Assembly: GCF_041381155.1 (NCBI RefSeq) | Contig: NC_091143.1 | Span: 23,339,695-23,403,694, forward strand | Direction of reading: 5' to 3' | DNA from: Argopecten irradians | Taxonomy: Eukaryota > Mollusca > Bivalvia > Pectinida > Pectinidae | Length of the DNA stretch: 64,000 nt | Shown: positions 1 through 64,000 of the stretch, piece after piece | How the letters are laid out: each line of letters starts with the position of its first letter | How positions within the stretch are numbered: the stretch's first letter is position 1 | Notes under the pieces: generated by a model | Databases searched by the model: none | What the model was told of the DNA's origin: nothing | The model's input: only the letters and a program-made list of their open reading frames with translations | Made by a program: the position numbers and the translations under genes

Positions 1-892
1 TAAATACGTTAGACACTTCCACCCAAACAATGTCCGGAAGGGTACAGACCTTTCCCCCCTGCGATGTGGAATCTTCCTAATTCCAATCATTACTCGGTGT
101 TATGTGGTATTCTATCTATTGAAATGTCGATATAATTACACCAGTATATATATATATCAACGTTAATTACAGTAAGAACAGTATACCTATGTTTTGTGAT
201 TATTCGTGTGAACAAATTAACAACTAATTTCCCAGGTGTGACGATGGTATAGGTAATATAAACTGCCAGTGCACAGCACCTGTCTAAGACTAATCCCATG
301 AACAGGTAAATACAGAGAAAGTCTTACTCTAGCTATGTAGATTGGTTTAATTAAAATCGCAGTCGGTCAATGCCGTACAGAAACTCAACTACCAAGTGTC
401 AATAGGCGTCATTTACTGTTTACAAGGGAGAAACATAATAGGTTTTAAAGTCAGTATAAAGACTTTGTTGATTTTCCAGTTGAGAAAATATAAAATTATT
501 AAGCACAGCCATGTTTGACACTTTCCAATCAGTGTGGTGCTATGGAGTTAAATCAATACATTTCTAACCCTGTTGAATTTCAATAGATGTATCTTAATAG
601 AAAAACAGAGTGGAATTGTCAGACTACAGTATCATAGACATTTGATTTGTTAAATTGAATAGTGCAGTCGTTAAGATCTCATTATAAGCAAATAACAGGT
701 TTCTTCCTTGTCAAATGATTTGTACAGCAACTGCTTTACAAATTAGCTGAGAAGCACTGCCAAAACACATTCATATTGGGTAATCCTGGGAACGTACATA
801 CTTCAGCGATGATAATACTTCGTCGTTTTTTACGCAAAAACCATTGAGCTAATATATTATTGTGTTGATTGTATTTTCAATATTTCCTTATT

Positions 893-978
893 GTTCTGTT
901 TTGCACATTTATTACAGAGTCATCGCATTGGATACCTACCCATAAGGGAGGCAACTCTGTAATGTGCAAATACAGAAT
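893..978. mobile_element. MITE family 1, short internally deleted copy
   Basis: Terminal inverted repeats TTCTG...TTGCACATTTATTACAGAG and CTCTGTAATGTGCAAATACAGAA enclose only about 40 bp, including GGATACCTACCCATAAGGGAG. The full-length copies at 9.5, 18.0 and 51.5 kb share both ends. Confidence 0.75.
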
Positions 979-3900
979 TATCACTGCACTAACATGACCA
1001 AAAGGTATCTTTACCGTGAAATTTTATTACACGAAAAATAAGTAAGGTCTAGAACGGCGATGTTAGTCGTGGCGACGTCGGTTATCGTCTGGTCTTTACA
1101 ACACATGATGATTGCAATAAAAGGATGTCAGCTGGAAGCATTTGAAAAAAACGTATTTCTGAGGAGTTGCATCTTCATTTTGACTATGGTTAGGTAAAGT
1201 ACAGTTGCAAATTGTTAAACTTGACGCGTCTCAAATTTGAATGAATACTGCGATATTTCCCGATAATGTTATGATATGAAAAAATAACACCGCGCCAAAG
1301 TCTTCTGCATGAAGCATCCTCATAACCATGACAACAAGACGTGCCATAAAACTAGTGTTTAACGTGTTTTCATCATATTAAGGCGTATTTTGTCACTCAT
1401 TGACGCTTATGTTTGATAACGTAAGATAAGTACAGTATATATACAGGTAAATAAAATATTTGTCTCACCTGCACATTTATATTCTGTATGGCGTGTTTAT
1501 TTGACCAGAGTGTTAATGACATTCGAAAGCAATAAAATATGAACTCTACGACTTGAATTTAAAAACCTACATTCCTGCACACAAACTCACAAAGAGTTCA
1601 TGTAGGACATGTCCTTTCAAAGAAGTGTAAGCTTAAAAGCCATCGAATAATTTTGTTGGGTGTACGTAATTTCTCAAATACTACTGTGACACATGTCCAC
1701 AAGGGTCAAGATTTAATTAGGTAAGGAAAAACCAATTATATATCTCGTCAACACTAACAATCCAACATAAGATACTGATTTACTACACGATATTTTGGAA
1801 TTTCTTTATAATGGTATATGGAAAGCTTTAAAAGCCAAACTAATCTAAATGTCTAATTAATAAATACATTTCGTATTCGAACATATACAACACATACTAA
1901 GACATTGACCTCCAAGTACTAATCTGCCAATAACTGCTGGTTAACATACACTTGTACCGTCCAGACAAAAGACACATATCAATGATAACTTCGACACACG
2001 GGAGTTAGATTAAGTATGCCGCACATGGATTGATTGGCAGCATACAGCTGTTTTATCATTCATATTACGGACTCAATGTGTTCAGTTGTATTCTACAAAC
2101 ATCCAGAGAAACAAGATGTTTGGTTTCGACTTGATTCCCGTGCTTCCAATATCCCATTTTATATTAAGACGACTCACTTGTATTTTACTGTACATTATAT
2201 ATGCATATGTGTATTGGGTTTGTTACTTTTGGGAGGCTTTGGTATTCTTGTCTTGTGTATTCTTGTGATATCGGGAATTTTCGCCTACTTCATCATTTAC
2301 AGTGCAACTACATCAGATTAGATGTAAAACAATAAAAAGAGCAAACTATTCATTTTACAACATTTTACGCTTTGGCTGAGTTTATTTACTCGTTTTTTAC
2401 ATTTTCAAGTAGCGAAGAATATATTGAAAGTAATTCGGAACTGTTTTGTTCATGTTTCGTTCTTTCTGTGTCATTTTATTCTATTATATATGTTAACACA
2501 TAAATAATCCTTTATAATAATTACAAAGACTGTTTTCTATTGTTATTGGTATGTAAACTACTATGTATATCCGTTAGGTTCACAATTAACTTCTACTCAT
2601 GTTCCTTAAACGTCATTATGAAACTATCTACCGCGCGAATATGACCGCCGTTGGTCCATTTCCAATAGAAAGGCCTTCAAATTACAATTCCGTTCATGTG
2701 CGTCAATACCTAATCAAGGCGCTCCATTGGACTTCATACATTGACGAAATGAGTTTATTGAAGTTGTATGTTCAGGCAGATTGGGAACGAGTATTGGATA
2801 TTTGTCGGTTCATTCTTTATACCCGGCAGGGTAACGCAATATATTTGAACCATAAAGACACGACAAAGTAAAAGTATCCAACTCATTTCCCATTACAAAA
2901 CGTCAAAATCATACACCTGTACGATTCACACCTGTACGTACCTGCCAGGTTCATTATGTACCTGGTTTAAGTTCGTCTTATATGGTTTTAGTCTACAGTG
3001 AAATATGTCTAAGTTTTATCACAAAAATCCAATATTATAGGATAAATTGGATTTTAACGAATAGGCCAGTATTTAAATACCAATCACAGTAGTCTTACTT
3101 CGTGACAGGAGAGCTTTAAATTTTAGATGTAAAATTAACGCATCGCCAATACCTTTAAGTTATTTAAATGACAATTTCTTTTTTTTTACTTTTAAGAAAT
3201 ATTTATCATCCCACGCTGTTACATCTTGATATATCACTTACATCTTATTAGAATTTTAAAATAGATTAAAAACACTTATATGAAATGCGCTTGGATTCAT
3301 TTAATTAGCATCACATGATTACAAGGTACTTGCCTACTAAAAAGATCAACCTTAATCCTCAATTCTAAATAATCGTGTATATTTAATGAACAAAACTGCT
3401 ATATTTTTAAAATCAATATCTATTGTGCAACTAATTTGACATTTTTTTATCATTCATTATAAAACGTTATTCTACCTTCATGTAAATTTTTCGTTTTTAC
3501 AACAGTAGTTATAAAACATTTGATATATCCCAGAAACACATTGTCATTTACCTATCTCAGCTTTACGTTGGGTTCTAACTTCAGGTATACGAGTTTGCCC
3601 GTCCTAAATGTTGCCAGTGTTAAGGTAGACATGGTTGTATATCTTTATATTAGATTGATACGATAGTGTGTAACAATGACCAGTTTTTTTACAATACTAC
3701 CTAGTAACAATAGGTGACCTTACGCAATTCACGACCGCTCGTCTGTCAGGAGATCTGATCACAGACAATATGGTATATAGGTAAGTATTATAGTCCCAGA
3801 TTTAATCTGGTTGGTCGACTTTACTCTCAAATAAAGCTGTCGTTCTGACATAAAGGTAATATTGATATAACGGAATGCATACAATTGTTATAAGAAAGTA

Positions 3901-6730
3901 CAGGTGAAGTTGTGTTTTTGAAAAAAAAATACAATAATCTGTCGAGTTTTAAATCTGTTGTCTGTGTTAACCTTTATATTAACAGCCGTTTGCTATAGGC
4001 TTCTTCACAATCTCAATGTAATACCAACGAGTAGGCTTTCTTCAATATTGAGCAAATAAAGTTATTTTTTTAATATTTATATTGGTGTTTTTCTATTCCA
4101 AAATAGCCTATTTAATTTGGTCAAAACGAGCAAATAAATCCTAAAGTTGATTGTACACACACTATCATCAAAAATTGAACAATTTCAAACATATTTCGAC
4201 AAGTAATTCAGTCACGAAAACGAAAACATTTTCATTGAATAATTTATAAATAACCTTTCTGATCAATCAGGTGTTTCTTTTATGCTACCATCATGATATC
4301 AAGGACAAAAGCAATATCATTTATACAAAAAAGTGACATTCTTTGCTAGGTTCTTTGACACTGAAACTCTATTATGTTGTTATAGGTGCAAAAGTCGGTA
4401 ATATCAGTAGTACCAATCTGATTAAAATCATATCTACGATAACACTCCGAAACTTTTTGTAATGGAACGTGTAATCGAAGATCTGATTTTACTAATCAGA
4501 TTGCAATATTCCAATATTCTAACCTTATTCAGTTATTATGTGGTTTAAATATGCATATTTTAAAATAGTGTTGAATTTGTTTGTATCAAGACAAATTGCA
4601 CAAAAATAAAACCGTGTGCAATGTTTTTAGAAAGGAAAATGCAAATTTTGACAGTATCCTACCTTCACATTTCTCAAAGCGAGTTTTCCTTCCGAGAGTG
4701 TCCGACGTCCGGTCAGTAGAAATGATACTGGACACAGACATGATTGTCTGATAATCCTCAAGTCTATATCATTCAATATTTAGATCCAAATTGTCCTTCA
4801 CTACAAGTTTATGTTAAGGTGTGCCGGCATCACTACCATCACTCACTCTGGAAGTTCAGATGCCCCATAAAACATCTTTAAATGTTTAAATATGTCCGGT
4901 ATACACGCTGAAACGCTATGTTTTAAACTATGTTCTTTGGACGAAACAGGTATATACACACTACAAGGATACGTGGGGTTCCACAGAGCACAGAGGAGGC
5001 ATGTTATCACTATATCTAACCTACTGATATATCAAATATAATACTTCATACAACAAAGGCGAGGTGTATCCTAACATATATTAATACAAGGCCGTGTCCC
5101 GGCATGACTCAGTATTAAATCTCCCCCTGGTCAAGAATAGATAGCCGTCAATGTTAAGATCAAATATCTTTACTTGATAGATAATTATCATTGGATATAT
5201 TGCCTTTCTATCCGAACCTTTGATAGCAGTGGCCACATAGGACATGATTGACACCTATGGATTTGTGCCATACTGGTTACTTTGGGAGATTTACATTTTT
5301 TCATATCATCTCATGGAAGATATTGCATGTTGTATCCGACGGATTAGTGACGTGTTAAAGAATACACACATTCTCTCAATGTACTTACATAACCAAATAT
5401 GGATTATAATAACATTTGTCGGAAATGTCTACAACATTATACGTGTTTCTATACCATCGTTTTCATATTTCTGTTATATTAAATCTCACCCCTTCTTTGA
5501 TTTAATTGTTTGTGTTTACTTTAACGACACAGTTGATGGAATTGTCATGTTAACATTCTATTAGAAACTACATGTATGAGTGCCTTTTTATCAAATTTAC
5601 GACTACTTTATCAATTCAATTGTTATATCATATAGGATGACCTCGTTTCTCTATTCTTTTTACTGCCCCATCAGTTAAAAACGACCTGAATATGACCAAC
5701 TCCTTATTGATTTGCTTTAAAAGTTATATACCATGCAACTTTCCCTCTAAAAAACAATGAAAGTGTGAATATATAAGCAAAAACAAACACAAGCAACACA
5801 AACTTATAATAAACCTAATCCCTTCCAAACATCAACAAGTGTTTAAAGACGTGAGAGTACGAAGTGATAATCTATAAAGAAAATAAAAGTGGCCTTGAAA
5901 ATAACAATGGGAGAATTTAATCCATTTGTAAATACAATCCTTTCCCCGACTTACGTTTTACTTTCATCATCCACATGGGTTGGCCATATTCAAGAGTAGT
6001 TTCCTATGTTTGTTTGTGAGCAGCTTGAAATCAGACAAAATTATTTTCAACAACCATACCTGTCATCAGCAAGTTTGGTAAATATCAAACTATTTTGCCC
6101 TGAAAGTAGACCAAAGTTACTTGTTTCCGGTTGATTATCAAGCGTCTTTACATTTCGCTCTTCTCCATCAATTAACTAAGCAATGCGGTTATCTACTATT
6201 CATTCTGACAAAAAGTCAACGAAGCATGTTTAAGCTCATGTTAAGTAAAAATATGTTTATACGTCAAAATTAAGGGTTGGATAGATTAAATAATACCTCA
6301 TTAAACAACTGTTTATCTAGTCATTGAAGGAGATGCCATTGCTGCTGATGGGGTTAAATGGTCATTACAGTTAATTAAAACACATCTTTACGGAACAGAG
6401 GACCTCACAATATGGTTCATTACCCGTCGTCTCAGAATCTTGGTCAATCAAAATAAGTGGTCAGATAATGTATCAATAATTTACTTCTTGGTAATATTGA
6501 GGCCAAGTGAAAATTATTAGATCACCTTTTGACCTAATTCAAAGAGTTTTTCATTAAACAACTTTTGAATTTTGATTTCGTACAATTACACTGATCTTTA
6601 ATTGAAATTGAAATTGTGATATCATTTGTTCGAAAGATAAATTATGACGCCATTGTCGGAATATGCAGGTATTCAAACACACAGAGTATTAGAATAGTAA
6701 GAAACAATAAAAAAGAAAAAAAAAAAGAAA
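979..6730. other. no recognisable gene
   Basis: AT-rich DNA with scattered short open frames, of which 2,599-2,871 and 5,244-5,564 (+) are the longest. Neither matches a family I know, and both lack convincing splice context. One exon-like island (3,714-3,780) is listed separately. Confidence 0.5.
3714..3780 (+). CDS. possible small internal coding exon, unidentified
   Basis: Bounded by TAACAATAG and an ideal donor TAG/GTAAGT. The one open reading gives DLTQFTTARLSGDLITDNMV. It is only 67 nt, so a chance match to splice signals cannot be excluded. Confidence 0.2.
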
Positions 6731-7103
6731 AAAAGATGTTCCATCGTTGACAAATGGTGTTTTTTTCTCTATCAAAAACAGGAGCAGACGAATTAGCATT
6801 TTTCTTCAGTTTTAAAAGTTACTTACTTTATACCATTACTACAATTGAAAAGTTTGAGTTTCTTATTTTACTTCCGGTTAAAAATATAAAAAAATAATTT
6901 AATTGCATCCCGAAAAAAATCTGTGGCACTTTATCCTATATGGAATGAAGTACTGATTGTGCATGCATCAAAAGCAAAATGAATTATTTTATATTATTTT
7001 TGTGTTAATTAGACATATGTATAGACGATTAAACACCAATTACAGTGTATTGTTCAAATGATGAGTATCATAAATGCTCTGTCGGCGGTGGAGCATCTTT
7101 AAA
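6731..7103. mobile_element. MITE family 2 copy
   Basis: Inverted ends AAAGATGTTCCATCGTTGAC and GTCGGCGGTGGAGCATCTTT. The interior is shared with copies at 27.8 and 53.2 kb (CAGGAGCAGACGAATTAG, TGGAATGAAGTACTGATTG). About 370 bp, non-coding. Confidence 0.82.
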
Positions 7104-9483
7104 GTACAGATATTAATTAACTGTTTTGTCTGCACTTTGTTATTTTAGCCGTCTAAATTTGAAAGACATAACCAGCTTCAGTCACCGATGAGTGTTATCG
7201 AAGACTTTAGGAATAATTTTAATAATGATAAGTTAAGTTATGCATGCAAATACAAATTGTCCAACGATACAACGGGAGATAACTCTAGTAAAACACCATT
7301 AGTCTACCCTTGAATGAGTATTGTAAAAGGCACACAAGTCTATGTAGTAAAGATGGATTAGTGTACGTTTGAATTATGCATTAAAACGCTTTCAAACATA
7401 AAATTCCTTATGTCTATCACTCACTTATTTGTTACATTTATAAGTTCCAAAATGTTTTTGTCGTGATTCACCCATTTAATCTGATGATATATATTTAATC
7501 CAAATATCAAAAACAGGCCTATCTTACCAACGTTGTAAAGGTTATGAGAGACATTTATGACTAAGGGAGGAAAACATTTAAAATGCTTCAAAACATTACT
7601 TAATATTAATTTAATACAGTCTAAGAACTATTTACAGAAGTTTCTTGTTCGACCAAGCATTTTCCTAAGTGAAAATAAAGAGAATGCATAAAGAACATTT
7701 ATAAATGACATGCATCAATGTTTTAGGAAACTTGAAAGTAAGTTCCGGACACTAATACTGTTCCATTCTGAAGTAAATAAGCACTAAATATCTAATAAAA
7801 ATAATTTGTCCTAACTCACGACTAGACCCGCCTACGCTTGAAGTAAATGCCTTGCTTGGTCCTTGTGAGTTAAACGACACACTCCTCATGTTATTTTTTA
7901 AAGTAGGAACGTGCAAATAAATCTGCCCCTTTCAAACAATAAACAAATATAACATATTTTTCTTTTTGGTTTTGTCTTGTGGAAGTCGATCTGTGATAAT
8001 TCATCATTGAACGCAATAAAACAAATAGAATAGAGTAAATCGTAAGTCATAAATATAAATTAGATATATACAAAAAAGTTATTACCTTGTTCATGAAGCA
8101 GCATGGTAAAGAAACTCATCTTCGGCTTGTCAATAACATCCAGTGAGAATTTCAACTTAACACATCCATTCTCCATCATAAACACGGACACACAGCTGTG
8201 TAAAGTTAATCTGCCTTAATCCTTACAAGGACTGTGAAGCAAATTCTGGAGAATGACCAGACGTTTGGCGATAACGCCGGGGTTATCTAGGTAGAGGTAG
8301 CGGCATGATTGACGAACGGGCCTGACTATTACTGATACAATTGTTCTAGCTTCAACCTCCCCAGAATAGATCGATGTTCGAACGTTCCTCGGCGCTGTCG
8401 TGTATTATTTACTGCACCAAACCGTCAATTTTTCAAATCATGCTTTTGGTTGTTATCACGGAGGATTGCGTGTTACCAGGGATTGGTGGAGTGGCTCCGT
8501 GTGTAAGGCTGGGACTGATAAAAGTCATATTTCTCTACAACAAACACACTGCAATAAAACTGCTTATATTTAATTCAACAACTAGTCAATTTAACTAAAT
8601 CATAGTCGATAAATATTTCAAAAACCTAACGCAGAGTTAATTAGAAATGCAGTGGCGATTGCCTTATACATGAAATGGCATGAATTATACAGGGTTCATA
8701 TAAAGCAATCAAATTGTTTCTCTTATAACTGTCTCTTTATACAATCAACAAGTGTCAGTAATTTATCTTGCCAGATAAATCAAAGAAAAAAGTTTAATGG
8801 AGGTAAAATTTGTCAACGTTATTTCTATATATACACAACACGTGCAGTGAATAAAACATCCAAATGCGAATGGTTGCTATCGTAACGCGAATACAAGTAC
8901 TACTGACACAGTACTCTAAAGGCTTTCGTTTTATTATTTATAACACCATTTTCCGGTATGAAACGAAACATTAGTGTTTCTATTTTTGAAGAAAAACCTT
9001 GAATTATGCAATGTTCATATGATACCATCCAAACAAATAAATAATGACATAACTTACCTAAGCGGTTTATTGTTTAAAAAGGAACTCTTGACGTACCAGG
9101 TGAAAGGTCCATCAGGCTGTTATTCGTCATCAATAAAAGTATTTGATGAAAGTATTTTTTTTTTATTTTTTATTTTTATTTTTGTGACAGGTCATCATTG
9201 GTATTTCTATCCCACTTCCTATAGCGCCATATTGATTCGCTAGTCTTGTCATGCTTTATTTTTCTCTTCTCATTGATACAATTCATCCCTTCCTGTAAAT
9301 GTAAATCAACAAACACCAAACCTTTACTACATTGAGAAGATAATGTGTCATTTCCAAAGCCGTCATATCGTCTCTCTACCTTCAAATGGTCCCTACTCAG
9401 ACCAAATACTTGAGTGCGCTTTATGAATGGGATAAGCCAAAACGATTTTGAAGACATGTAGTATGTGTTATACTGTTTGCTCT
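7104..9483. other. no recognisable gene
   Basis: AT-rich sequence between MITE copies, containing only the possible minus-strand exon at 8,086-8,179. A modestly less AT-rich stretch (8,220-8,530) lies upstream of that exon on the minus strand and could be its promoter region. Confidence 0.4.
8086..8179 (-). CDS. possible coding exon, minus strand, unidentified
   Basis: An ATG-led stretch of 31 codons (MMENGCVKLKFSLDVIDKPK, then MSFFTMLLHEQ) ends exactly at a good splice donor, CAAG/GTAATA. An in-frame stop lies shortly upstream, so it would be a first coding exon unless the acceptor TTTACACAG just before is used. Composition is protein-like, but I do not recognise the family and no partner exon is proven. 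Confidence 0.3.
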
Positions 9484-9674
9484 ATTCCGTCTTTGCATAT
9501 TACATAGTTAGCTCCCTTACGGGTAGGTATCGATTGTGACGTCATTATTTTGTGAGCGCAATTCACGTCGTTTTCTCCGAAAAAAAAGTATGACGTTACG
9601 CTCGCAAACACATGACGTCACAATCAATACCTACCGACAAGGGCAGATAACTATGTAATGTGCAAATACGGAAT
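9484..9674. mobile_element. MITE family 1, full-length foldback copy
   Basis: A nearly complete foldback of about 190 bp. Left arm is ATTCCGT..TTGCATATTACATAG, then CCCTTACGGGTAGGTATCGA and TTGTGACGTCA; the right arm is the reverse complement ending GTGCAAATACGGAAT. The loop centre carries GAGCGCAATTCACGTCG. No coding capacity. Confidence 0.85.
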
Positions 9675-10316
9675 TCATTAGTTAAATTTCCCCATTCGTA
9701 CTTCAGCTAGGTTTAATAGCATCACACATGCATTCTATTACAGCTTGAATAAAAAACAGTTCAAATATTAAGTCTAGATATCTACTGCCTTAAATCTTAC
9801 GGTATATCAGAGATTAAGATAGTACTATATACAGTGTACAATGTGATTCTCTGGGTATATCAGGTTTCATAAACATATACATGTATAATAATATAACAAT
9901 TCAAGTATTTAAAGGTCGTGCCAATAAGCATTGAGCTTATTACACTGTATTAGTGAAAAGTATGAAAATCACAAAAGTTGATAGTGTTTGCTCATTTGTT
10001 ACATATAAAAGAGTGATAAAAAGTTGGTTGATATGACGAAATAGTTTTGGCAATTAGGGACAGCATTTACAATTATGTATTTGAACAAATGCATTAACTA
10101 CAAATATTGACAACATTTCTTTAAGTTCATACTATGTTTTAAAAAGCAGATCATTTTAAAATCACACTATTCACACTCAGCCTATAACACACAGGCTTAG
10201 TAAGTGTATGATCATATCTAAACTAAACACAACACAGTCTTTTTTGTCTTATTGGATAGTGAATTTAGATGTTTTACATAACAGTATTAATTAATGAAGT
10301 TATTCTACTCTTACAG

Positions 10317-10484
10317 CATACAGTGGGACAATGTGAAAGGTTACTACAGTTTACAAGTCAAACGTATGGCATCAGTGATTTTATGATAAAATCAATGGGG
10401 ATGAAACACACTCCAGCCAGACTACATCATACATCTGTTGTTGCCGAGGAAAGTCGAATGAAATATTTCAAAATGAATGCATAA
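10317..10484 (+). CDS. possible terminal coding exon, unidentified
   Basis: A strong acceptor (TTATTCTACTCTTACAG) is followed by 55 open codons and TAA, with mixed, soluble composition (HTVGQCERLLQFTSQTYGIS ... EESRMKYFKMNA). No upstream exon could be joined with confidence and the product is not recognised. It may be the last exon of a gene with distant exons, or chance. Confidence 0.25.
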   Translation, partial: HTVGQCERLLQFTSQTYGISDFMIKSMGMKHTPARLHHTSVVAEESRMKYFKMNA

Positions 10485-11324
10485 CCTGTTTTCTAGTAAG
10501 ACTCCATAGCATGTTATACAAATATAATACGCTAGGTATTAAAATGCTCTTATAGTCACAATATCTCTGTAAGGTTATTTCCATTAAAGGGCACTCCCTC
10601 TTTGAAATCGCCACACCGTTGTATCACTATAGGAAAAATAAAAATTTGTATAAACGCCGACACACGGGTTTATCACTATTCGTTATCATATGACACTTTA
10701 AACCAATTCCTTAAAAGCTAGATTTACGTAGTAGGAACTAGGTTACTTGTGACATAAATAGTTTAGGAATTACATGCCCAGAATAACTTTATAAATACAA
10801 CGTTGATATTATCTAGAATGGCATCATCTACCGAAATCTATTTTTGAAAATGAATAAAAGAGTACCTCTTCTCACATTTGATTCCATTTTGATAGTTTTC
10901 AAAATGTTTGTGACCTACTTTTTTATTACAAATCTATTTCAAGTGTTAATTTCATCTACCGACAGTTGAGAATGAAGTCCAGTTAGTCGACATTTAATTT
11001 CAGTTGTATTGCTTATCTTTAGTAGTTGTTTGTGAAAATACAAGTATCATATTCTTATCAAATTGCCTTTATCGTTATTTTAGAGACATAATTACACTGT
11101 GTTTGTACTTTAATGATGATATACCTAACGTTCACATCCCAGTGCAATAGCATGGAATTCTGTGTATTGTTTTAAGTTGTTCTCCAATGTGGACATTTCC
11201 ATCGGCTATTTGTTATATTGTAAATGACAGATTCCTCATTTGTGTAGCAAATAGTGCCCAGTCTATCTAATCTAACCTTTTTTTGTAAAAGCGTTCGCAA
11301 GAAAGTTTGTTTTCTTTTGTTTGT

Positions 11325-12095
11325 TTGTTCCTGTCTGTCCGTCCGTCCGTCCGTCCGTCTGTTTGTATGTCTGTCTGTCTGTCCGGATTTGGTTTTCAGA
11401 TGATAACTTGAGTAAAAATTTAAGGATTTTGATAAAACTTCACACATGATAGCATATGACAAAATACAGCTTGTGATTGAAAATGGAGTCAAAAGGTCAA
11501 CTACAAATGTCACTGTTACTAAAAATAGATTGTTTCACAAAATATAAGTTTCCAGATGATAACTTTAGAAAACATCAACGTATTTTGATCAACTTCACAC
11601 AATGGTAGCATGTGAGAAATTTCAGCGTGGGATTGAATCCGGGGTCAAAAGGTCAACTACAAAGGTCACTGTTACTAAAAATAGATTGTTTAAAAAACAA
11701 TTTCGTTTCAAGACGATAACTTGAGAAAACATCAACGGATTTTGATTAAATTTTACTCAATGGTAGCATATGAAAAAATACAGCTTTGGATCCAATTTGG
11801 GGTCAAAAGGTCAACTACAAAGGTCACTGTTACTAAAAATATATTGTAACACAAATTTTAGTTTCCGGGTGAAAACTTGAGAACACAACAACAAAATTTG
11901 TTCAAACTTCATACAATGATAACATAGGAGATAACATAGTTTGGGATTAAATTTGGGATGTAAAGGTCAACTACAAAGGTCACAGTTACTAAAAATATAT
12001 TTTTCCACAAATTTTCGTTTCCTGGCGATAACTTGAGAACACATCAACAGAATTTGTTCAAAATTCATACAATGATAGCATAACAAAGCTATAAT
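11325..12095. mobile_element. tandem-core element with (CTGT/CCGT)n tract, about 4.5 x 157 bp
   Basis: A CCGT/CTGT microsatellite (11,330-11,385) is followed by direct units of 156-158 bp containing GATAACTTGAGAAAACATCAAC and AAAAGGTCAACTACAAAGG. Architecture and orientation match the palindrome-ended elements in the SKIC3 introns, but clear terminal hairpins are not visible, so the ends are probably decayed. Confidence 0.7.
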
Positions 12096-13859
12096 AACTT
12101 ACTATAGATTAGGGAATTTAATTAACGGCAGGGGACTTGTGTTGTTTGCAACACTTACTGTAAGCTTGTGTTATTTTTGTGTGTGTGTGTATAAAACGTT
12201 TTAAACTTCAGACCAAAAATACAGATGTACGTACATTTTTCTTTGACGACGCATATTATTGTGTTGAATGTCTCTCTTTCGGTTATAATAGACGACACCT
12301 TAATGAATGTTACAACACATATAGGAAAAGTATCTTACATTTTTTTCAAATTGCGTTAAATAACGCACTTTGAAAAAAAATGAACGTTTAAGTGCTGTTT
12401 TTTTTTTCTCCCAAAGAGCGTCATTTTTTCAAAGTGGGATATTTGCATTTCGATACCCTCTTTTTTTACTTTCGCAACACATTCAAAGCTGAATTTTAGA
12501 CCCGATAAGGTTGCGTTTTGAACGGAGTTTTATCTTTGTATATTTATTTATCTATTTCTTTTTCTATCTATATCACATATAATAATATATGATGATTTTT
12601 CTTTTCTTAGATGCATTGTAATTTGAATATATACATGTACATAAAACTGACAAAATTTGGTGTGACATAATTCCAAGATTGCATTACGGTTTGGTTTTTA
12701 ATCTAATGCAGGTTCCTTCACTTTTCTGCAGTTGAATCAGACATCATTATTACATAAATGTACATGTATATCCTTAGGTGGAAATAACGACAATGGTTTC
12801 AAGGTTAGATATTTCATCATGACCCAGAGGCCTTAGTCTGATGTCTGTGAAGATGTTCTATATTATTATCTATAAAAACTTTTGAACGGACTATATTTTT
12901 TCATAGGAATTTTTTTGCCTAATCTTTATATACAATGATAAAGTAACAAAAATCTGTGTGTATATTCTTGTATAGTCGCAAAATGCCTTATAAAAGGACG
13001 TGTGAAAAACTGAAATACGAAAAATTTGGTCAGCCATGTGACTTTCTGGGTCAATACACAATTTTATCAATTATTCATATGTTTACCAATATAACATGTT
13101 TTACAGTAAAATGTACCAATGGGCCACACCTCCACGTAGATCAGTGCAAACAACACATTATGGAGGTAAAAATATTAACAAATAGAAAAATATGGGTGTG
13201 AAAATGACCCAGAGGTACATAGATGAAAAGAGGAATAGTATTTCATACATAAAAGGATTATAGTTATAGTCTATAAAATGTCTATTTATATTTATATAAA
13301 ATATACACAAAACTGCATATTGTGGAACATATTGGAAAAAAAATATTGCTATAAGGAAAAATAATTTGTAAACATATATATTCTGGAAAAGATTTATACT
13401 GTGAAATATTACATATATGGTTTATATGCAACACACACAAACACCACACACTACAGACCCTTACCAATCTTAAAAATTGGGTAAAAAATATTAACGTAAG
13501 GAGTTAGGTTTGTTTCTTGAGTTATATATATGATGGCGACAGACCGGCATTCCATACCCCGATGACCCATCCCACAGACCACCACAAAAAGGAAAGTTTC
13601 ATCAGGCATTGTGGCCCATGGTTGTTTATACTGGTTTAATTTAAGTACAATAGGGATACTAGGTTAAAGGACATACATGTATATATAGTTCTGGTTAGAT
13701 GCCCAGCCTGCCAAAGGTGCAATTATATAATTTAATTGATAAAAAAATAAGTACAATGTATACATTTTTACATTTATATTAAAATGAATGCGAAGGTATA
13801 AGTACGTCGTTCTTAATTTCCATTTAGCTAGTGGAAGCGTATCCAATCCAGGGATACAC
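12096..13859. other. no recognisable gene
   Basis: AT-rich intergenic DNA. It has a small AACGCACTT hairpin at about 12,353 (related to the array at 55.4 kb) and short homopolymer runs, but no supported exon. Confidence 0.5.
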
Positions 13860-14040
13860 ATCTATCAGAAAGTGAAACGCGCTTGAACGAATACGAGAAA
13901 GTAAAACGAAAGTAGAACGAGTAACCGGAAGCAAGATAGAGTGGCCTCCCTTATAAGAAATGGCCGCCTCCATAATACGGTGATTACATCCTCTGAAGAT
14001 ATGTTCCTGCATGTGGCGTTTAGGAGCATGTCATAGTTAC
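13860..14040 (+). promoter_or_regulatory. candidate SKIC3 promoter / first non-coding exon region
   Basis: About 500 bp upstream of the acceptor (ending 14482) that precedes the SKIC3 start codon lies a short stretch less AT-rich than its surroundings. It has an ETS-type ACCGGAAG motif near 13924 and an AAATGGCCGCC motif resembling a YY1 site near 13958. Both are common at start sites of housekeeping genes in animals. There is no direct evidence of a transcription start, and the 5' exon cannot be delimited from sequence alone. Confidence 0.25.
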
Positions 14041-14507
14041 ACAGTCGTAGAAATAGATACGTTTACACCTAGAAATAAAAATGCTTATCAAATTGAACTA
14101 TCTTGACTATGCCACTGACTATATAGGACCCTAACATTTACTACTCGATTCAGCCCAATTTCTGCTGACATCAAGGTTTTGATGTGGTTAGATAGGCCTT
14201 CTGCAAAATTATATATGACTTATGAGTTACAGTGTACATGTACATACATCTTGAGTAGCAATAGTTTTAATGCTTATAGTTTTAACAGTTACGAAAAGAT
14301 GAGCCGAATTACCCAGAGAGAAACCAGCAACGTTAACTATTGCATTTAATAATGTGTCGGAAAATCTGAACAAATCAGCCACCGCAACCCCTAGATACAG
14401 TATTTCAGATATGAAGTCATCCGTGGATTGATATACATGTGCATGTATTATGATATATCTTGTTTTGTGTTTTTCGTTTTTAGGTGAAATATCCATAGAA
14501 GTACACA

Positions 14508-17500
14508 ATGGACCCCAAAGAAGTGAAGACAACACTAAAAAATGCTAGAGAAGCCATCAGAAATAAAGAGTTCAAGGAAGCCTTGAAGCACTGCAAGGTA
14601 CATCTTGTACATGTGTATAGACAATATGTACATACACTGCCCTCCAAAAGTCAAATTAGGCTCTTTGAAGATTGGGGGGAACTTTATTTGACGGCACTTA
14701 CCACAATTTGTTTTTTTTATTAGATCTTGTTATTAAATATTATTATAATACAAGCATCACTGTATATATTATTTGTCAACTAGATAAATTGTCAGGAAAT
14801 TTATTTATGTAACAGAACTTTTGGAGGGCCATATGTGTAGTATATGTTTAAACATGAAAAGATCAACAATAGAAATCAATTATTGCTAATATTTTCAGAG
14901 TTGTTCCATTTTCAGGTATTGTTTATGTGATATTGGCCAAGGAAGTGATCCTATAACCATGTAGACAAATAAGTTAAGATTACTTCCTTGACCTATATTT
15001 ACTATTTGAAGTAATGTAATTTGTATCCTTAGCAGACATACACTTGTAAGGACCCTGTGTTACCCAGAAAATATCTTTGATATATTATTTCTTTGACCCA
15101 TGTCTTAGTGATATCACATATACACATGCCACATGGTAATCTGATAATTAACAAGGGGAGGTAATCACATTACAAATAGCTAAAAGTATACATGTCATAG
15201 CACTGACTGCTATTAGTACAAGCAACATAGGTGTTTCGTTTGACTCGATAAGACAAGTATTTGTTGAGAAAAACGGTTTTTAGTCCCGGTTCATAGGCGT
15301 CTCGCGTGGTGTTTAGTAATGTAAAGAGACAATCACGAATCCTTCTCACTTATAAATCCTTGGTACAAGGTTACAATTAAAAAACGACAACTATATACCC
15401 CTATATAATCTCCTCATAGTACTGTAATCTGCCATCTTATGTAAAGGATACACGGAGAAAAGTAATATCTATATGTTTATACTTTCACATATTCATGTAT
15501 ATTAGAGTGTATACAAATTTTAACTCTCTGGGTTACTCTGTTTTCCGTGCCTAGTCTGTGTTGGCCTGGGATAAGAACAACTACAATGCGTTGGTGTTTG
15601 TCGGCGTTGCTGCCGAGGGTTTGGACCAGGTGGACCAGGCGGTAAAGGCCTATAAACGGGCTGTAGAGGCTAGTCCAGATCAGGCCCTAGCATGGCAGGG
15701 GTTAGCTGGTCTGTATGAGAAACGACCGTCACAGGAACACGACAATGACCTTATTAGTGTTTATCAGAAATTACAGGAAATTCACAGCAGGTGAGGAGCT
15801 TTCAGCATTCTTAAGACTTATACATCCAAGAATTATGTTCATTCTCACAAAAGTTTTTAACTGATATTTGAAACAGATGGTTTGACTTTAGTCCCAAACA
15901 GCAGATTTTCTTTATGATTTAATCTCAAATTAAAAATTCTCCTTTTGATGATAGTACTAGTATGTTATAAGAAGGTGTTAAGTTTGAAGGTTATTCATGC
16001 TAAAGACCATGTATATAATTCATGGATTCAATTGTTGTAAACTCAAACACCTTATTCATATCATATGACTCTCTGTCAAAGCTGCATGATAATCTTTTCA
16101 TGATGTTTCTAATATCAGATGATAAATATCACAATGTCATGCTTCTACGATGTTCAGAATTTGTAACATATAAGCACATTCTATGTCATATTTTTTCAGT
16201 GATGAGGAGAAGAAAAGAGATGTTCTTGTGAAACTTGCTAAGCTTTACGTCAGACTGGGAGAGCTAGAAAATGTGAGGACTGTGTTATTTTATGAAAATA
16301 AATACTTATTTCATTTAAATGGTATACCAGTAGATATAAGAATTAATGATTAATTCTGACACACATTCTGACTAATTTTATGAAGCGTTGAGACATTCAG
16401 TTTTACAACTTATCTTGATCATTTAGAAAATACTAAATGAGTTAATTGGAAATGAGTTTTATCAACATATGTCCAGGGTCTGCAGATATTTGAGGAGGTT
16501 ATTGAAGGTGAGAAAGATTCAGCAAGGAAAATTCAGCTTCAGACGAACTTAGTGGATCTTCTAATGGCCGAAAAAACGTTGACAACACCACAAGAACATA
16601 TGGTTTGTTTAAAAAGATTCTTTTTATGATTAACTTTCTTTCAAGATCATGTTCAAGTTTGAAGTTGCCACAAGAAAGTATTTAGGAAAGCCATGCCTTA
16701 ATTGACAAATAAGTCCAAATTGAGTCTTTGTTACTATTCCATTTTTCTCGGGCCAAATAACAATTTATGATCACAAAAAGAACGAGCTAAATCCTTAAGT
16801 TAATATAACAGTCCTCAATTTTCAAAGGAGCACATTGTTAAACTTCATGATGATTTTAAATCACAAGATTTGACAGCTATATTGTTACATTGGCTTATTT
16901 TGATTGATATTCAATAATTCTATTGTTTTGTGAGTTTATATTTACATTCAAATAAAAAAAATTCAGTGATACTGTTTGTATATTACACAGGTGTTGGAGC
17001 TGGTTACTGTCCTGACATGTGAGGGAACCACAGTCACTTTTACCAGTCCAGAAATTACTGTCACTAGATACCTGGACCTTCTCATTAAGGTATGACACTC
17101 AGCTTAGTTTAACGTGTTTATTACATTGAATGGATAAAGGAAAACTTAAGTCAAATGTATAGCATGAAAGGTAGCAGTATACTATAACAATCTTTATGTG
17201 CCCAATGTCTTTCAGATTCAGCTGATGTTTGAACAAAGAAAAGTATTCTGAATAGTCTCACAATAGGTCATCCTTAATTGATAAACTCAATCATAGTATC
17301 TTTCAGTCAGTGCTCCGACAAGGGAAGGCCTCTTATAATGTACAAAAAAAACTTGCTTTATTGTATTGCCTTTTCTTCAGCACCGTAAGGTTGGCAGTCT
17401 ACCTGAACAGTGTGGCCGCCTTCAGTCAATGTTTCCAGTACTTTCTTACCCATTAGAAATCATCATTATATACCACATGGAGACAGAAGCAGGTATTAGA

Positions 17501-20500
17501 TACCTTTATTTCTTTATTTATTCTGTCTTTTTCATTCATTCATTCATTCATTCAATCATTCATTCGTTCTTTCACTCGTTCGTTTGTTCGTTCATTCATT
17601 CATTCATTCATTCATTCATTCATTCATTCATTCATTCATTCATTCATTCATTCATTCATTCATTCATTCATTCATTCATTCATTCATTCATTCATTCATT
17701 CATTCATTCATTCACTAATTGACATACATTTTCTTGTCTTCAGTTTATTTATTTGTTATGTTTTCAACTGTTATTTAGAAATATCAGTTCTAGAGACCAT
17801 TGTCAGTAAATTGAAGGACCTTGAGCCAGATAGTCCTTACCTTGGGGCTGCCCAGGGTTACATACTGTTACATCAGAAAAACTACATACAGGCCCGACCA
17901 TTGCTGACTTCAGGTAAGACTAGATGAAATGTTTAAACACACTTCACAAAAAATTCTGTATTTGCATATTACAGAGTTATCTGCTCTTGCGGGTAGGTAT
18001 TGATCATGACGTCCTGTGTTTGTGGGTATGTCATACTTTTCTAAGAAAATGACATGAATTTTGGTCATAAAACAATGACATCACAATGGATACCAATATG
18101 CAAGGGAAGTAACTCTGTAATATGATGCAATGATAGATTAAACAATTTTTCAATTCCTTTAATTAGGTTATGTTAGCCATGATCCATGAGTCAGAGATTG
18201 ATAATGTTTGCTTCAACCAATTTAAGTTATTTAATTATCTCATGAATTACCAAAGAACAAATAAATATTTGAGTCATTCAGAGTATTGACTTTTAAGTTA
18301 ATTGATCCATGTTTCAGATGAATTATAATGGCAATGCATTTGTTTGTAACAATTTTTGAATAGGTATTTATAGCGGAAATGAATGTTTGCCTTGAATTTG
18401 ATATTTTCATGGATTTGTGATGGAATGTTAACATATTTTTTATGGAGATTTCATGGGGTTCTGGTCATGGGTTTATCAGGACCAGTCATCTAATAGTGCC
18501 ATGATCATGTATATATATACAGGTATTATTTGTGTATTTGTTGTAGCTGCTGAGGTGCTGAAGAAAGTGGTTGTTGTCCATTACTGCCTAGCCAAGACTT
18601 TATTTGCTCTACACATCAATAAACAGACCCTAAGTGTCTGTACGACATGTAAGTAACAACATCATCAGTTCCTGATGACATGTGAACCACTCGGAATCTT
18701 CCATTTGGCATAAAACTGCAAGAATGACAATATTCCAGATAATAGCCAGTATACTTTAGAATAAGGACTCCAGCTTTAGATCATTGAATAATTTTAGATA
18801 TGATGTACTCTTAATAAAAAAGAAATGTGGAAACATATAGAAAATGCTTTTATAGCTTTCTCCTTCACATAAAATTGAAGCAAATATACATGTACTTATA
18901 TTATCAGTTTTCTAAATCATTTTTCAAACTAGTGGGTTGTTTCTTGATATGATAAAAATAATAACTGCGCACTGAATTGAAAGTTGCTGTTATATTTTCA
19001 AAATAATTTATATTTGCCATATAAAGATATCATATATCAAATAGCTCTGTATGTGTATGTGAATTTGTGATCTGAAATTACATTTTTTTTTTCCGTCAGG
19101 TTTTAGTTTAATGTTAAAGAAGGACCGCCTGGTGATATCTATCAGTGACCTGGATTTGAATTTGTCAGCCTTACAGTGTCACATTGATTATAGGATAGGA
19201 ACTCCTGTCTCTCTAGACAGGGCCATCCAAACACTTACCAAGGTATTTAAAATCTCCTCTACAGTCTTTTGCAAATTACTATTTTATTACAGCTTATGAT
19301 GGAACACAGTTCACTTTGGTATCTTTACCTGTATCATTGCTGAATGATGCTACTTTTGTTTGTTTTTAAACAGAGAGAAGGTCTGTCGGGTGGCCTGAAG
19401 ATTTTACTTGGGTTTGTCTATCTGAAGGCTAACAGAGTTGAGGATGCCCAGGTAAGTTTCTCACGTGTTACTTTGTCTTTTCCAACAGTTCTCAGTCAAA
19501 TTTCTCAATGATTTATTATGCCCTTACAATAATTCATTTTTTGTTTAAACCTTATTTGAAAATATCATACAATTATTACACCAAATAAAACTAAAGCTGA
19601 AAAATTAGGCCATGCTCTGCAAATAATAGGATTAAGTTTTTCCCTTTTAACAAAACATGAATATAAATGTACTTTGTGTCTTTAGTTATAAAAGTTAAGT
19701 ATTTGGCTTTGACAGAAATTGGTGGTGGGTACCCAGGACACCGCTTCATTGGATGGATGGATACACTATGTCAGGGGAGACTACTCAGGTGCTCTCCTCA
19801 GGTAAGTTGTAATTGTTATATTTATAGAATCTTTGATGGAACAAAATCAATAGTAATTAGTTCTTTTAATTGTGAAGTAATCACATAATCGATTTGAACA
19901 ACATTTGATATAGTATTCGTCAATATCAAAATGCATAATAAGATAAATATCAGACGATATAAACAAAGGCCTCATTTCTTTCCTTATCTTTTATTATCAA
20001 TTTAGTGATGTGTCAGTTAAAGTGACATGCATTAATTATGGATATATAGAATTGATGAACTTTGCAGAATTGTAAATCAAGTTAACTGGTATGATAATTG
20101 GAAGTACACAAGTCCGTGTTTACCAAGTTAATTGGTATGATAATTATGCTTGTAGCCCCATTGGAAGTACACAAATACTCTGCAAAATCACCTATGGCCA
20201 GTAAGGCTCATCCTTTTAAACATTGCTGTAGGAGTAACTTGACAACCTTGGAATTTATCTTTGGTAGCATAGAGAAAGGTTGTGGTGCCTGCCTCGATCT
20301 CCTCCCCCCCCCCCCCCCCCCCCCTCACCACCACTCATTAATCATATGTTTGTTTGTTTTAGGTTAACACTGGCCCTAGAATCTACTCCAGACATCAGTG
20401 ATAGCCATCTCATGATGGGTAAAGCATTGTGGCAAACGTGGAAAGAGGACAAGTCACAGGAATCAGCAGAGAAAAGTTACATGTCGTTTCTAAAGGTAAG

Positions 20501-23500
20501 ACAAGGCAGTGAAGAGTATCAAGATCACTTCAATAAGAGTAAGGGTCAAGGTCATAGCAAGTTCAAAGCATTACACCTGTATGATATATTATGTGATAGA
20601 TCAGACATATTCAGTTTTTTATGTATTAACATGTTTTGTATAATTATGTTGTAACAAAAAAGATAATATTTATTTTGAAAAGACAATATACATGTGATAA
20701 TAAAGAGTATGATAGGCCTAAGTGTAGACAGTACATGCATCTGTCCTGTTTTAGGCGGCAAAACTCGACCCATACAACAGTGAGGCGTTCGTCTATCTGG
20801 GTCACTTCTCCTTAGATGTACAACATGACAAGGTCAAGGCCACAAAATGTTACCAGAAAGCATTTGACCTTGACAATGACAATGAAGATGCTGGTGCTGC
20901 CCTCTGTGATCTTTTGTCAAGTGCAGGCCAAGAGGTAAGTTAGTGTGGTGGAGAAATTTCAAACGTTTTACCTGAAATATTGATATATGAGAGATTTATT
21001 GGAAGGGATGTTGATTGTTGTAGTGACTTTTAGATCCCAATGTATCCAGGTTCATTCATGACAATAATTCCTGGATATGGTCTCAGAATTAATATTTTCA
21101 AAACTCATACATTTCAAGGGATATATACACCATAAAATATTGATATATCTATATACATGTATATTCTAGATGTTAGATGTATTTGCTTTTATAGATATTG
21201 TACTTATTAGAATAAGAAAAAAGTAATTAGAATACCATCATGTACAGCTGGAATGTATCGACTGTATGCACTTTATGCTACTCCATTAGTTGAAAAAATG
21301 ATTTCAAATTAAAAAAAAAAAAGCAACAATATGTACACTGCATGCTTTCTTGTGAAGAGTAAGAAGTCCTAAGAAAGTGTCTTTTAGTGACAGCATTTAT
21401 AATAACTGTTAATGTTATGTTTGGTGACAGGAAGCAGCCCACAACATCATTGTGTCTGTTACATCTAAAGCCAGTGCTGGAAGGTGAGTACTAAGTGTTT
21501 CCATATCAGAACAGCTGTACGATGGTTGGCTAGCTTTATTATTCAGCTTTAATGTGATGTATTTAACAATATAGTCTGTACTAATATTTTGTGTAAAATA
21601 TTAGAACTAAGATACTGTATAGATGTTTAATTTCACAAGAAAACCAAGAAACCGTAATTTCACAAGAAAACCAAGAAAACGTTTTTACAATTTCCTCTCT
21701 CAATTTCATTCTATTATTTGCCAGGAGAAATATATATGTTGTCAATTTCCAATATTGATAAGCTATGCAGGTTATAGTACTTGTTATTCTTTTCATTTAC
21801 ATGTTGATGTCATGTTACCCAGTACTAGAACGATATCAATGTCTTCATTAGTGTGAGAGTATGTTTGTTTGTCTCTAATAGTGCTAAGTGGGCATGGTTA
21901 CGATTAGGACTGTACCAAGTCAAACATGACAGTCCGTCTGTTGCCATCACCAGTTTCCAGTCAGCACTGAGGGCTGACCCTAAAGACAAGTAGGTACATT
22001 CTAGGAGGCGACTTATTTAGGCTTGTTACCCAATCTTTTTGATTATTCATTCAAATAAAATAGAATCAAAAAATGAAAAATGAAAAAAAAAAACCATAAA
22101 TTGATGGTGAATTATCAGTTCTAACAAATGCCAAAATAATAATAAAAATGCTATCTGTTTCAAAACGGCTTAACAAGGGAAGGCCTAAACTGTCGAAATG
22201 AATTCCATTATGAATACAAAATCAATATTCATTCTCAATTATTTATTTTTTGGCAACAGCAGATAAAGATTAGTATATTTTAAAGGTGTTTGGTGTACAC
22301 TGAGTTTTAGCTGTTCTCATTGATTGATACATTGTAAACTGTGCAGGATGATTTTGATGTTGATATCTTGATATATTGACCAATTGTTGCTATTATTGGA
22401 ATCACCAGGTCAGCATTGTGCTTGTGATGTTGCAATGCTCCAGCTAGAATTAATCAAGAAGATGACCTCAGACAAAACTTCTAATAAAGAGGATGCATAT
22501 AGAATATTCCACCAGATATTGTTGTAACAGATTTTCAAATCACATTTGTTTTAGCCATGTATGGGAGTGTTTGGCTGAAGCTTACTTACATAGAGGCAGT
22601 TTAACAGCAGCTCTCAAAGCCTTCACAAAGGCTTCAGAGGTAAGGTCATAAGGTCATAAATATCAAGGCATTCACAGGGGCTTCAGAGGTTAGGTCTTCA
22701 AGGTCAGATTCCTATAAGGCCTTCACAAAGGCTTCTGAGGTAAGGTCACAAGGTCAAATGATCAAGACATTCACAAAGGCTTCTGAGGTAAGGTCACAAG
22801 GTCAAATGATCAAGACATTCACAAAGGCTTATGAGGTAAGGTCTCAAGGTCAAATGATCAAGTCCTTCAAAAATACTTCAGAGGTACGGTCACAAGGTTA
22901 AATTATCAAGACATTCACAAAGGCTTATGAGGTAAGGTCTCAAGGTCAAATGATCAAGTCCTTCACAAAGGCTTCTGAGGTAAGGTCACAAGGTCAAATG
23001 ATCAAGTCCTTCACAAAGGCTTCAGAGGTAAGTTCACAAGGTTAAATTATCAAGACCTTCACAAAGGTTTCAGAGGTAAGGTCACAAGGTCAAATGATCA
23101 AGTTTTTCACAAAGGCTTCAGAGGTACGGTCACAAGGTCAAATTATCAAGACCCTCACAAAGGCTTCAGAGATAAGGTCACAAGGTTAAATTATAAAGAC
23201 CTTCACAAAGCCTTCAGAGGTAAGGTCACAAAGTCAAATTATCAAGACCTTCACAAAGGCTTCAGAGGTAAGATCTTCAAGTTCAGATTCTCAAGGCCTT
23301 CACTATTAGGCTTCAGATGTAAGATGCCAAGGTTAATGGATGAAACCTAATACTAGTAACTAAGGCCTTCGAGGTTATAGGGCAGGCAATGATATATTGT
23401 CCCAAGGTCAAATCTTTGTTATTTCTCTTTGTGAAAACTGAACATTTATCACAATAAGTTATATTGATAAATTAGATGATGCATGGAATGGTCTTGTATA

Positions 23501-26500
23501 AATTACTTATAATGAAGTATTTGTTGTTGAATGCCACATTGAATTTACATCTGAATTTTCTTATTTTTCTTTGAATTCAGTTGGACTCCAACTCCTTGTA
23601 CTGCTTGTATCAGTAAGTAATTATTATAGTCATCTCTTAGTCTGTACAAATATTCATATTTTATTATTTATGTAGATATTTTCTGTGTCAGTATATCATT
23701 TTGCTATCTATTCAATGAAATGCGAAATCAGTAGGCTTGTTGTTAAAATAGTGTTCAATGACTCCAAGGATCTAAAACCGCTGATTTCTTTATTAGTTGT
23801 CAATGTATTATAGTATATACATGTATTTACTGTATTTCCCCAGAATTGCTGCTATAAAACAGACACTGTGTATGTACACAGAAGCCATTGTCGAGTACAA
23901 AGTTATCCTGGACCGCTCGCCAAACTACGTACCGGCTCTGAAGGGTCAGTACTGTATAAGTACAAATCAAGTTTTGGCTGATTGTATTTAGTTACTGTAA
24001 ACCAACTTATTTTCACACTTTAATGCATCAAGGCCTCTTCTCACAGCGATTTAATTTCATAATGTAGAATAAATTGATTGTTCTTTAACTATGATTAGAA
24101 AAATGTTGCAGCGATTATTTTTAGCTCACCTGGCCCGAAGGGCCGGTGAGCTTATGCCATGGCGCGGCGTCCGTCGTCCGTCGTCCGTCCGTCCGTCCGT
24201 CCGTCTGTCTGTCCGTCAACATTTCCTTTAAATCGCTACTAGTCATAGAGTTCTGCATGGATTGTGACCAAATTTGGCCACAAACATCCTTGGGGGAAGG
24301 GGAACAGAACTTGTATAAATTTTGGCTCTGAGCCCCTGGGGGCAGGAGGGGCGGGGCCCAATAGGGGAAATAAAGGTAAATCCTATAAATCGCTACTAGT
24401 CATAGAGTTCTGCATGGATTGTAACCAAATTTGGCCACAAGCATCCTTGGGGGAAGGGGAACAGAACTTGTATAAATTTTGGCTCTGAGCCCCCGGGGGC
24501 AGGAGGGGCGGGGCCCAATAGGGGAAATAAAGGTAAATCCTATAAATCGCTACTTGTCCTAGAGTTCTGCATGGATTGTGACCAAATTTGGCCACAAACA
24601 TCCTTAGGAGAAGGGGAACAGAACTTGTATAAATTTTGGCTCTGAGCCCCCGGGGGCAGGAGGGGCGGGGCCCAATAGGGGAAATAAAGGTTAATCCTAT
24701 AAATCGCTACTTGTCCTAGAGTTCTGCATGGATTGTGACCAAATTTGGCCACAAACATCCTTAGGAGAAGGGGAACAGAACTTGTATAAATTTTGGCTCT
24801 GACCCCCTGGGGGCAGGAGGGGCGGGGCCCAATATAGGAAATAAAGGTAAATCCTATAAATCGCTACTAGTCATAGAGTTCTTCATGGATTGTAACCAAA
24901 TTTGGCCACAAACATTCTTTGGGGAAGGGGAACAGAACTTGTATAAAATTTGGCTCTGACCCCCCGGGGGCAGGAGGGGCGGGGCCCAATAGGGGAAATA
25001 AAGGTAAATCCTATAAATCGCTACTAGTCATAGAGTTCTGCATGGATTGTAACCAAATTTGGCCACAAGCATCCTTGGGGAAGGGAAACAGAACTTGTAT
25101 AAATTTTGGCTCTGAGCCCCCGGGAGCGGAAGGGGCGGGGCCCAATAGGGGAAATAAAGGTAAATCCTATAAATCACTACTTGTCCTAGAGTTCTGCATG
25201 GATTGTGACCAAATTTGGCCACAAACATCCTTAGGAGAAGGTGAACAGAACTTGTATAAATTTTGGCTCTGAGCCCCTGGGGGCAGGAGGGGCGGAGCCC
25301 AATAGGGGAAATAAAGGTAAATCCTATAAATCACTACTAGTCATAGAGTTCTGCATGGATTGTAACCAAATTTGACCACAAACATTCTTTGGGGAAGGGG
25401 AACAGAATCTGTATAAATTTTGACTCTGACCCCCCGGGGGCAGGAGGGGCGGGGCCCAATATGGGAAATAAAGGTAAATCCTATAAATCGCTACTTGTCC
25501 TAGAGTTCTGCATGGATTGTGACCAAATTTGGCCACAAACATCTTTTGGAGAAGGGGAACGGAACTTGTATAAATTTTGGCTCTGACCCCCCGGGGGCAG
25601 GAGGGGCGGGGCCCAATAGGGGAAATAAAGGTAAATCCTATAAATCGCTACTAGTCATAGAATTCTGCATGGATTGTAACCAAATTTAGCCACAAACATT
25701 CTTTGGGGAAGGGGAACAGAACTTGTATAAATTTTGGCTCTGACCCCCCAGGGGCAGAAGGGGCGGGGCCCAATAGGGGAAATAAAGGTAAATCCTATAA
25801 ATCGCTACTTGTCCTAGAGTTCTGCATGGATTGTGACCAAATTTGGCCACAAACATCCTTGGGAGAAGGGGAACAGAACTTGTATAAATTTTGGCTCTGA
25901 CCCCTTGGGGGCAGGAGGGGCGGGGCCCAATAGGGGAAATAAAGGTAAATCCTATAAATCGCTACTAGTCATAGAGTTCTGCATGGATTATAACCAAATT
26001 TGGCCACAAACATCCTTGGGGGAAGGGGAATAGAGCTTGTATAAATTTTGGCTCTGACCCCCAGGGGGCAGGAATGGTGGGGCCCAATAGGGGAATTAGA
26101 GGTAAATATTCAAATTTCTTCAGAAAATAAACAATGAACCTGTATCCAGAATATTACTTGGCATTACAAACCAGGTGAGCGATACAGGCCCTCTGGGCCT
26201 CTTGTTTGTGGTATCTCTTCTCTCACGAAAACAACAAAATTTAATTGCATGCAAAAATTAGTTGGTGTACATTTAATTTAGTCTTAAATTATTTTGTTTC
26301 CTTTTCTATTTTACACACAACCTTCTTAATATAAATCTATATTATATACAATGAAAATTCTATTTTCTGTAAAAGAAATAAAGGCTTAGTTTTTTGTAAT
26401 ATTTATTATTTGTCAGTATTTTCTTCATTCATATGATAACTAAGAACATCATGTTGACTACCCTATGCCTCAGGTGTTGGAGAGACTTATATATTACTAG

Positions 26501-29500
26501 CCAGGAGTCACCTGTCACAGAGTTTCTACGGCCGAACTCGAGAAAACTGTGAGAATGCCCTACTGTTTCTCACTAGGTAAATAACAGTTATAAGTATATG
26601 TTTGTTTACAATAAAATAAAAACTTTTCATTTAAAGCTTAATGTATATTGAACTCAGAAGATGGTTATTAGAGAAATCAAATGACTTTTAATATTATCTT
26701 GTAGTGGTTAATGATACAATTGATTGTTAGGTTTAAGATCAACTTGTAAGACATTAGACTAACAGTTTTAATCTATTTTGCGTGTGTTTGCTTGTTTACA
26801 GAGCTGCCACCCATCGACCTGACTTGTCCTGTTTATGGAAGCTGATGGGCGATGCCTGTACACTGGTCCATAGACTGGCACCAGAAACCTTCAGCTTTAC
26901 CGTGGATAATAAGCTGGTGTCTAAGTCAGGAGAAACATGTCCCACAGGGACCTCCAAAATAAGTCTGATACAGACAATAGAGCTTGGATCAAGGTACAGA
27001 CTACCTCAAGTATATCACCAAGAAATGAATAGAAAGTCCTGTCTGACATGTTTTTTTTACCTTTTCAGATTTGATTTTAGTCTGATAGAAAGAAATTTAA
27101 TAACATCTACCTTGAAATTTGTTTATTAATTATATCTTCGAAAATCCTTTATATTGGATAATTCCTTCATTGTTATAAAAGTGGGCCCAGTTAACTTAAG
27201 GAATTCATTAACTTATAATCTCACATAGGAAAGCATTACAATGTTTAAGGAAAAAAATTTAAATTAAGGAATTTTCTTAAAATTCTTTAAGCTTTCCTTT
27301 GGGAAATCTTCGGAAAATCTGTACCTAATATTTTCTGTTTGTGATGAATTGTAGGTGCTATGGACGAGCTTTGAAGGCACTCCCAAATTGTGCCTCATTG
27401 TGGCATGACCTAGGGGTCAATTTCTTCTACCAATCACAGCAGTCGACACAAAGTGACATGATTGCAACACTATCAACAAAAGCTGTAAATGCTCTTAAGA
27501 AAGCTTTGAATATCGATCCTAAAAACCATCTTCATTGGAATGCTCTTGGAAGGGTGTACTGTTCACAAGGTAAGAAATCCTTGAATATTGATACTAAAAA
27601 CCATCTTCATTTGAATGCTCTTGGAAGGGTATACTGTTCACAAGGTAAGAAAAGCCTTGAATATTGATGCTAAAAACTATCTACATTAGAATGTTTGGCT
27701 GTCTTTATAATGATTCAATTGATTGAATTCTCGGATGTGTTTTATGACTGTTTCTACTTAGACTATTGTTTCTGAAAAAGGTCATCAAAATTTGCTTTTG
27801 ATTATAAAGAAAACATGAGGTTAGTTTGTGAATTCAAGTTTAAAGATGCTCCACCGCTGACAAATAGTATTTTTTCTCAATCAAAAACAGGAGCAGATGA
27901 TTTAGTATTTTTCTTCAATTACAAAAGTTACCTACTTTACACCATTACCAACATTGAAAAGTTTCAGCTTCTAATTTTACTTCAAGTTAAAGATATGAAA
28001 AAGAATTAATTGCATGCCGAAAAAAATCCATGGCACTATATCCTATATGGAATGAAGTACTGATTGTGCCTGCACCAAAGGCAAAATAATCTTTTTTTAT
28101 TTTTTGTGTTAATTATATATACACAATTAAACACCAATTATTGTTCAAAAGATGAATATCATTTATGCTCTGTTAGCGTTGGAGCATCTTTAAGCTTTGG
28201 AGTTGCATACTGCTACAATTATGTTGACGTAAAAATGTATATGAAAGGGTTTAATCAATATGATTGTTCTTATAAAATTTCCAGGATGTTACCAGCCAGA
28301 CAAAGCCCAACACTGCTTCATAAAGTCCATCCAGACAGAGGCAAACGTAAGATGACCTAGAAGTTGTTTACTGAATACTGATAACAATACATATATAAGA
28401 TATAAAGAGATATTAAAGACAATGATATGAATTTTATGTTACATGTGTAATATTGTTAACAGTCAAATTTATAAAATATTGAAAATATATGGTATCAATG
28501 ATTAATAGTTAAATTCAATAAAAAAGTATTTTTAGTACTTAATGTTGCAATAACTGCATCTTTTTCTTTTGTTTTCAGAATGTGGTGGCTTGGTCCAATC
28601 TGGCAACACTTTATTTTAAAAATGGCAACATAGAGGTAGAGTACTTATATAATAGTTAGAATATCATGTTATTCATTTTTCAATTGTGGTTCATGAAAGC
28701 TGACCTGTATTAGAGTAAAGACTCTTTGTAGTGGAGTGCTTGTAGTTTGCACTTCGGAAAAACATCCTTGATTTCTGTATTTGACCTTGTAACTATCGAG
28801 TATGAATTCTTGTGATCATGCTGTTACCTGAACGGATTTCATTTTCATTCTGTAAGTCGGTTCATTATGTGAGTGATTGTGTTTCTCTTTCAGCGTGCTA
28901 AAGATGCCTTACATGTAATTCTATTTGTAAGGTATGTTCATAGCTATGTTTCTCTTTTCCAGCTTGCCCACGATGCATTTAAAACTGCCCAGAGTCTAGA
29001 ACCATCTTATGTGGCCTGCTGGATTGGACAGGTCAGTATACACTTCTAGACACTTCTCATGAATTACTTATAATTAGTAGGTACATGTTACACTTCTGGA
29101 CACTTCTCATGAATTACCCAGAATACTCATATTTGACCAAGAGCATGCCAAGTATGTTCAAATGAATGACCTCGACCTTCATTCAAGGTCACAGGGGTCA
29201 AATAGGCTAAAATCTTTAAACAACTTCTTCTTAAGAACAGAAAGGCCCAGCTAGGATACTCCTATTGGGCCTGCGGCATGCTGGGTTAAAGGGCTACCAA
29301 ATCTGTTCAAAGGAATGACCTTGACCTTTATTCAAGGTCACAGGGGTCAAATAGGCTAAAATCTTTTTAAATTAGTTGTGATGAGGGAGGAAAGTTGGTA
29401 TACATTATATGATATCAAAGGAATTAAAATTTACTGAATAGATAATACTTCAATGATATGACACTTCAATGATATTGTCATGAATAAGTCATCCTTTAGA

Positions 29501-32500
29501 CTGTTTGTACAATCTATGATAAATGGTCTGAAGGTTCTGGTTGATGTTATTTGATATTAAAAAATGGTCATGAATTTCATTGGTATTTAACAAATGGACT
29601 TACAACACTTGTCAATACATGTATATCTGTATTTTTTTAGGCACTGATTGCAGAGACAGTTGGACATGAAGACGCCATGGACTTGTTTAGACACACCAAT
29701 GAACTGGCCAATCATGTAGGTTCATGCTTGTTTTACTCTAGATTTTCAGGTGTCAAAAATGACAGTATAGTTATGATCAGTGATTTGTAACTGTTCCCAT
29801 TACTTGTTCTGAATTTATTTAAATCTTGTATCAAACACATTGTCAAATTTAAAATATTATGTTGTTCCTAACAAGTCTTTTTATGACAAGTAAACTTAAT
29901 TCAGACTCTCTGATAACTTGTGTTACTATCATGGGAACAGTGCTCCCGACTTCAGAGTTATTCAGATTTCAACTGCATGTACATTTGTATTGTAAAATAT
30001 ACACTCTGACCCAGAGAAACTATCGTGACTACCAAGTAAATTTTACCATGTTTGGTATACAGGTAGAGGGAGCCACTGGGTATGCTAGCTGGGTGTGTGC
30101 CATGCTGAAGGATGACAGTAAACACGACACAGAACTATTCCGATACTCCATAAAACAAATGGCCGCCATACCGGCAGCATCGGATGCTTTAGCCAAGTAT
30201 CTAGGTATTGTTATTCTTGTTGATTTTGGTTTCTTACAATGAAGTAATTTCTTATTTGATGATTTTAATTGTTAAACTGAGTATTCTTATCAATGCATCA
30301 AACTAATTTTCCTCTGTATATTAAGTGCAGAACAAAGGAAAATGTTTTGTTACAAGAAGCTGAAATTCAAGACTGAAACGCTTATAGTATTGATAATCAA
30401 TGTTTAATTCTCAAATTTCTATATTGACAGTGCAATAGAAATAGTACCTATATGACAATAGTATACAGTGCAGTTTCAGTTAATTGAAATGCATTTTGTG
30501 AGTTGCTTTTTTGTATCGGTACATGTATATCAACTAGCATAAGAAAGTTCCTGGAGTGTAGCCGATGTTTTGTAATATTCAGATACTGAGAAGACCAACC
30601 CAACTGCATACAACATGTATGGTCTACTGTTAGAACATCAAGGTTTATACAAGTTGGCCGTCCGTTCTCTCCGCTCTGCCCTGGAACTGTGTGATGAGGC
30701 TTCACCATACAAACAGGAAATAAGGATTAACTACGCTCGATTACTCTGGTGGGTAGATACAAATAAATCATACTTTGATTCTACATGTGCTTTATTTTCG
30801 GTACCTGTTTGATGTTACATGTGATTTACTTCAAAAGTTTATACATGTAGCTGGTCATGAATGCAGACACGTTTCATTTTTAATGTTCAAATGTCACAGT
30901 GTCCAAGAAAAAAAACCCACACAAAGTTTAGTTTTTGTGCAACAAAGATAAGTTGACAAAATGTAATTTTAATATCATGGACCTTTTACCAACAGTAAAG
31001 ATGAACAGTACCTTGACGCTGTTGAGCAGTTTGACCTTGTGGATGACCTTGACACCTTGGAGGACATGTGTAACAAAGGTCTGGCCCTGTACAAGGCTGG
31101 GCGGTACACAGGAAGTATCACAGGTGAGGACGATTAACTTCCTTCCTTCCTCTTTCTTTCTTTTTATTTCCTTCTTTTTATCCCCCGCCCAACGAAGTTG
31201 GCGGGCGATATACAAATGGGTTCCGTCCGTCCGTCCATCCGTCCGTCCGTCTGTCAGTCCGTCCGTACGAATGGTTTCCAGAGCATAACTCTAAAACCAG
31301 TAGAGATATTTCCACGAAACTTCATTCACACATTGGTCGTATGGTCTAGTAGTGCCTTTTGCTATTTTTAGGTTTTCATTTTTTGCATTTTTTCCGTAAC
31401 CATGGAAACATTGCTGAAAATATCATATTTTTGTACCAGGTTCGTTTCCGCAGCATAACTCTAAAACCAGAAGACATATTTCCACAAAACTTCATAGACA
31501 CATTGGTCCTATGGTCTAGTAGTGCCTTTTGCTATTTTAAGGTTTTCTCTTTTGGTACTTTTTTCTGTAACCATGGAAACATTGCTGAAAATGGCAGATT
31601 TTTGTGTAAGAATCGTTTCCGGAGCACAACTCTAAAACCAGCAGAGATATTTCCATGAAACTTCATAGACACATTGTTCTTATGGTCTAGTAGTGCCTTT
31701 TGCTATTTTTAGGTTTTCATTTTTTGCACTTTTTCCGTAACCATGGAAACATTGCTGAAAATATCATATTTTTGTACCAGGTTCGTTTCCGCAGCATAAC
31801 TGGAAAACCGGTTGAGATATATGCACGGAACTCCATAGGCACATTAGTCTTATGGTCTAGTAGTGCCTTTTGCTATTTTAAGGTTTTCACTTTTTGTACT
31901 TTTTAGCCCACCATCATCAGATGGTGGGCTATTCAAATCGCCTTTCGTCCGTGGTCCGTCGTCCGTCCGTCCTTCCGTCCGTCCGTCCGTCCTTCCGTCC
32001 GTCCGTCCGTCCGTCCGTTAACAATTCTTGTTACCGCTATTTCTCAGAAAGTACTGAAGGGATCTTTCTCAAATTTCATATGTAGGTTCCCCTAGGACCC
32101 TAGTTGTGCATATTGCATTTTGGGACTGATCGGTCAACAAGATGGCCGACCAGCCGCCATCTTGGATTTTGATAGTTAAAGTTTGTTACGGCTAATTCTC
32201 AGAAAGTACTGAAGGGATCTTTCTCAAATTTTATATGTAGGTTCCCCTAGGACCCTAGTTGTGCATATTGTATTTTGGGACTGATCGGTCAACAAGATGG
32301 CCGCCAGGCAGCCATCTGGGATTTTGATAGTTAAAGTTTGTTACCGCTATTTCTCATAAAGTATTGAAGGGATCTTTCTCAAATTTCATATGTAGGTTCC
32401 CGTAGGACCCTAGTTGTGCATATTGCATTTTGGGACTGATCGGTCAACAAGATGGCCGACCAGCCGCCATCTTGGATTTTGATAGTTAAAGTTTGTTACC

Positions 32501-35500
32501 GCTAATTCTCAGAAAGTACTGAAGGGATCTTTCTCAAATTTTCATATGTAGGTTCCCCTAGGACCCCAGTTGTGCATATTGCATTTTGGGACTGATCGGT
32601 CAACAAGATGGCCGACCGGTGGCCATCTTGGATTTTGATAGTTAAAGTTTGTTACCGCTATTTCTCAGAAAGTATTGAAGGGATTGTTCTCAAATTTCAT
32701 ATGTAGGTTCCCCTAGGACCCTAGTAGTGCATATTGCATTTTGGGACTGATCAGTCAACAAGATGGCCGCCAGGTAGCCATCTTGGATTTTGATAGTTAA
32801 AGTTTGTTACCGCTATTTCTCAGAAAGCACTGAAGGGATCTTTCTCAAATTTCATATGTAGGTTTCCCTAGGACCCCAGTTGTGCATATTGCATTTTGGG
32901 ACTGATCAGTCAACAAGATGGCCGCCAGGTAGCCATCTTGGATTTTGATAGTTAAAGTTTGTTACCGCTATTTCTCAGAAAGCACTGAAGGGATCTTTCT
33001 CAAATTTCATATGTAGGTTCCCCTAGGACCCCAGTTGTGCATATTGCATTTTGGGACTGATCGGTCAACAAAATGGCCAACCGGTAGCCATCTTGGATTT
33101 TGATAGTTAAAGTTTGTTACCGCTATTTCTCAGAAAGTATTGAAGGGATTGTTCTCAAATATCATATGTAGGTTCCTCTAGGACCCTAGTTCTGCCTATT
33201 GCATTTTGCGACCACCATCTTGGATTTTGATAGTTTAAAGTTTGAAAAGCAGAAAAAAGAAGTGTAAGTTTGAAAAGCAGAGAAAAGATCCCTCTTTCAT
33301 TTGTCAGACATAGATCAATCTTTGGTGGGCGCCAAGATCCCTCTGGGATCTCTTGTTTCTGTAACCATGGAAACATTGCTGAAAATGGCAGATTTTTGTG
33401 TAAGAATCGTTTCCGGAGCACAACTCTAAAACCAGCAGAGATATTTCCATGAAACTTCATAGACACATTGTTCTGATGGTCTAGTAGTGCCTTTTGCTAT
33501 TTTTAGGTTTTCACTTTTTGTGCTTTTTTCTGTAACCATAGAAACATTGCTGAAAATATCATATTTTTGTAGCAGGTTCATTTCCGGAGCATAACTCTAA
33601 AACCAGCAGAGATATTTTCATGAAACTTCATAGGCACATTCTTCTTACTCCCTTTATAACACTGTCATTGTACTAGTTATAAACAGGTTAATAGTTTTTC
33701 ACCTATATGCTTCACATTCATAAAACTATTCACCTTGCTGTATCTGCACTTACCAGAAAAGAAAGAAAAACATTTGGATTATATTCGTGGCAGTGTTATT
33801 TGGTGGATGAAAGAAAACACGAATTTAAAACTGCGGTCAAATTTGAATGATATATGTATCTTAAGACATTAGACAACACAGTCCTTGAATTTAATACTGC
33901 ATGGAGTAAAATATTTAAAAAAAAAAACGGGAAAATTATCGCCAACAAATGTCAAGGCTGTATACCTGATTCAACAATTGCAGCCCCGCTCTACTTGAAT
34001 TATACTCCATCTTTCTTTAGCTCAACTTCCTTTTTCCTGTTTTTTTTTCATATACATAAGTCTCCACAATCAAACTTACTTCAGCTTTGATATCTCCATT
34101 GGCGGGGGATCTGAATGACTATGTCCTTGTCTTTCATTGTTATTGTTTGTTTATTTATTTCTTATAGTTTGGTTTTCTAGTGGTTTATAAAGTGTAATGA
34201 ATTCATGTACTAAATAAAGAGAAAAATTTTGACTAGATCCAAGACAAAAAGCTGAATTCCACATTCACTCTAGGCTGCTAACATGAAATGATATAACTCA
34301 AACATATTTTGTTGTAATATATACATTGACCTTTTAGCTTCACTTCATCTGAAACTCAATAACATTATCCAATATTGTATGATAATGATCTTTCTCCCTA
34401 GTGTACACTTCTGCCCTGGCCTTAGCTGAAACAGAAGAAGACCAATCACATGTGTCTGTTGCCTTGGGAATGGTCCACTACGGGGCAGGAGATCTGGAGA
34501 CGACCAAATCTGTCCTGTTCCAAAGGTCAGTTCTAACTCTTTGGTAACACCTGATAGACTTAGAAAGGATCTTTTATCCCTATATGATCAATAGACAGTT
34601 TCAATCATAATGGCTAGATTCAATATTGCTTCTGAAGAATCTCAAATAACTATTGTAAATGAATAAGTATCTAACACAGATATTTGTCTGTCTACTTAGA
34701 CATTTCTCATGTTTGTAAGTTATCAGTTGCTTCTTTTATGAATGTTATATGATTCATCATACCGTATTTGACCCAATAAGCACCTTTTGGTCCTTGTTTA
34801 TGCATGGGCAATTGAAACTTAGGCCTCAAAAAAGGGGGAGGGCGTTTATAGGGACATGGTCACTTATTGGGTCGTATAGGGTAACTGTATAATTTTCCAG
34901 TTCTCAGTTATGTTGGAGATTTTACAGTGAAATATTTGTATACTCACTGTACGTCACTTATGATTTTTCAGTTCTCATTTCTGTTTCACATTCTATATAA
35001 ATAAATATTGGTAAACTGTATGATTTCCAGCTCCCAAATGAATCCACCATCAAGGACAGGCCTATTGGCCTTGTGTGCCCTAGGGATCCTTCAGACAGAT
35101 TTGACCTTGACCTTGGCTGTCCTTCAGGAACTATTAGCAGGGGAAGGCTCCACCAGTCAGTCAGATGTGGCTCACCTCATGTCATCTGCTAACGCTGTTA
35201 TTGAGGTAAATCAGGAATCTGCTTTACAAAATTTAGAGATATATGAGGTAGTTTTTGTTATGTCTAGTAGATAGTAAACATTTCGTCTTCGGATAGGGCA
35301 TGAGTTTGTGTTATAATGAAAAAGTTTGTCATCTGTATTTCTTTGATAATTTCTTTGATATGATTGTGATATGTGTATAATGAATAATGCTTACAGTGAA
35401 GTGATATTGTTGGTCCACAAAGATTTGTTATGATCGTGTTTTACTGTATTGAGAAAGTGTTCTAAATATTTATTATTTTTAGGGTAATCCACGAGCAGCT

Positions 35501-38500
35501 AAGAACTTTGTACAGCAGTGTATCCATAAGTATCCAGATCAGTTGGACCTGTGGCGCCTCCTAGGGTCAGTCCTTGTTACACATTGCCATGACAATGCTT
35601 CCGTAGCTGGTGCTGCCACCTGTGTACAAAAAGTGTCTTCATTAAACCCGACATCACCGGTAAGTAATAATGATCAATGGTTATATAAAAGTTTGTTTTT
35701 AGCTTGAGTTGGTTGGAAAATCAAATAACGTTTTTCTCAGAGCCTTTTGTTATTGATTTCCAGCCTTATTTCATGTCATTTATATTAATGTTTGGCATAA
35801 CACCAGAGAAATCATGTTAGAATTATTGCTACGTTTTTTTTGTATTTCTTTTGAGGAAATTAAAAGTCAAATATATTTGTTGTTAAAATCAGATACTGGT
35901 GTTAGTGTTAATGAATATTAAACAAAACATTCTACATAAATGTTCTCAGGACATTATGAAGTTGGCAACCAGTGCTCAGTTAGCAGGTGGACATTACAGT
36001 AGGACTCGCAGGAACGGAGTGTTGTCGAGCGCTCAGAAGGCAGTACATCTAAACCCAGGTAGGTACACCTACATATTATCAGCTTCATTTTAAAAATGTC
36101 GAAGGCCACTTTCACACTGATGCATAGAAAAGAATAATGCTTATGTGTTGGTTTTGTTTGATTTTAATTTTAACACATATTCTTGAATCAATAATTATGC
36201 TGAAGAAAAGTTCAAAAAGTACATAGGTACATTTGTTGTAACAAAAGATTGAGTTGGTTTGAATGACATGAATAAGATCATAGTTAGAGATATCATAAAC
36301 ATTATCTTAACAAGTTTATAATTATCAAATATATCGTTGAAAATTACACAATGCTACATGAAGAAGTATACAACTAATGTTTTCAGTAAGATAACATGAA
36401 TACTCTATTTCAGACCAAAAAGATAACTGGGTGAACTTAACAGCAGCCATCCACAGTCACACTGTACTCCACAAGTCAGACAAACTCGTACAACTGGCTC
36501 TGGTCTATCTCAACTGGCTCTCTGTAACATTCAATGGTAAGTTACATTGGTAAAAACGTATGCCATATATTTTTCATACTTTAAGCTACCAGTTTTTGCC
36601 TGAAAATCCAGAGTCCTGCTTATGATCCAGTGCTGCTTATTTGTTAGCAAAAACTGAAATCAGACTATGGTTTGAAGAAAAAAGTTGTGATTTGGACCAA
36701 CTCAATTGACTCTCAATTTTTAGCCCACTATCATCAGATGGTGGGCTGTTCAAATCGCTTTTTGGCCGTGGTCCTTTCGTCCGTCTTTCCATTCGTTAAC
36801 AATTCTTGTTACCGCTATTTCTCAGAAAGTACTGAAGGGATCTTTCTCAAATTTCATATGTTGGTTCCCCTAGGTCCCTAGTTGTGCATATTGCATTTTG
36901 GGACCAATCGGTCAACAAGATGGCCGACAGGCCACCATCTAGGAATTTGATAGTTAAAGCATGTTACCAATATTTCTCAGAGAGTGCTCAAGGGATCTGT
37001 CTCAAATTTTATGTGCAGGTTCCCCTAGGTCCCTGGTTATGCATATTGCGTTCTGGTACCGATCGATGAACAAAATGGCCGACAGAACGCAATCTTGGAT
37101 TTTGACAATTGAAGTTTGTTAACGCTATTTCTCAAAAAGATCTTGTTTAATGTTTTCTTTAAAGTTAATGCTTAATATCTCATCATAAACTATGGGATAC
37201 TATATTCTTTGCGAAGAAAATGATTATAAATCTCACAACATCTATGAAATTAATCACAAAAGCTGTAATGTGGTACTTAATTTCATTGCAATTTAATTCC
37301 GAGATGTAGATTTACATGGTTTAACAGGTCCTGTGTATAAGACATTTTTATTTCTACTAATTTCGTGATTTGTAATCTCTTGTGAAATATGCAAAATTTA
37401 ATCTCAAAATTAAGCTAGTCTAAAGCAATTGAAATTGATAAATATATATTTTCAACTTTTGATGCAAAATTCATTTTTTCATTATTTTTTTTTACTTAAT
37501 ATTACTATCAGAAGCTCCAGCCATGGTGACAAGTTGGTGTAAAAAACAAAGAGTTATTTCCCTTGTTGAAGCAGGCAGAGTAGATGAAGCAGCATCCTTA
37601 ATTAGTCAGGTGAATTCTTCTTGAAACAATAAGCATTGTATACATAGTTTTAGGCAGAACTTAAAATTGATAATTTTATATTATAATGAAAGACTTTATT
37701 TTCTTTTGATTGCACATACTATTTTTATATTTGCATAAAATAAACAGTATTTACAGTACAATAAGGGGAATTGCTAGAACCTGTAAAGGGTTTATTGCAC
37801 TTGATATGATATTTTCAGCTACATGTTGGTGTGTTCTTGTGTATCAATTGTTTGAATTGAAAATGTTCAGTTGAAGTGTAACAGTTATAATATTCTCTAC
37901 TTACTGTTTGTTCTTGTGTGTATGCATATATTGTTTGACTCGAATGTTTAGTTGAAGAGTTGTGGAGATGAAGAATTGGAAGATTTTGCCGCGGTGATAG
38001 AGGCGGTGATTGATGGAGATATAGGTGCTATGTCAGAACAGCTACTCAAGTCACGTGACAATCCGTTCCTGGTGGAGGCTCTGTTAGAGACGTGTGAACG
38101 GGGAGGTGTTAGTGTGAACCTCACTGACATACTAGGAGTGGACCAGGAGGACAGAGGGTGAGACTGTTAAGGAATTAGGTTGTGGGTTTGTGGGTTTTAT
38201 TAGTTTAACGTCCTATTAACAGCCAGGGTCATGTATGGATGTACCAGGTTTGTTGCTAGAGGAAAGCCAGAGTACCGGGAGAAAATCCACCGACCAGCGG
38301 TCAGTACCTAGCAACTGCCCCACATTGGATTCGAACTTGCAACCCATAGGTGGAGGGCTTGTGGTAATATGTCGAGACTTCTTAACCACTCGGCCACGGT
38401 AGCCCCTCAGGAATTAGGAAATCTGAATGTAATAGGTTTAAATTAAGTAAGTTTATAAATAAATATTTTAGTCATTTATTTTAATTGTATTTACAATGAT

Positions 38501-41500
38501 CTTGATTGATATAGAGTATCTCTTGATATATATCAATAGTTATCGTCTCCTGCTAGTATGATATTATTTGAGAATTCTTACCCCTTTTTTTCCAGACGGA
38601 GGGTTGATCTGATTTGTAAAGTTCTACATGTGTACTACATATACCAACAGGCTAAGGTAATTATCGTGTTTATCAGCCACCAAACCTTTCAATGACACTA
38701 GCCATACATGTTGATTGGATTGAAGTGAATGACTATTTTACCACTCCATGCCTTGTAATACCAGATGAATTTTATATTTTAATTGTTACAGTTTCTTATT
38801 TTAAAGATATGATAATTAATATGATTAAAGAATGTGAAATACTAACCCTGCATTTTAATGAAGATTCCACTTGATGGCGTGAATATGAATATTACAATAC
38901 TGTGGTGATCCAATAGGTATTATTAGAGTTGTGATTATTTTGTTTAAATGAGCTATGTCCAAGTTAAAGTTTTGCTTCGTCCATCAGAGGACTGGTGTTG
39001 TGGATGACCTTGAAGGCCTGTTGAAGAAGCCAGTGATAGATGTACAAACTCTGGACTCTCACTGTTTACCAGTTATGTTGGTCCTAGCCGCTGCAACATT
39101 GGCAACCAACCCAAGGTATGTCTCTATAGGCCACAGTCAAATGTAACCAACCAACCCAAGGTATGTCTCTATAGGCCACAGTCAAATGTAACCAACCAAC
39201 CCAAGGTATGTCTCTATAGGCCACAGTCAAATGTAACCAACCCAAGGTATGTCTCTATAGGCCACAGTCAAATGTAACCAACCAACCCAAGGTATGTCTC
39301 TATAGGCCACAGTCAAATGTAACCAACCAACCCAAGGTATGTCTCTATAGGCCACAGTCAAATGTAACCAACCAACCCAAGGTATGTCTCTATAGGCCAC
39401 AGTCAAATGTAACCAACCAACCCAAGGTATGTCTCTATAGACCACAATCAAATGCAACCAACCAACCCAAGGTATGTAACCAATCCAAGGTATGTCTCTA
39501 TAGGCCACAGTCAAATGTGACCAACCAACCCAAGGTATGTCTCTATAGGCCACGGTCAAATGTAACCAACCAACAAATGGTATGTCTCTAAAGACCCTGG
39601 TCAAAATCACAAACCAACCAGAGATGTATCTCTATAGGCCACAGTCAAATGTTACCAACAAACCCGAGGTATGTCTCTATAGGTTCTGTCAGTTATTTTT
39701 AATCAGCTAAGGACAATCCCCTCCTTTTTCCTTTGCTATTATAAAAAAAAATTCCAAAATATTGTTTTATGTCATTCCTTTAATTACTACAATTAAATAT
39801 TATCCCAATTCAAGCTAAAATTAACCCTGGCCAATGTCTCAAAGATTGATGCCACCAGTTTCTGCACAGATTATCAAAAGTTCAGTTGGGACCCTCACCT
39901 GTCTGTGGACAATCATGCCTTGTATTTCAACAAGCTAAACAATGATGGAACATGCTTATAAGATTGTTGGTACAGAGGCTGTCAAAGCATTGTGTGGGAC
40001 AAAACTTAAAGATGGTGATTGTGATCTCGTACGAAAGATTTATCTGATCTTAAAGGGTCTCCCTAACTACAATTAAACTACAGCTTCATATCATTTACAC
40101 AGGAAAAAGTGCATACAGGTTTTACGTATGTTATAAACCGCATGTTAAACGCATGTAGAGGACCACGCATGTAAAACGTACGTATGAAACGTATGTAATA
40201 CGTGTGTTAAACATGCGTAATATGCATGGTAAACAGACGTAAAACGTTTCAAAACATGTGTTATAAATACGTTTGATCCTATTACAAAATCCACCTTTTT
40301 TTAAATGTTTTATGTATATTTACATGGTCTTTGAAGTTGCACCATATATTTGTCATTTTCAAAAGTAAAGTTTAAATCCATTTTATTTGTATTATCGGTT
40401 CCTGTCCAATGACTGATATTTTTTCATACATAGTATGTTGTATTTACAAACGAGTGCCTACATATTGATAAAGGAGAATGTACGTTAAGACTCGAATATG
40501 GCCGCAAAATTAATTATCCAGTAAAGAACAACATATTTTGCCATATTACAGTTGAATACATTTGCTAACACATTACATCCCGAAAATATCCCGCATGTGC
40601 CAATTATGTTCACTATGACGTCATCAACATGCAGTTTCGCGCCATTTATCACAAAAATCCTTGAAAAATCATACTGTTTGAGTGTTTTTTTCTAAAAATG
40701 AATGTGGCTGCCTTCGTAGAGCAGAAAGAGATTTTCACACGTTGTATATCATGTATTTACGCATATCCATGCATAATATAAAGTTGCTCCAAGGTGGCGG
40801 CCAAATCCATTTCAAGCCTTTTCTAACCTAAAGATGATGAATTTCTAGCAAAATTTGGCGAGAGGAGGAAAATCATCAATTTGATTACGTCATAGGTGGA
40901 GCACATCGTGTACATGGTTAAAAAAAGTTATGTTTTGATGAATGGCAAGTATGAGAGTATTTATTAATGTGAAATTGATGTGGATCAGAGTTAATATTTT
41001 TCGGCCTGAAAAATTAAGGCCAAACATATACTGTTCCTATCATATCTACTCCTTTCATAATCTTAGGATGATTTTATTTTTTCTACATCAATTTGTCCAT
41101 AACGTCACTTCATCACTTACATTTTTAGGTCATCTGACCCGAAGGGTCAGGATGACCTATAGTCGTCATGTTTCGTCCGTCGCCGTCCGCCGTGCGCCGT
41201 GCGCCGTGCGTTAACTTTTCACATTTTGAACTTCTTCTCAAGTTCTACCAGTGCAATTTGGCTGAAACTTGCATGAAATGATCCTGCCATGGTCCCGACA
41301 AAGTGTTGTTATTTTTTGGGTCGATCCGAAATCCAAGATGGCCGCCACAGCCGCCATCTTGAAAACACATTTTGAACTTCTTCTCAAGTTCTACCGGTGC
41401 GATTAGGCTGAAACTTGCATGAAATGATCCTGACATGGTCCCGACAAAGTGTTGTTACTTTTCGGGTCGATCCGAAATCCAAGATGGCCGCCACAGCCGC

Positions 41501-43875
41501 CATCTTGAAAACACATTTTGAACTTCTTCTCAAGTTCTACCGGTGCGATTTGGCTGAAACTTGCATGAAATGATCCTGACATGGTCCCGACAAAGTGTTG
41601 TTACTTTTCGGGTCGATCCGAAATCCAAGATGGCCGCCACAGCCGCCATCTTGAAAACACATTTTGAACTTCTTCTCAAGTTCTACCTGTGCGATTTGGC
41701 TGAAACTTGCATGAAATGATCCTGACATGGTCCCGACAAAGTGTTGTTATTTTTCGGGTCAATCCGAAATCCAAGATGGCCGCCAAAGCCGCCATCTTGA
41801 AAGCACATTTTGAACTTCTTCTCAAGTTCTACTGGTGCGATTTGGCTGAAACTTGCATGAAATGATCCTGACATGGTCCCGACAAAGTGTTGTTATTTTT
41901 CGGGTCGATCCGAAATCCAAGATGGCCGCCACAGCCGCCATCTTGAAAATACATTTTGAACTTCTTCTCAAGTTCTACCGGTGTAATCGGGCTGAAACTT
42001 GCATGAAATGATCCTGACATGGTCCCGACAAAGTGTTGTTATTTTTCGGGTCAATCCGAAAACCAAGATGGCTGCCACAGCCGCCATCTTTAAAACACAT
42101 TTTGAACTTCTTCTCAAGTTCTACCAGTGCGATTTGGCTGAAACTTGCATGAAATGATCCTGACATCGTCCCGACAAAGTGTTGTTACATCTCTGGTTGA
42201 TCCCAAATCGAAGATGGCTACCATGGCACTATATCTAATTAACTTCCTACATGTTAAGGCCCTTTGGCCTCTTGTTTGAAAGAAAATTTGTTGAAAGAAA
42301 TTGAAAATGATCCTGACATTGTCCTGACAAAGTGACACCATATGAAATTAAATTTACCATTGCCAAGGTAGTCAGATGACCGGTAAGGCCCTTTGGGCCT
42401 CTTGTTAATAAAGGCTTAAATCTTTACTAAAGTCGTGCCCACTGTTCAATTGTTTTCAAATTCTGGCTCAGTGAGTCCAAACAACAGTTGTAGACCTACT
42501 ACATTGTACATCATGAAGCGCTGGTCAGCTGACATTGATCATATGTATAGAATTAAAATTTAAAAAGACGGAATCCACATTAGCGGTTTTGCTTCTGTTC
42601 ACAATCAGTAGATGTGCATATAATTGTATACCTATGTATCATCATACGATATTGAAGCTGCATTATTCTATCATGAGGCTAGTATGAGGTTCACTATAAG
42701 TTGGTAGAAGACATATATAGATAACATGAAACCAAAAACATAGAGGCTATTAACATGTATTTGCTTATGGGAATATCATTTTTGAAAAAAAAACCCACTG
42801 CAAGTCTTCAATAACAATGATAAAACTAATGTTTTACATGTAATTAGTAGGGTTAATTTAACAGACGTCCATTTTACATGTGATGGAAAACAAACGTACG
42901 TAAAACATATGTTAAACATACGTTTAACGCATGTTTTTTCAAACGTATGTTAAACATGCGTTGCACTTTTTGCTGTGTACTATTTAAAAATCTTTCCAAA
43001 TTGTCAACAAAATGTTTTCTAAATAATGATGAAATTTGTTAATTTCTCCTAAAGTCCCTGATTGAAGTTTGGTGTGTCAATTTACAAACTTAAGGCAAAC
43101 CCAATTGATATTTTCTCTTTATATCGATTACCTAACTTTCTGTTACAGACTAACAAAGCACTGTGTTGTAAAAGTAAGTGAGGGGCGACACCTACAGATG
43201 GACAAGTGTGACGAAGTGTCTATAGCCAGATGTCTCCTCATCAAACTCATATACAACCCTAAAAAGGAGTCGGAAGCTCTCAAGGTATTTTAAGTCTCCT
43301 ATCAAACCCTTATACATCCCTAAAAATAGTTAGAAGCTCTCATAATAAGTCTCCCATTAAACTCCTATACATCCCTAAAAACAGTTAGAAGCTCCTAAGG
43401 TAAGTGTCCTATCAAACTCCAAGGCATCGAAAAAAAAAATAGAAGCCCTCAAGGTAAATCTCAACAATTCATATACAACCCTAAACACACATATTTGAAA
43501 ACAATTTTGCCATTTTTTCTAAACTTTTGCCATGTTTTTATGAATGATGCAGGATAAAAAGATCAATTTCTTTTTGTCTCGAATCAGAAAGAAAAGAAGA
43601 ATATGATGATCACCAATCCAATTCTTCATTTACACTTGCAGAAATATAACATCTATTTTCAGACATGCACGTATTCTCTATAGAAATGAAGGCATGATTG
43701 GCCCCATATAAAAGAATTGTGTGCTATGTTGGTATATTGTTCACACGGTATATTGTTTACAGAACTATCTCCATCTCTATGTATACCATTTCAGAAACTG
43801 TTGGTAGAGGTAGAAGAGGAAGGAGATGTAACTGTCCAGGAATTCTACAAACATTTGTCTAACCAAAATGGATAA
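14508..43875 (+). CDS. SKIC3: SKI complex subunit 3 (tetratricopeptide repeat protein 37), 39 coding exons, complete
   Basis: Scaffold of the cytoplasmic SKI complex, which with the helicase SKIC2 and WD40 protein SKIC8 feeds mRNA to the exosome for 3'-5' decay. Identified by continuous similarity to remembered human TTC37: the N-terminus [20 protein letters not shown], then [68 protein letters not shown] and [13 protein letters not shown], spread in order over the whole length. The protein is mostly TPR helices; no signal peptide or membrane segment. Coding exons (GT/AG, phases all compatible): 14508-14597, 15555-15790, 16200-16272, 16477-16602, 16991-17089, 17381-17492, 17779-17913, 18547-18648, 19100-19242, 19374-19451, 19716-19801, 20363-20495, 20755-20934, 21431-21483, 21882-21989, 22555-22639, 23581-23612, 23844-23944, 26474-26576, 26802-26993, 27355-27569, 28285-28346, 28579-28635, 28963-29031, 29641-29715, 30063-30204, 30583-30748, 30996-31123, 34402-34525, 35031-35205, 35483-35659, 35950-36058, 36414-36536, 37512-37609, 37952-38157, 38596-38656, 38988-39115, 43149-43284, 43795-43875. 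The sum is 4,599 nt, 1,532 codons plus TAA. The ATG sits 25 nt after an acceptor, so at least one 5' non-coding exon lies upstream. Confidence 0.95.
17528..17715 (+). repeat. (TTCA)n microsatellite in SKIC3 intron 6
   Basis: A nearly perfect tetranucleotide tract with a few interruptions near 17555-17590. It lies between exon 6 and exon 7, about 60 bp upstream of the exon 7 acceptor. Confidence 0.97.
17953..18130. mobile_element. MITE family 1 copy in SKIC3 intron 7
   Basis: Same ends as the 9.5-kb copy (TTGCATATTACAGAGTTATC and TAACTCTGTAATATGATGCAA) with GCGGGTAGGTATTGAT near the left. The central part is more diverged. Confidence 0.78.
20303..20324 (+). repeat. poly-C tract in SKIC3 intron 11
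   Basis: A run of about 20 cytosines, 40 bp before the exon 12 acceptor. Its exact length is likely uncertain in the assembly. Confidence 0.9.
22616..23335 (+). repeat. 48-bp minisatellite built from the end of SKIC3 exon 16 and its splice donor
   Basis: About 15 units with period near 48 bp. The first unit is the real 3' end of exon 16 (CTTCACAAAGGCTTCAGAG) followed by the donor GTAAGG. Most later units repeat the same exon tail and an intact or near-intact GAG/GTAAGG donor, then a short linker ending ATCAAGAC. Read on in the exon frame, the first unit reaches TAA at 22649, so only the first donor keeps the protein open; the others are potential decoy 5' splice sites. Confidence 0.93.
24121..26206. 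mobile_element. palindrome-ended tandem-core element (pearl/HINE-like), 12 x 157 bp, in SKIC3 intron 18
   Basis: Left end is the hairpin GGCCCGAAGGGCC within AGCTCACC...GGTGAGC, followed by a (CCGT)n tract at about 24165-24220. Then come about twelve direct units of 157 bp, each with CATAGAGTTCTGCATGGATT and a G-rich GGGGGCAGGAGGGGCGGGG stretch. The right end is GGTGAGCGATACAGGCCCTCTGGGCCTCTTGTT, containing a second hairpin. This order matches what is known of pearl/HINE (Helentron-associated) elements of bivalves, read in the opposite direction. It has no coding capacity of its own; the repeated open frames across it are by-products of the 157-bp unit. Confidence 0.8.
27495..27692 (+). repeat. 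75-bp tandem duplication of SKIC3 exon 21 end including the donor
   Basis: The last 75 nt of exon 21 plus the GTAAGA donor (GT at 27570) are repeated directly downstream with a second GTAAGA donor (GT at 27645). A third, shortened copy runs to about 27692. The duplicated stretch encodes a TPR helix segment containing [16 protein letters not shown]. The 75-nt unit is a multiple of three and has no stop, so splicing from the second donor would add 25 residues in frame. Confidence 0.92.
27839..28193. mobile_element. MITE family 2 copy in SKIC3 intron 21
   Basis: Ends TTTAAAGATGCTCCACCGCT and GCGTTGGAGCATCTTTAA. Interior like the copies at 6.7 and 53.2 kb. It stops about 90 bp before the exon 22 acceptor. 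Confidence 0.83.
28882..28982 (+). repeat. duplicated acceptor and 5' end of SKIC3 exon 24
   Basis: A copy of the polypyrimidine tract and AG (ending 28893), followed by CGTGCTAAAGATGCCTTA, lies 69 nt before the true acceptor (ending 28962), followed by CTTGCCCACGATGCATTT. The 69 nt between the two acceptors have no stop in the exon frame. The upstream site would therefore add 23 residues in frame (beginning RAKDAL, like the exon's own LAHDAF). Confidence 0.7.
29138..29365. repeat. two diverged 150-bp direct units in SKIC3 intron 24
   Basis: AATGACCTTGACCTTCATTC and AGGTCACAGGGGTCAAATAGG recur 150 bp apart. Unit length and style suggest a remnant of another tandem-core element without visible ends. 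Confidence 0.6.
31182..34130. mobile_element. palindrome-ended tandem-core element (outer, interrupted) in SKIC3 intron 28
   Basis: Begins with the hairpin CCCGCCAACGAAGTTGGCGGG-like end (31183-31206) and a (CCGT)n tract (31224-31268). Tandem units of about 175-180 bp follow, marked by GTAACCATGGAAACATTGCTG and GCATAACTCTAAAACCAG. The array is interrupted at 31904 by a second element and resumes at 33358. Beyond 33650 the sequence is no longer repetitive, and a GGCGGGGGATCTGAATGACT stretch near 34101 probably marks the right end. That boundary is less certain than the left one. Confidence 0.7.
31905..33357. mobile_element. palindrome-ended tandem-core element nested in the 31.2-34.1 kb element, 8 x 155 bp
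   Basis: Left hairpin CCCACCATCATCAGATGGTGGG, then (CCGT)n to about 32018, then eight 155-bp units with TTACCGCTATTTCTCAGAAAG and a paired AAGATGGCCGAC / GCCATCTTGG motif. The right end is TGGTGGGCGCC...CCCTCTGGGATCTCTTGTT. It lies inside a T run of the outer element's unit; a sibling unit at about 31,550-31,570 shows the uninterrupted T run. The insertion therefore made little or no target duplication, as expected for Helitron-type insertion between T residues. Confidence 0.82.
36722..37147. mobile_element. short copy of the CCCACCATC-hairpin tandem-core element in SKIC3 intron 33
   Basis: Same family as the element at 31,905: a CCCACTATCATCAGATGGTGGG hairpin, a degenerate CCGT tract, then about 2.5 diverged core units with TTACCGCTATTTCTCAGAAAG and CAAGATGGCCGAC. 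It ends abruptly in AGATCTTGTT, so the right terminal hairpin is largely missing. Confidence 0.8.
38180..38408 (-). mobile_element. tRNA-derived SINE in SKIC3 intron 35, antisense to the gene
   Basis: On the minus strand it starts GAGGGGCTACCGTGGCCGAG followed by TGGTTAAG (A box), has GGTTGCAAGTTCGAATCC (B box), and then a TTTTCTCCCGGTACTCTGG core like that in the SINE at 49.9 kb. The flanks AGGAATTAGG (38,170-38,179 and 38,409-38,418) form a 10-bp target duplication. Confidence 0.85.
39105..39690 (+). repeat. 45-bp minisatellite built from the end of SKIC3 exon 37 and its splice donor
   Basis: About 13 units, mostly 45 bp. Each contains the exon tail ACCAACCCAAG followed by the donor GTATGT and a spacer with TCTATAGGCCACAGTC. 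The first unit spans the real end of exon 37 (39115). The exon frame meets TAA within the first spacer, so use of later donors would truncate the protein. A few units are shortened or mutated toward the right end. Confidence 0.93.
40098..42977. mobile_element. TA-flanked inverted-repeat element, host of the 41.1-42.4 kb insertion
   Basis: CACAGGAAAAAGTGCA at the left pairs with TGCACTTTTTGCTGTG at the right, each flanked by TA. Both ends have subterminal repeats of the kind ACGCATGTTAAACATACG (40,125-40,260 and 42,890-42,965). Without the palindrome-ended insertion the element would be about 1.6 kb. No transposase reading frame is visible, so it is non-autonomous. The superfamily is not resolved; TA duplication fits Tc1/mariner and some others. 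Confidence 0.6.
41127..42406. mobile_element. palindrome-ended tandem-core element, about 7 x 146 bp, in SKIC3 intron 37
   Basis: Left hairpin GACCCGAAGGGTC within GGTCATCT...AGGATGACC, a CCGTCGCCGTCCGCC-like tract, then about seven 146-bp units starting CATTTTGAACTTCTTCTC. Each unit has CCAAGATGGCCGCC followed by GCCGCCATCTTG. Two copies of the right-end palindrome AAGGCCCTTTGGCCTCTTGTT occur (about 42,255 and 42,385), so the right end has been duplicated or a second truncated copy adjoins. The final GTCAGATGACC mirrors the left GGTCATCTGAC. Confidence 0.82.
43233..43490 (+). repeat. degenerate tandem copies of SKIC3 exon 38 end and donor
   Basis: The last 52 nt of exon 38 and the following donor are repeated about four times with spacing of 54-62 bp. 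Each copy shows a TCTCCTATCAAACTCC-like start, a CATCCCTAAAAA middle and an AGAAGCTCTCAAG-like end, two of them followed by GTAAGT or GTAAAT. The copies are more diverged and carry short deletions, so this looks older than the exon 16 and 37 arrays. Confidence 0.85.
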
Positions 43876-44052
43876 AATCGTGGGAAATGAAAAGACGTTT
43901 GTTCAAACAAAGAAAAGTATCATTTTGAATATATGGAAATAGTCAATTTATTTTATATTTATTCCAATATTGACTTCAGATGTTATCTATATCGTAATGT
44001 TTACAATTGATAGTAATGACATTGATAAAGAACAGATGAAATTGGTGAATTA

Positions 44053-44058
44053 AATAAA
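44053..44058 (+). promoter_or_regulatory. candidate polyadenylation signal of SKIC3
   Basis: An AATAAA hexamer lies 178 nt after the SKIC3 stop codon and is the first canonical one downstream. It would give a short 3' UTR of about 200 nt. AATAAA is frequent by chance in such AT-rich sequence. Confidence 0.4.
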
Positions 44059-46748
44059 TTTCGCAAATCAATTAAATATTGATGGCTACAAAACAAATAC
44101 AATGGTTGCCTTTGTCTTGTTTAAAAGATAATACACCAAGGTCGATTATTTGTTGATCGGTACACATACATATTAAAGCCGTCATGTTATTTTAGTGGGT
44201 TTTTTGTCAGAAAGAGAGCTAACTGTTATGCTGAATTGTAACAGAGGAACAGTAATCTTATGTATATCGTGACATATAGGGATTATTGAAATTAAAAAAA
44301 ATATATATATTATTCTGTTAATCTGTTCACGATTGCCTTTGTATGTTTTACAATTTATATAGCAGTGAATTCAAATTTTGGTATGTACAAATATTTTTGT
44401 CATATCAAATGAAAACGTCCTGAAAGTTTTGACCGCCAAATATAACTGCCTACTAGTAGTACATATATAAGATATCCCCATCAACAGCTGTGTGAGGTCA
44501 TTAGACTACATCTGTAGTTTCATATAGCTCTTAAATGCTCAACAATGAGGTCAATGTTCTCGGGTATCGTTTATTGATCATTACTGATCATTTATGATGG
44601 AATGATCTCATAATGATAAAAACGTAATCAGATCAATCCAAAGTTGTGCAAACAGAACTTAATTTATAGTGATGTGGACAAAATAGCGATGTGGATAAAA
44701 TATCAAAACGATGCCCCTGGAGATGCAGAGTGTTTCCAATAAAACGAGACATTGCTTATGTTGTATAGGATCGCTGATCAACCGCCTTTCTCTACATTGC
44801 GATGTTCAATCAAATATCTGCACAGGTAATGTTTGTCATATCAACTGTAAAAACTGTTTTTGAAGCTACCAATCAGATGATGTGGTCAATGAACTCATTT
44901 CCAGATACAACAAAAAAATACAATTTCCCAAAATTATGTCCTTGGACCATGTTAATTAATATCTGGATAGAGCAATTTGTGCTGAAATGAATTTTGCAGA
45001 ATCAGGTAGCTGTAACCAACCTACCTTACAGAATATTGGTTGAGGACAAGATCATTGTTTGAAAAATAAAAATGTCTTAGAATAATGTAAATTAACATGT
45101 GTACAGCAATTTATGCTGAGCTTGAATATGGCAAAGCTAAGTCAAAGTGATTTATTTTTATAAAAAAGAAATTCCAGAATGATGTGAATTGATATTTGGC
45201 TAAATTAATTCCTGCTATACTTTGTTTTGGCATAAAGGCCAATATGACTTATCTACTGTTTTTGAAATAAAAAAAAAATGAACATTGATATCTAAGCAGA
45301 CGAATTTAGCTATACTTGAATATTACACAATTTCACCGTGACTCGCATTTAAAAAAAGTGTACATATCATTAATGTATGGGTGACTGCATCATTGACTAT
45401 ACACTGAACTATCATCCAAGAAAGAGAGAGAAAAAACTAATCCAAACTGGCGTTTTATTTGACATTTATATACAAACAACTCATGGTACAGTTATCAAAA
45501 CTGACTTTTATTTGACATCTATAAACAAACAGCCCATGGTACAATAATCCACACTGGCGTTTTATTTGACATTTATATACAAACAGCTCACGGTTCAGTA
45601 ATCCTAACTGACGTTTTATTTGACATTTATATACAAGAGAGTCCAAATATGTTTCTTGTGCAATGTTTGACTTCTACCATTGCATAGCATGGAAACATTG
45701 TTTAATGTTAGGATTTAGTCGATATTTTTTAATTAAAATCTGCAACAGATCTGACAAGACTACACCGTACAAAACCAGTCACATCAATATGTTTGTCATA
45801 TCATCAGACAACATAATATTCTAAAATAAATATCTGTTTATAGTTTGGATTTGCCCTTTTCCCATTATATGAAGATGTAATCAGAGAAACAAATCAAATT
45901 GTATTCCCAAGAGATTATTGATATCAACATTCAAATATGATTGAGAGTGCAATGACGCGACACTGATAGTTTAACAATGATTTGCTGTCTTTTTCCTGGT
46001 TCCCTGACAAAACAAAACGAAATCATTAACCAATTTGCATTAATAGGAACTATAAGTGATAAAGAACTTATGTGCCCGATATCGTTTAACTTTAATACGA
46101 TATCCGAGGTCATTTCAGAAGCGTTCTGTACTTTTTTTAATAATAGACTTATTTATCAGGATAGTGGACAGGATGTTTTTTTTATTTCTCAAAGAACCTT
46201 TTATCCAGTCCACTATGGTTAATTCCATCGCCTTTTCTCTTGGTTGGTCAGCCCGTATGTAAACAACCTTTGTCATCGTCATGTCACTACTTGGATGTAT
46301 TCTTCTGAGGTTTCAGTCCCGTTTAAGTCTCGTTTCAACAAAGATAAAAAAAAGTTATGAGATTTTCATATAAAATCTATCAACATATGTAGCAAATAGC
46401 CAGATGCAAATTTTGTTAAACAATTACGTTTCTATTTTTAGTAGATTTTTTTATACGGGGATTTTAAGAAATGTACTTAATGTACCATACTTTTATGGTA
46501 TGAACTCCTTTTTCCAAAAACCTATATGAGAAAAAAGTTTAATACGAGAAAAATTTGACTTCTCAGAGTAGAAGTTAACTCCTCATTAACTCAAAACCAT
46601 CGCACGTCATCATTTTCAGCTATAACATATTATAATAAAGCAATTGTAAATTTATGTTATATTGGTATCACTTTGTTTCCTTGTACTAGAATCCGGACAG
46701 GATGTACGTAGGTGTTTAAATTATCTCTCATGGTATCTCAGTATATGT
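44059..46748. other. intergenic, no recognisable gene
   Basis: Between the SKIC3 end and the receptor duplication. It contains only the 53-bp tandem repeat at 45.4-45.6 kb; other open frames are short and unlike known proteins. Confidence 0.5.
45441..45640. repeat. 53-bp tandem repeat
   Basis: About 3.7 units of 53-54 bp sharing ACTGGCGTTTTATTTGACAT and ATATACAAACAGCTCATGG. Open frames read through it only because of the repetition. Confidence 0.85.
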
Positions 46749-49078
46749 ACATCAGTATCCATGGAAACGATGAAATCAGAATTTATAACTATTCCAATAT
46801 GCATATTATGAAAATGTTCATATTGTTAACCCACTGTCCTTGTTGCACAGGTATAATGACCGGATGTAAGTGTTAGTTTTCATTCTCCCTTGATACCTAT
46901 GTATGTATTTTACAAAGATTAAAGATTAGATATGCGTAATACTTTTTTTACTAATAGAAGCAGTATAATGAAAGTGGAAAAAATACAAATAACAGAATGG
47001 ATATCATACTAATTATCTGATAATGCCCAGTCATTTTTATTGCTTTTTCATATTGAACAAACATATCAGCAGTACAAGACTTTTTTACCGAGTGATTACA
47101 TCTGAATTTTACTCTTTGTATTTACATTGAGGTTTCAACGGAAATGACGACATCGCTATCTCATAGTATCCATGTATTTGTCAACTAAAGGAATAAATGG
47201 AATTGGGGCTAAAGTATTCCGGAAGGGTCCTGTTTATTTTTCAGCGACCATAGCTACAATATAATACTTCTGAAAGCATAGCCAAATGAACCTGGCGCTT
47301 ACGATGTTTATATAATAAAGTTCAATCGTAAATTATGATGTATAATTCAAGTCTTGATATCCTAAGTGTATATTAATATAATACTGAACGAAACTTTGTT
47401 AATTTGTATTTGAGCCGTTGTTATTTCAGTTTGCCCGACTCCATGTCAACAATGCTTTCTATTGTTTAAGTCATCATGGCGTCATTGATACCTTTGGGAT
47501 GACAATAAAAACATGAATGATGGATGGTATAAAACGTATTAAATTTAGAATGGACGTGATCATGGTCCTCACTTGCGAAGTTGGTCTCAAACATGGTACG
47601 TTCACATGCATTTCACATTCTGTTCGTATTTTTTTAATTCGGGAATCTGTGGGACAGACAGGATACGACCTGAAGAAATTTATACACCGAGTTATTTACG
47701 ACTCGTGCCTACAATAAGAACATCCCTCCTCACGGAATGCTGGCCTCTCCAATTAAAGTAAATATTACATTCTTTCTACAGGGCATCAACTCTTTGGACG
47801 AAGTAGAGGAGAAATTAGCAACCACTGGCAACATAAAGCTGGAATGGAGGGACGCTTTCCTGACATGGGACAGAAATGCCTTCAGTGACATTTCGTATTT
47901 CTATACCACCCAGGACGAGGTTTGGAAACCAGATATCTCATTACACAATGGGTTCACCAAACTTAAGGAACTCGGAGACCACGTGATTCTTGTGACGGTG
48001 AATAGTAATGGCAATGTAGTATGGATTCCTATGGAAGTGTTCGAGACCAAATGTGACATTGATATAACGAAATTTCCTTTCGACAAACAATTCTGCAGGG
48101 TGGTATTCAAAATCTGGGCATACAAGCCACACGACGTAAGCTTAGCCCTTACGGACACACCGTTACTAACAGACATATACGAAGAAAATGGAGTCTGGGA
48201 TCTTTCAAATGCCACAATCACTCTTTTCCAGGACAACATTATCATCTCATTGAGACTCGAACGGAAGCCACAATATTACGTGCTTACCGTCATCTGTCCC
48301 ATAGTCTTACTTTCACTGCTTGACATTTTCACATTCGCAATTCCTGTTGACAGTGGCGAGAAAATAGGATACAGTATGACTGTCCATCTGTCGTTTGTCG
48401 TTCTTCTTTCATCGTCAGTTCGTCCTTACCTGTCAATTCCCGAACTTCGTCTTACCTGGCTGTATATGTAATCAGTCTTATGATCAAAGGGACTGCCATC
48501 GTCATGGTAACAGTTGCCCAGGTAAGGCTCCATCACCGCCCGAATAGTATGGAACTATCACCAATGTATAAGTTTATAATCACGGTCGGTTGTAAAATGA
48601 ACACTTGTTCCAAACGTCAAGTGAGACCAGACGGATGCGATAAAATGGTGAAATTGGATAACGGTTGCCATTCCTCTCAAAATGTTGCTGTTGGCATCCA
48701 GTGTCCAAAGTTTACCGGACCGAGACCAGATTCTCGCTGTGGTAGCCAGGAAGACGAAAATGACAAATACACGTGGCAGCAATTATCGGCGGTTCTAGAT
48801 GTCTTCTTTTTCTGCTTCTTCTCAGTGGTAGATGTTATTTTGTTTGGTGTGTTTTTCAAGGCTCTCCTATGTAAATGCTGACTTTGTGACTTCCCTGTGA
48901 TGGTCTGCTTACGGCATTGAAATCATAAAGCATTTATATCATACTTCTTTGCTTAGTTTTTCAATAATGTGTTAACTTGATACTCGTACAGTTTTCTTAT
49001 GCTCTAAGCCAAGTAAAATTATAACTCAATATCGTCAAAGAGCCGGTTAAAAAACAACATTATGGATATGTGACTACA
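46749..49078 (+). repeat. segmental duplication, copy 1 (carries receptor pseudogene)
   Basis: Direct repeat partner of 59,452-61,770. Similarity starts about 800 bp upstream of the coding part (CAGAATTTATAACTATTC and AATGACCGGATGTAAGTGTT in both) and fades about 200 bp after the stop. Because flanking DNA is shared, this pair arose by DNA duplication rather than by separate retroposition. Confidence 0.85.
47593..48881 (+). pseudogene. nicotinic-acetylcholine-receptor-like (Cys-loop) pseudogene
   Basis: Very close relative of the intact gene at 60,339. It retains GINSLDEVEEKLATT, the DEVWKPD motif, the Cys-loop CDIDITKFPFDKQFC, the GEK-TM2 start and the C-terminal TM4. Compared with the intact copy it has three single-base length changes: one base lost in the signal-peptide region (about 47,635, giving an early stop), one gained just after it (about 47,678) and one lost in TM2 (about 48,409). 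Frames are therefore split as 47,737-48,471 and 48,480-48,881. No introns. Sequencing error in T runs could explain the first change but not easily all three. Confidence 0.85.
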
Positions 49079-49429
49079 CCGTTTACCCATAATATTGTAA
49101 CATTTATTTACGTTGTATTTTTTTCGCATTAAGCTCGCTGGAACTCATTGGAATGAAATTTGTCTCACGAGTTTAGCAAACTAGTCTGGTTCTAGAACGT
49201 TTTGGTTGAAAATTTACAATCTTTGTGGATGTTTACTTTTTGATAAAGTTGTCTAAATATGAACTTACTGCAACTTGGTAAATTCTTTTCATAGGGACTT
49301 TAAAATGTGAAAGGTGATACACATTATGTAATTTGTGTTAAAAATTGGGTATTAAAATTAAGTTGTTGTATTTGAAATATTTAATAATCCTTAATTCAAT
49401 TGTTATGTGTGTTTTTGTAGCTTTAGTTG

Positions 49430-50497
49430 CCATGAAAACCATCCGAATTATGCATAAATTAAGTTTAAGTGATAGGGAAAATGTAGCAAAGTCTTTAAAA
49501 TCCCTCTTCTTATGTAGGAATGAAGGGATTTGTTTCTTATTTGGTCTGTAGCTTGCTTGGGTGAGGGGGAACCGGTTTTGCATAAACGGTGGGTCTGGTT
49601 CCCCAGAGGCCTGAGGGACGGGGTCCAACAGATAGGAAAAGTGTAGAAAAGTCTTTTAAATCCTTCTTCTGTAGGAATGAAGGGATTTAGTTCTAATATG
49701 GTTTGAAGCTTCCTTGGTTGAAGGGGAACCAATTGTGTATAAACGGTGGGTCTATAACCCAAGGGGCCGGAGGGGCGGGGCACCAATAGGAAAAATATAG
49801 TAAAGTCTTTCAAATCCTTCCTTTTCTGTAGGAATGTAGGGATTTATTCTAATTTGGTCTGAAGCTTCCTTAGGTGAAGGGGAAATAATCTTGAATAAAC
49901 GATGGATCTTCGGGTGGTGTAGTGGTTAAGCTTCTCGCCTTTCACCTAGCTGTCCGGGGTTCGATTTCCGGCATGGACGTGAAAAGATCAGGAGTCACCT
50001 GCCCGATCATGTGGGTTTTCTTCGGGCACTCCGGTTTCCTTCCTTACTAAGATCCCTCGCGCGCTTACATCCGGGGCATCGAAATTGATTTTCATAAGTT
50101 GTATAACTTGTTTCTCAATCGATGAAAAAGAAATAAGGTTTATATTTATGTTTGTGTAAACGATGGGTTTGGTCCCCCAGGGACTTGAGGGCGGGCCTTT
50201 TAGAGGAAGTATAGCAAATTCTTTAAAATCCTTCTTCTGCTATGGGAAGGAAGAAATTTGATTCTAATTTGGTCTGAAATTTCCTTAGGTGAAGGGAAAC
50301 CAACTTTGTACAAACGGTGGGTCTGGTCCAACAAGCATCTGAGAGGCGGGACACAATAAGGCATAATGCAGCAAACTCTTTGAAATATTTTTCTGTTGGA
50401 ATGAAAAGATTAAGTTCAAATCAAAAGCCTTCAAGTTGGTATCTTGTTCTTGGCATGGAACAGATGAATGATACAGACCCAATGGGCCTCTTCTTAA
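49430..50497. mobile_element. diverged tandem-core element interrupted by a SINE
   Basis: About five units near 155 bp with GTAGGAATGAAGGGATTT, AAACGGTGGGTCTGG and a GGCCTGAGGGACGGGG stretch. These resemble a diverged form of the unit at 24.1-26.2 kb. The right end GATACAGACCCAATGGGCCTCTTCTT matches the GATACAGGCCCTCTGGGCCTCTTG end of that element. No left hairpin or CCGT tract was seen, so the left end is missing. A SINE occupies 49,906-50,156. Confidence 0.7.
49906..50156 (+). mobile_element. tRNA-derived SINE with intact target duplication
   Basis: The head has RNA polymerase III promoter boxes: A box in GGTGTAGTGGTTAAG and B box GGTTCGATTTCC. The central part has GTGGGTTTTCTTCGGGCACTCCGGTTTCC, a conserved core like that of animal MetaSINE-type elements. 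The tail is AT-rich. It is flanked by the direct repeat TAAACGATGG (49,896-49,905 and 50,157-50,166), and sits inside the tandem array of the 49.4-50.5 kb element. Confidence 0.85.
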
Positions 50498-52870
50498 CTA
50501 CAATTCTGAGATTTTATAGATTGGTTCACTCTGATTCACCATTCACTTTTGTAATTTAGGACTGTTTGCAAAAGAGGGCAACAGGTGGTCATATAGAATT
50601 TTTCACAATATTTTTTCATCAATTTTGTTATTTCAGATTTCATGAAATATAAACTGGTCGCTTGATCTTCGGACCGTTTATCCGTTTTCCATTTTGAAAG
50701 AAACAAACTCGTATTCATTGAGTTTAGAATTTATTTCACAACAATCTTTTAACACTAAAACAATAAAAATACAGAAAACAAACACTCCCGAAATCTCGTA
50801 TAATTTGCTTTGTATTAACTTGGCGGCGGTAAATCGAGTCTTAATGTGATGAATAACATTAGGAGTTCAGGATTTTAATAGCAGTTATAATTACATCGCA
50901 TTACCGGAGTTTCGGGGTACAATCAAAATACTCTGATATTGCACAGTAGATAAAAATATACAGTTTAGCCTTTCAAAAAAAAATTCTCAATTTTTCATGG
51001 ATTGATTTTTACAAGAAGTTGAGCATAATGGGATGAGAAAACTTTTGTTTAGAGTGTGCTAAGTAAAAAGAATTTTAATTCACATATACACTATTGAATA
51101 TAAGATAAACGTCAATTGTCTATGGAAATACGATATGTTAGAGGTAAGTTTAAGTTGTTATTACGTATTTTATATTGATTACTGTTCTATATTACATATT
51201 TCAGAGTGAAATATAAAGTGTTATGGTGAAAACATATGTGATATTTTTTGCCTTGGTGAAAATATTTTTATAGACTTTTATATTTTATATTTTCACTCAA
51301 TGTTGACCAATCAGAACACATCATTTACTTTTTTTATATGAAAATAATTAATTTTTCATTTTTGGTTGATGGAACATTAATATGTTACATTAAATTATCA
51401 TATGATAATTTATTTTTTCAATTTGTTCCCCAAGTATATTGCATGTTACAGAAATAACTCCCTTGCGGGTAGGTATCGATTGTTAAGTCATTATTTTGTG
51501 AGCGCAATTCACGTCATTTCCTCCCAAAAGTATGACGTTACGCTTGCAAAAACATGACGTCACAATCAGTACCTACCCGCAAGTGCAGATAACTCTTGTG
51601 ATATGCAAATCCGGAATATTCCTTGTTTAACTATGAATGACAGCTATATTTTATCCTGTGAAATGAAAACTTTGATATTTTCACTCTTGTTACACACTGG
51701 TGAAAAATATCAAAGTGAATATCACTGGGAAAATAGACATAACTAACAAGATTTGAAATTTAATATGCCAAACAACATAATGTATGAAAAATGATTGTCT
51801 GCTAAAGGGAGTCTATTATGTGAAGGTTTTGTTTTGAGTCTTGTGATATCCTTGAGATATCTGTCACTTGCATTAATGAATTCAAAGTTAGCCAGAATAT
51901 TTTCCTATTACTATTAGTTAAAGTAAAACTGTTTTTCTTGCATCAAACTGTTTTCCTATTATGTAATATGTAAACTTTCCAGCCTTGGTTGCTGTGCTAG
52001 TTTTATCTCAAGCATCTTCTTAATGACATTTTAAACATTGAGAATCCTCGAGATAAGATTATGATCGTTTTATCGAGAGCTGCTACTTTTATTTGTGTGC
52101 TCTTCGATGTCATTTCAATTAATTTTGCAGACAAAATTATTTTTTCATTGTTTATGTGCCTTTTTTATAAAGTAAGGTTCTGCATCAGTGAACATTATAA
52201 TTTACAATAAACTCTAACAATTAAGTAATAAGCTTTGTCCCTTTGAATAATTCTTCCCCGCGCAGGTTTCCTGGGATATAGGTTTTCCTGTATTAACTCG
52301 TCCATCGTTTTCGTTAATGTACCATGACCAACTTTCATATTAATATCTGAGATATGTATTTTGTAATCATGAGTGTTCTTATTCGTGACAGAAACTGACA
52401 CATCAGCTTCCAAAACCAGCCAACATCTAATCTCATTTTATGTTTTGTCAGCTAGACGGCTGCGTTTAAAGCACTTAGAAATTATTTTTCAATGTGGGTT
52501 AAGAAGGTACATTGGATTTTTTTTTCAAGCTGCGGTTTTGTAAGTCCTTGTATGTATGAGTCTGAATCTCTTTAAATATGCATAATGCTATCTAATTTTC
52601 GATTGCATAATGATTTCAAAATTCATCTATTGATACAAACATGTACATTTTTCATTACAACAGAGGTAGAACACTTCAGTGGTATATTTTTTATTCAAAT
52701 ATTGTAGTGACTTTTGTCATATTACATTGAGGAGTAACACTTTGAAATTATTATTTTAAAATTCATCATATTTCGTTCATTCAGCCGAAATTAAATTAGA
52801 ACGATACTTATTATCAGTGTCTGTCTTTTTTCCATTACTTAGTTCTAACTTGGAAACGTTCTATAATATA
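50498..52870. other. intergenic, repeat-bearing, no recognisable gene
   Basis: AT-rich DNA holding MITE family 1 (51.4-51.6 kb) inside a longer stretch with repeated GATATTTTCACT motifs on both strands. No gene seen. Confidence 0.5.
51436..51618. mobile_element. MITE family 1 copy
   Basis: Very similar to the 9.5-kb copy, including CTTGCGGGTAGGTATCGATT, TTTTGTGAGCGCAATTCACG and the right arm ACATGACGTCACAATCAG to GATATGCAAATCCGGAATA. It lies inside a longer AT-rich stretch with repeated GATATTTTCACT motifs (51,200-51,740), probably another, older repeat. Confidence 0.82.
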
Positions 52871-53035
52871 GGACTCTTTCATAAGTGGATTTGAAGGATA
52901 TGGATATTCTACTCGAGGGTCACAAAATGTTGTGAAGCACGAGGCTTGCCGAGGGTTTTGCAAAATTTTGTGATCCCGAGGGTAGAATATCCCTATCCTT
53001 CAAATCCACTTATGAAAGAGTATTTTTCTATCGTA
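52871..53035. repeat. foldback (inverted repeat) element
   Basis: The left arm CTTTCATAAGTGGATTTGAAG, GATATTCTACTCGAGGGTCAC pairs with the right arm GTGATCCCGAGGGTAGAATATC, CTTCAAATCCACTTATGAAAG around a short centre with CACGAGGCTTGCCGAGGG. Each arm is about 70 bp. A further small hairpin, GCATGGGTAACCATGC, lies at about 53,610. Confidence 0.8.
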
Positions 53036-53160
53036 CCTCGATATTTCATTGCAATATCACTACTATTTTTCTCCGCCATTTTGAAATAAATTCGAAAAGT
53101 CAATTATCCAAACACGAAAATTGCATGATATTTACAACGCAAATTCCGTTGTTGGTATCT

Positions 53161-53518
53161 TTTAAAGATGCTCCACCGCTGACAAATGGTATTTTCACTA
53201 TCAAAAGCAGGAGCAGACGATTTAGTATTTTTCTTCAGTTACAAAAGTTACTTACTTGACACCATTACCACCATTGAAAAGTTTGAGCTTCTAGTTTTAC
53301 TTAAAGATATGAAAAATAATTAATTGCATCCCGAAAAAATTCCGTGGCACTATATTCTATATGAAATGAAGTACTGATTGCGCATGCACCAAAGGCGAAA
53401 TAAATTATTTTATATTATTTTTTGTGTTAATTAGGCATATACATACACGATTAAACACAAATTATTGTTCGAATGATGAATATCGTTTATGCTCTGTCGG
53501 CGGTGGAGCATCTTTAAA
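53161..53518. mobile_element. MITE family 2 copy
   Basis: The best preserved copy: TTTAAAGATGCTCCACCGCT at the left and GGCGGTGGAGCATCTTTAAA at the right. It appears inserted within a larger palindromic repeat region (52.87-53.64 kb). Confidence 0.85.
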
Positions 53519-54262
53519 TTTAATCTACCCTAGTTTCTAAAAAATGTTAAAAAATATACCTAGAAAAATGGTAATTGTGTTGACATTGTGACGTCACGAG
53601 GCTTTATTGCATGGGTAACCATGCAATACAGCCTTAGGGGACATGAGTGTATTGTCCTAGACCAGCCAGTGATACATGTGCAGATATGAGAGAATATACA
53701 TTATTATACCTGAAAATAAGCCATTCTTATTTATCTTTTTCATTTTTTTTATAAATATTATATGCACAATAGCCCATGATAGAGCTGCCATTATCCTTTT
53801 ATTCGTTTGAAAAATGTTTGATTTTTTGTTTGTATTCAAATACATATCTTTATATAATACAAGATTTACACTAAAGTATAACTCCTTCTACATAAAATAA
53901 TATTTAAAGAATGACATGTCTTTATACACATAAAAATGAAGTGTTTTTTACAGTCAAACATATAACGTGATTAAATTTTAATTCTTCAAAATGAAAATCG
54001 AACTAACAACCATTGTAGAGTCCAGGTACATTGGTATCTTACTATAGTACTTCTTTTGTTTCAAAATCTCATTCGGACTTTAAACATGTAGTTTTCATAC
54101 AAATAATTGATTTATCATAATAAGGCATCCTATGACACTAACTGGTAATTCTGCTTTATTACAGGCTTTTTTTCGATGTGTACAAAGCACAACCATTTAA
54201 AATTATTATGTAATAACATTACGCATGATAAACTCATATTTCTAGCTGTTATTCAATGTTAA

Positions 54263-55040
54263 CGCCACTCACATAGCGAGACACTTAAGTCAACTTAATT
54301 ACGTAATAAGTCGACTTGGCGAGATAATAAGTCGACTTGGCGAGATACTTGTGGTGAGATAATAAGTCGACTTGGCGAGATACTTGTGTATGAGTTCATA
54401 CTGCCGTATACGTTTTCCGCTGTTCCGTTTAAAGTTTTTCTTCAAGATATCCAAATGGGACAAGTCACTTGATTTGTCATCATTTTTTCAACACGTTCGC
54501 AATATGGTAGTTTTGAACAAAGTGTGGTAAAGTCTGGATAATTTAATGAAAACGAAACGTATTATTATTTATACACAGTTATTTCGCCCGACTACCTAGC
54601 TAAATCGTCTTAACTATCTCGCTGTGTGATAGCAAGTATGCACAATCAAATCTTTATATATTTGAAATATCATTTTAACTAGAGAATGTTTTGAGAAAAC
54701 CTGTACGGTATACGTGAATGAGGAGCAAAATGGCGAACTTGTTATAGGATTTCTTACGAGAACATTTTTCAAAACTATTTGTGGAAAACAATCGATACAA
54801 TCAAATCGTGTATTTTCAAATATGTGACATGCACTGATTTTCCACTATTGTGATAGGCTGATATATTATTTCACGAGAAGGTCAATATATAGCATATGAA
54901 CTCTTAGCCACCCTATAGCGACTTAAAGTAACGTCGCAACCAGGTTGATTTGGCGCTTATGAATTCCAATGCCCAGAAGTGCGTTCATTAGGGTGATGTC
55001 CAATGGCCATCGTTTTCCATTTAAGAAACACATTAAAGAT
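54263..55040 (+). repeat. interspersed repeat with GTCGAC cluster, copy 1
   Basis: Three units of TAAGTCGACTTGGCGAGATA (GTCGAC at 54,310, 54,331 and 54,366) follow an inverted end TCACATAGCGAGACACTTAAG that pairs imperfectly with CTTAACTATCTCGCTGTGTGA at about 54,610. The part from 54,660 to 55,010 is similar to the reverse complement of 62,690-63,010, for example GAGAAGGTCAATATATAGCATAT and GTGATGTCCAATGGCCA. No reading frame of note. Confidence 0.65.
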
Positions 55041-55404
55041 TCCTTCTTAAATAAAAAGGGGTAAATACCTTTAAATAAAATATAAAAATAATGACCTTTG
55101 TTTCGATCTATATGGTGTAAACCGCATGATAAAATCTTTACTAATGAGCTCAGTCTACGCTCTCGGCCCTATATCACAACATTGACCGCAAAAAATAGGA
55201 ATATTTCATAAATATTATAAACTTATGATTTAAACATATTATGATTAAAAGATGAAGTTACATGTAACTATAATTTTAATAATATTTCATTCATATCATA
55301 TGAATCTGAAGAATAAAAGGCATTTGTAAAAAATATCATCTATATTAGTAGACGTTTCTAAAATTAACAGTATTCAAGTAATGAGAGCTGTTTCATACGT
55401 AAGA

Positions 55405-55765
55405 ACTTTTTTCAAAGTGCTTTTATATGTATCATATTAAAGCAAAATGAAAAAAAATCAAAGTGCGTTGAACCTGCACCATATTTAACGCACTTCGAAA
55501 TAATTTTTAAAAATGCTCTAAGTTTTCAAAGTGCTTTTATATGTATATTAACGCAAAATGAAAAAAATCCAAGTGCGTTGAGCCTGCACCATATTTAACG
55601 CACTTCGAAATAATTTTTAAAAGTGCTCTAAGTTTTCAAAATGCTTTTATATGTATATTAACGCAAAATGAAAAAAAATCAAAGTGCGTTGAGCCTGCAC
55701 CATATTTAACGCACTTCGAAATAATTTTTAAAAGTGCTCTAAGTTTTCAAAGTGGTTTTAACATT
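55405..55765. repeat. 110-bp tandem repeat with internal AAGTGCGTT hairpin
   Basis: About three units of 110-113 bp. Each holds the inverted pair AAGTGCGTT ... AACGCACTT separated by about 17 bp, and AGTTTTCAAAGTGCTTTTAT. A lone related hairpin (GCGTTAAATAACGCACTTTG) occurs at about 12,353. Confidence 0.85.
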
Positions 55766-56153
55766 AACATAAATCCTACCTAATATATTTATATATTGGT
55801 TGTGGCGTATCCATGATATAATAATTATTATTTATGCAATCAGTGGCTTTAAATAGAAGTTAACTAACGTCAAATAGACAATAAATTGCTAATGTTCTTA
55901 CTTAATAAATACTTTACAAATACAGTACTCGTTACAAAATAAATAATTAGTATATATTTTATATTATCTTCTATTATCGATAAAAAAACGATAAAATAAC
56001 ATACCGACTTTTTAAATTTTTTTCTTTCAATACCTGTTGTAAACAAAACAACTTCTGTAGCAACATTTTCTGTCCATCACAATAATGCAAATAATTAGTC
56101 TAGATTAGGTAATATCTACGATAATTACAAAGCGATAAAACTTACAACATATA

Positions 56154-56159
56154 TTTATT
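56154..56159 (-). promoter_or_regulatory. candidate polyadenylation signal of the minus-strand receptor copy
   Basis: AATAAA on the minus strand about 100 nt after the TGA stop of the receptor copy. Weak evidence in AT-rich DNA. Confidence 0.25.
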
Positions 56160-56256
56160 GCTTCTTTATAATAATGCCTCCTGTAAACGAAACAACTTCT
56201 AGTTTATATCCTCTGTATATCACGATAATGCAAAAGAAAGATGATCTCACCATATT

Positions 56257-57570
56257 TCACAATAAAGCTGTAAAGAATGCGCCCACCAAAATAAGATCTA
56301 TGGCCGAGAACAAACAGAAAAAGAAGCCATCTAGAGCTGCAGATACATTGGACCACGTGTAGATGTCATTTGCATTCCCCTCCTCGTCAAAATGTGGGTC
56401 TGAACAAAGCTGGGATGAATCCGAACTATTGTTGGTAGTTGCGACGTATGGGGAAGATTCCACAACGTTATTCATTGCATCGCTAAATGGGGGTATTGTC
56501 TTAGTCTCCTTGTTGTCTATTGGTTTAACTCTCTTTCTGGGGCAAGTATTTGTTCTTTTGCTCATCTTTACAATACATCTAAAGAACGGCGATAGTTCTG
56601 TGCTGTCCGGGCGGTGGTGAAGCCTCACCTGGGCAACTGTCACCATGACGATGGCGGTCCCTTTGATCATAAGACTAATCACATACACAGCCAGGTAAGA
56701 CGAAGTTCGGGAATTGACAGGTAAGGACGAACTGACTATAGTAAGAAGAACGGCAAACGACAGATGGACAGTCATACTGTATCCTATTTTCTCGCCACTG
56801 TCAGCAGGAATAACGAACGTAAAAATGTCCAAAACGGAAAGTAGGATGATGGGACAGATGATAGTTAGGATGTAATACTCAGGCTTTCGGTCCAATTCTA
56901 GAGCGACAACGATATTGCCATGTCTTATTCTGATGGATGCGTTGTGAAGATCCCAAACCCCGTTTTTTTCGTATATCTCTGTTTGTAATGGTGAATCTGT
57001 TCAGGCTAATCGAACATCAGCCAGCCTGTATGTCCACATCCTGAATTCAAGGTTACAATATTGCCTATCGAAAGGAAATTTCGTTATATCAATGTTACAC
57101 TTGGTCTCAAAAACTTCCAGTGGATTCCAAACTACGTCTCCATTATAATTGACCGTTACCAGAATCACCTTATCACCTAATTCTGTTAGTTTAGTGAAGC
57201 CGTTCTGTAAGGAGATGTCTGGTTTCCATACCTCGTCCTGTGTGATATACAAGTACGATATGTTATGGTGGCTCCTTATATCCCATGTAAGAAATTCGTC
57301 CTTCCATTCCAGCTGCATGTTGGCAGTGGTGGCTAATTTCTCCTCTACCTCGTCCAGTGAGTTGATGCCCTGTAGGAAGAATGTAATGTTCACTACGATC
57401 GGAATGTTAAGTTTTGTATGAGGTGGGGTGTTCTTATTGTATGCACGAGTTGTAAATAAATCTGTGTATAAATGTTTTAAATCATACCCTGTCTGTGCAG
57501 TAGCGACTTGAATCAAGAGACCCATCCAATACAGATCAAGTACCCATGTGCATCCGGTGACCATTGACAT
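56257..57570 (-). pseudogene. Cys-loop receptor gene with one in-frame stop (nAChR-like)
   Basis: Single-exon copy read from ATG at 57,570 (signal peptide MSMVTGCTWVLDLYWMGLLI...) to TGA at 56,257, about 437 codons. It has VNITFFLQGINSLDEVEEKL, DEVWKPD, the Cys-loop CNIDITKFPFDRQYC, four membrane segments and the GEK motif before TM2. The only visible lesion is a TGA at 57,003-57,001, where the intact paralogue has TTA (leucine) in LALTD; frames on both sides are continuous. It could be a recent pseudogene, a null allele or an assembly error. It is more diverged from the other two copies, with a different intracellular loop, so it is an older paralogue. An upstream in-frame ATG at 57,687 would bypass the signal peptide and is unlikely. 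Confidence 0.85.
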
Positions 57571-57699
57571 TTTGATTGTGAATGTTGAATATGGCTCTTC
57601 AAACTTCACTTTGGCAGTCTGAATCAGGATATTATGCACAGTTTCCAGGTCCCAGTCACCTAAATGATGACTGGTTACTTCCTCCAAAGCACTGTCATG

Positions 57700-59451
57700 C
57701 TTAGGTAAATTACAGGTTTTCTAAAAGGCATGAAGAGAGGATCATCTGTCATCTAAAAAAAAGCAAACAGTTGTCTACCAACTTCATTGATAGTGGGTAG
57801 GTAGATTGATTCAACTCCTCAATGATTTTAACAAAAGTCTCTTTCTAATGACAAACATATTTTTATACTAGTTTTTGATCGTATCCCAGTTTTTGGCACA
57901 TTTATGCAAATATAATCATGGAAAGTGAGGTCGCTTACATTGCCTTAGGGAATAATGATATCGTATAAAGGTGTCTTTAGTTGTGTTTTTTCCCATCAAT
58001 GTAATGAAAAAATATCAATATATGTCCCTCGATTTTTTTCATCTCTAATCTCTCTTTTATCAAAGCTGACCTCCTGTAATGTTTACAGTAAATACACAAG
58101 AGGCTATCGTTTTCATAGAACGAGGGAAATGTAAACATGATTTTGGGATGGATTTACTACGACACAGAAAGTACATGGGGTTATATGATTGCAATACTTG
58201 AAGTAATGCTATATCATCAGCCATGAATCAAAAGAGTTTGTCGTTCTCAAATATGTTTTGCATTATGTACGACGTCATATGAACATTGGTTTTAATTTGT
58301 TGTAGAAAGTTTTGAGAAACGTATATTTACATAACTGTGCCCCTACATAGTCAATGGAAGAGTAGTTGCGTTCAAATAAGGGTAATTTTCAATGACATGT
58401 CAAGAATGCTCGAAAAATCTTACGTCAGTATGTATGTACGGTCACTTCACTCACTCCAATATACGGGACATTTGTTTGGAAAATAATTCTAGAAACTTCT
58501 TGAACCAACACTTTCAAGCGAACAATATGTTAACAGGTGCAGATGCCCAAAAACAACATTATCCGAAACTTTACGACCAGTTTTATACCCCGTCCTTGCC
58601 ACTTGTCTATCCTCCGAAGAAGAAAATAGAAGTTGTTATTACAAATAATGTAGTTTTCGGACCTATATCTTGTTCGTAGACCTATACACTCATGGCATAC
58701 ATTTACAATCTACTACTCTGATTACGATACGAAGTCATATCCGCCTTGGTTATTCTACGAAGTCATTCCGCCTTGGTTATTCTCCAATTTTGTTTCGAAA
58801 TTGACATTATTGTTGTACGATCAGATTTTCAAATTAACGAAACTTAATTTTAAAATATCGGATAGGTGTCATTTTTGTATTTCTAAGCAAAAGGAAGAGG
58901 AATCTATTAAGTTTAGAAGCGGAGATTCATGTATACATCTCCGGTCATCTTGACTACACAATGTCTTCAGGTAAATTCAAGTCAATTTCAGGTGAAATTT
59001 TTCAGGTCAAATTTACCTGAAAGAGCAGAAAAATCATTTCAGATCAAAATCTTGACCTGAAATTCATATGTAGATTTTTTTGGTGAAATTAATCTGCAAT
59101 TGACCTGAAATTCAGATGAAGATTTTACCCCGAATTCACATATTGCCTGTGTACAGTCGTTTCCCAGTCTAACAACCAACACCAATATAAATTTAACGAC
59201 GAACATACAAAAGTAGACCATTTATTTGTAAACACATTACAAAGAACTTACAGTCATATGTACACGAGTTCATTAGGCAATAATGTCTTGTTTTATATAG
59301 GCTATGAATAAACTCGTTGGGTCCAATAGGTTTATTAATTTGCCTATTTGTTTCTTCTCTATCCCTCTCCATTTTCCTCTCGGCAGACATTTTGTTTGTG
59401 CATGGTCAGGTCAATTTTATTAACTCTGCGGCTTAAATTCAAATTCATTTC
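57700..59451. other. intergenic, no recognisable gene
   Basis: Upstream of both the minus-strand receptor copy and the intact receptor gene. A cluster of TTTCAGGTCAA / TGACCTGAAAT direct and inverted short repeats occurs at 58,970-59,115. No supported coding sequence; the 95-codon open frame at 58,392 lacks a recognisable product. Confidence 0.45.
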
Positions 59452-61770
59452 ACATCAGTTTCCTAAGAAACGCTGAAAGCAGAATTTATAACTATTCTAA
59501 TATGCATATTGTGAAATTTATGTTCATATTGTTAAACCACTGTCCTTGTTTCACTGGTAAAATGACCGGATGTAAGTGTTAGTTTTCAAGCTCTCTTGGT
59601 ACCTCTGTATCTATTTTACAATCGATACATATCAGATATCCTTCATTGTTTGTTTTCATTATAGAAGCAATAGATTGAATGTGGAAACGGTATATCGAAT
59701 ACCATGATTATCTTACTAATGGTCAGATATTGTCCAGTCATTTTTATATTTTTTTCGTAATGAGCAAACATCGTTTTATACACTATCAACAGTGTCGATC
59801 TGTTTTACGGAGTGATAAGATCTGAGTTTCACATATTGTGTTTGCATTAAATTTTCGAGGTTATGACGACAACGCTATCTCATAACAGTCATACACTTTG
59901 TAAACTAAAAGAATAAACGAAAGCGATATTGAATCGTTCCGGAAGGATATTCCTCTTCATTTTCTATCGGCCATAGTTTACAATTTAACACATCTGAAAG
60001 AATAGTCAAATAAACTTGACGCTAACGATGTTTATCCCAAATAAATTCGACCATAAATCATTATGTATAATTGAAGTATTAATATCCTACATGGGACTGA
60101 AAATGTAGCATGAAACTTCGTTGATTTGTACTTGAGCCATGGATATTCCATTATGTCTGACTACATGTCAAACTAACAATGCTTTCTATTGTTTTAGTCA
60201 TCATGACGTCTTTCGGACCTTTGGGATGGTAATGAAAAATCATAAATAATGGAAACTACAAAGCGCATTAACTTTGAAAGTTGATGAAATCAACGCTCTC
60301 ATTTGCGAATTTAGTCTTTTGCAGAAAGCGTCGCAAACATGGCAAGTGCATGTGCATTTCTCATTCTGTTCGTATTTTTGTTAATTCGGGGATCTGTTGG
60401 ACAAACAGGACACGACCTGAAGACATTATACACCGAGCTATTTACGACTCGTGCCTACAATAAGAACATCCCTCCTCACGGAAAGCTGGCCGCTCCAATT
60501 AAAGTTAATATTACATTCTTTCTACAGGGCATCAACTCTTTGGACGAAGTAGAGGAGAAATTAGCAACTACGGCCAACATAAAACTGGAATGGAGGGACG
60601 CTTTCCTGACATGGGACAGAAATGCCTTCAGTGACATTTCATATTTCTATATCACCCAGGACGAGGTTTGGAAACCAGATATATCATTACTCAATGGGTT
60701 CAGCAAACTTAAAGAACTTGGAGACCACGTGATTCTTGTAACGGTGAATAGCATTGGCAATGTAGTATGGAATCCGATGGAAGTGTTCGAGACCAAATGT
60801 GACATTGATATTACGAAATTTCCTTTCGACAAACAACTATGCCGGGTGGTATTCAAAATGTGGGCATACAAGCCACAAGACGTAAGTTTAGCCCTTACGG
60901 ACAGACCGTTACTAACAGACATATACGAAGAAAATGGAGTCTGGGATCTTTCAAATGCCACAATCACTCTTTTCCAGGACAACATAATCATCTCATTGAG
61001 ACTCGAACGGAAGCCACAATATTACGTGCTTACCGTCATTTGTCCCATAGTCTTACTTTCATTGCTTGACATTTTTACGTTCGTTATTCCTGCTGACAGT
61101 GGCGAGAAAATAGGATACAGTATGACTGTCCTTCTGTCGTTTGCTGTTCTTCTTACCATAGTCAGTTCGTCTTTACCTGTAAATTCCCGAACTTCGTCTT
61201 ACCTGGCTGTGTATGTGATTAGTCTTATGATCAAAGGGACCGCCATCGTCATGGTGACAGTTGCCCAGGTAAGGCTCCATCACCGCCCGGATAGTAAAGA
61301 ACCATCGCCAATGTATAAGTTTATCATCACGGTCGGTTGTAAAATGAATATTTGTAACACCCGTCAGATGAAACCAGATAGAGTCGATGAAATAGTGAAA
61401 GTGGATAATACTTGTCATTCCTCTCAAAACGTTGCAATTGGCAACAAGTGTCCACAGTTTACCGAACCCAGTTCAGACTCTCGCTGTGGTAACTCAGAAG
61501 ACGGAAATGACGATTATACATGGCAAAATGTGTCGAAGTTTCTTGACGTCTTCTTTTTCTTCTTTTTCTCAGTGGTAGATGTTATTTTGTTTTGTGTATT
61601 TTTCAAGACAATACTCTGTAAATGCTGATTTTTACGTCTACGTCCGGCATAGAAGTCATATGTCATACCTGTAAATATCAGTATATTACAATGCTTGATA
61701 TTCGTAAGGTTTTCTTATATTGTAAACAAAGTGAAACCTTAACTCGTCAGAGATGAGTATGCGACTACAA
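59452..61770 (+). repeat. segmental duplication, copy 2 (carries intact receptor gene)
   Basis: Partner of 46,749-49,078 in the same orientation, about 12.7 kb away. The coding parts are far more alike than the flanks, which carry many small insertions and deletions. Confidence 0.85.
60339..61628 (+). CDS. nicotinic acetylcholine receptor-like ligand-gated ion channel subunit, intronless, 429 aa
   Basis: A pentameric Cys-loop channel subunit of the plasma membrane. Residues 1-21 form a signal peptide (MASACAFLILFVFLLIRGSV). The extracellular domain has loop-A WKPD at 111-114, VVWNPMEVFETKC leading into the Cys-loop Cys154-Cys168 with the usual 13 residues between, and possible N-glycosylation sites at 57 and 206. 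TM1 is about 229-250, TM2 258-279, TM3 288-309 and TM4 402-423. GEK (255-257) before TM2 is the cation-selective pattern of nicotinic receptors. The vicinal cysteine pair of alpha subunits is absent from loop C, so this is a non-alpha-type subunit by that criterion. The 310-400 loop is short. The ATG at 60,339 is chosen because it directly precedes the signal peptide. Ligand unknown: many molluscan members are not proven acetylcholine receptors. Confidence 0.93.
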   Translation: MASACAFLILFVFLLIRGSVGQTGHDLKTLYTELFTTRAYNKNIPPHGKLAAPIKVNITFFLQGINSLDEVEEKLATTANIKLEWRDAFLTWDRNAFSDISYFYITQDEVWKPDISLLNGFSKLKELGDHVILVTVNSIGNVVWNPMEVFETKCDIDITKFPFDKQLCRVVFKMWAYKPQDVSLALTDRPLLTDIYEENGVWDLSNATITLFQDNIIISLRLERKPQYYVLTVICPIVLLSLLDIFTFVIPADSGEKIGYSMTVLLSFAVLLTIVSSSLPVNSRTSSYLAVYVISLMIKGTAIVMVTVAQVRLHHRPDSKEPSPMYKFIITVGCKMNICNTRQMKPDRVDEIVKVDNTCHSSQNVAIGNKCPQFTEPSSDSRCGNSEDGNDDYTWQNVSKFLDVFFFFFFSVVDVILFCVFFKTILCKC

Positions 61771-62679
61771 AGGAATATCTATGGTTAGGGTAATTATTGG
61801 TCCCAAAATTCATCATTTTGTCCCGCAAAAAATCGCATACATATTACTTTAAAACACAAAATTTAGTGAAAATCATGAAAATAAACAGACGTTAACTAGA
61901 TATAATATCATAAAAACATATTAACTTTTGTGGAATTCTTTTTTGCGGCATGATTTTCAAAAGAAAATGTAAAGCTTTGATCGAGGACCCCATGTTTTTA
62001 TATGATATTTGAAAAATATATTACCTTTGGCGTGTCATATACAAATATTGTTACATTGACATTGGATTTCGTTTCCTTTTTCGCCAATTCATTGATTTGT
62101 TGGGGCGAAAATATGGCAAAACATGATAATTTCGTATAGTAATTATATAAAGGTGCTGGGAAATAACGAAAATTAGTTATCATTTGTTAAAATACAAAAG
62201 TTTTGTATATTGTTCTATCGTTAGAAATTAAGGACAAAAAATAACAAAATTGAGACTACATTCACCTTTATATTACAGATAACATAATATTTAGATTTTT
62301 TCTATTTTCGGCCAGCAAATTTACATGAATGATATATTTAAAGCTCAAATATCTCAAAAAGTAGTTTGTGAACACCAATTTTTCTTTGCAGATTTATATG
62401 AAAATGCAAGAAATAAGAACTAAAGAATGACATTGGTTTCCTCAAAGTATGGAGCTACCTTAATCACAAATATAAAGTTTGTTTTAGGATGCGCACAATT
62501 GTTTTTAGATAAAAATCTTAGCAAAAATGTCCATCATTTCAAAATTTGCTCGTTAAGATTGTTTTCCGTTGCAACTACATAGCTGTGATTATACACAACC
62601 TTCATATCTGTTGTATCAAGCATTTAAACTTCAACAATTATTTGGCTTTAATTTGAAAATCCATCTTTTATATGCTTGT
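61771..62679. other. intergenic, no recognisable gene
   Basis: AT-rich sequence after the intact receptor gene; I see no gene, RNA or structured repeat in it. Confidence 0.5.
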
Positions 62680-63295
62680 TGAATGAAAATCGCTGGCCAT
62701 TGGACATCACCAATATTAAAATGATAATGGAATCTTTAAATCTCTATGGGGTGACATAGAGTTGATATGCTATATATTGACCTTCTCGTGACTATAATAT
62801 ATTAGCCGACCATGATTATAGTGGAAAATCAGATTATACCCCATTATTTAAAAATGCATAATGCGATGCCGACAAAATTCTATCTTATGATTGTTTTCCA
62901 CAGACAATTTTGAAAATTCTTAATTATTCTTAATAAATCCTGCCACAAGTTCTCGATTTTGCTCCTGATTCACGTTATAACACATCTATTTTCTCAAGAA
63001 ATGTTCTAGATAAAAATACCAAACATATGGTGGCATATGTCTGCCATCGATTTGCTGACTTACGACTTAATAATGTCGACATCGTTAAGGCATTAAGTCG
63101 ACATCATATCGGAAGATGTCGACATAAACAGAAGAATATGTCGACTTACCATATGAACCTGCCCACATAATGATTCTATGATAATTATGTAGAAAGTCGG
63201 TAACTTGGCGATTAATCGTGTTTATGCTCGGGTGTGACACCGACTTGTCAGTTATTGATGTCGACATCTAAACTAAAAGATGTCGACATCTGGTC
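62680..63295 (-). repeat. interspersed repeat with GTCGAC cluster, copy 2 (inverted)
   Basis: Reverse-oriented relative of 54.3-55.0 kb: TGGCCATTGGACATCACC, ATATATTGACCTTCTCGTG and TGGAAAATCAGA match on the opposite strand. Six GTCGAC sites lie within 215 bp (63,075; 63,097; 63,118; 63,140; 63,260; 63,282), several as the longer palindrome GATGTCGACATC. Confidence 0.65.
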
Positions 63296-64000
63296 TTGAA
63301 AGTGGAATTCAAAGGTCACCCTTTCATAGGGCACTGTGCACGGTATATGCAGCAAGGCACCATACAGCAGAGTTCGACGTTGATTTTGTTAATTCAGAAA
63401 AAGTTTTTATTTATTTGATTTCAAAATTAAAAATTGTGATCCTGCACATCCCGGCCATGCAGCTGTAGCCTGCGTGTATGTACACATTGTAACTGTTAGT
63501 CCGAGCTGAGAAAGTTAGAGTGCAAAAGGACTCTGCTTTGTACAACGAATTTCCATCTTCTTGGCCATAATCATTTATTAATATATATAACCGTGGGTTG
63601 AAAATTCGTTTAAAAGCTGTGTGTGTGTGCTTTGTGGATTAGCATTCGTACCAAGTCCATGTGGTACATACCGTACGTACTATACTATATTTCAATGATT
63701 TTTTCAAGATTTCATTTTTTTGCGAATCACGAAAAATACCAGTTACGTAATTTAAAAACCAAAAAGGTCATAGTACAGATACACAATACCCATTGATTTG
63801 GAAACCAGCTTTACTTGTTAGCTTGCCCTGTCCATATATATACATAAATATTTACATCCCTCGATACACTTAAATAAAAGCACAACGATTTTTTGTTACG
63901 GTCTTAATGGCCAGATTCAACCTTTGGGCTAAAAATCCTCCCGCGGGACGCGGTTTTAGCTCCAAACTCGGGATATATCTGCATCTATTTTTTGTAGTAA
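63296..64000. other. intergenic to window end, nothing recognised
   Basis: Moderately less AT-rich in its first 250 bp, where a 62-codon open frame reads LESGIQRSPFHRALCTVYAA. The end of the window is plain AT-rich DNA with no supported feature. Confidence 0.4.

Follow-up and report, generated by a model that had tools for sequence, protein, structure and literature searches.

Tandem arrays that begin in exon ends and carry 5´ splice sites into the introns of a scallop SKIC3 gene, with similar arrays at other genes

Why should several introns of one gene open with tandem copies of the end of the preceding exon, 5´ splice site included? The question is raised by SKIC3 (TTC37) in a scallop genome, within the 64,000-nucleotide stretch of DNA analysed here (the window; C10:23339695-23403694 of the scanned assembly, which has 846 Mb in 1508 contigs). 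Splice sites for the gene were chosen by hand, and the resulting model has GT-AG borders at 38/38 introns and a spliced frame of 1532 codons with a terminal stop only. A PDB sequence search matched the protein to SKIC3 chains 9g8o_B and 7qdr_B (E ~4e-254) over residues 1-1336. The printed part of the alignment with human SKIC3 excludes extra units after exon 16 and after exon 21 for want of space, and at these two exons it is accordingly the first donor that is conserved. As the PDB match stops at residue 1336, the assignment of the first donor at exons 37 and 38 comes from the reading frame only. The coding region and the four exons concerned, placed by the gene model and copy alignments, are as follows (positions within the window).

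14508..43875, + strand: SKIC3 (TTC37) coding region, 39 exons and 38 introns, 1532 aa (spliced frame, PDB match)
22555..22639, + strand: exon 16, whose final 20 bases form the founder end of a 48-bp array
27355..27569, + strand: exon 21, of which the last 74 bases are copied
38988..39115, + strand: exon 37, of which the last 13 bases are copied
43149..43284, + strand: exon 38, of which about the last 54 bases are copied

A preliminary description of this locus had reported tandem repeats across the exon/intron borders of exons 16, 21, 37 and 38, and all four were confirmed by TRF and by border-spanning alignments, with z computed against 60 shuffles per border (score-30 rows spanning 15 to 30 or -30 to -15 in the alignment scan are self-matches and were disregarded). 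In each array the first copy starts in the exon tail, crosses the donor and ends in the intron (a slash marks the border in the donors given below).

22620..23323, + strand: array 1, 48-bp units made of the exon 16 tail, GAG/GTAAGG and intron, 14.5 copies, 84% matches (TRF)
27496..27693, + strand: array 2, 75-bp unit, 2.6 copies, 90% matches (TRF, border alignment)
39103..39683, + strand: array 3, mostly 45-bp units, ~12 copies, 96% matches over 39103-39477 (TRF)
43232..43485, + strand: array 4, ~55-bp units, 3-4 degenerate copies, 79-80% matches (TRF, border alignment; also delimited as 43232-43462)

The border alignments gave z = 20.7 for array 1 (exon 16), 43.1 for array 2 (exon 21), 22.3 for array 3 (exon 37) and 14.8 for array 4 (exon 38). 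Array 1 holds 13 further GT donor-like copies, seven of which match the authentic 9-mer exactly, and the 11 copies recovered from it are 78-91% identical to the founder. The second donor of array 2, AAG/GTAAGA at 27645, is identical to the first, the frame is open to that point, and the two copies recovered have 85-92% identity to the founder. Among the decoy donors of array 3, 10 are identical to AAG/GTATGT and two are variants; 10 copies were recovered (86-100% identity to the founder), the units also carry the acceptor-like TCTCTATAG, and unit deletions are visible within the array in this one assembly (an offset of 131, not 135). For array 4, two copies were recovered with 82-89% identity to the founder, and donor scores from a matrix built on SKIC3's own 38 donors were 12.8 bits for the decoy at 43400 (AAGGTAAGT), 9.8 for that at 43454 and 7.9 for the authentic donor at 43284 (AAGGTATTT). 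Given four different units and unlike divergences from the founder, the arrays look like separate events that differ in age. Weaker duplications were detected at further SKIC3 borders, including a two-copy repeat across the exon 30 acceptor with a score of 26 (threshold 34).

29030..29130, + strand: weak fifth donor-side duplication, at exon 24, starting 2 bases before the donor (score 42, z 12)
28880..28985, + strand: weak two-copy duplication over the exon 24 acceptor (score 30, below the threshold of 34)
37849..37962, + strand: weak two-copy duplication over the exon 35 acceptor (score 31, below the threshold of 34)

Do the extra donors have a coding or regulatory role? Read-through meets an in-frame stop 9 bases into the intron after exon 16, 28 bases after exon 37 and 6 bases after exon 38, with the next donors located at +49 and +100, +45 and +115, respectively. 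In three of the four arrays the stop therefore precedes the next donor, and a unit length divisible by three is without coding meaning there; that some of the unit lengths (48, 75, 45 and ~55 bp) are multiples of three was accordingly discounted. Exon 21 alone stays open beyond its second donor (+75, that is, +25 aa). Its in-frame copy changes Ala to Ser and Trp to Leu at two residues common to the exon and human SKIC3, changes that, to judge from the sequence, look neutral.

Conservation of the donors was assessed in six arrays, those at SKIC3 exons 16 and 37 and four from other loci that had been found by donor word (L037, L050, L053 and L065). Compared with the rest of the unit, the donor 9-mer was less variable in three arrays and more variable in three, and the windows of the same width that were at least as conserved as the donor numbered 17/48, 34/45, 26/50, 46/48, 31/42 and 12/41. 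In the L050 array, the site switches between GTTAGT and GTAAGT. With no special conservation of the donor columns in these six arrays, the decoy donors are probably neutral, having at most a slight influence on fitness. This result, along with the seven and 10 identical donors kept in arrays 1 and 3, supports the earlier proposal that decoy 5´ splice sites are tolerated.

The same data bear on the idea that the arrays have been selected, with the extra donors regulating SKIC3 through poison read-through or in-frame isoforms, or with U1 sites shielding long introns from premature polyadenylation. Retention of a strong donor in many copies would suit such a function, as would the 25 aa that the second donor of exon 21 would add in frame, and the U1-site version could account for donor-word arrays without a visible exon (L050, L072, L074). 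Against it stand the lack of special conservation in the donor columns, the alteration of two residues shared with human in the exon 21 copy and the immediate stop in three of the four arrays, and we regard a selected function as highly improbable. A separate point concerns exon 38, where use of the 12.8-bit decoy at 43400 in place of the 7.9-bit authentic donor at 43284 would lead to an early stop; the site is a candidate for leaky splicing. It also carries a warning for annotation: gene finders may choose the wrong copy of such an array, and at exon 38 the decoy exceeds the authentic donor by 4.9 bits.

Ordinary intronic minisatellites have similar unit sizes and copy numbers, as well as internal homogeneity of the sort found in array 3; the SKIC3 arrays differ from them in a founder copy that is partly coding and bears a splice site. 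Border-spanning minisatellites of this type are not an undescribed kind: they have been published for amphioxus under the name of mirages (PMC3087553, PMC3902484). According to the excerpted text of PMC3087553, these are tandem repeats over exon-intron borders, at both borders, in globin and Adh3 genes, with units of 10-72 bp (Adh3) and 150-160 bp (globin), unstable lengths and RT-PCR results that suggest undisturbed splicing; excerpts of PMC3902484 add PGBD5 and TnC as carriers. As far as these excerpts go, the mirages of Adh3, BflGb6/BflGb9, TnC and PGBD5 are like the scallop arrays in having tandem units, tens of bases to ~160 in length, that span the exon-intron border in several genes of the same genome, with AG/GT signals in many copies. 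In the scallop, units lie over the border at the four SKIC3 donors and at five further exon ends, lengths of 48, 45 and ~55 bp fall within the ranges given in these excerpts and 75 bp falls between the two, and AG/GT signals are found in many copies of the SKIC3 arrays. The two data sets differ in kind: the amphioxus reports, as excerpted, cover both borders, RT-PCR and length polymorphism, whereas ours is the sequence of a single assembly. Unlike those reports, the scallop arrays come with whole-genome counts, in which donor words are enriched and one acceptor word is not. The SKIC3 arrays are thus probably mirage-type minisatellites that recur in the genome, a known kind for which the scallop provides new counts and probably also a new lineage; no mollusc report and no genome-wide count of border minisatellites was found among the matches listed for open-licence PMC papers.

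Mirages in the amphioxus globins have been proposed as seeds of new introns (PMC3087553, excerpted text), and under the Rogers model the SKIC3 arrays could likewise be steps on the way to introns gained by tandem duplication. Their units do hold AG/GT, array 3 has an acceptor-like motif as well, and in both cases an AGGT-bearing segment is duplicated within a gene. However, in intron gain as cited in the excerpted PMC4974935 it is an exonic segment that is copied and a new intron that results, while the SKIC3 segment straddles an existing donor. The SKIC3 frame closes with 38 introns, requiring no new intron or internal exon, and no array-derived exon was found in it. Of the explanations discussed here, this one appears to us the least probable.

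Four arrays among 38 introns had been called striking. To call a border duplicated, we required the 40-bp window centred on it to recur within 800 bp with a score of 34 or more. By this measure 3/38 SKIC3 donors are duplicated (exon 38 fell under the threshold) and 0/38 acceptors. The comparison set consisted of 30 exons anchored by a myosin-head profile, in which 29 donors and 27 acceptors were callable. Duplicated donors numbered 1/29 (L029), or 2/29 with L025, which was left out of the count for its doubtful frame; the L017 donor (31) and the L022 acceptor were below the threshold of 34. Duplicated acceptors numbered 3/27 (L011, L028 and L033), exceeding the donor cases, which argues against a simple donor bias. 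These three loci and, weakly, SKIC3 exons 24, 30 and 35 are evidence that acceptors undergo duplication as well. At L033 (match at C5:36365841-36366026, - strand) a large acceptor-spanning array precedes a myosin-head exon; its units contain TTAG together with a pyrimidine tract and the opening bases of the exon, a mirror image of the SKIC3 arrays.

The background against which these counts are read depends on which copies are tallied. When every copy of every array is included (8-9% of positions), 194/2370 positions in the 30 myosin loci (8.2%) and 126/1664 in four 10-kb regions (7.6%) were duplicated. Since an exon can only be a terminal copy, we used downstream-only or upstream-only backgrounds, which are lower. 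Facing downstream, they were 31/1642 outside SKIC3 (1.9%), 55/1650 in the myosin loci (3.3%) and 60/1128 in the SKIC3 introns (5.3%), which contain transposon-like arrays. For the 4/67 duplicated donors of SKIC3 and the myosin set together, P ranged from 0.04 to 0.48 by the background chosen. SKIC3 does not clearly exceed the local background of tandem duplication; the arrays are real, but with 3/38 donors against 1.9-5.3% of non-exon positions the gene is no clear outlier. These results are compatible with plain chance, by which the genome is rich in tandem duplications, those that straddle a donor are tolerated and four in a long gene are to be expected. Consistent with it, 8.2% (myosin loci) and 7.6% (10-kb regions) of positions have their 40-bp window duplicated within 800 bp, the 3/38 SKIC3 donors are not significant at the higher end of the 1.9-5.3% background, and acceptor duplications also occur.

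Genome-wide word counts point the other way. We counted triples, defined as three copies of a word at 27-57 bp spacing. The donor word AGGTAAG gave 26,185 triples (13,564 + 12,621), compared with 4,145 (1,772 + 2,373) for the reversed word, 7,044 for a word with GT swapped to TG and 5,733 for the reverse of the latter, that is, 3.7-6.3 times the triples of words of the same composition. As single words, AGGTAAG and its reverse differ only 1.28-fold (142,885 vs 111,287). For a second donor word, AGGTGAG, compared in triples only, the excess was 2.8-fold (11,471 vs 4,109). The 11-mer CAGGTAAGTAT, which we take to be the exact complement of the 11 bases at the 5´ end of U1, gave 612 vs 1 but few arrays (three among the matches listed). 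The acceptor word TTTTCAG has a larger excess of single words (270,013 vs 182,256 reversed, 1.48), yet its triples (3,707 vs 3,909, ratio 0.95) reveal no array excess; the genome holds more of this word than composition would predict, yet arrays do not. For another acceptor word, TTTCAGG, triples were 3,455 vs 2,781. Expressed per single word, triples amount to 18% for AGGTAAG and 3.7% for its reverse, and to 1.4% and 2.1% for TTTTCAG and its reverse, respectively. The acceptor tests have lower power on account of low coverage in SKIC3, where TTTTCAG matches 2/38 and TTTCAGG 0/38 acceptors, compared with 7/38 donors for AGGTAAG.

Such counts are of overlapping word matches within arrays and are dominated by long arrays. 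One long 55-bp array (C1:7148401-7154575) supplies all the TTTCAGG matches listed, ~100 in 6 kb. Part of the AGGTAAG array excess only mirrors donor abundance in genes, since the word is common in genic sequence: in 201.5 kb of mostly genic sequence it occurred 61 times vs 26-30 for control words (~2x), a point in favor of chance. Distinct arrays were also counted over matched ranges. Among the matches listed for the first 2.9 Mb of C1, there were four for AGGTAAG (apparently on the + strand only; an array at C1:754207 was excluded as its 58-64 bp spacing is outside the pattern) and three for AGGTGAG, vs one each for the swapped word and TTTTCAG and none for TTTCAGG or the reversed word. Among those listed for the first 5.65 Mb, there were four for AGGTGAG, three each for the swapped word and TTTTCAG, and none for TTTCAGG or the reversed word. 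The AGGTAAG excess holds in this small matched sample, but that of AGGTGAG all but vanishes in comparison with two controls, which also fits chance. The matched recount weakens the donor bias and the single-word count of TTTTCAG strengthens the contrast with acceptors; the two were taken to offset one another. Rate ratios of 10-20 and 3.7 for distinct arrays against GAATGGA (P 0.0001-0.0017) were demoted because they were drawn from unequal ranges: matches for GAATGGA, the lowest control, were listed to 65.8 Mb and those for the other controls to a few Mb only. The control words themselves include real donor arrays, as the swapped-word array at C1:205875 is a donor array of enolase, and 3/9 GAATGGA arrays, read by eye among the matches listed, hold AGGTAAAT, AGGTGTGT or AGGTAGTT. 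On the whole, the excess of donor-word triples beyond that of single words, its recurrence with AGGTGAG in triples and the lack of array excess for the acceptor word TTTTCAG all argue against plain chance, which we consider unlikely. The first and last of these results also lend support to the shared, donor-linked process suggested in the preliminary description.

We then read the upstream flanks of 15 arrays, 13 from donor-word matches and two from swapped-word matches, a small sample from contig C1 and one site on C3 (of 14 AGGTGAG arrays, five flanks, hand-picked, were read). Five of the 15 arrays start at an exon end with homology support.

L053: guanylate cyclase exon end (PF00211, E=1.7e-5)
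L071: biliverdin reductase A, first coding exon (E=8.5e-4, PDB support, no sound Pfam match)
L075: enolase exon end, a swapped-word array (E=1e-10)
L078: UreF exon end (E=5e-5)
L080: agrin/laminin G domain exon end (E=6.6e-5)

In another four flanks the frame is open as far as the donor, but no database match was obtained: peptides of L037 and L065 had none in Pfam, and those of L073 and L081 none in Pfam or PDB. No clear exon was found in five (L050, L072, L074, L076 and L077), and the upstream flank of L079 is still array. With arrays beginning at exon ends of other genes, five of them with homology, the pattern is not peculiar to SKIC3. A SKIC3-specific explanation was ruled out on the same grounds.

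We therefore favor, with a probability of about 0.72, the reading that the SKIC3 arrays are mirage-type minisatellites that arose at 5´ splice sites and are tolerated through use of the first donor. According to this model, a 45-75 bp segment lying by chance across a 5´ splice site would have been duplicated in tandem, after which the array could grow within the intron by slippage or unequal exchange, its copies being free to vary there. The exon copy is the founder and would keep its coding role; the exon-proximal donor would stay in use in the mRNA, and the additional donors would be decoys. Such events may be frequent in the genome and biased to 5´ over 3´ splice sites, and SKIC3, being long and intron-rich, might have caught four of them at different times.

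Is the birth of arrays itself linked to donors? A decoy acceptor lying upstream has a greater chance of use than a decoy donor lying downstream. Tolerance may accordingly differ between the two kinds of border, but cannot alone raise donors above random sites, from which we infer a bias in birth that is linked to the donor. The broader claim, that in this genome 5´ splice sites as a class are birthplaces of minisatellites, with tandem duplication initiated or retained at working donors far above random sites of the same composition, and that acceptors are not, is put forward tentatively, at somewhat less than even odds. If true, it would point away from base composition and to DNA instability linked to the donor, such as events involving U1 or RNA-DNA hybrids during transcription. 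An RNA splice signal would then predict sites of DNA duplication and connect transcription-coupled events to the birth of minisatellites. Introns whose authentic donor is followed by a series of identical or stronger ones also offer a natural experiment on the choice of 5´ splice sites by the spliceosome, and border arrays bear on how often arrays turn into new exons or introns.

Two other features of the window were noted. SKIC3 introns 18, 28, 33 and 37 contain mobile-element-like blocks at 24117-26205, 31178-33360, 36720-37140 and 41128-42412 (limits by eye), with tandem units of 146-170 bp that mostly follow a short C/G-rich microsatellite, for example (CGTC)n; some end in sequences such as CTGGCCCGAAGGGCC and GGCCTCTTG, and at 31178-33360 one block is apparently nested inside another. 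Downstream of SKIC3, long open frames at 47737-48471 (+), 57001-57687 (-) and 60339-61628 (+) match Pfam Neur_chan_LBD (E 7e-35 to 3e-39), the last also matching Neur_chan_memb, and a frame at 56257-56895 (-) looks related to them by eye, such that Cys-loop receptor-like genes with long open exons form a local cluster there.
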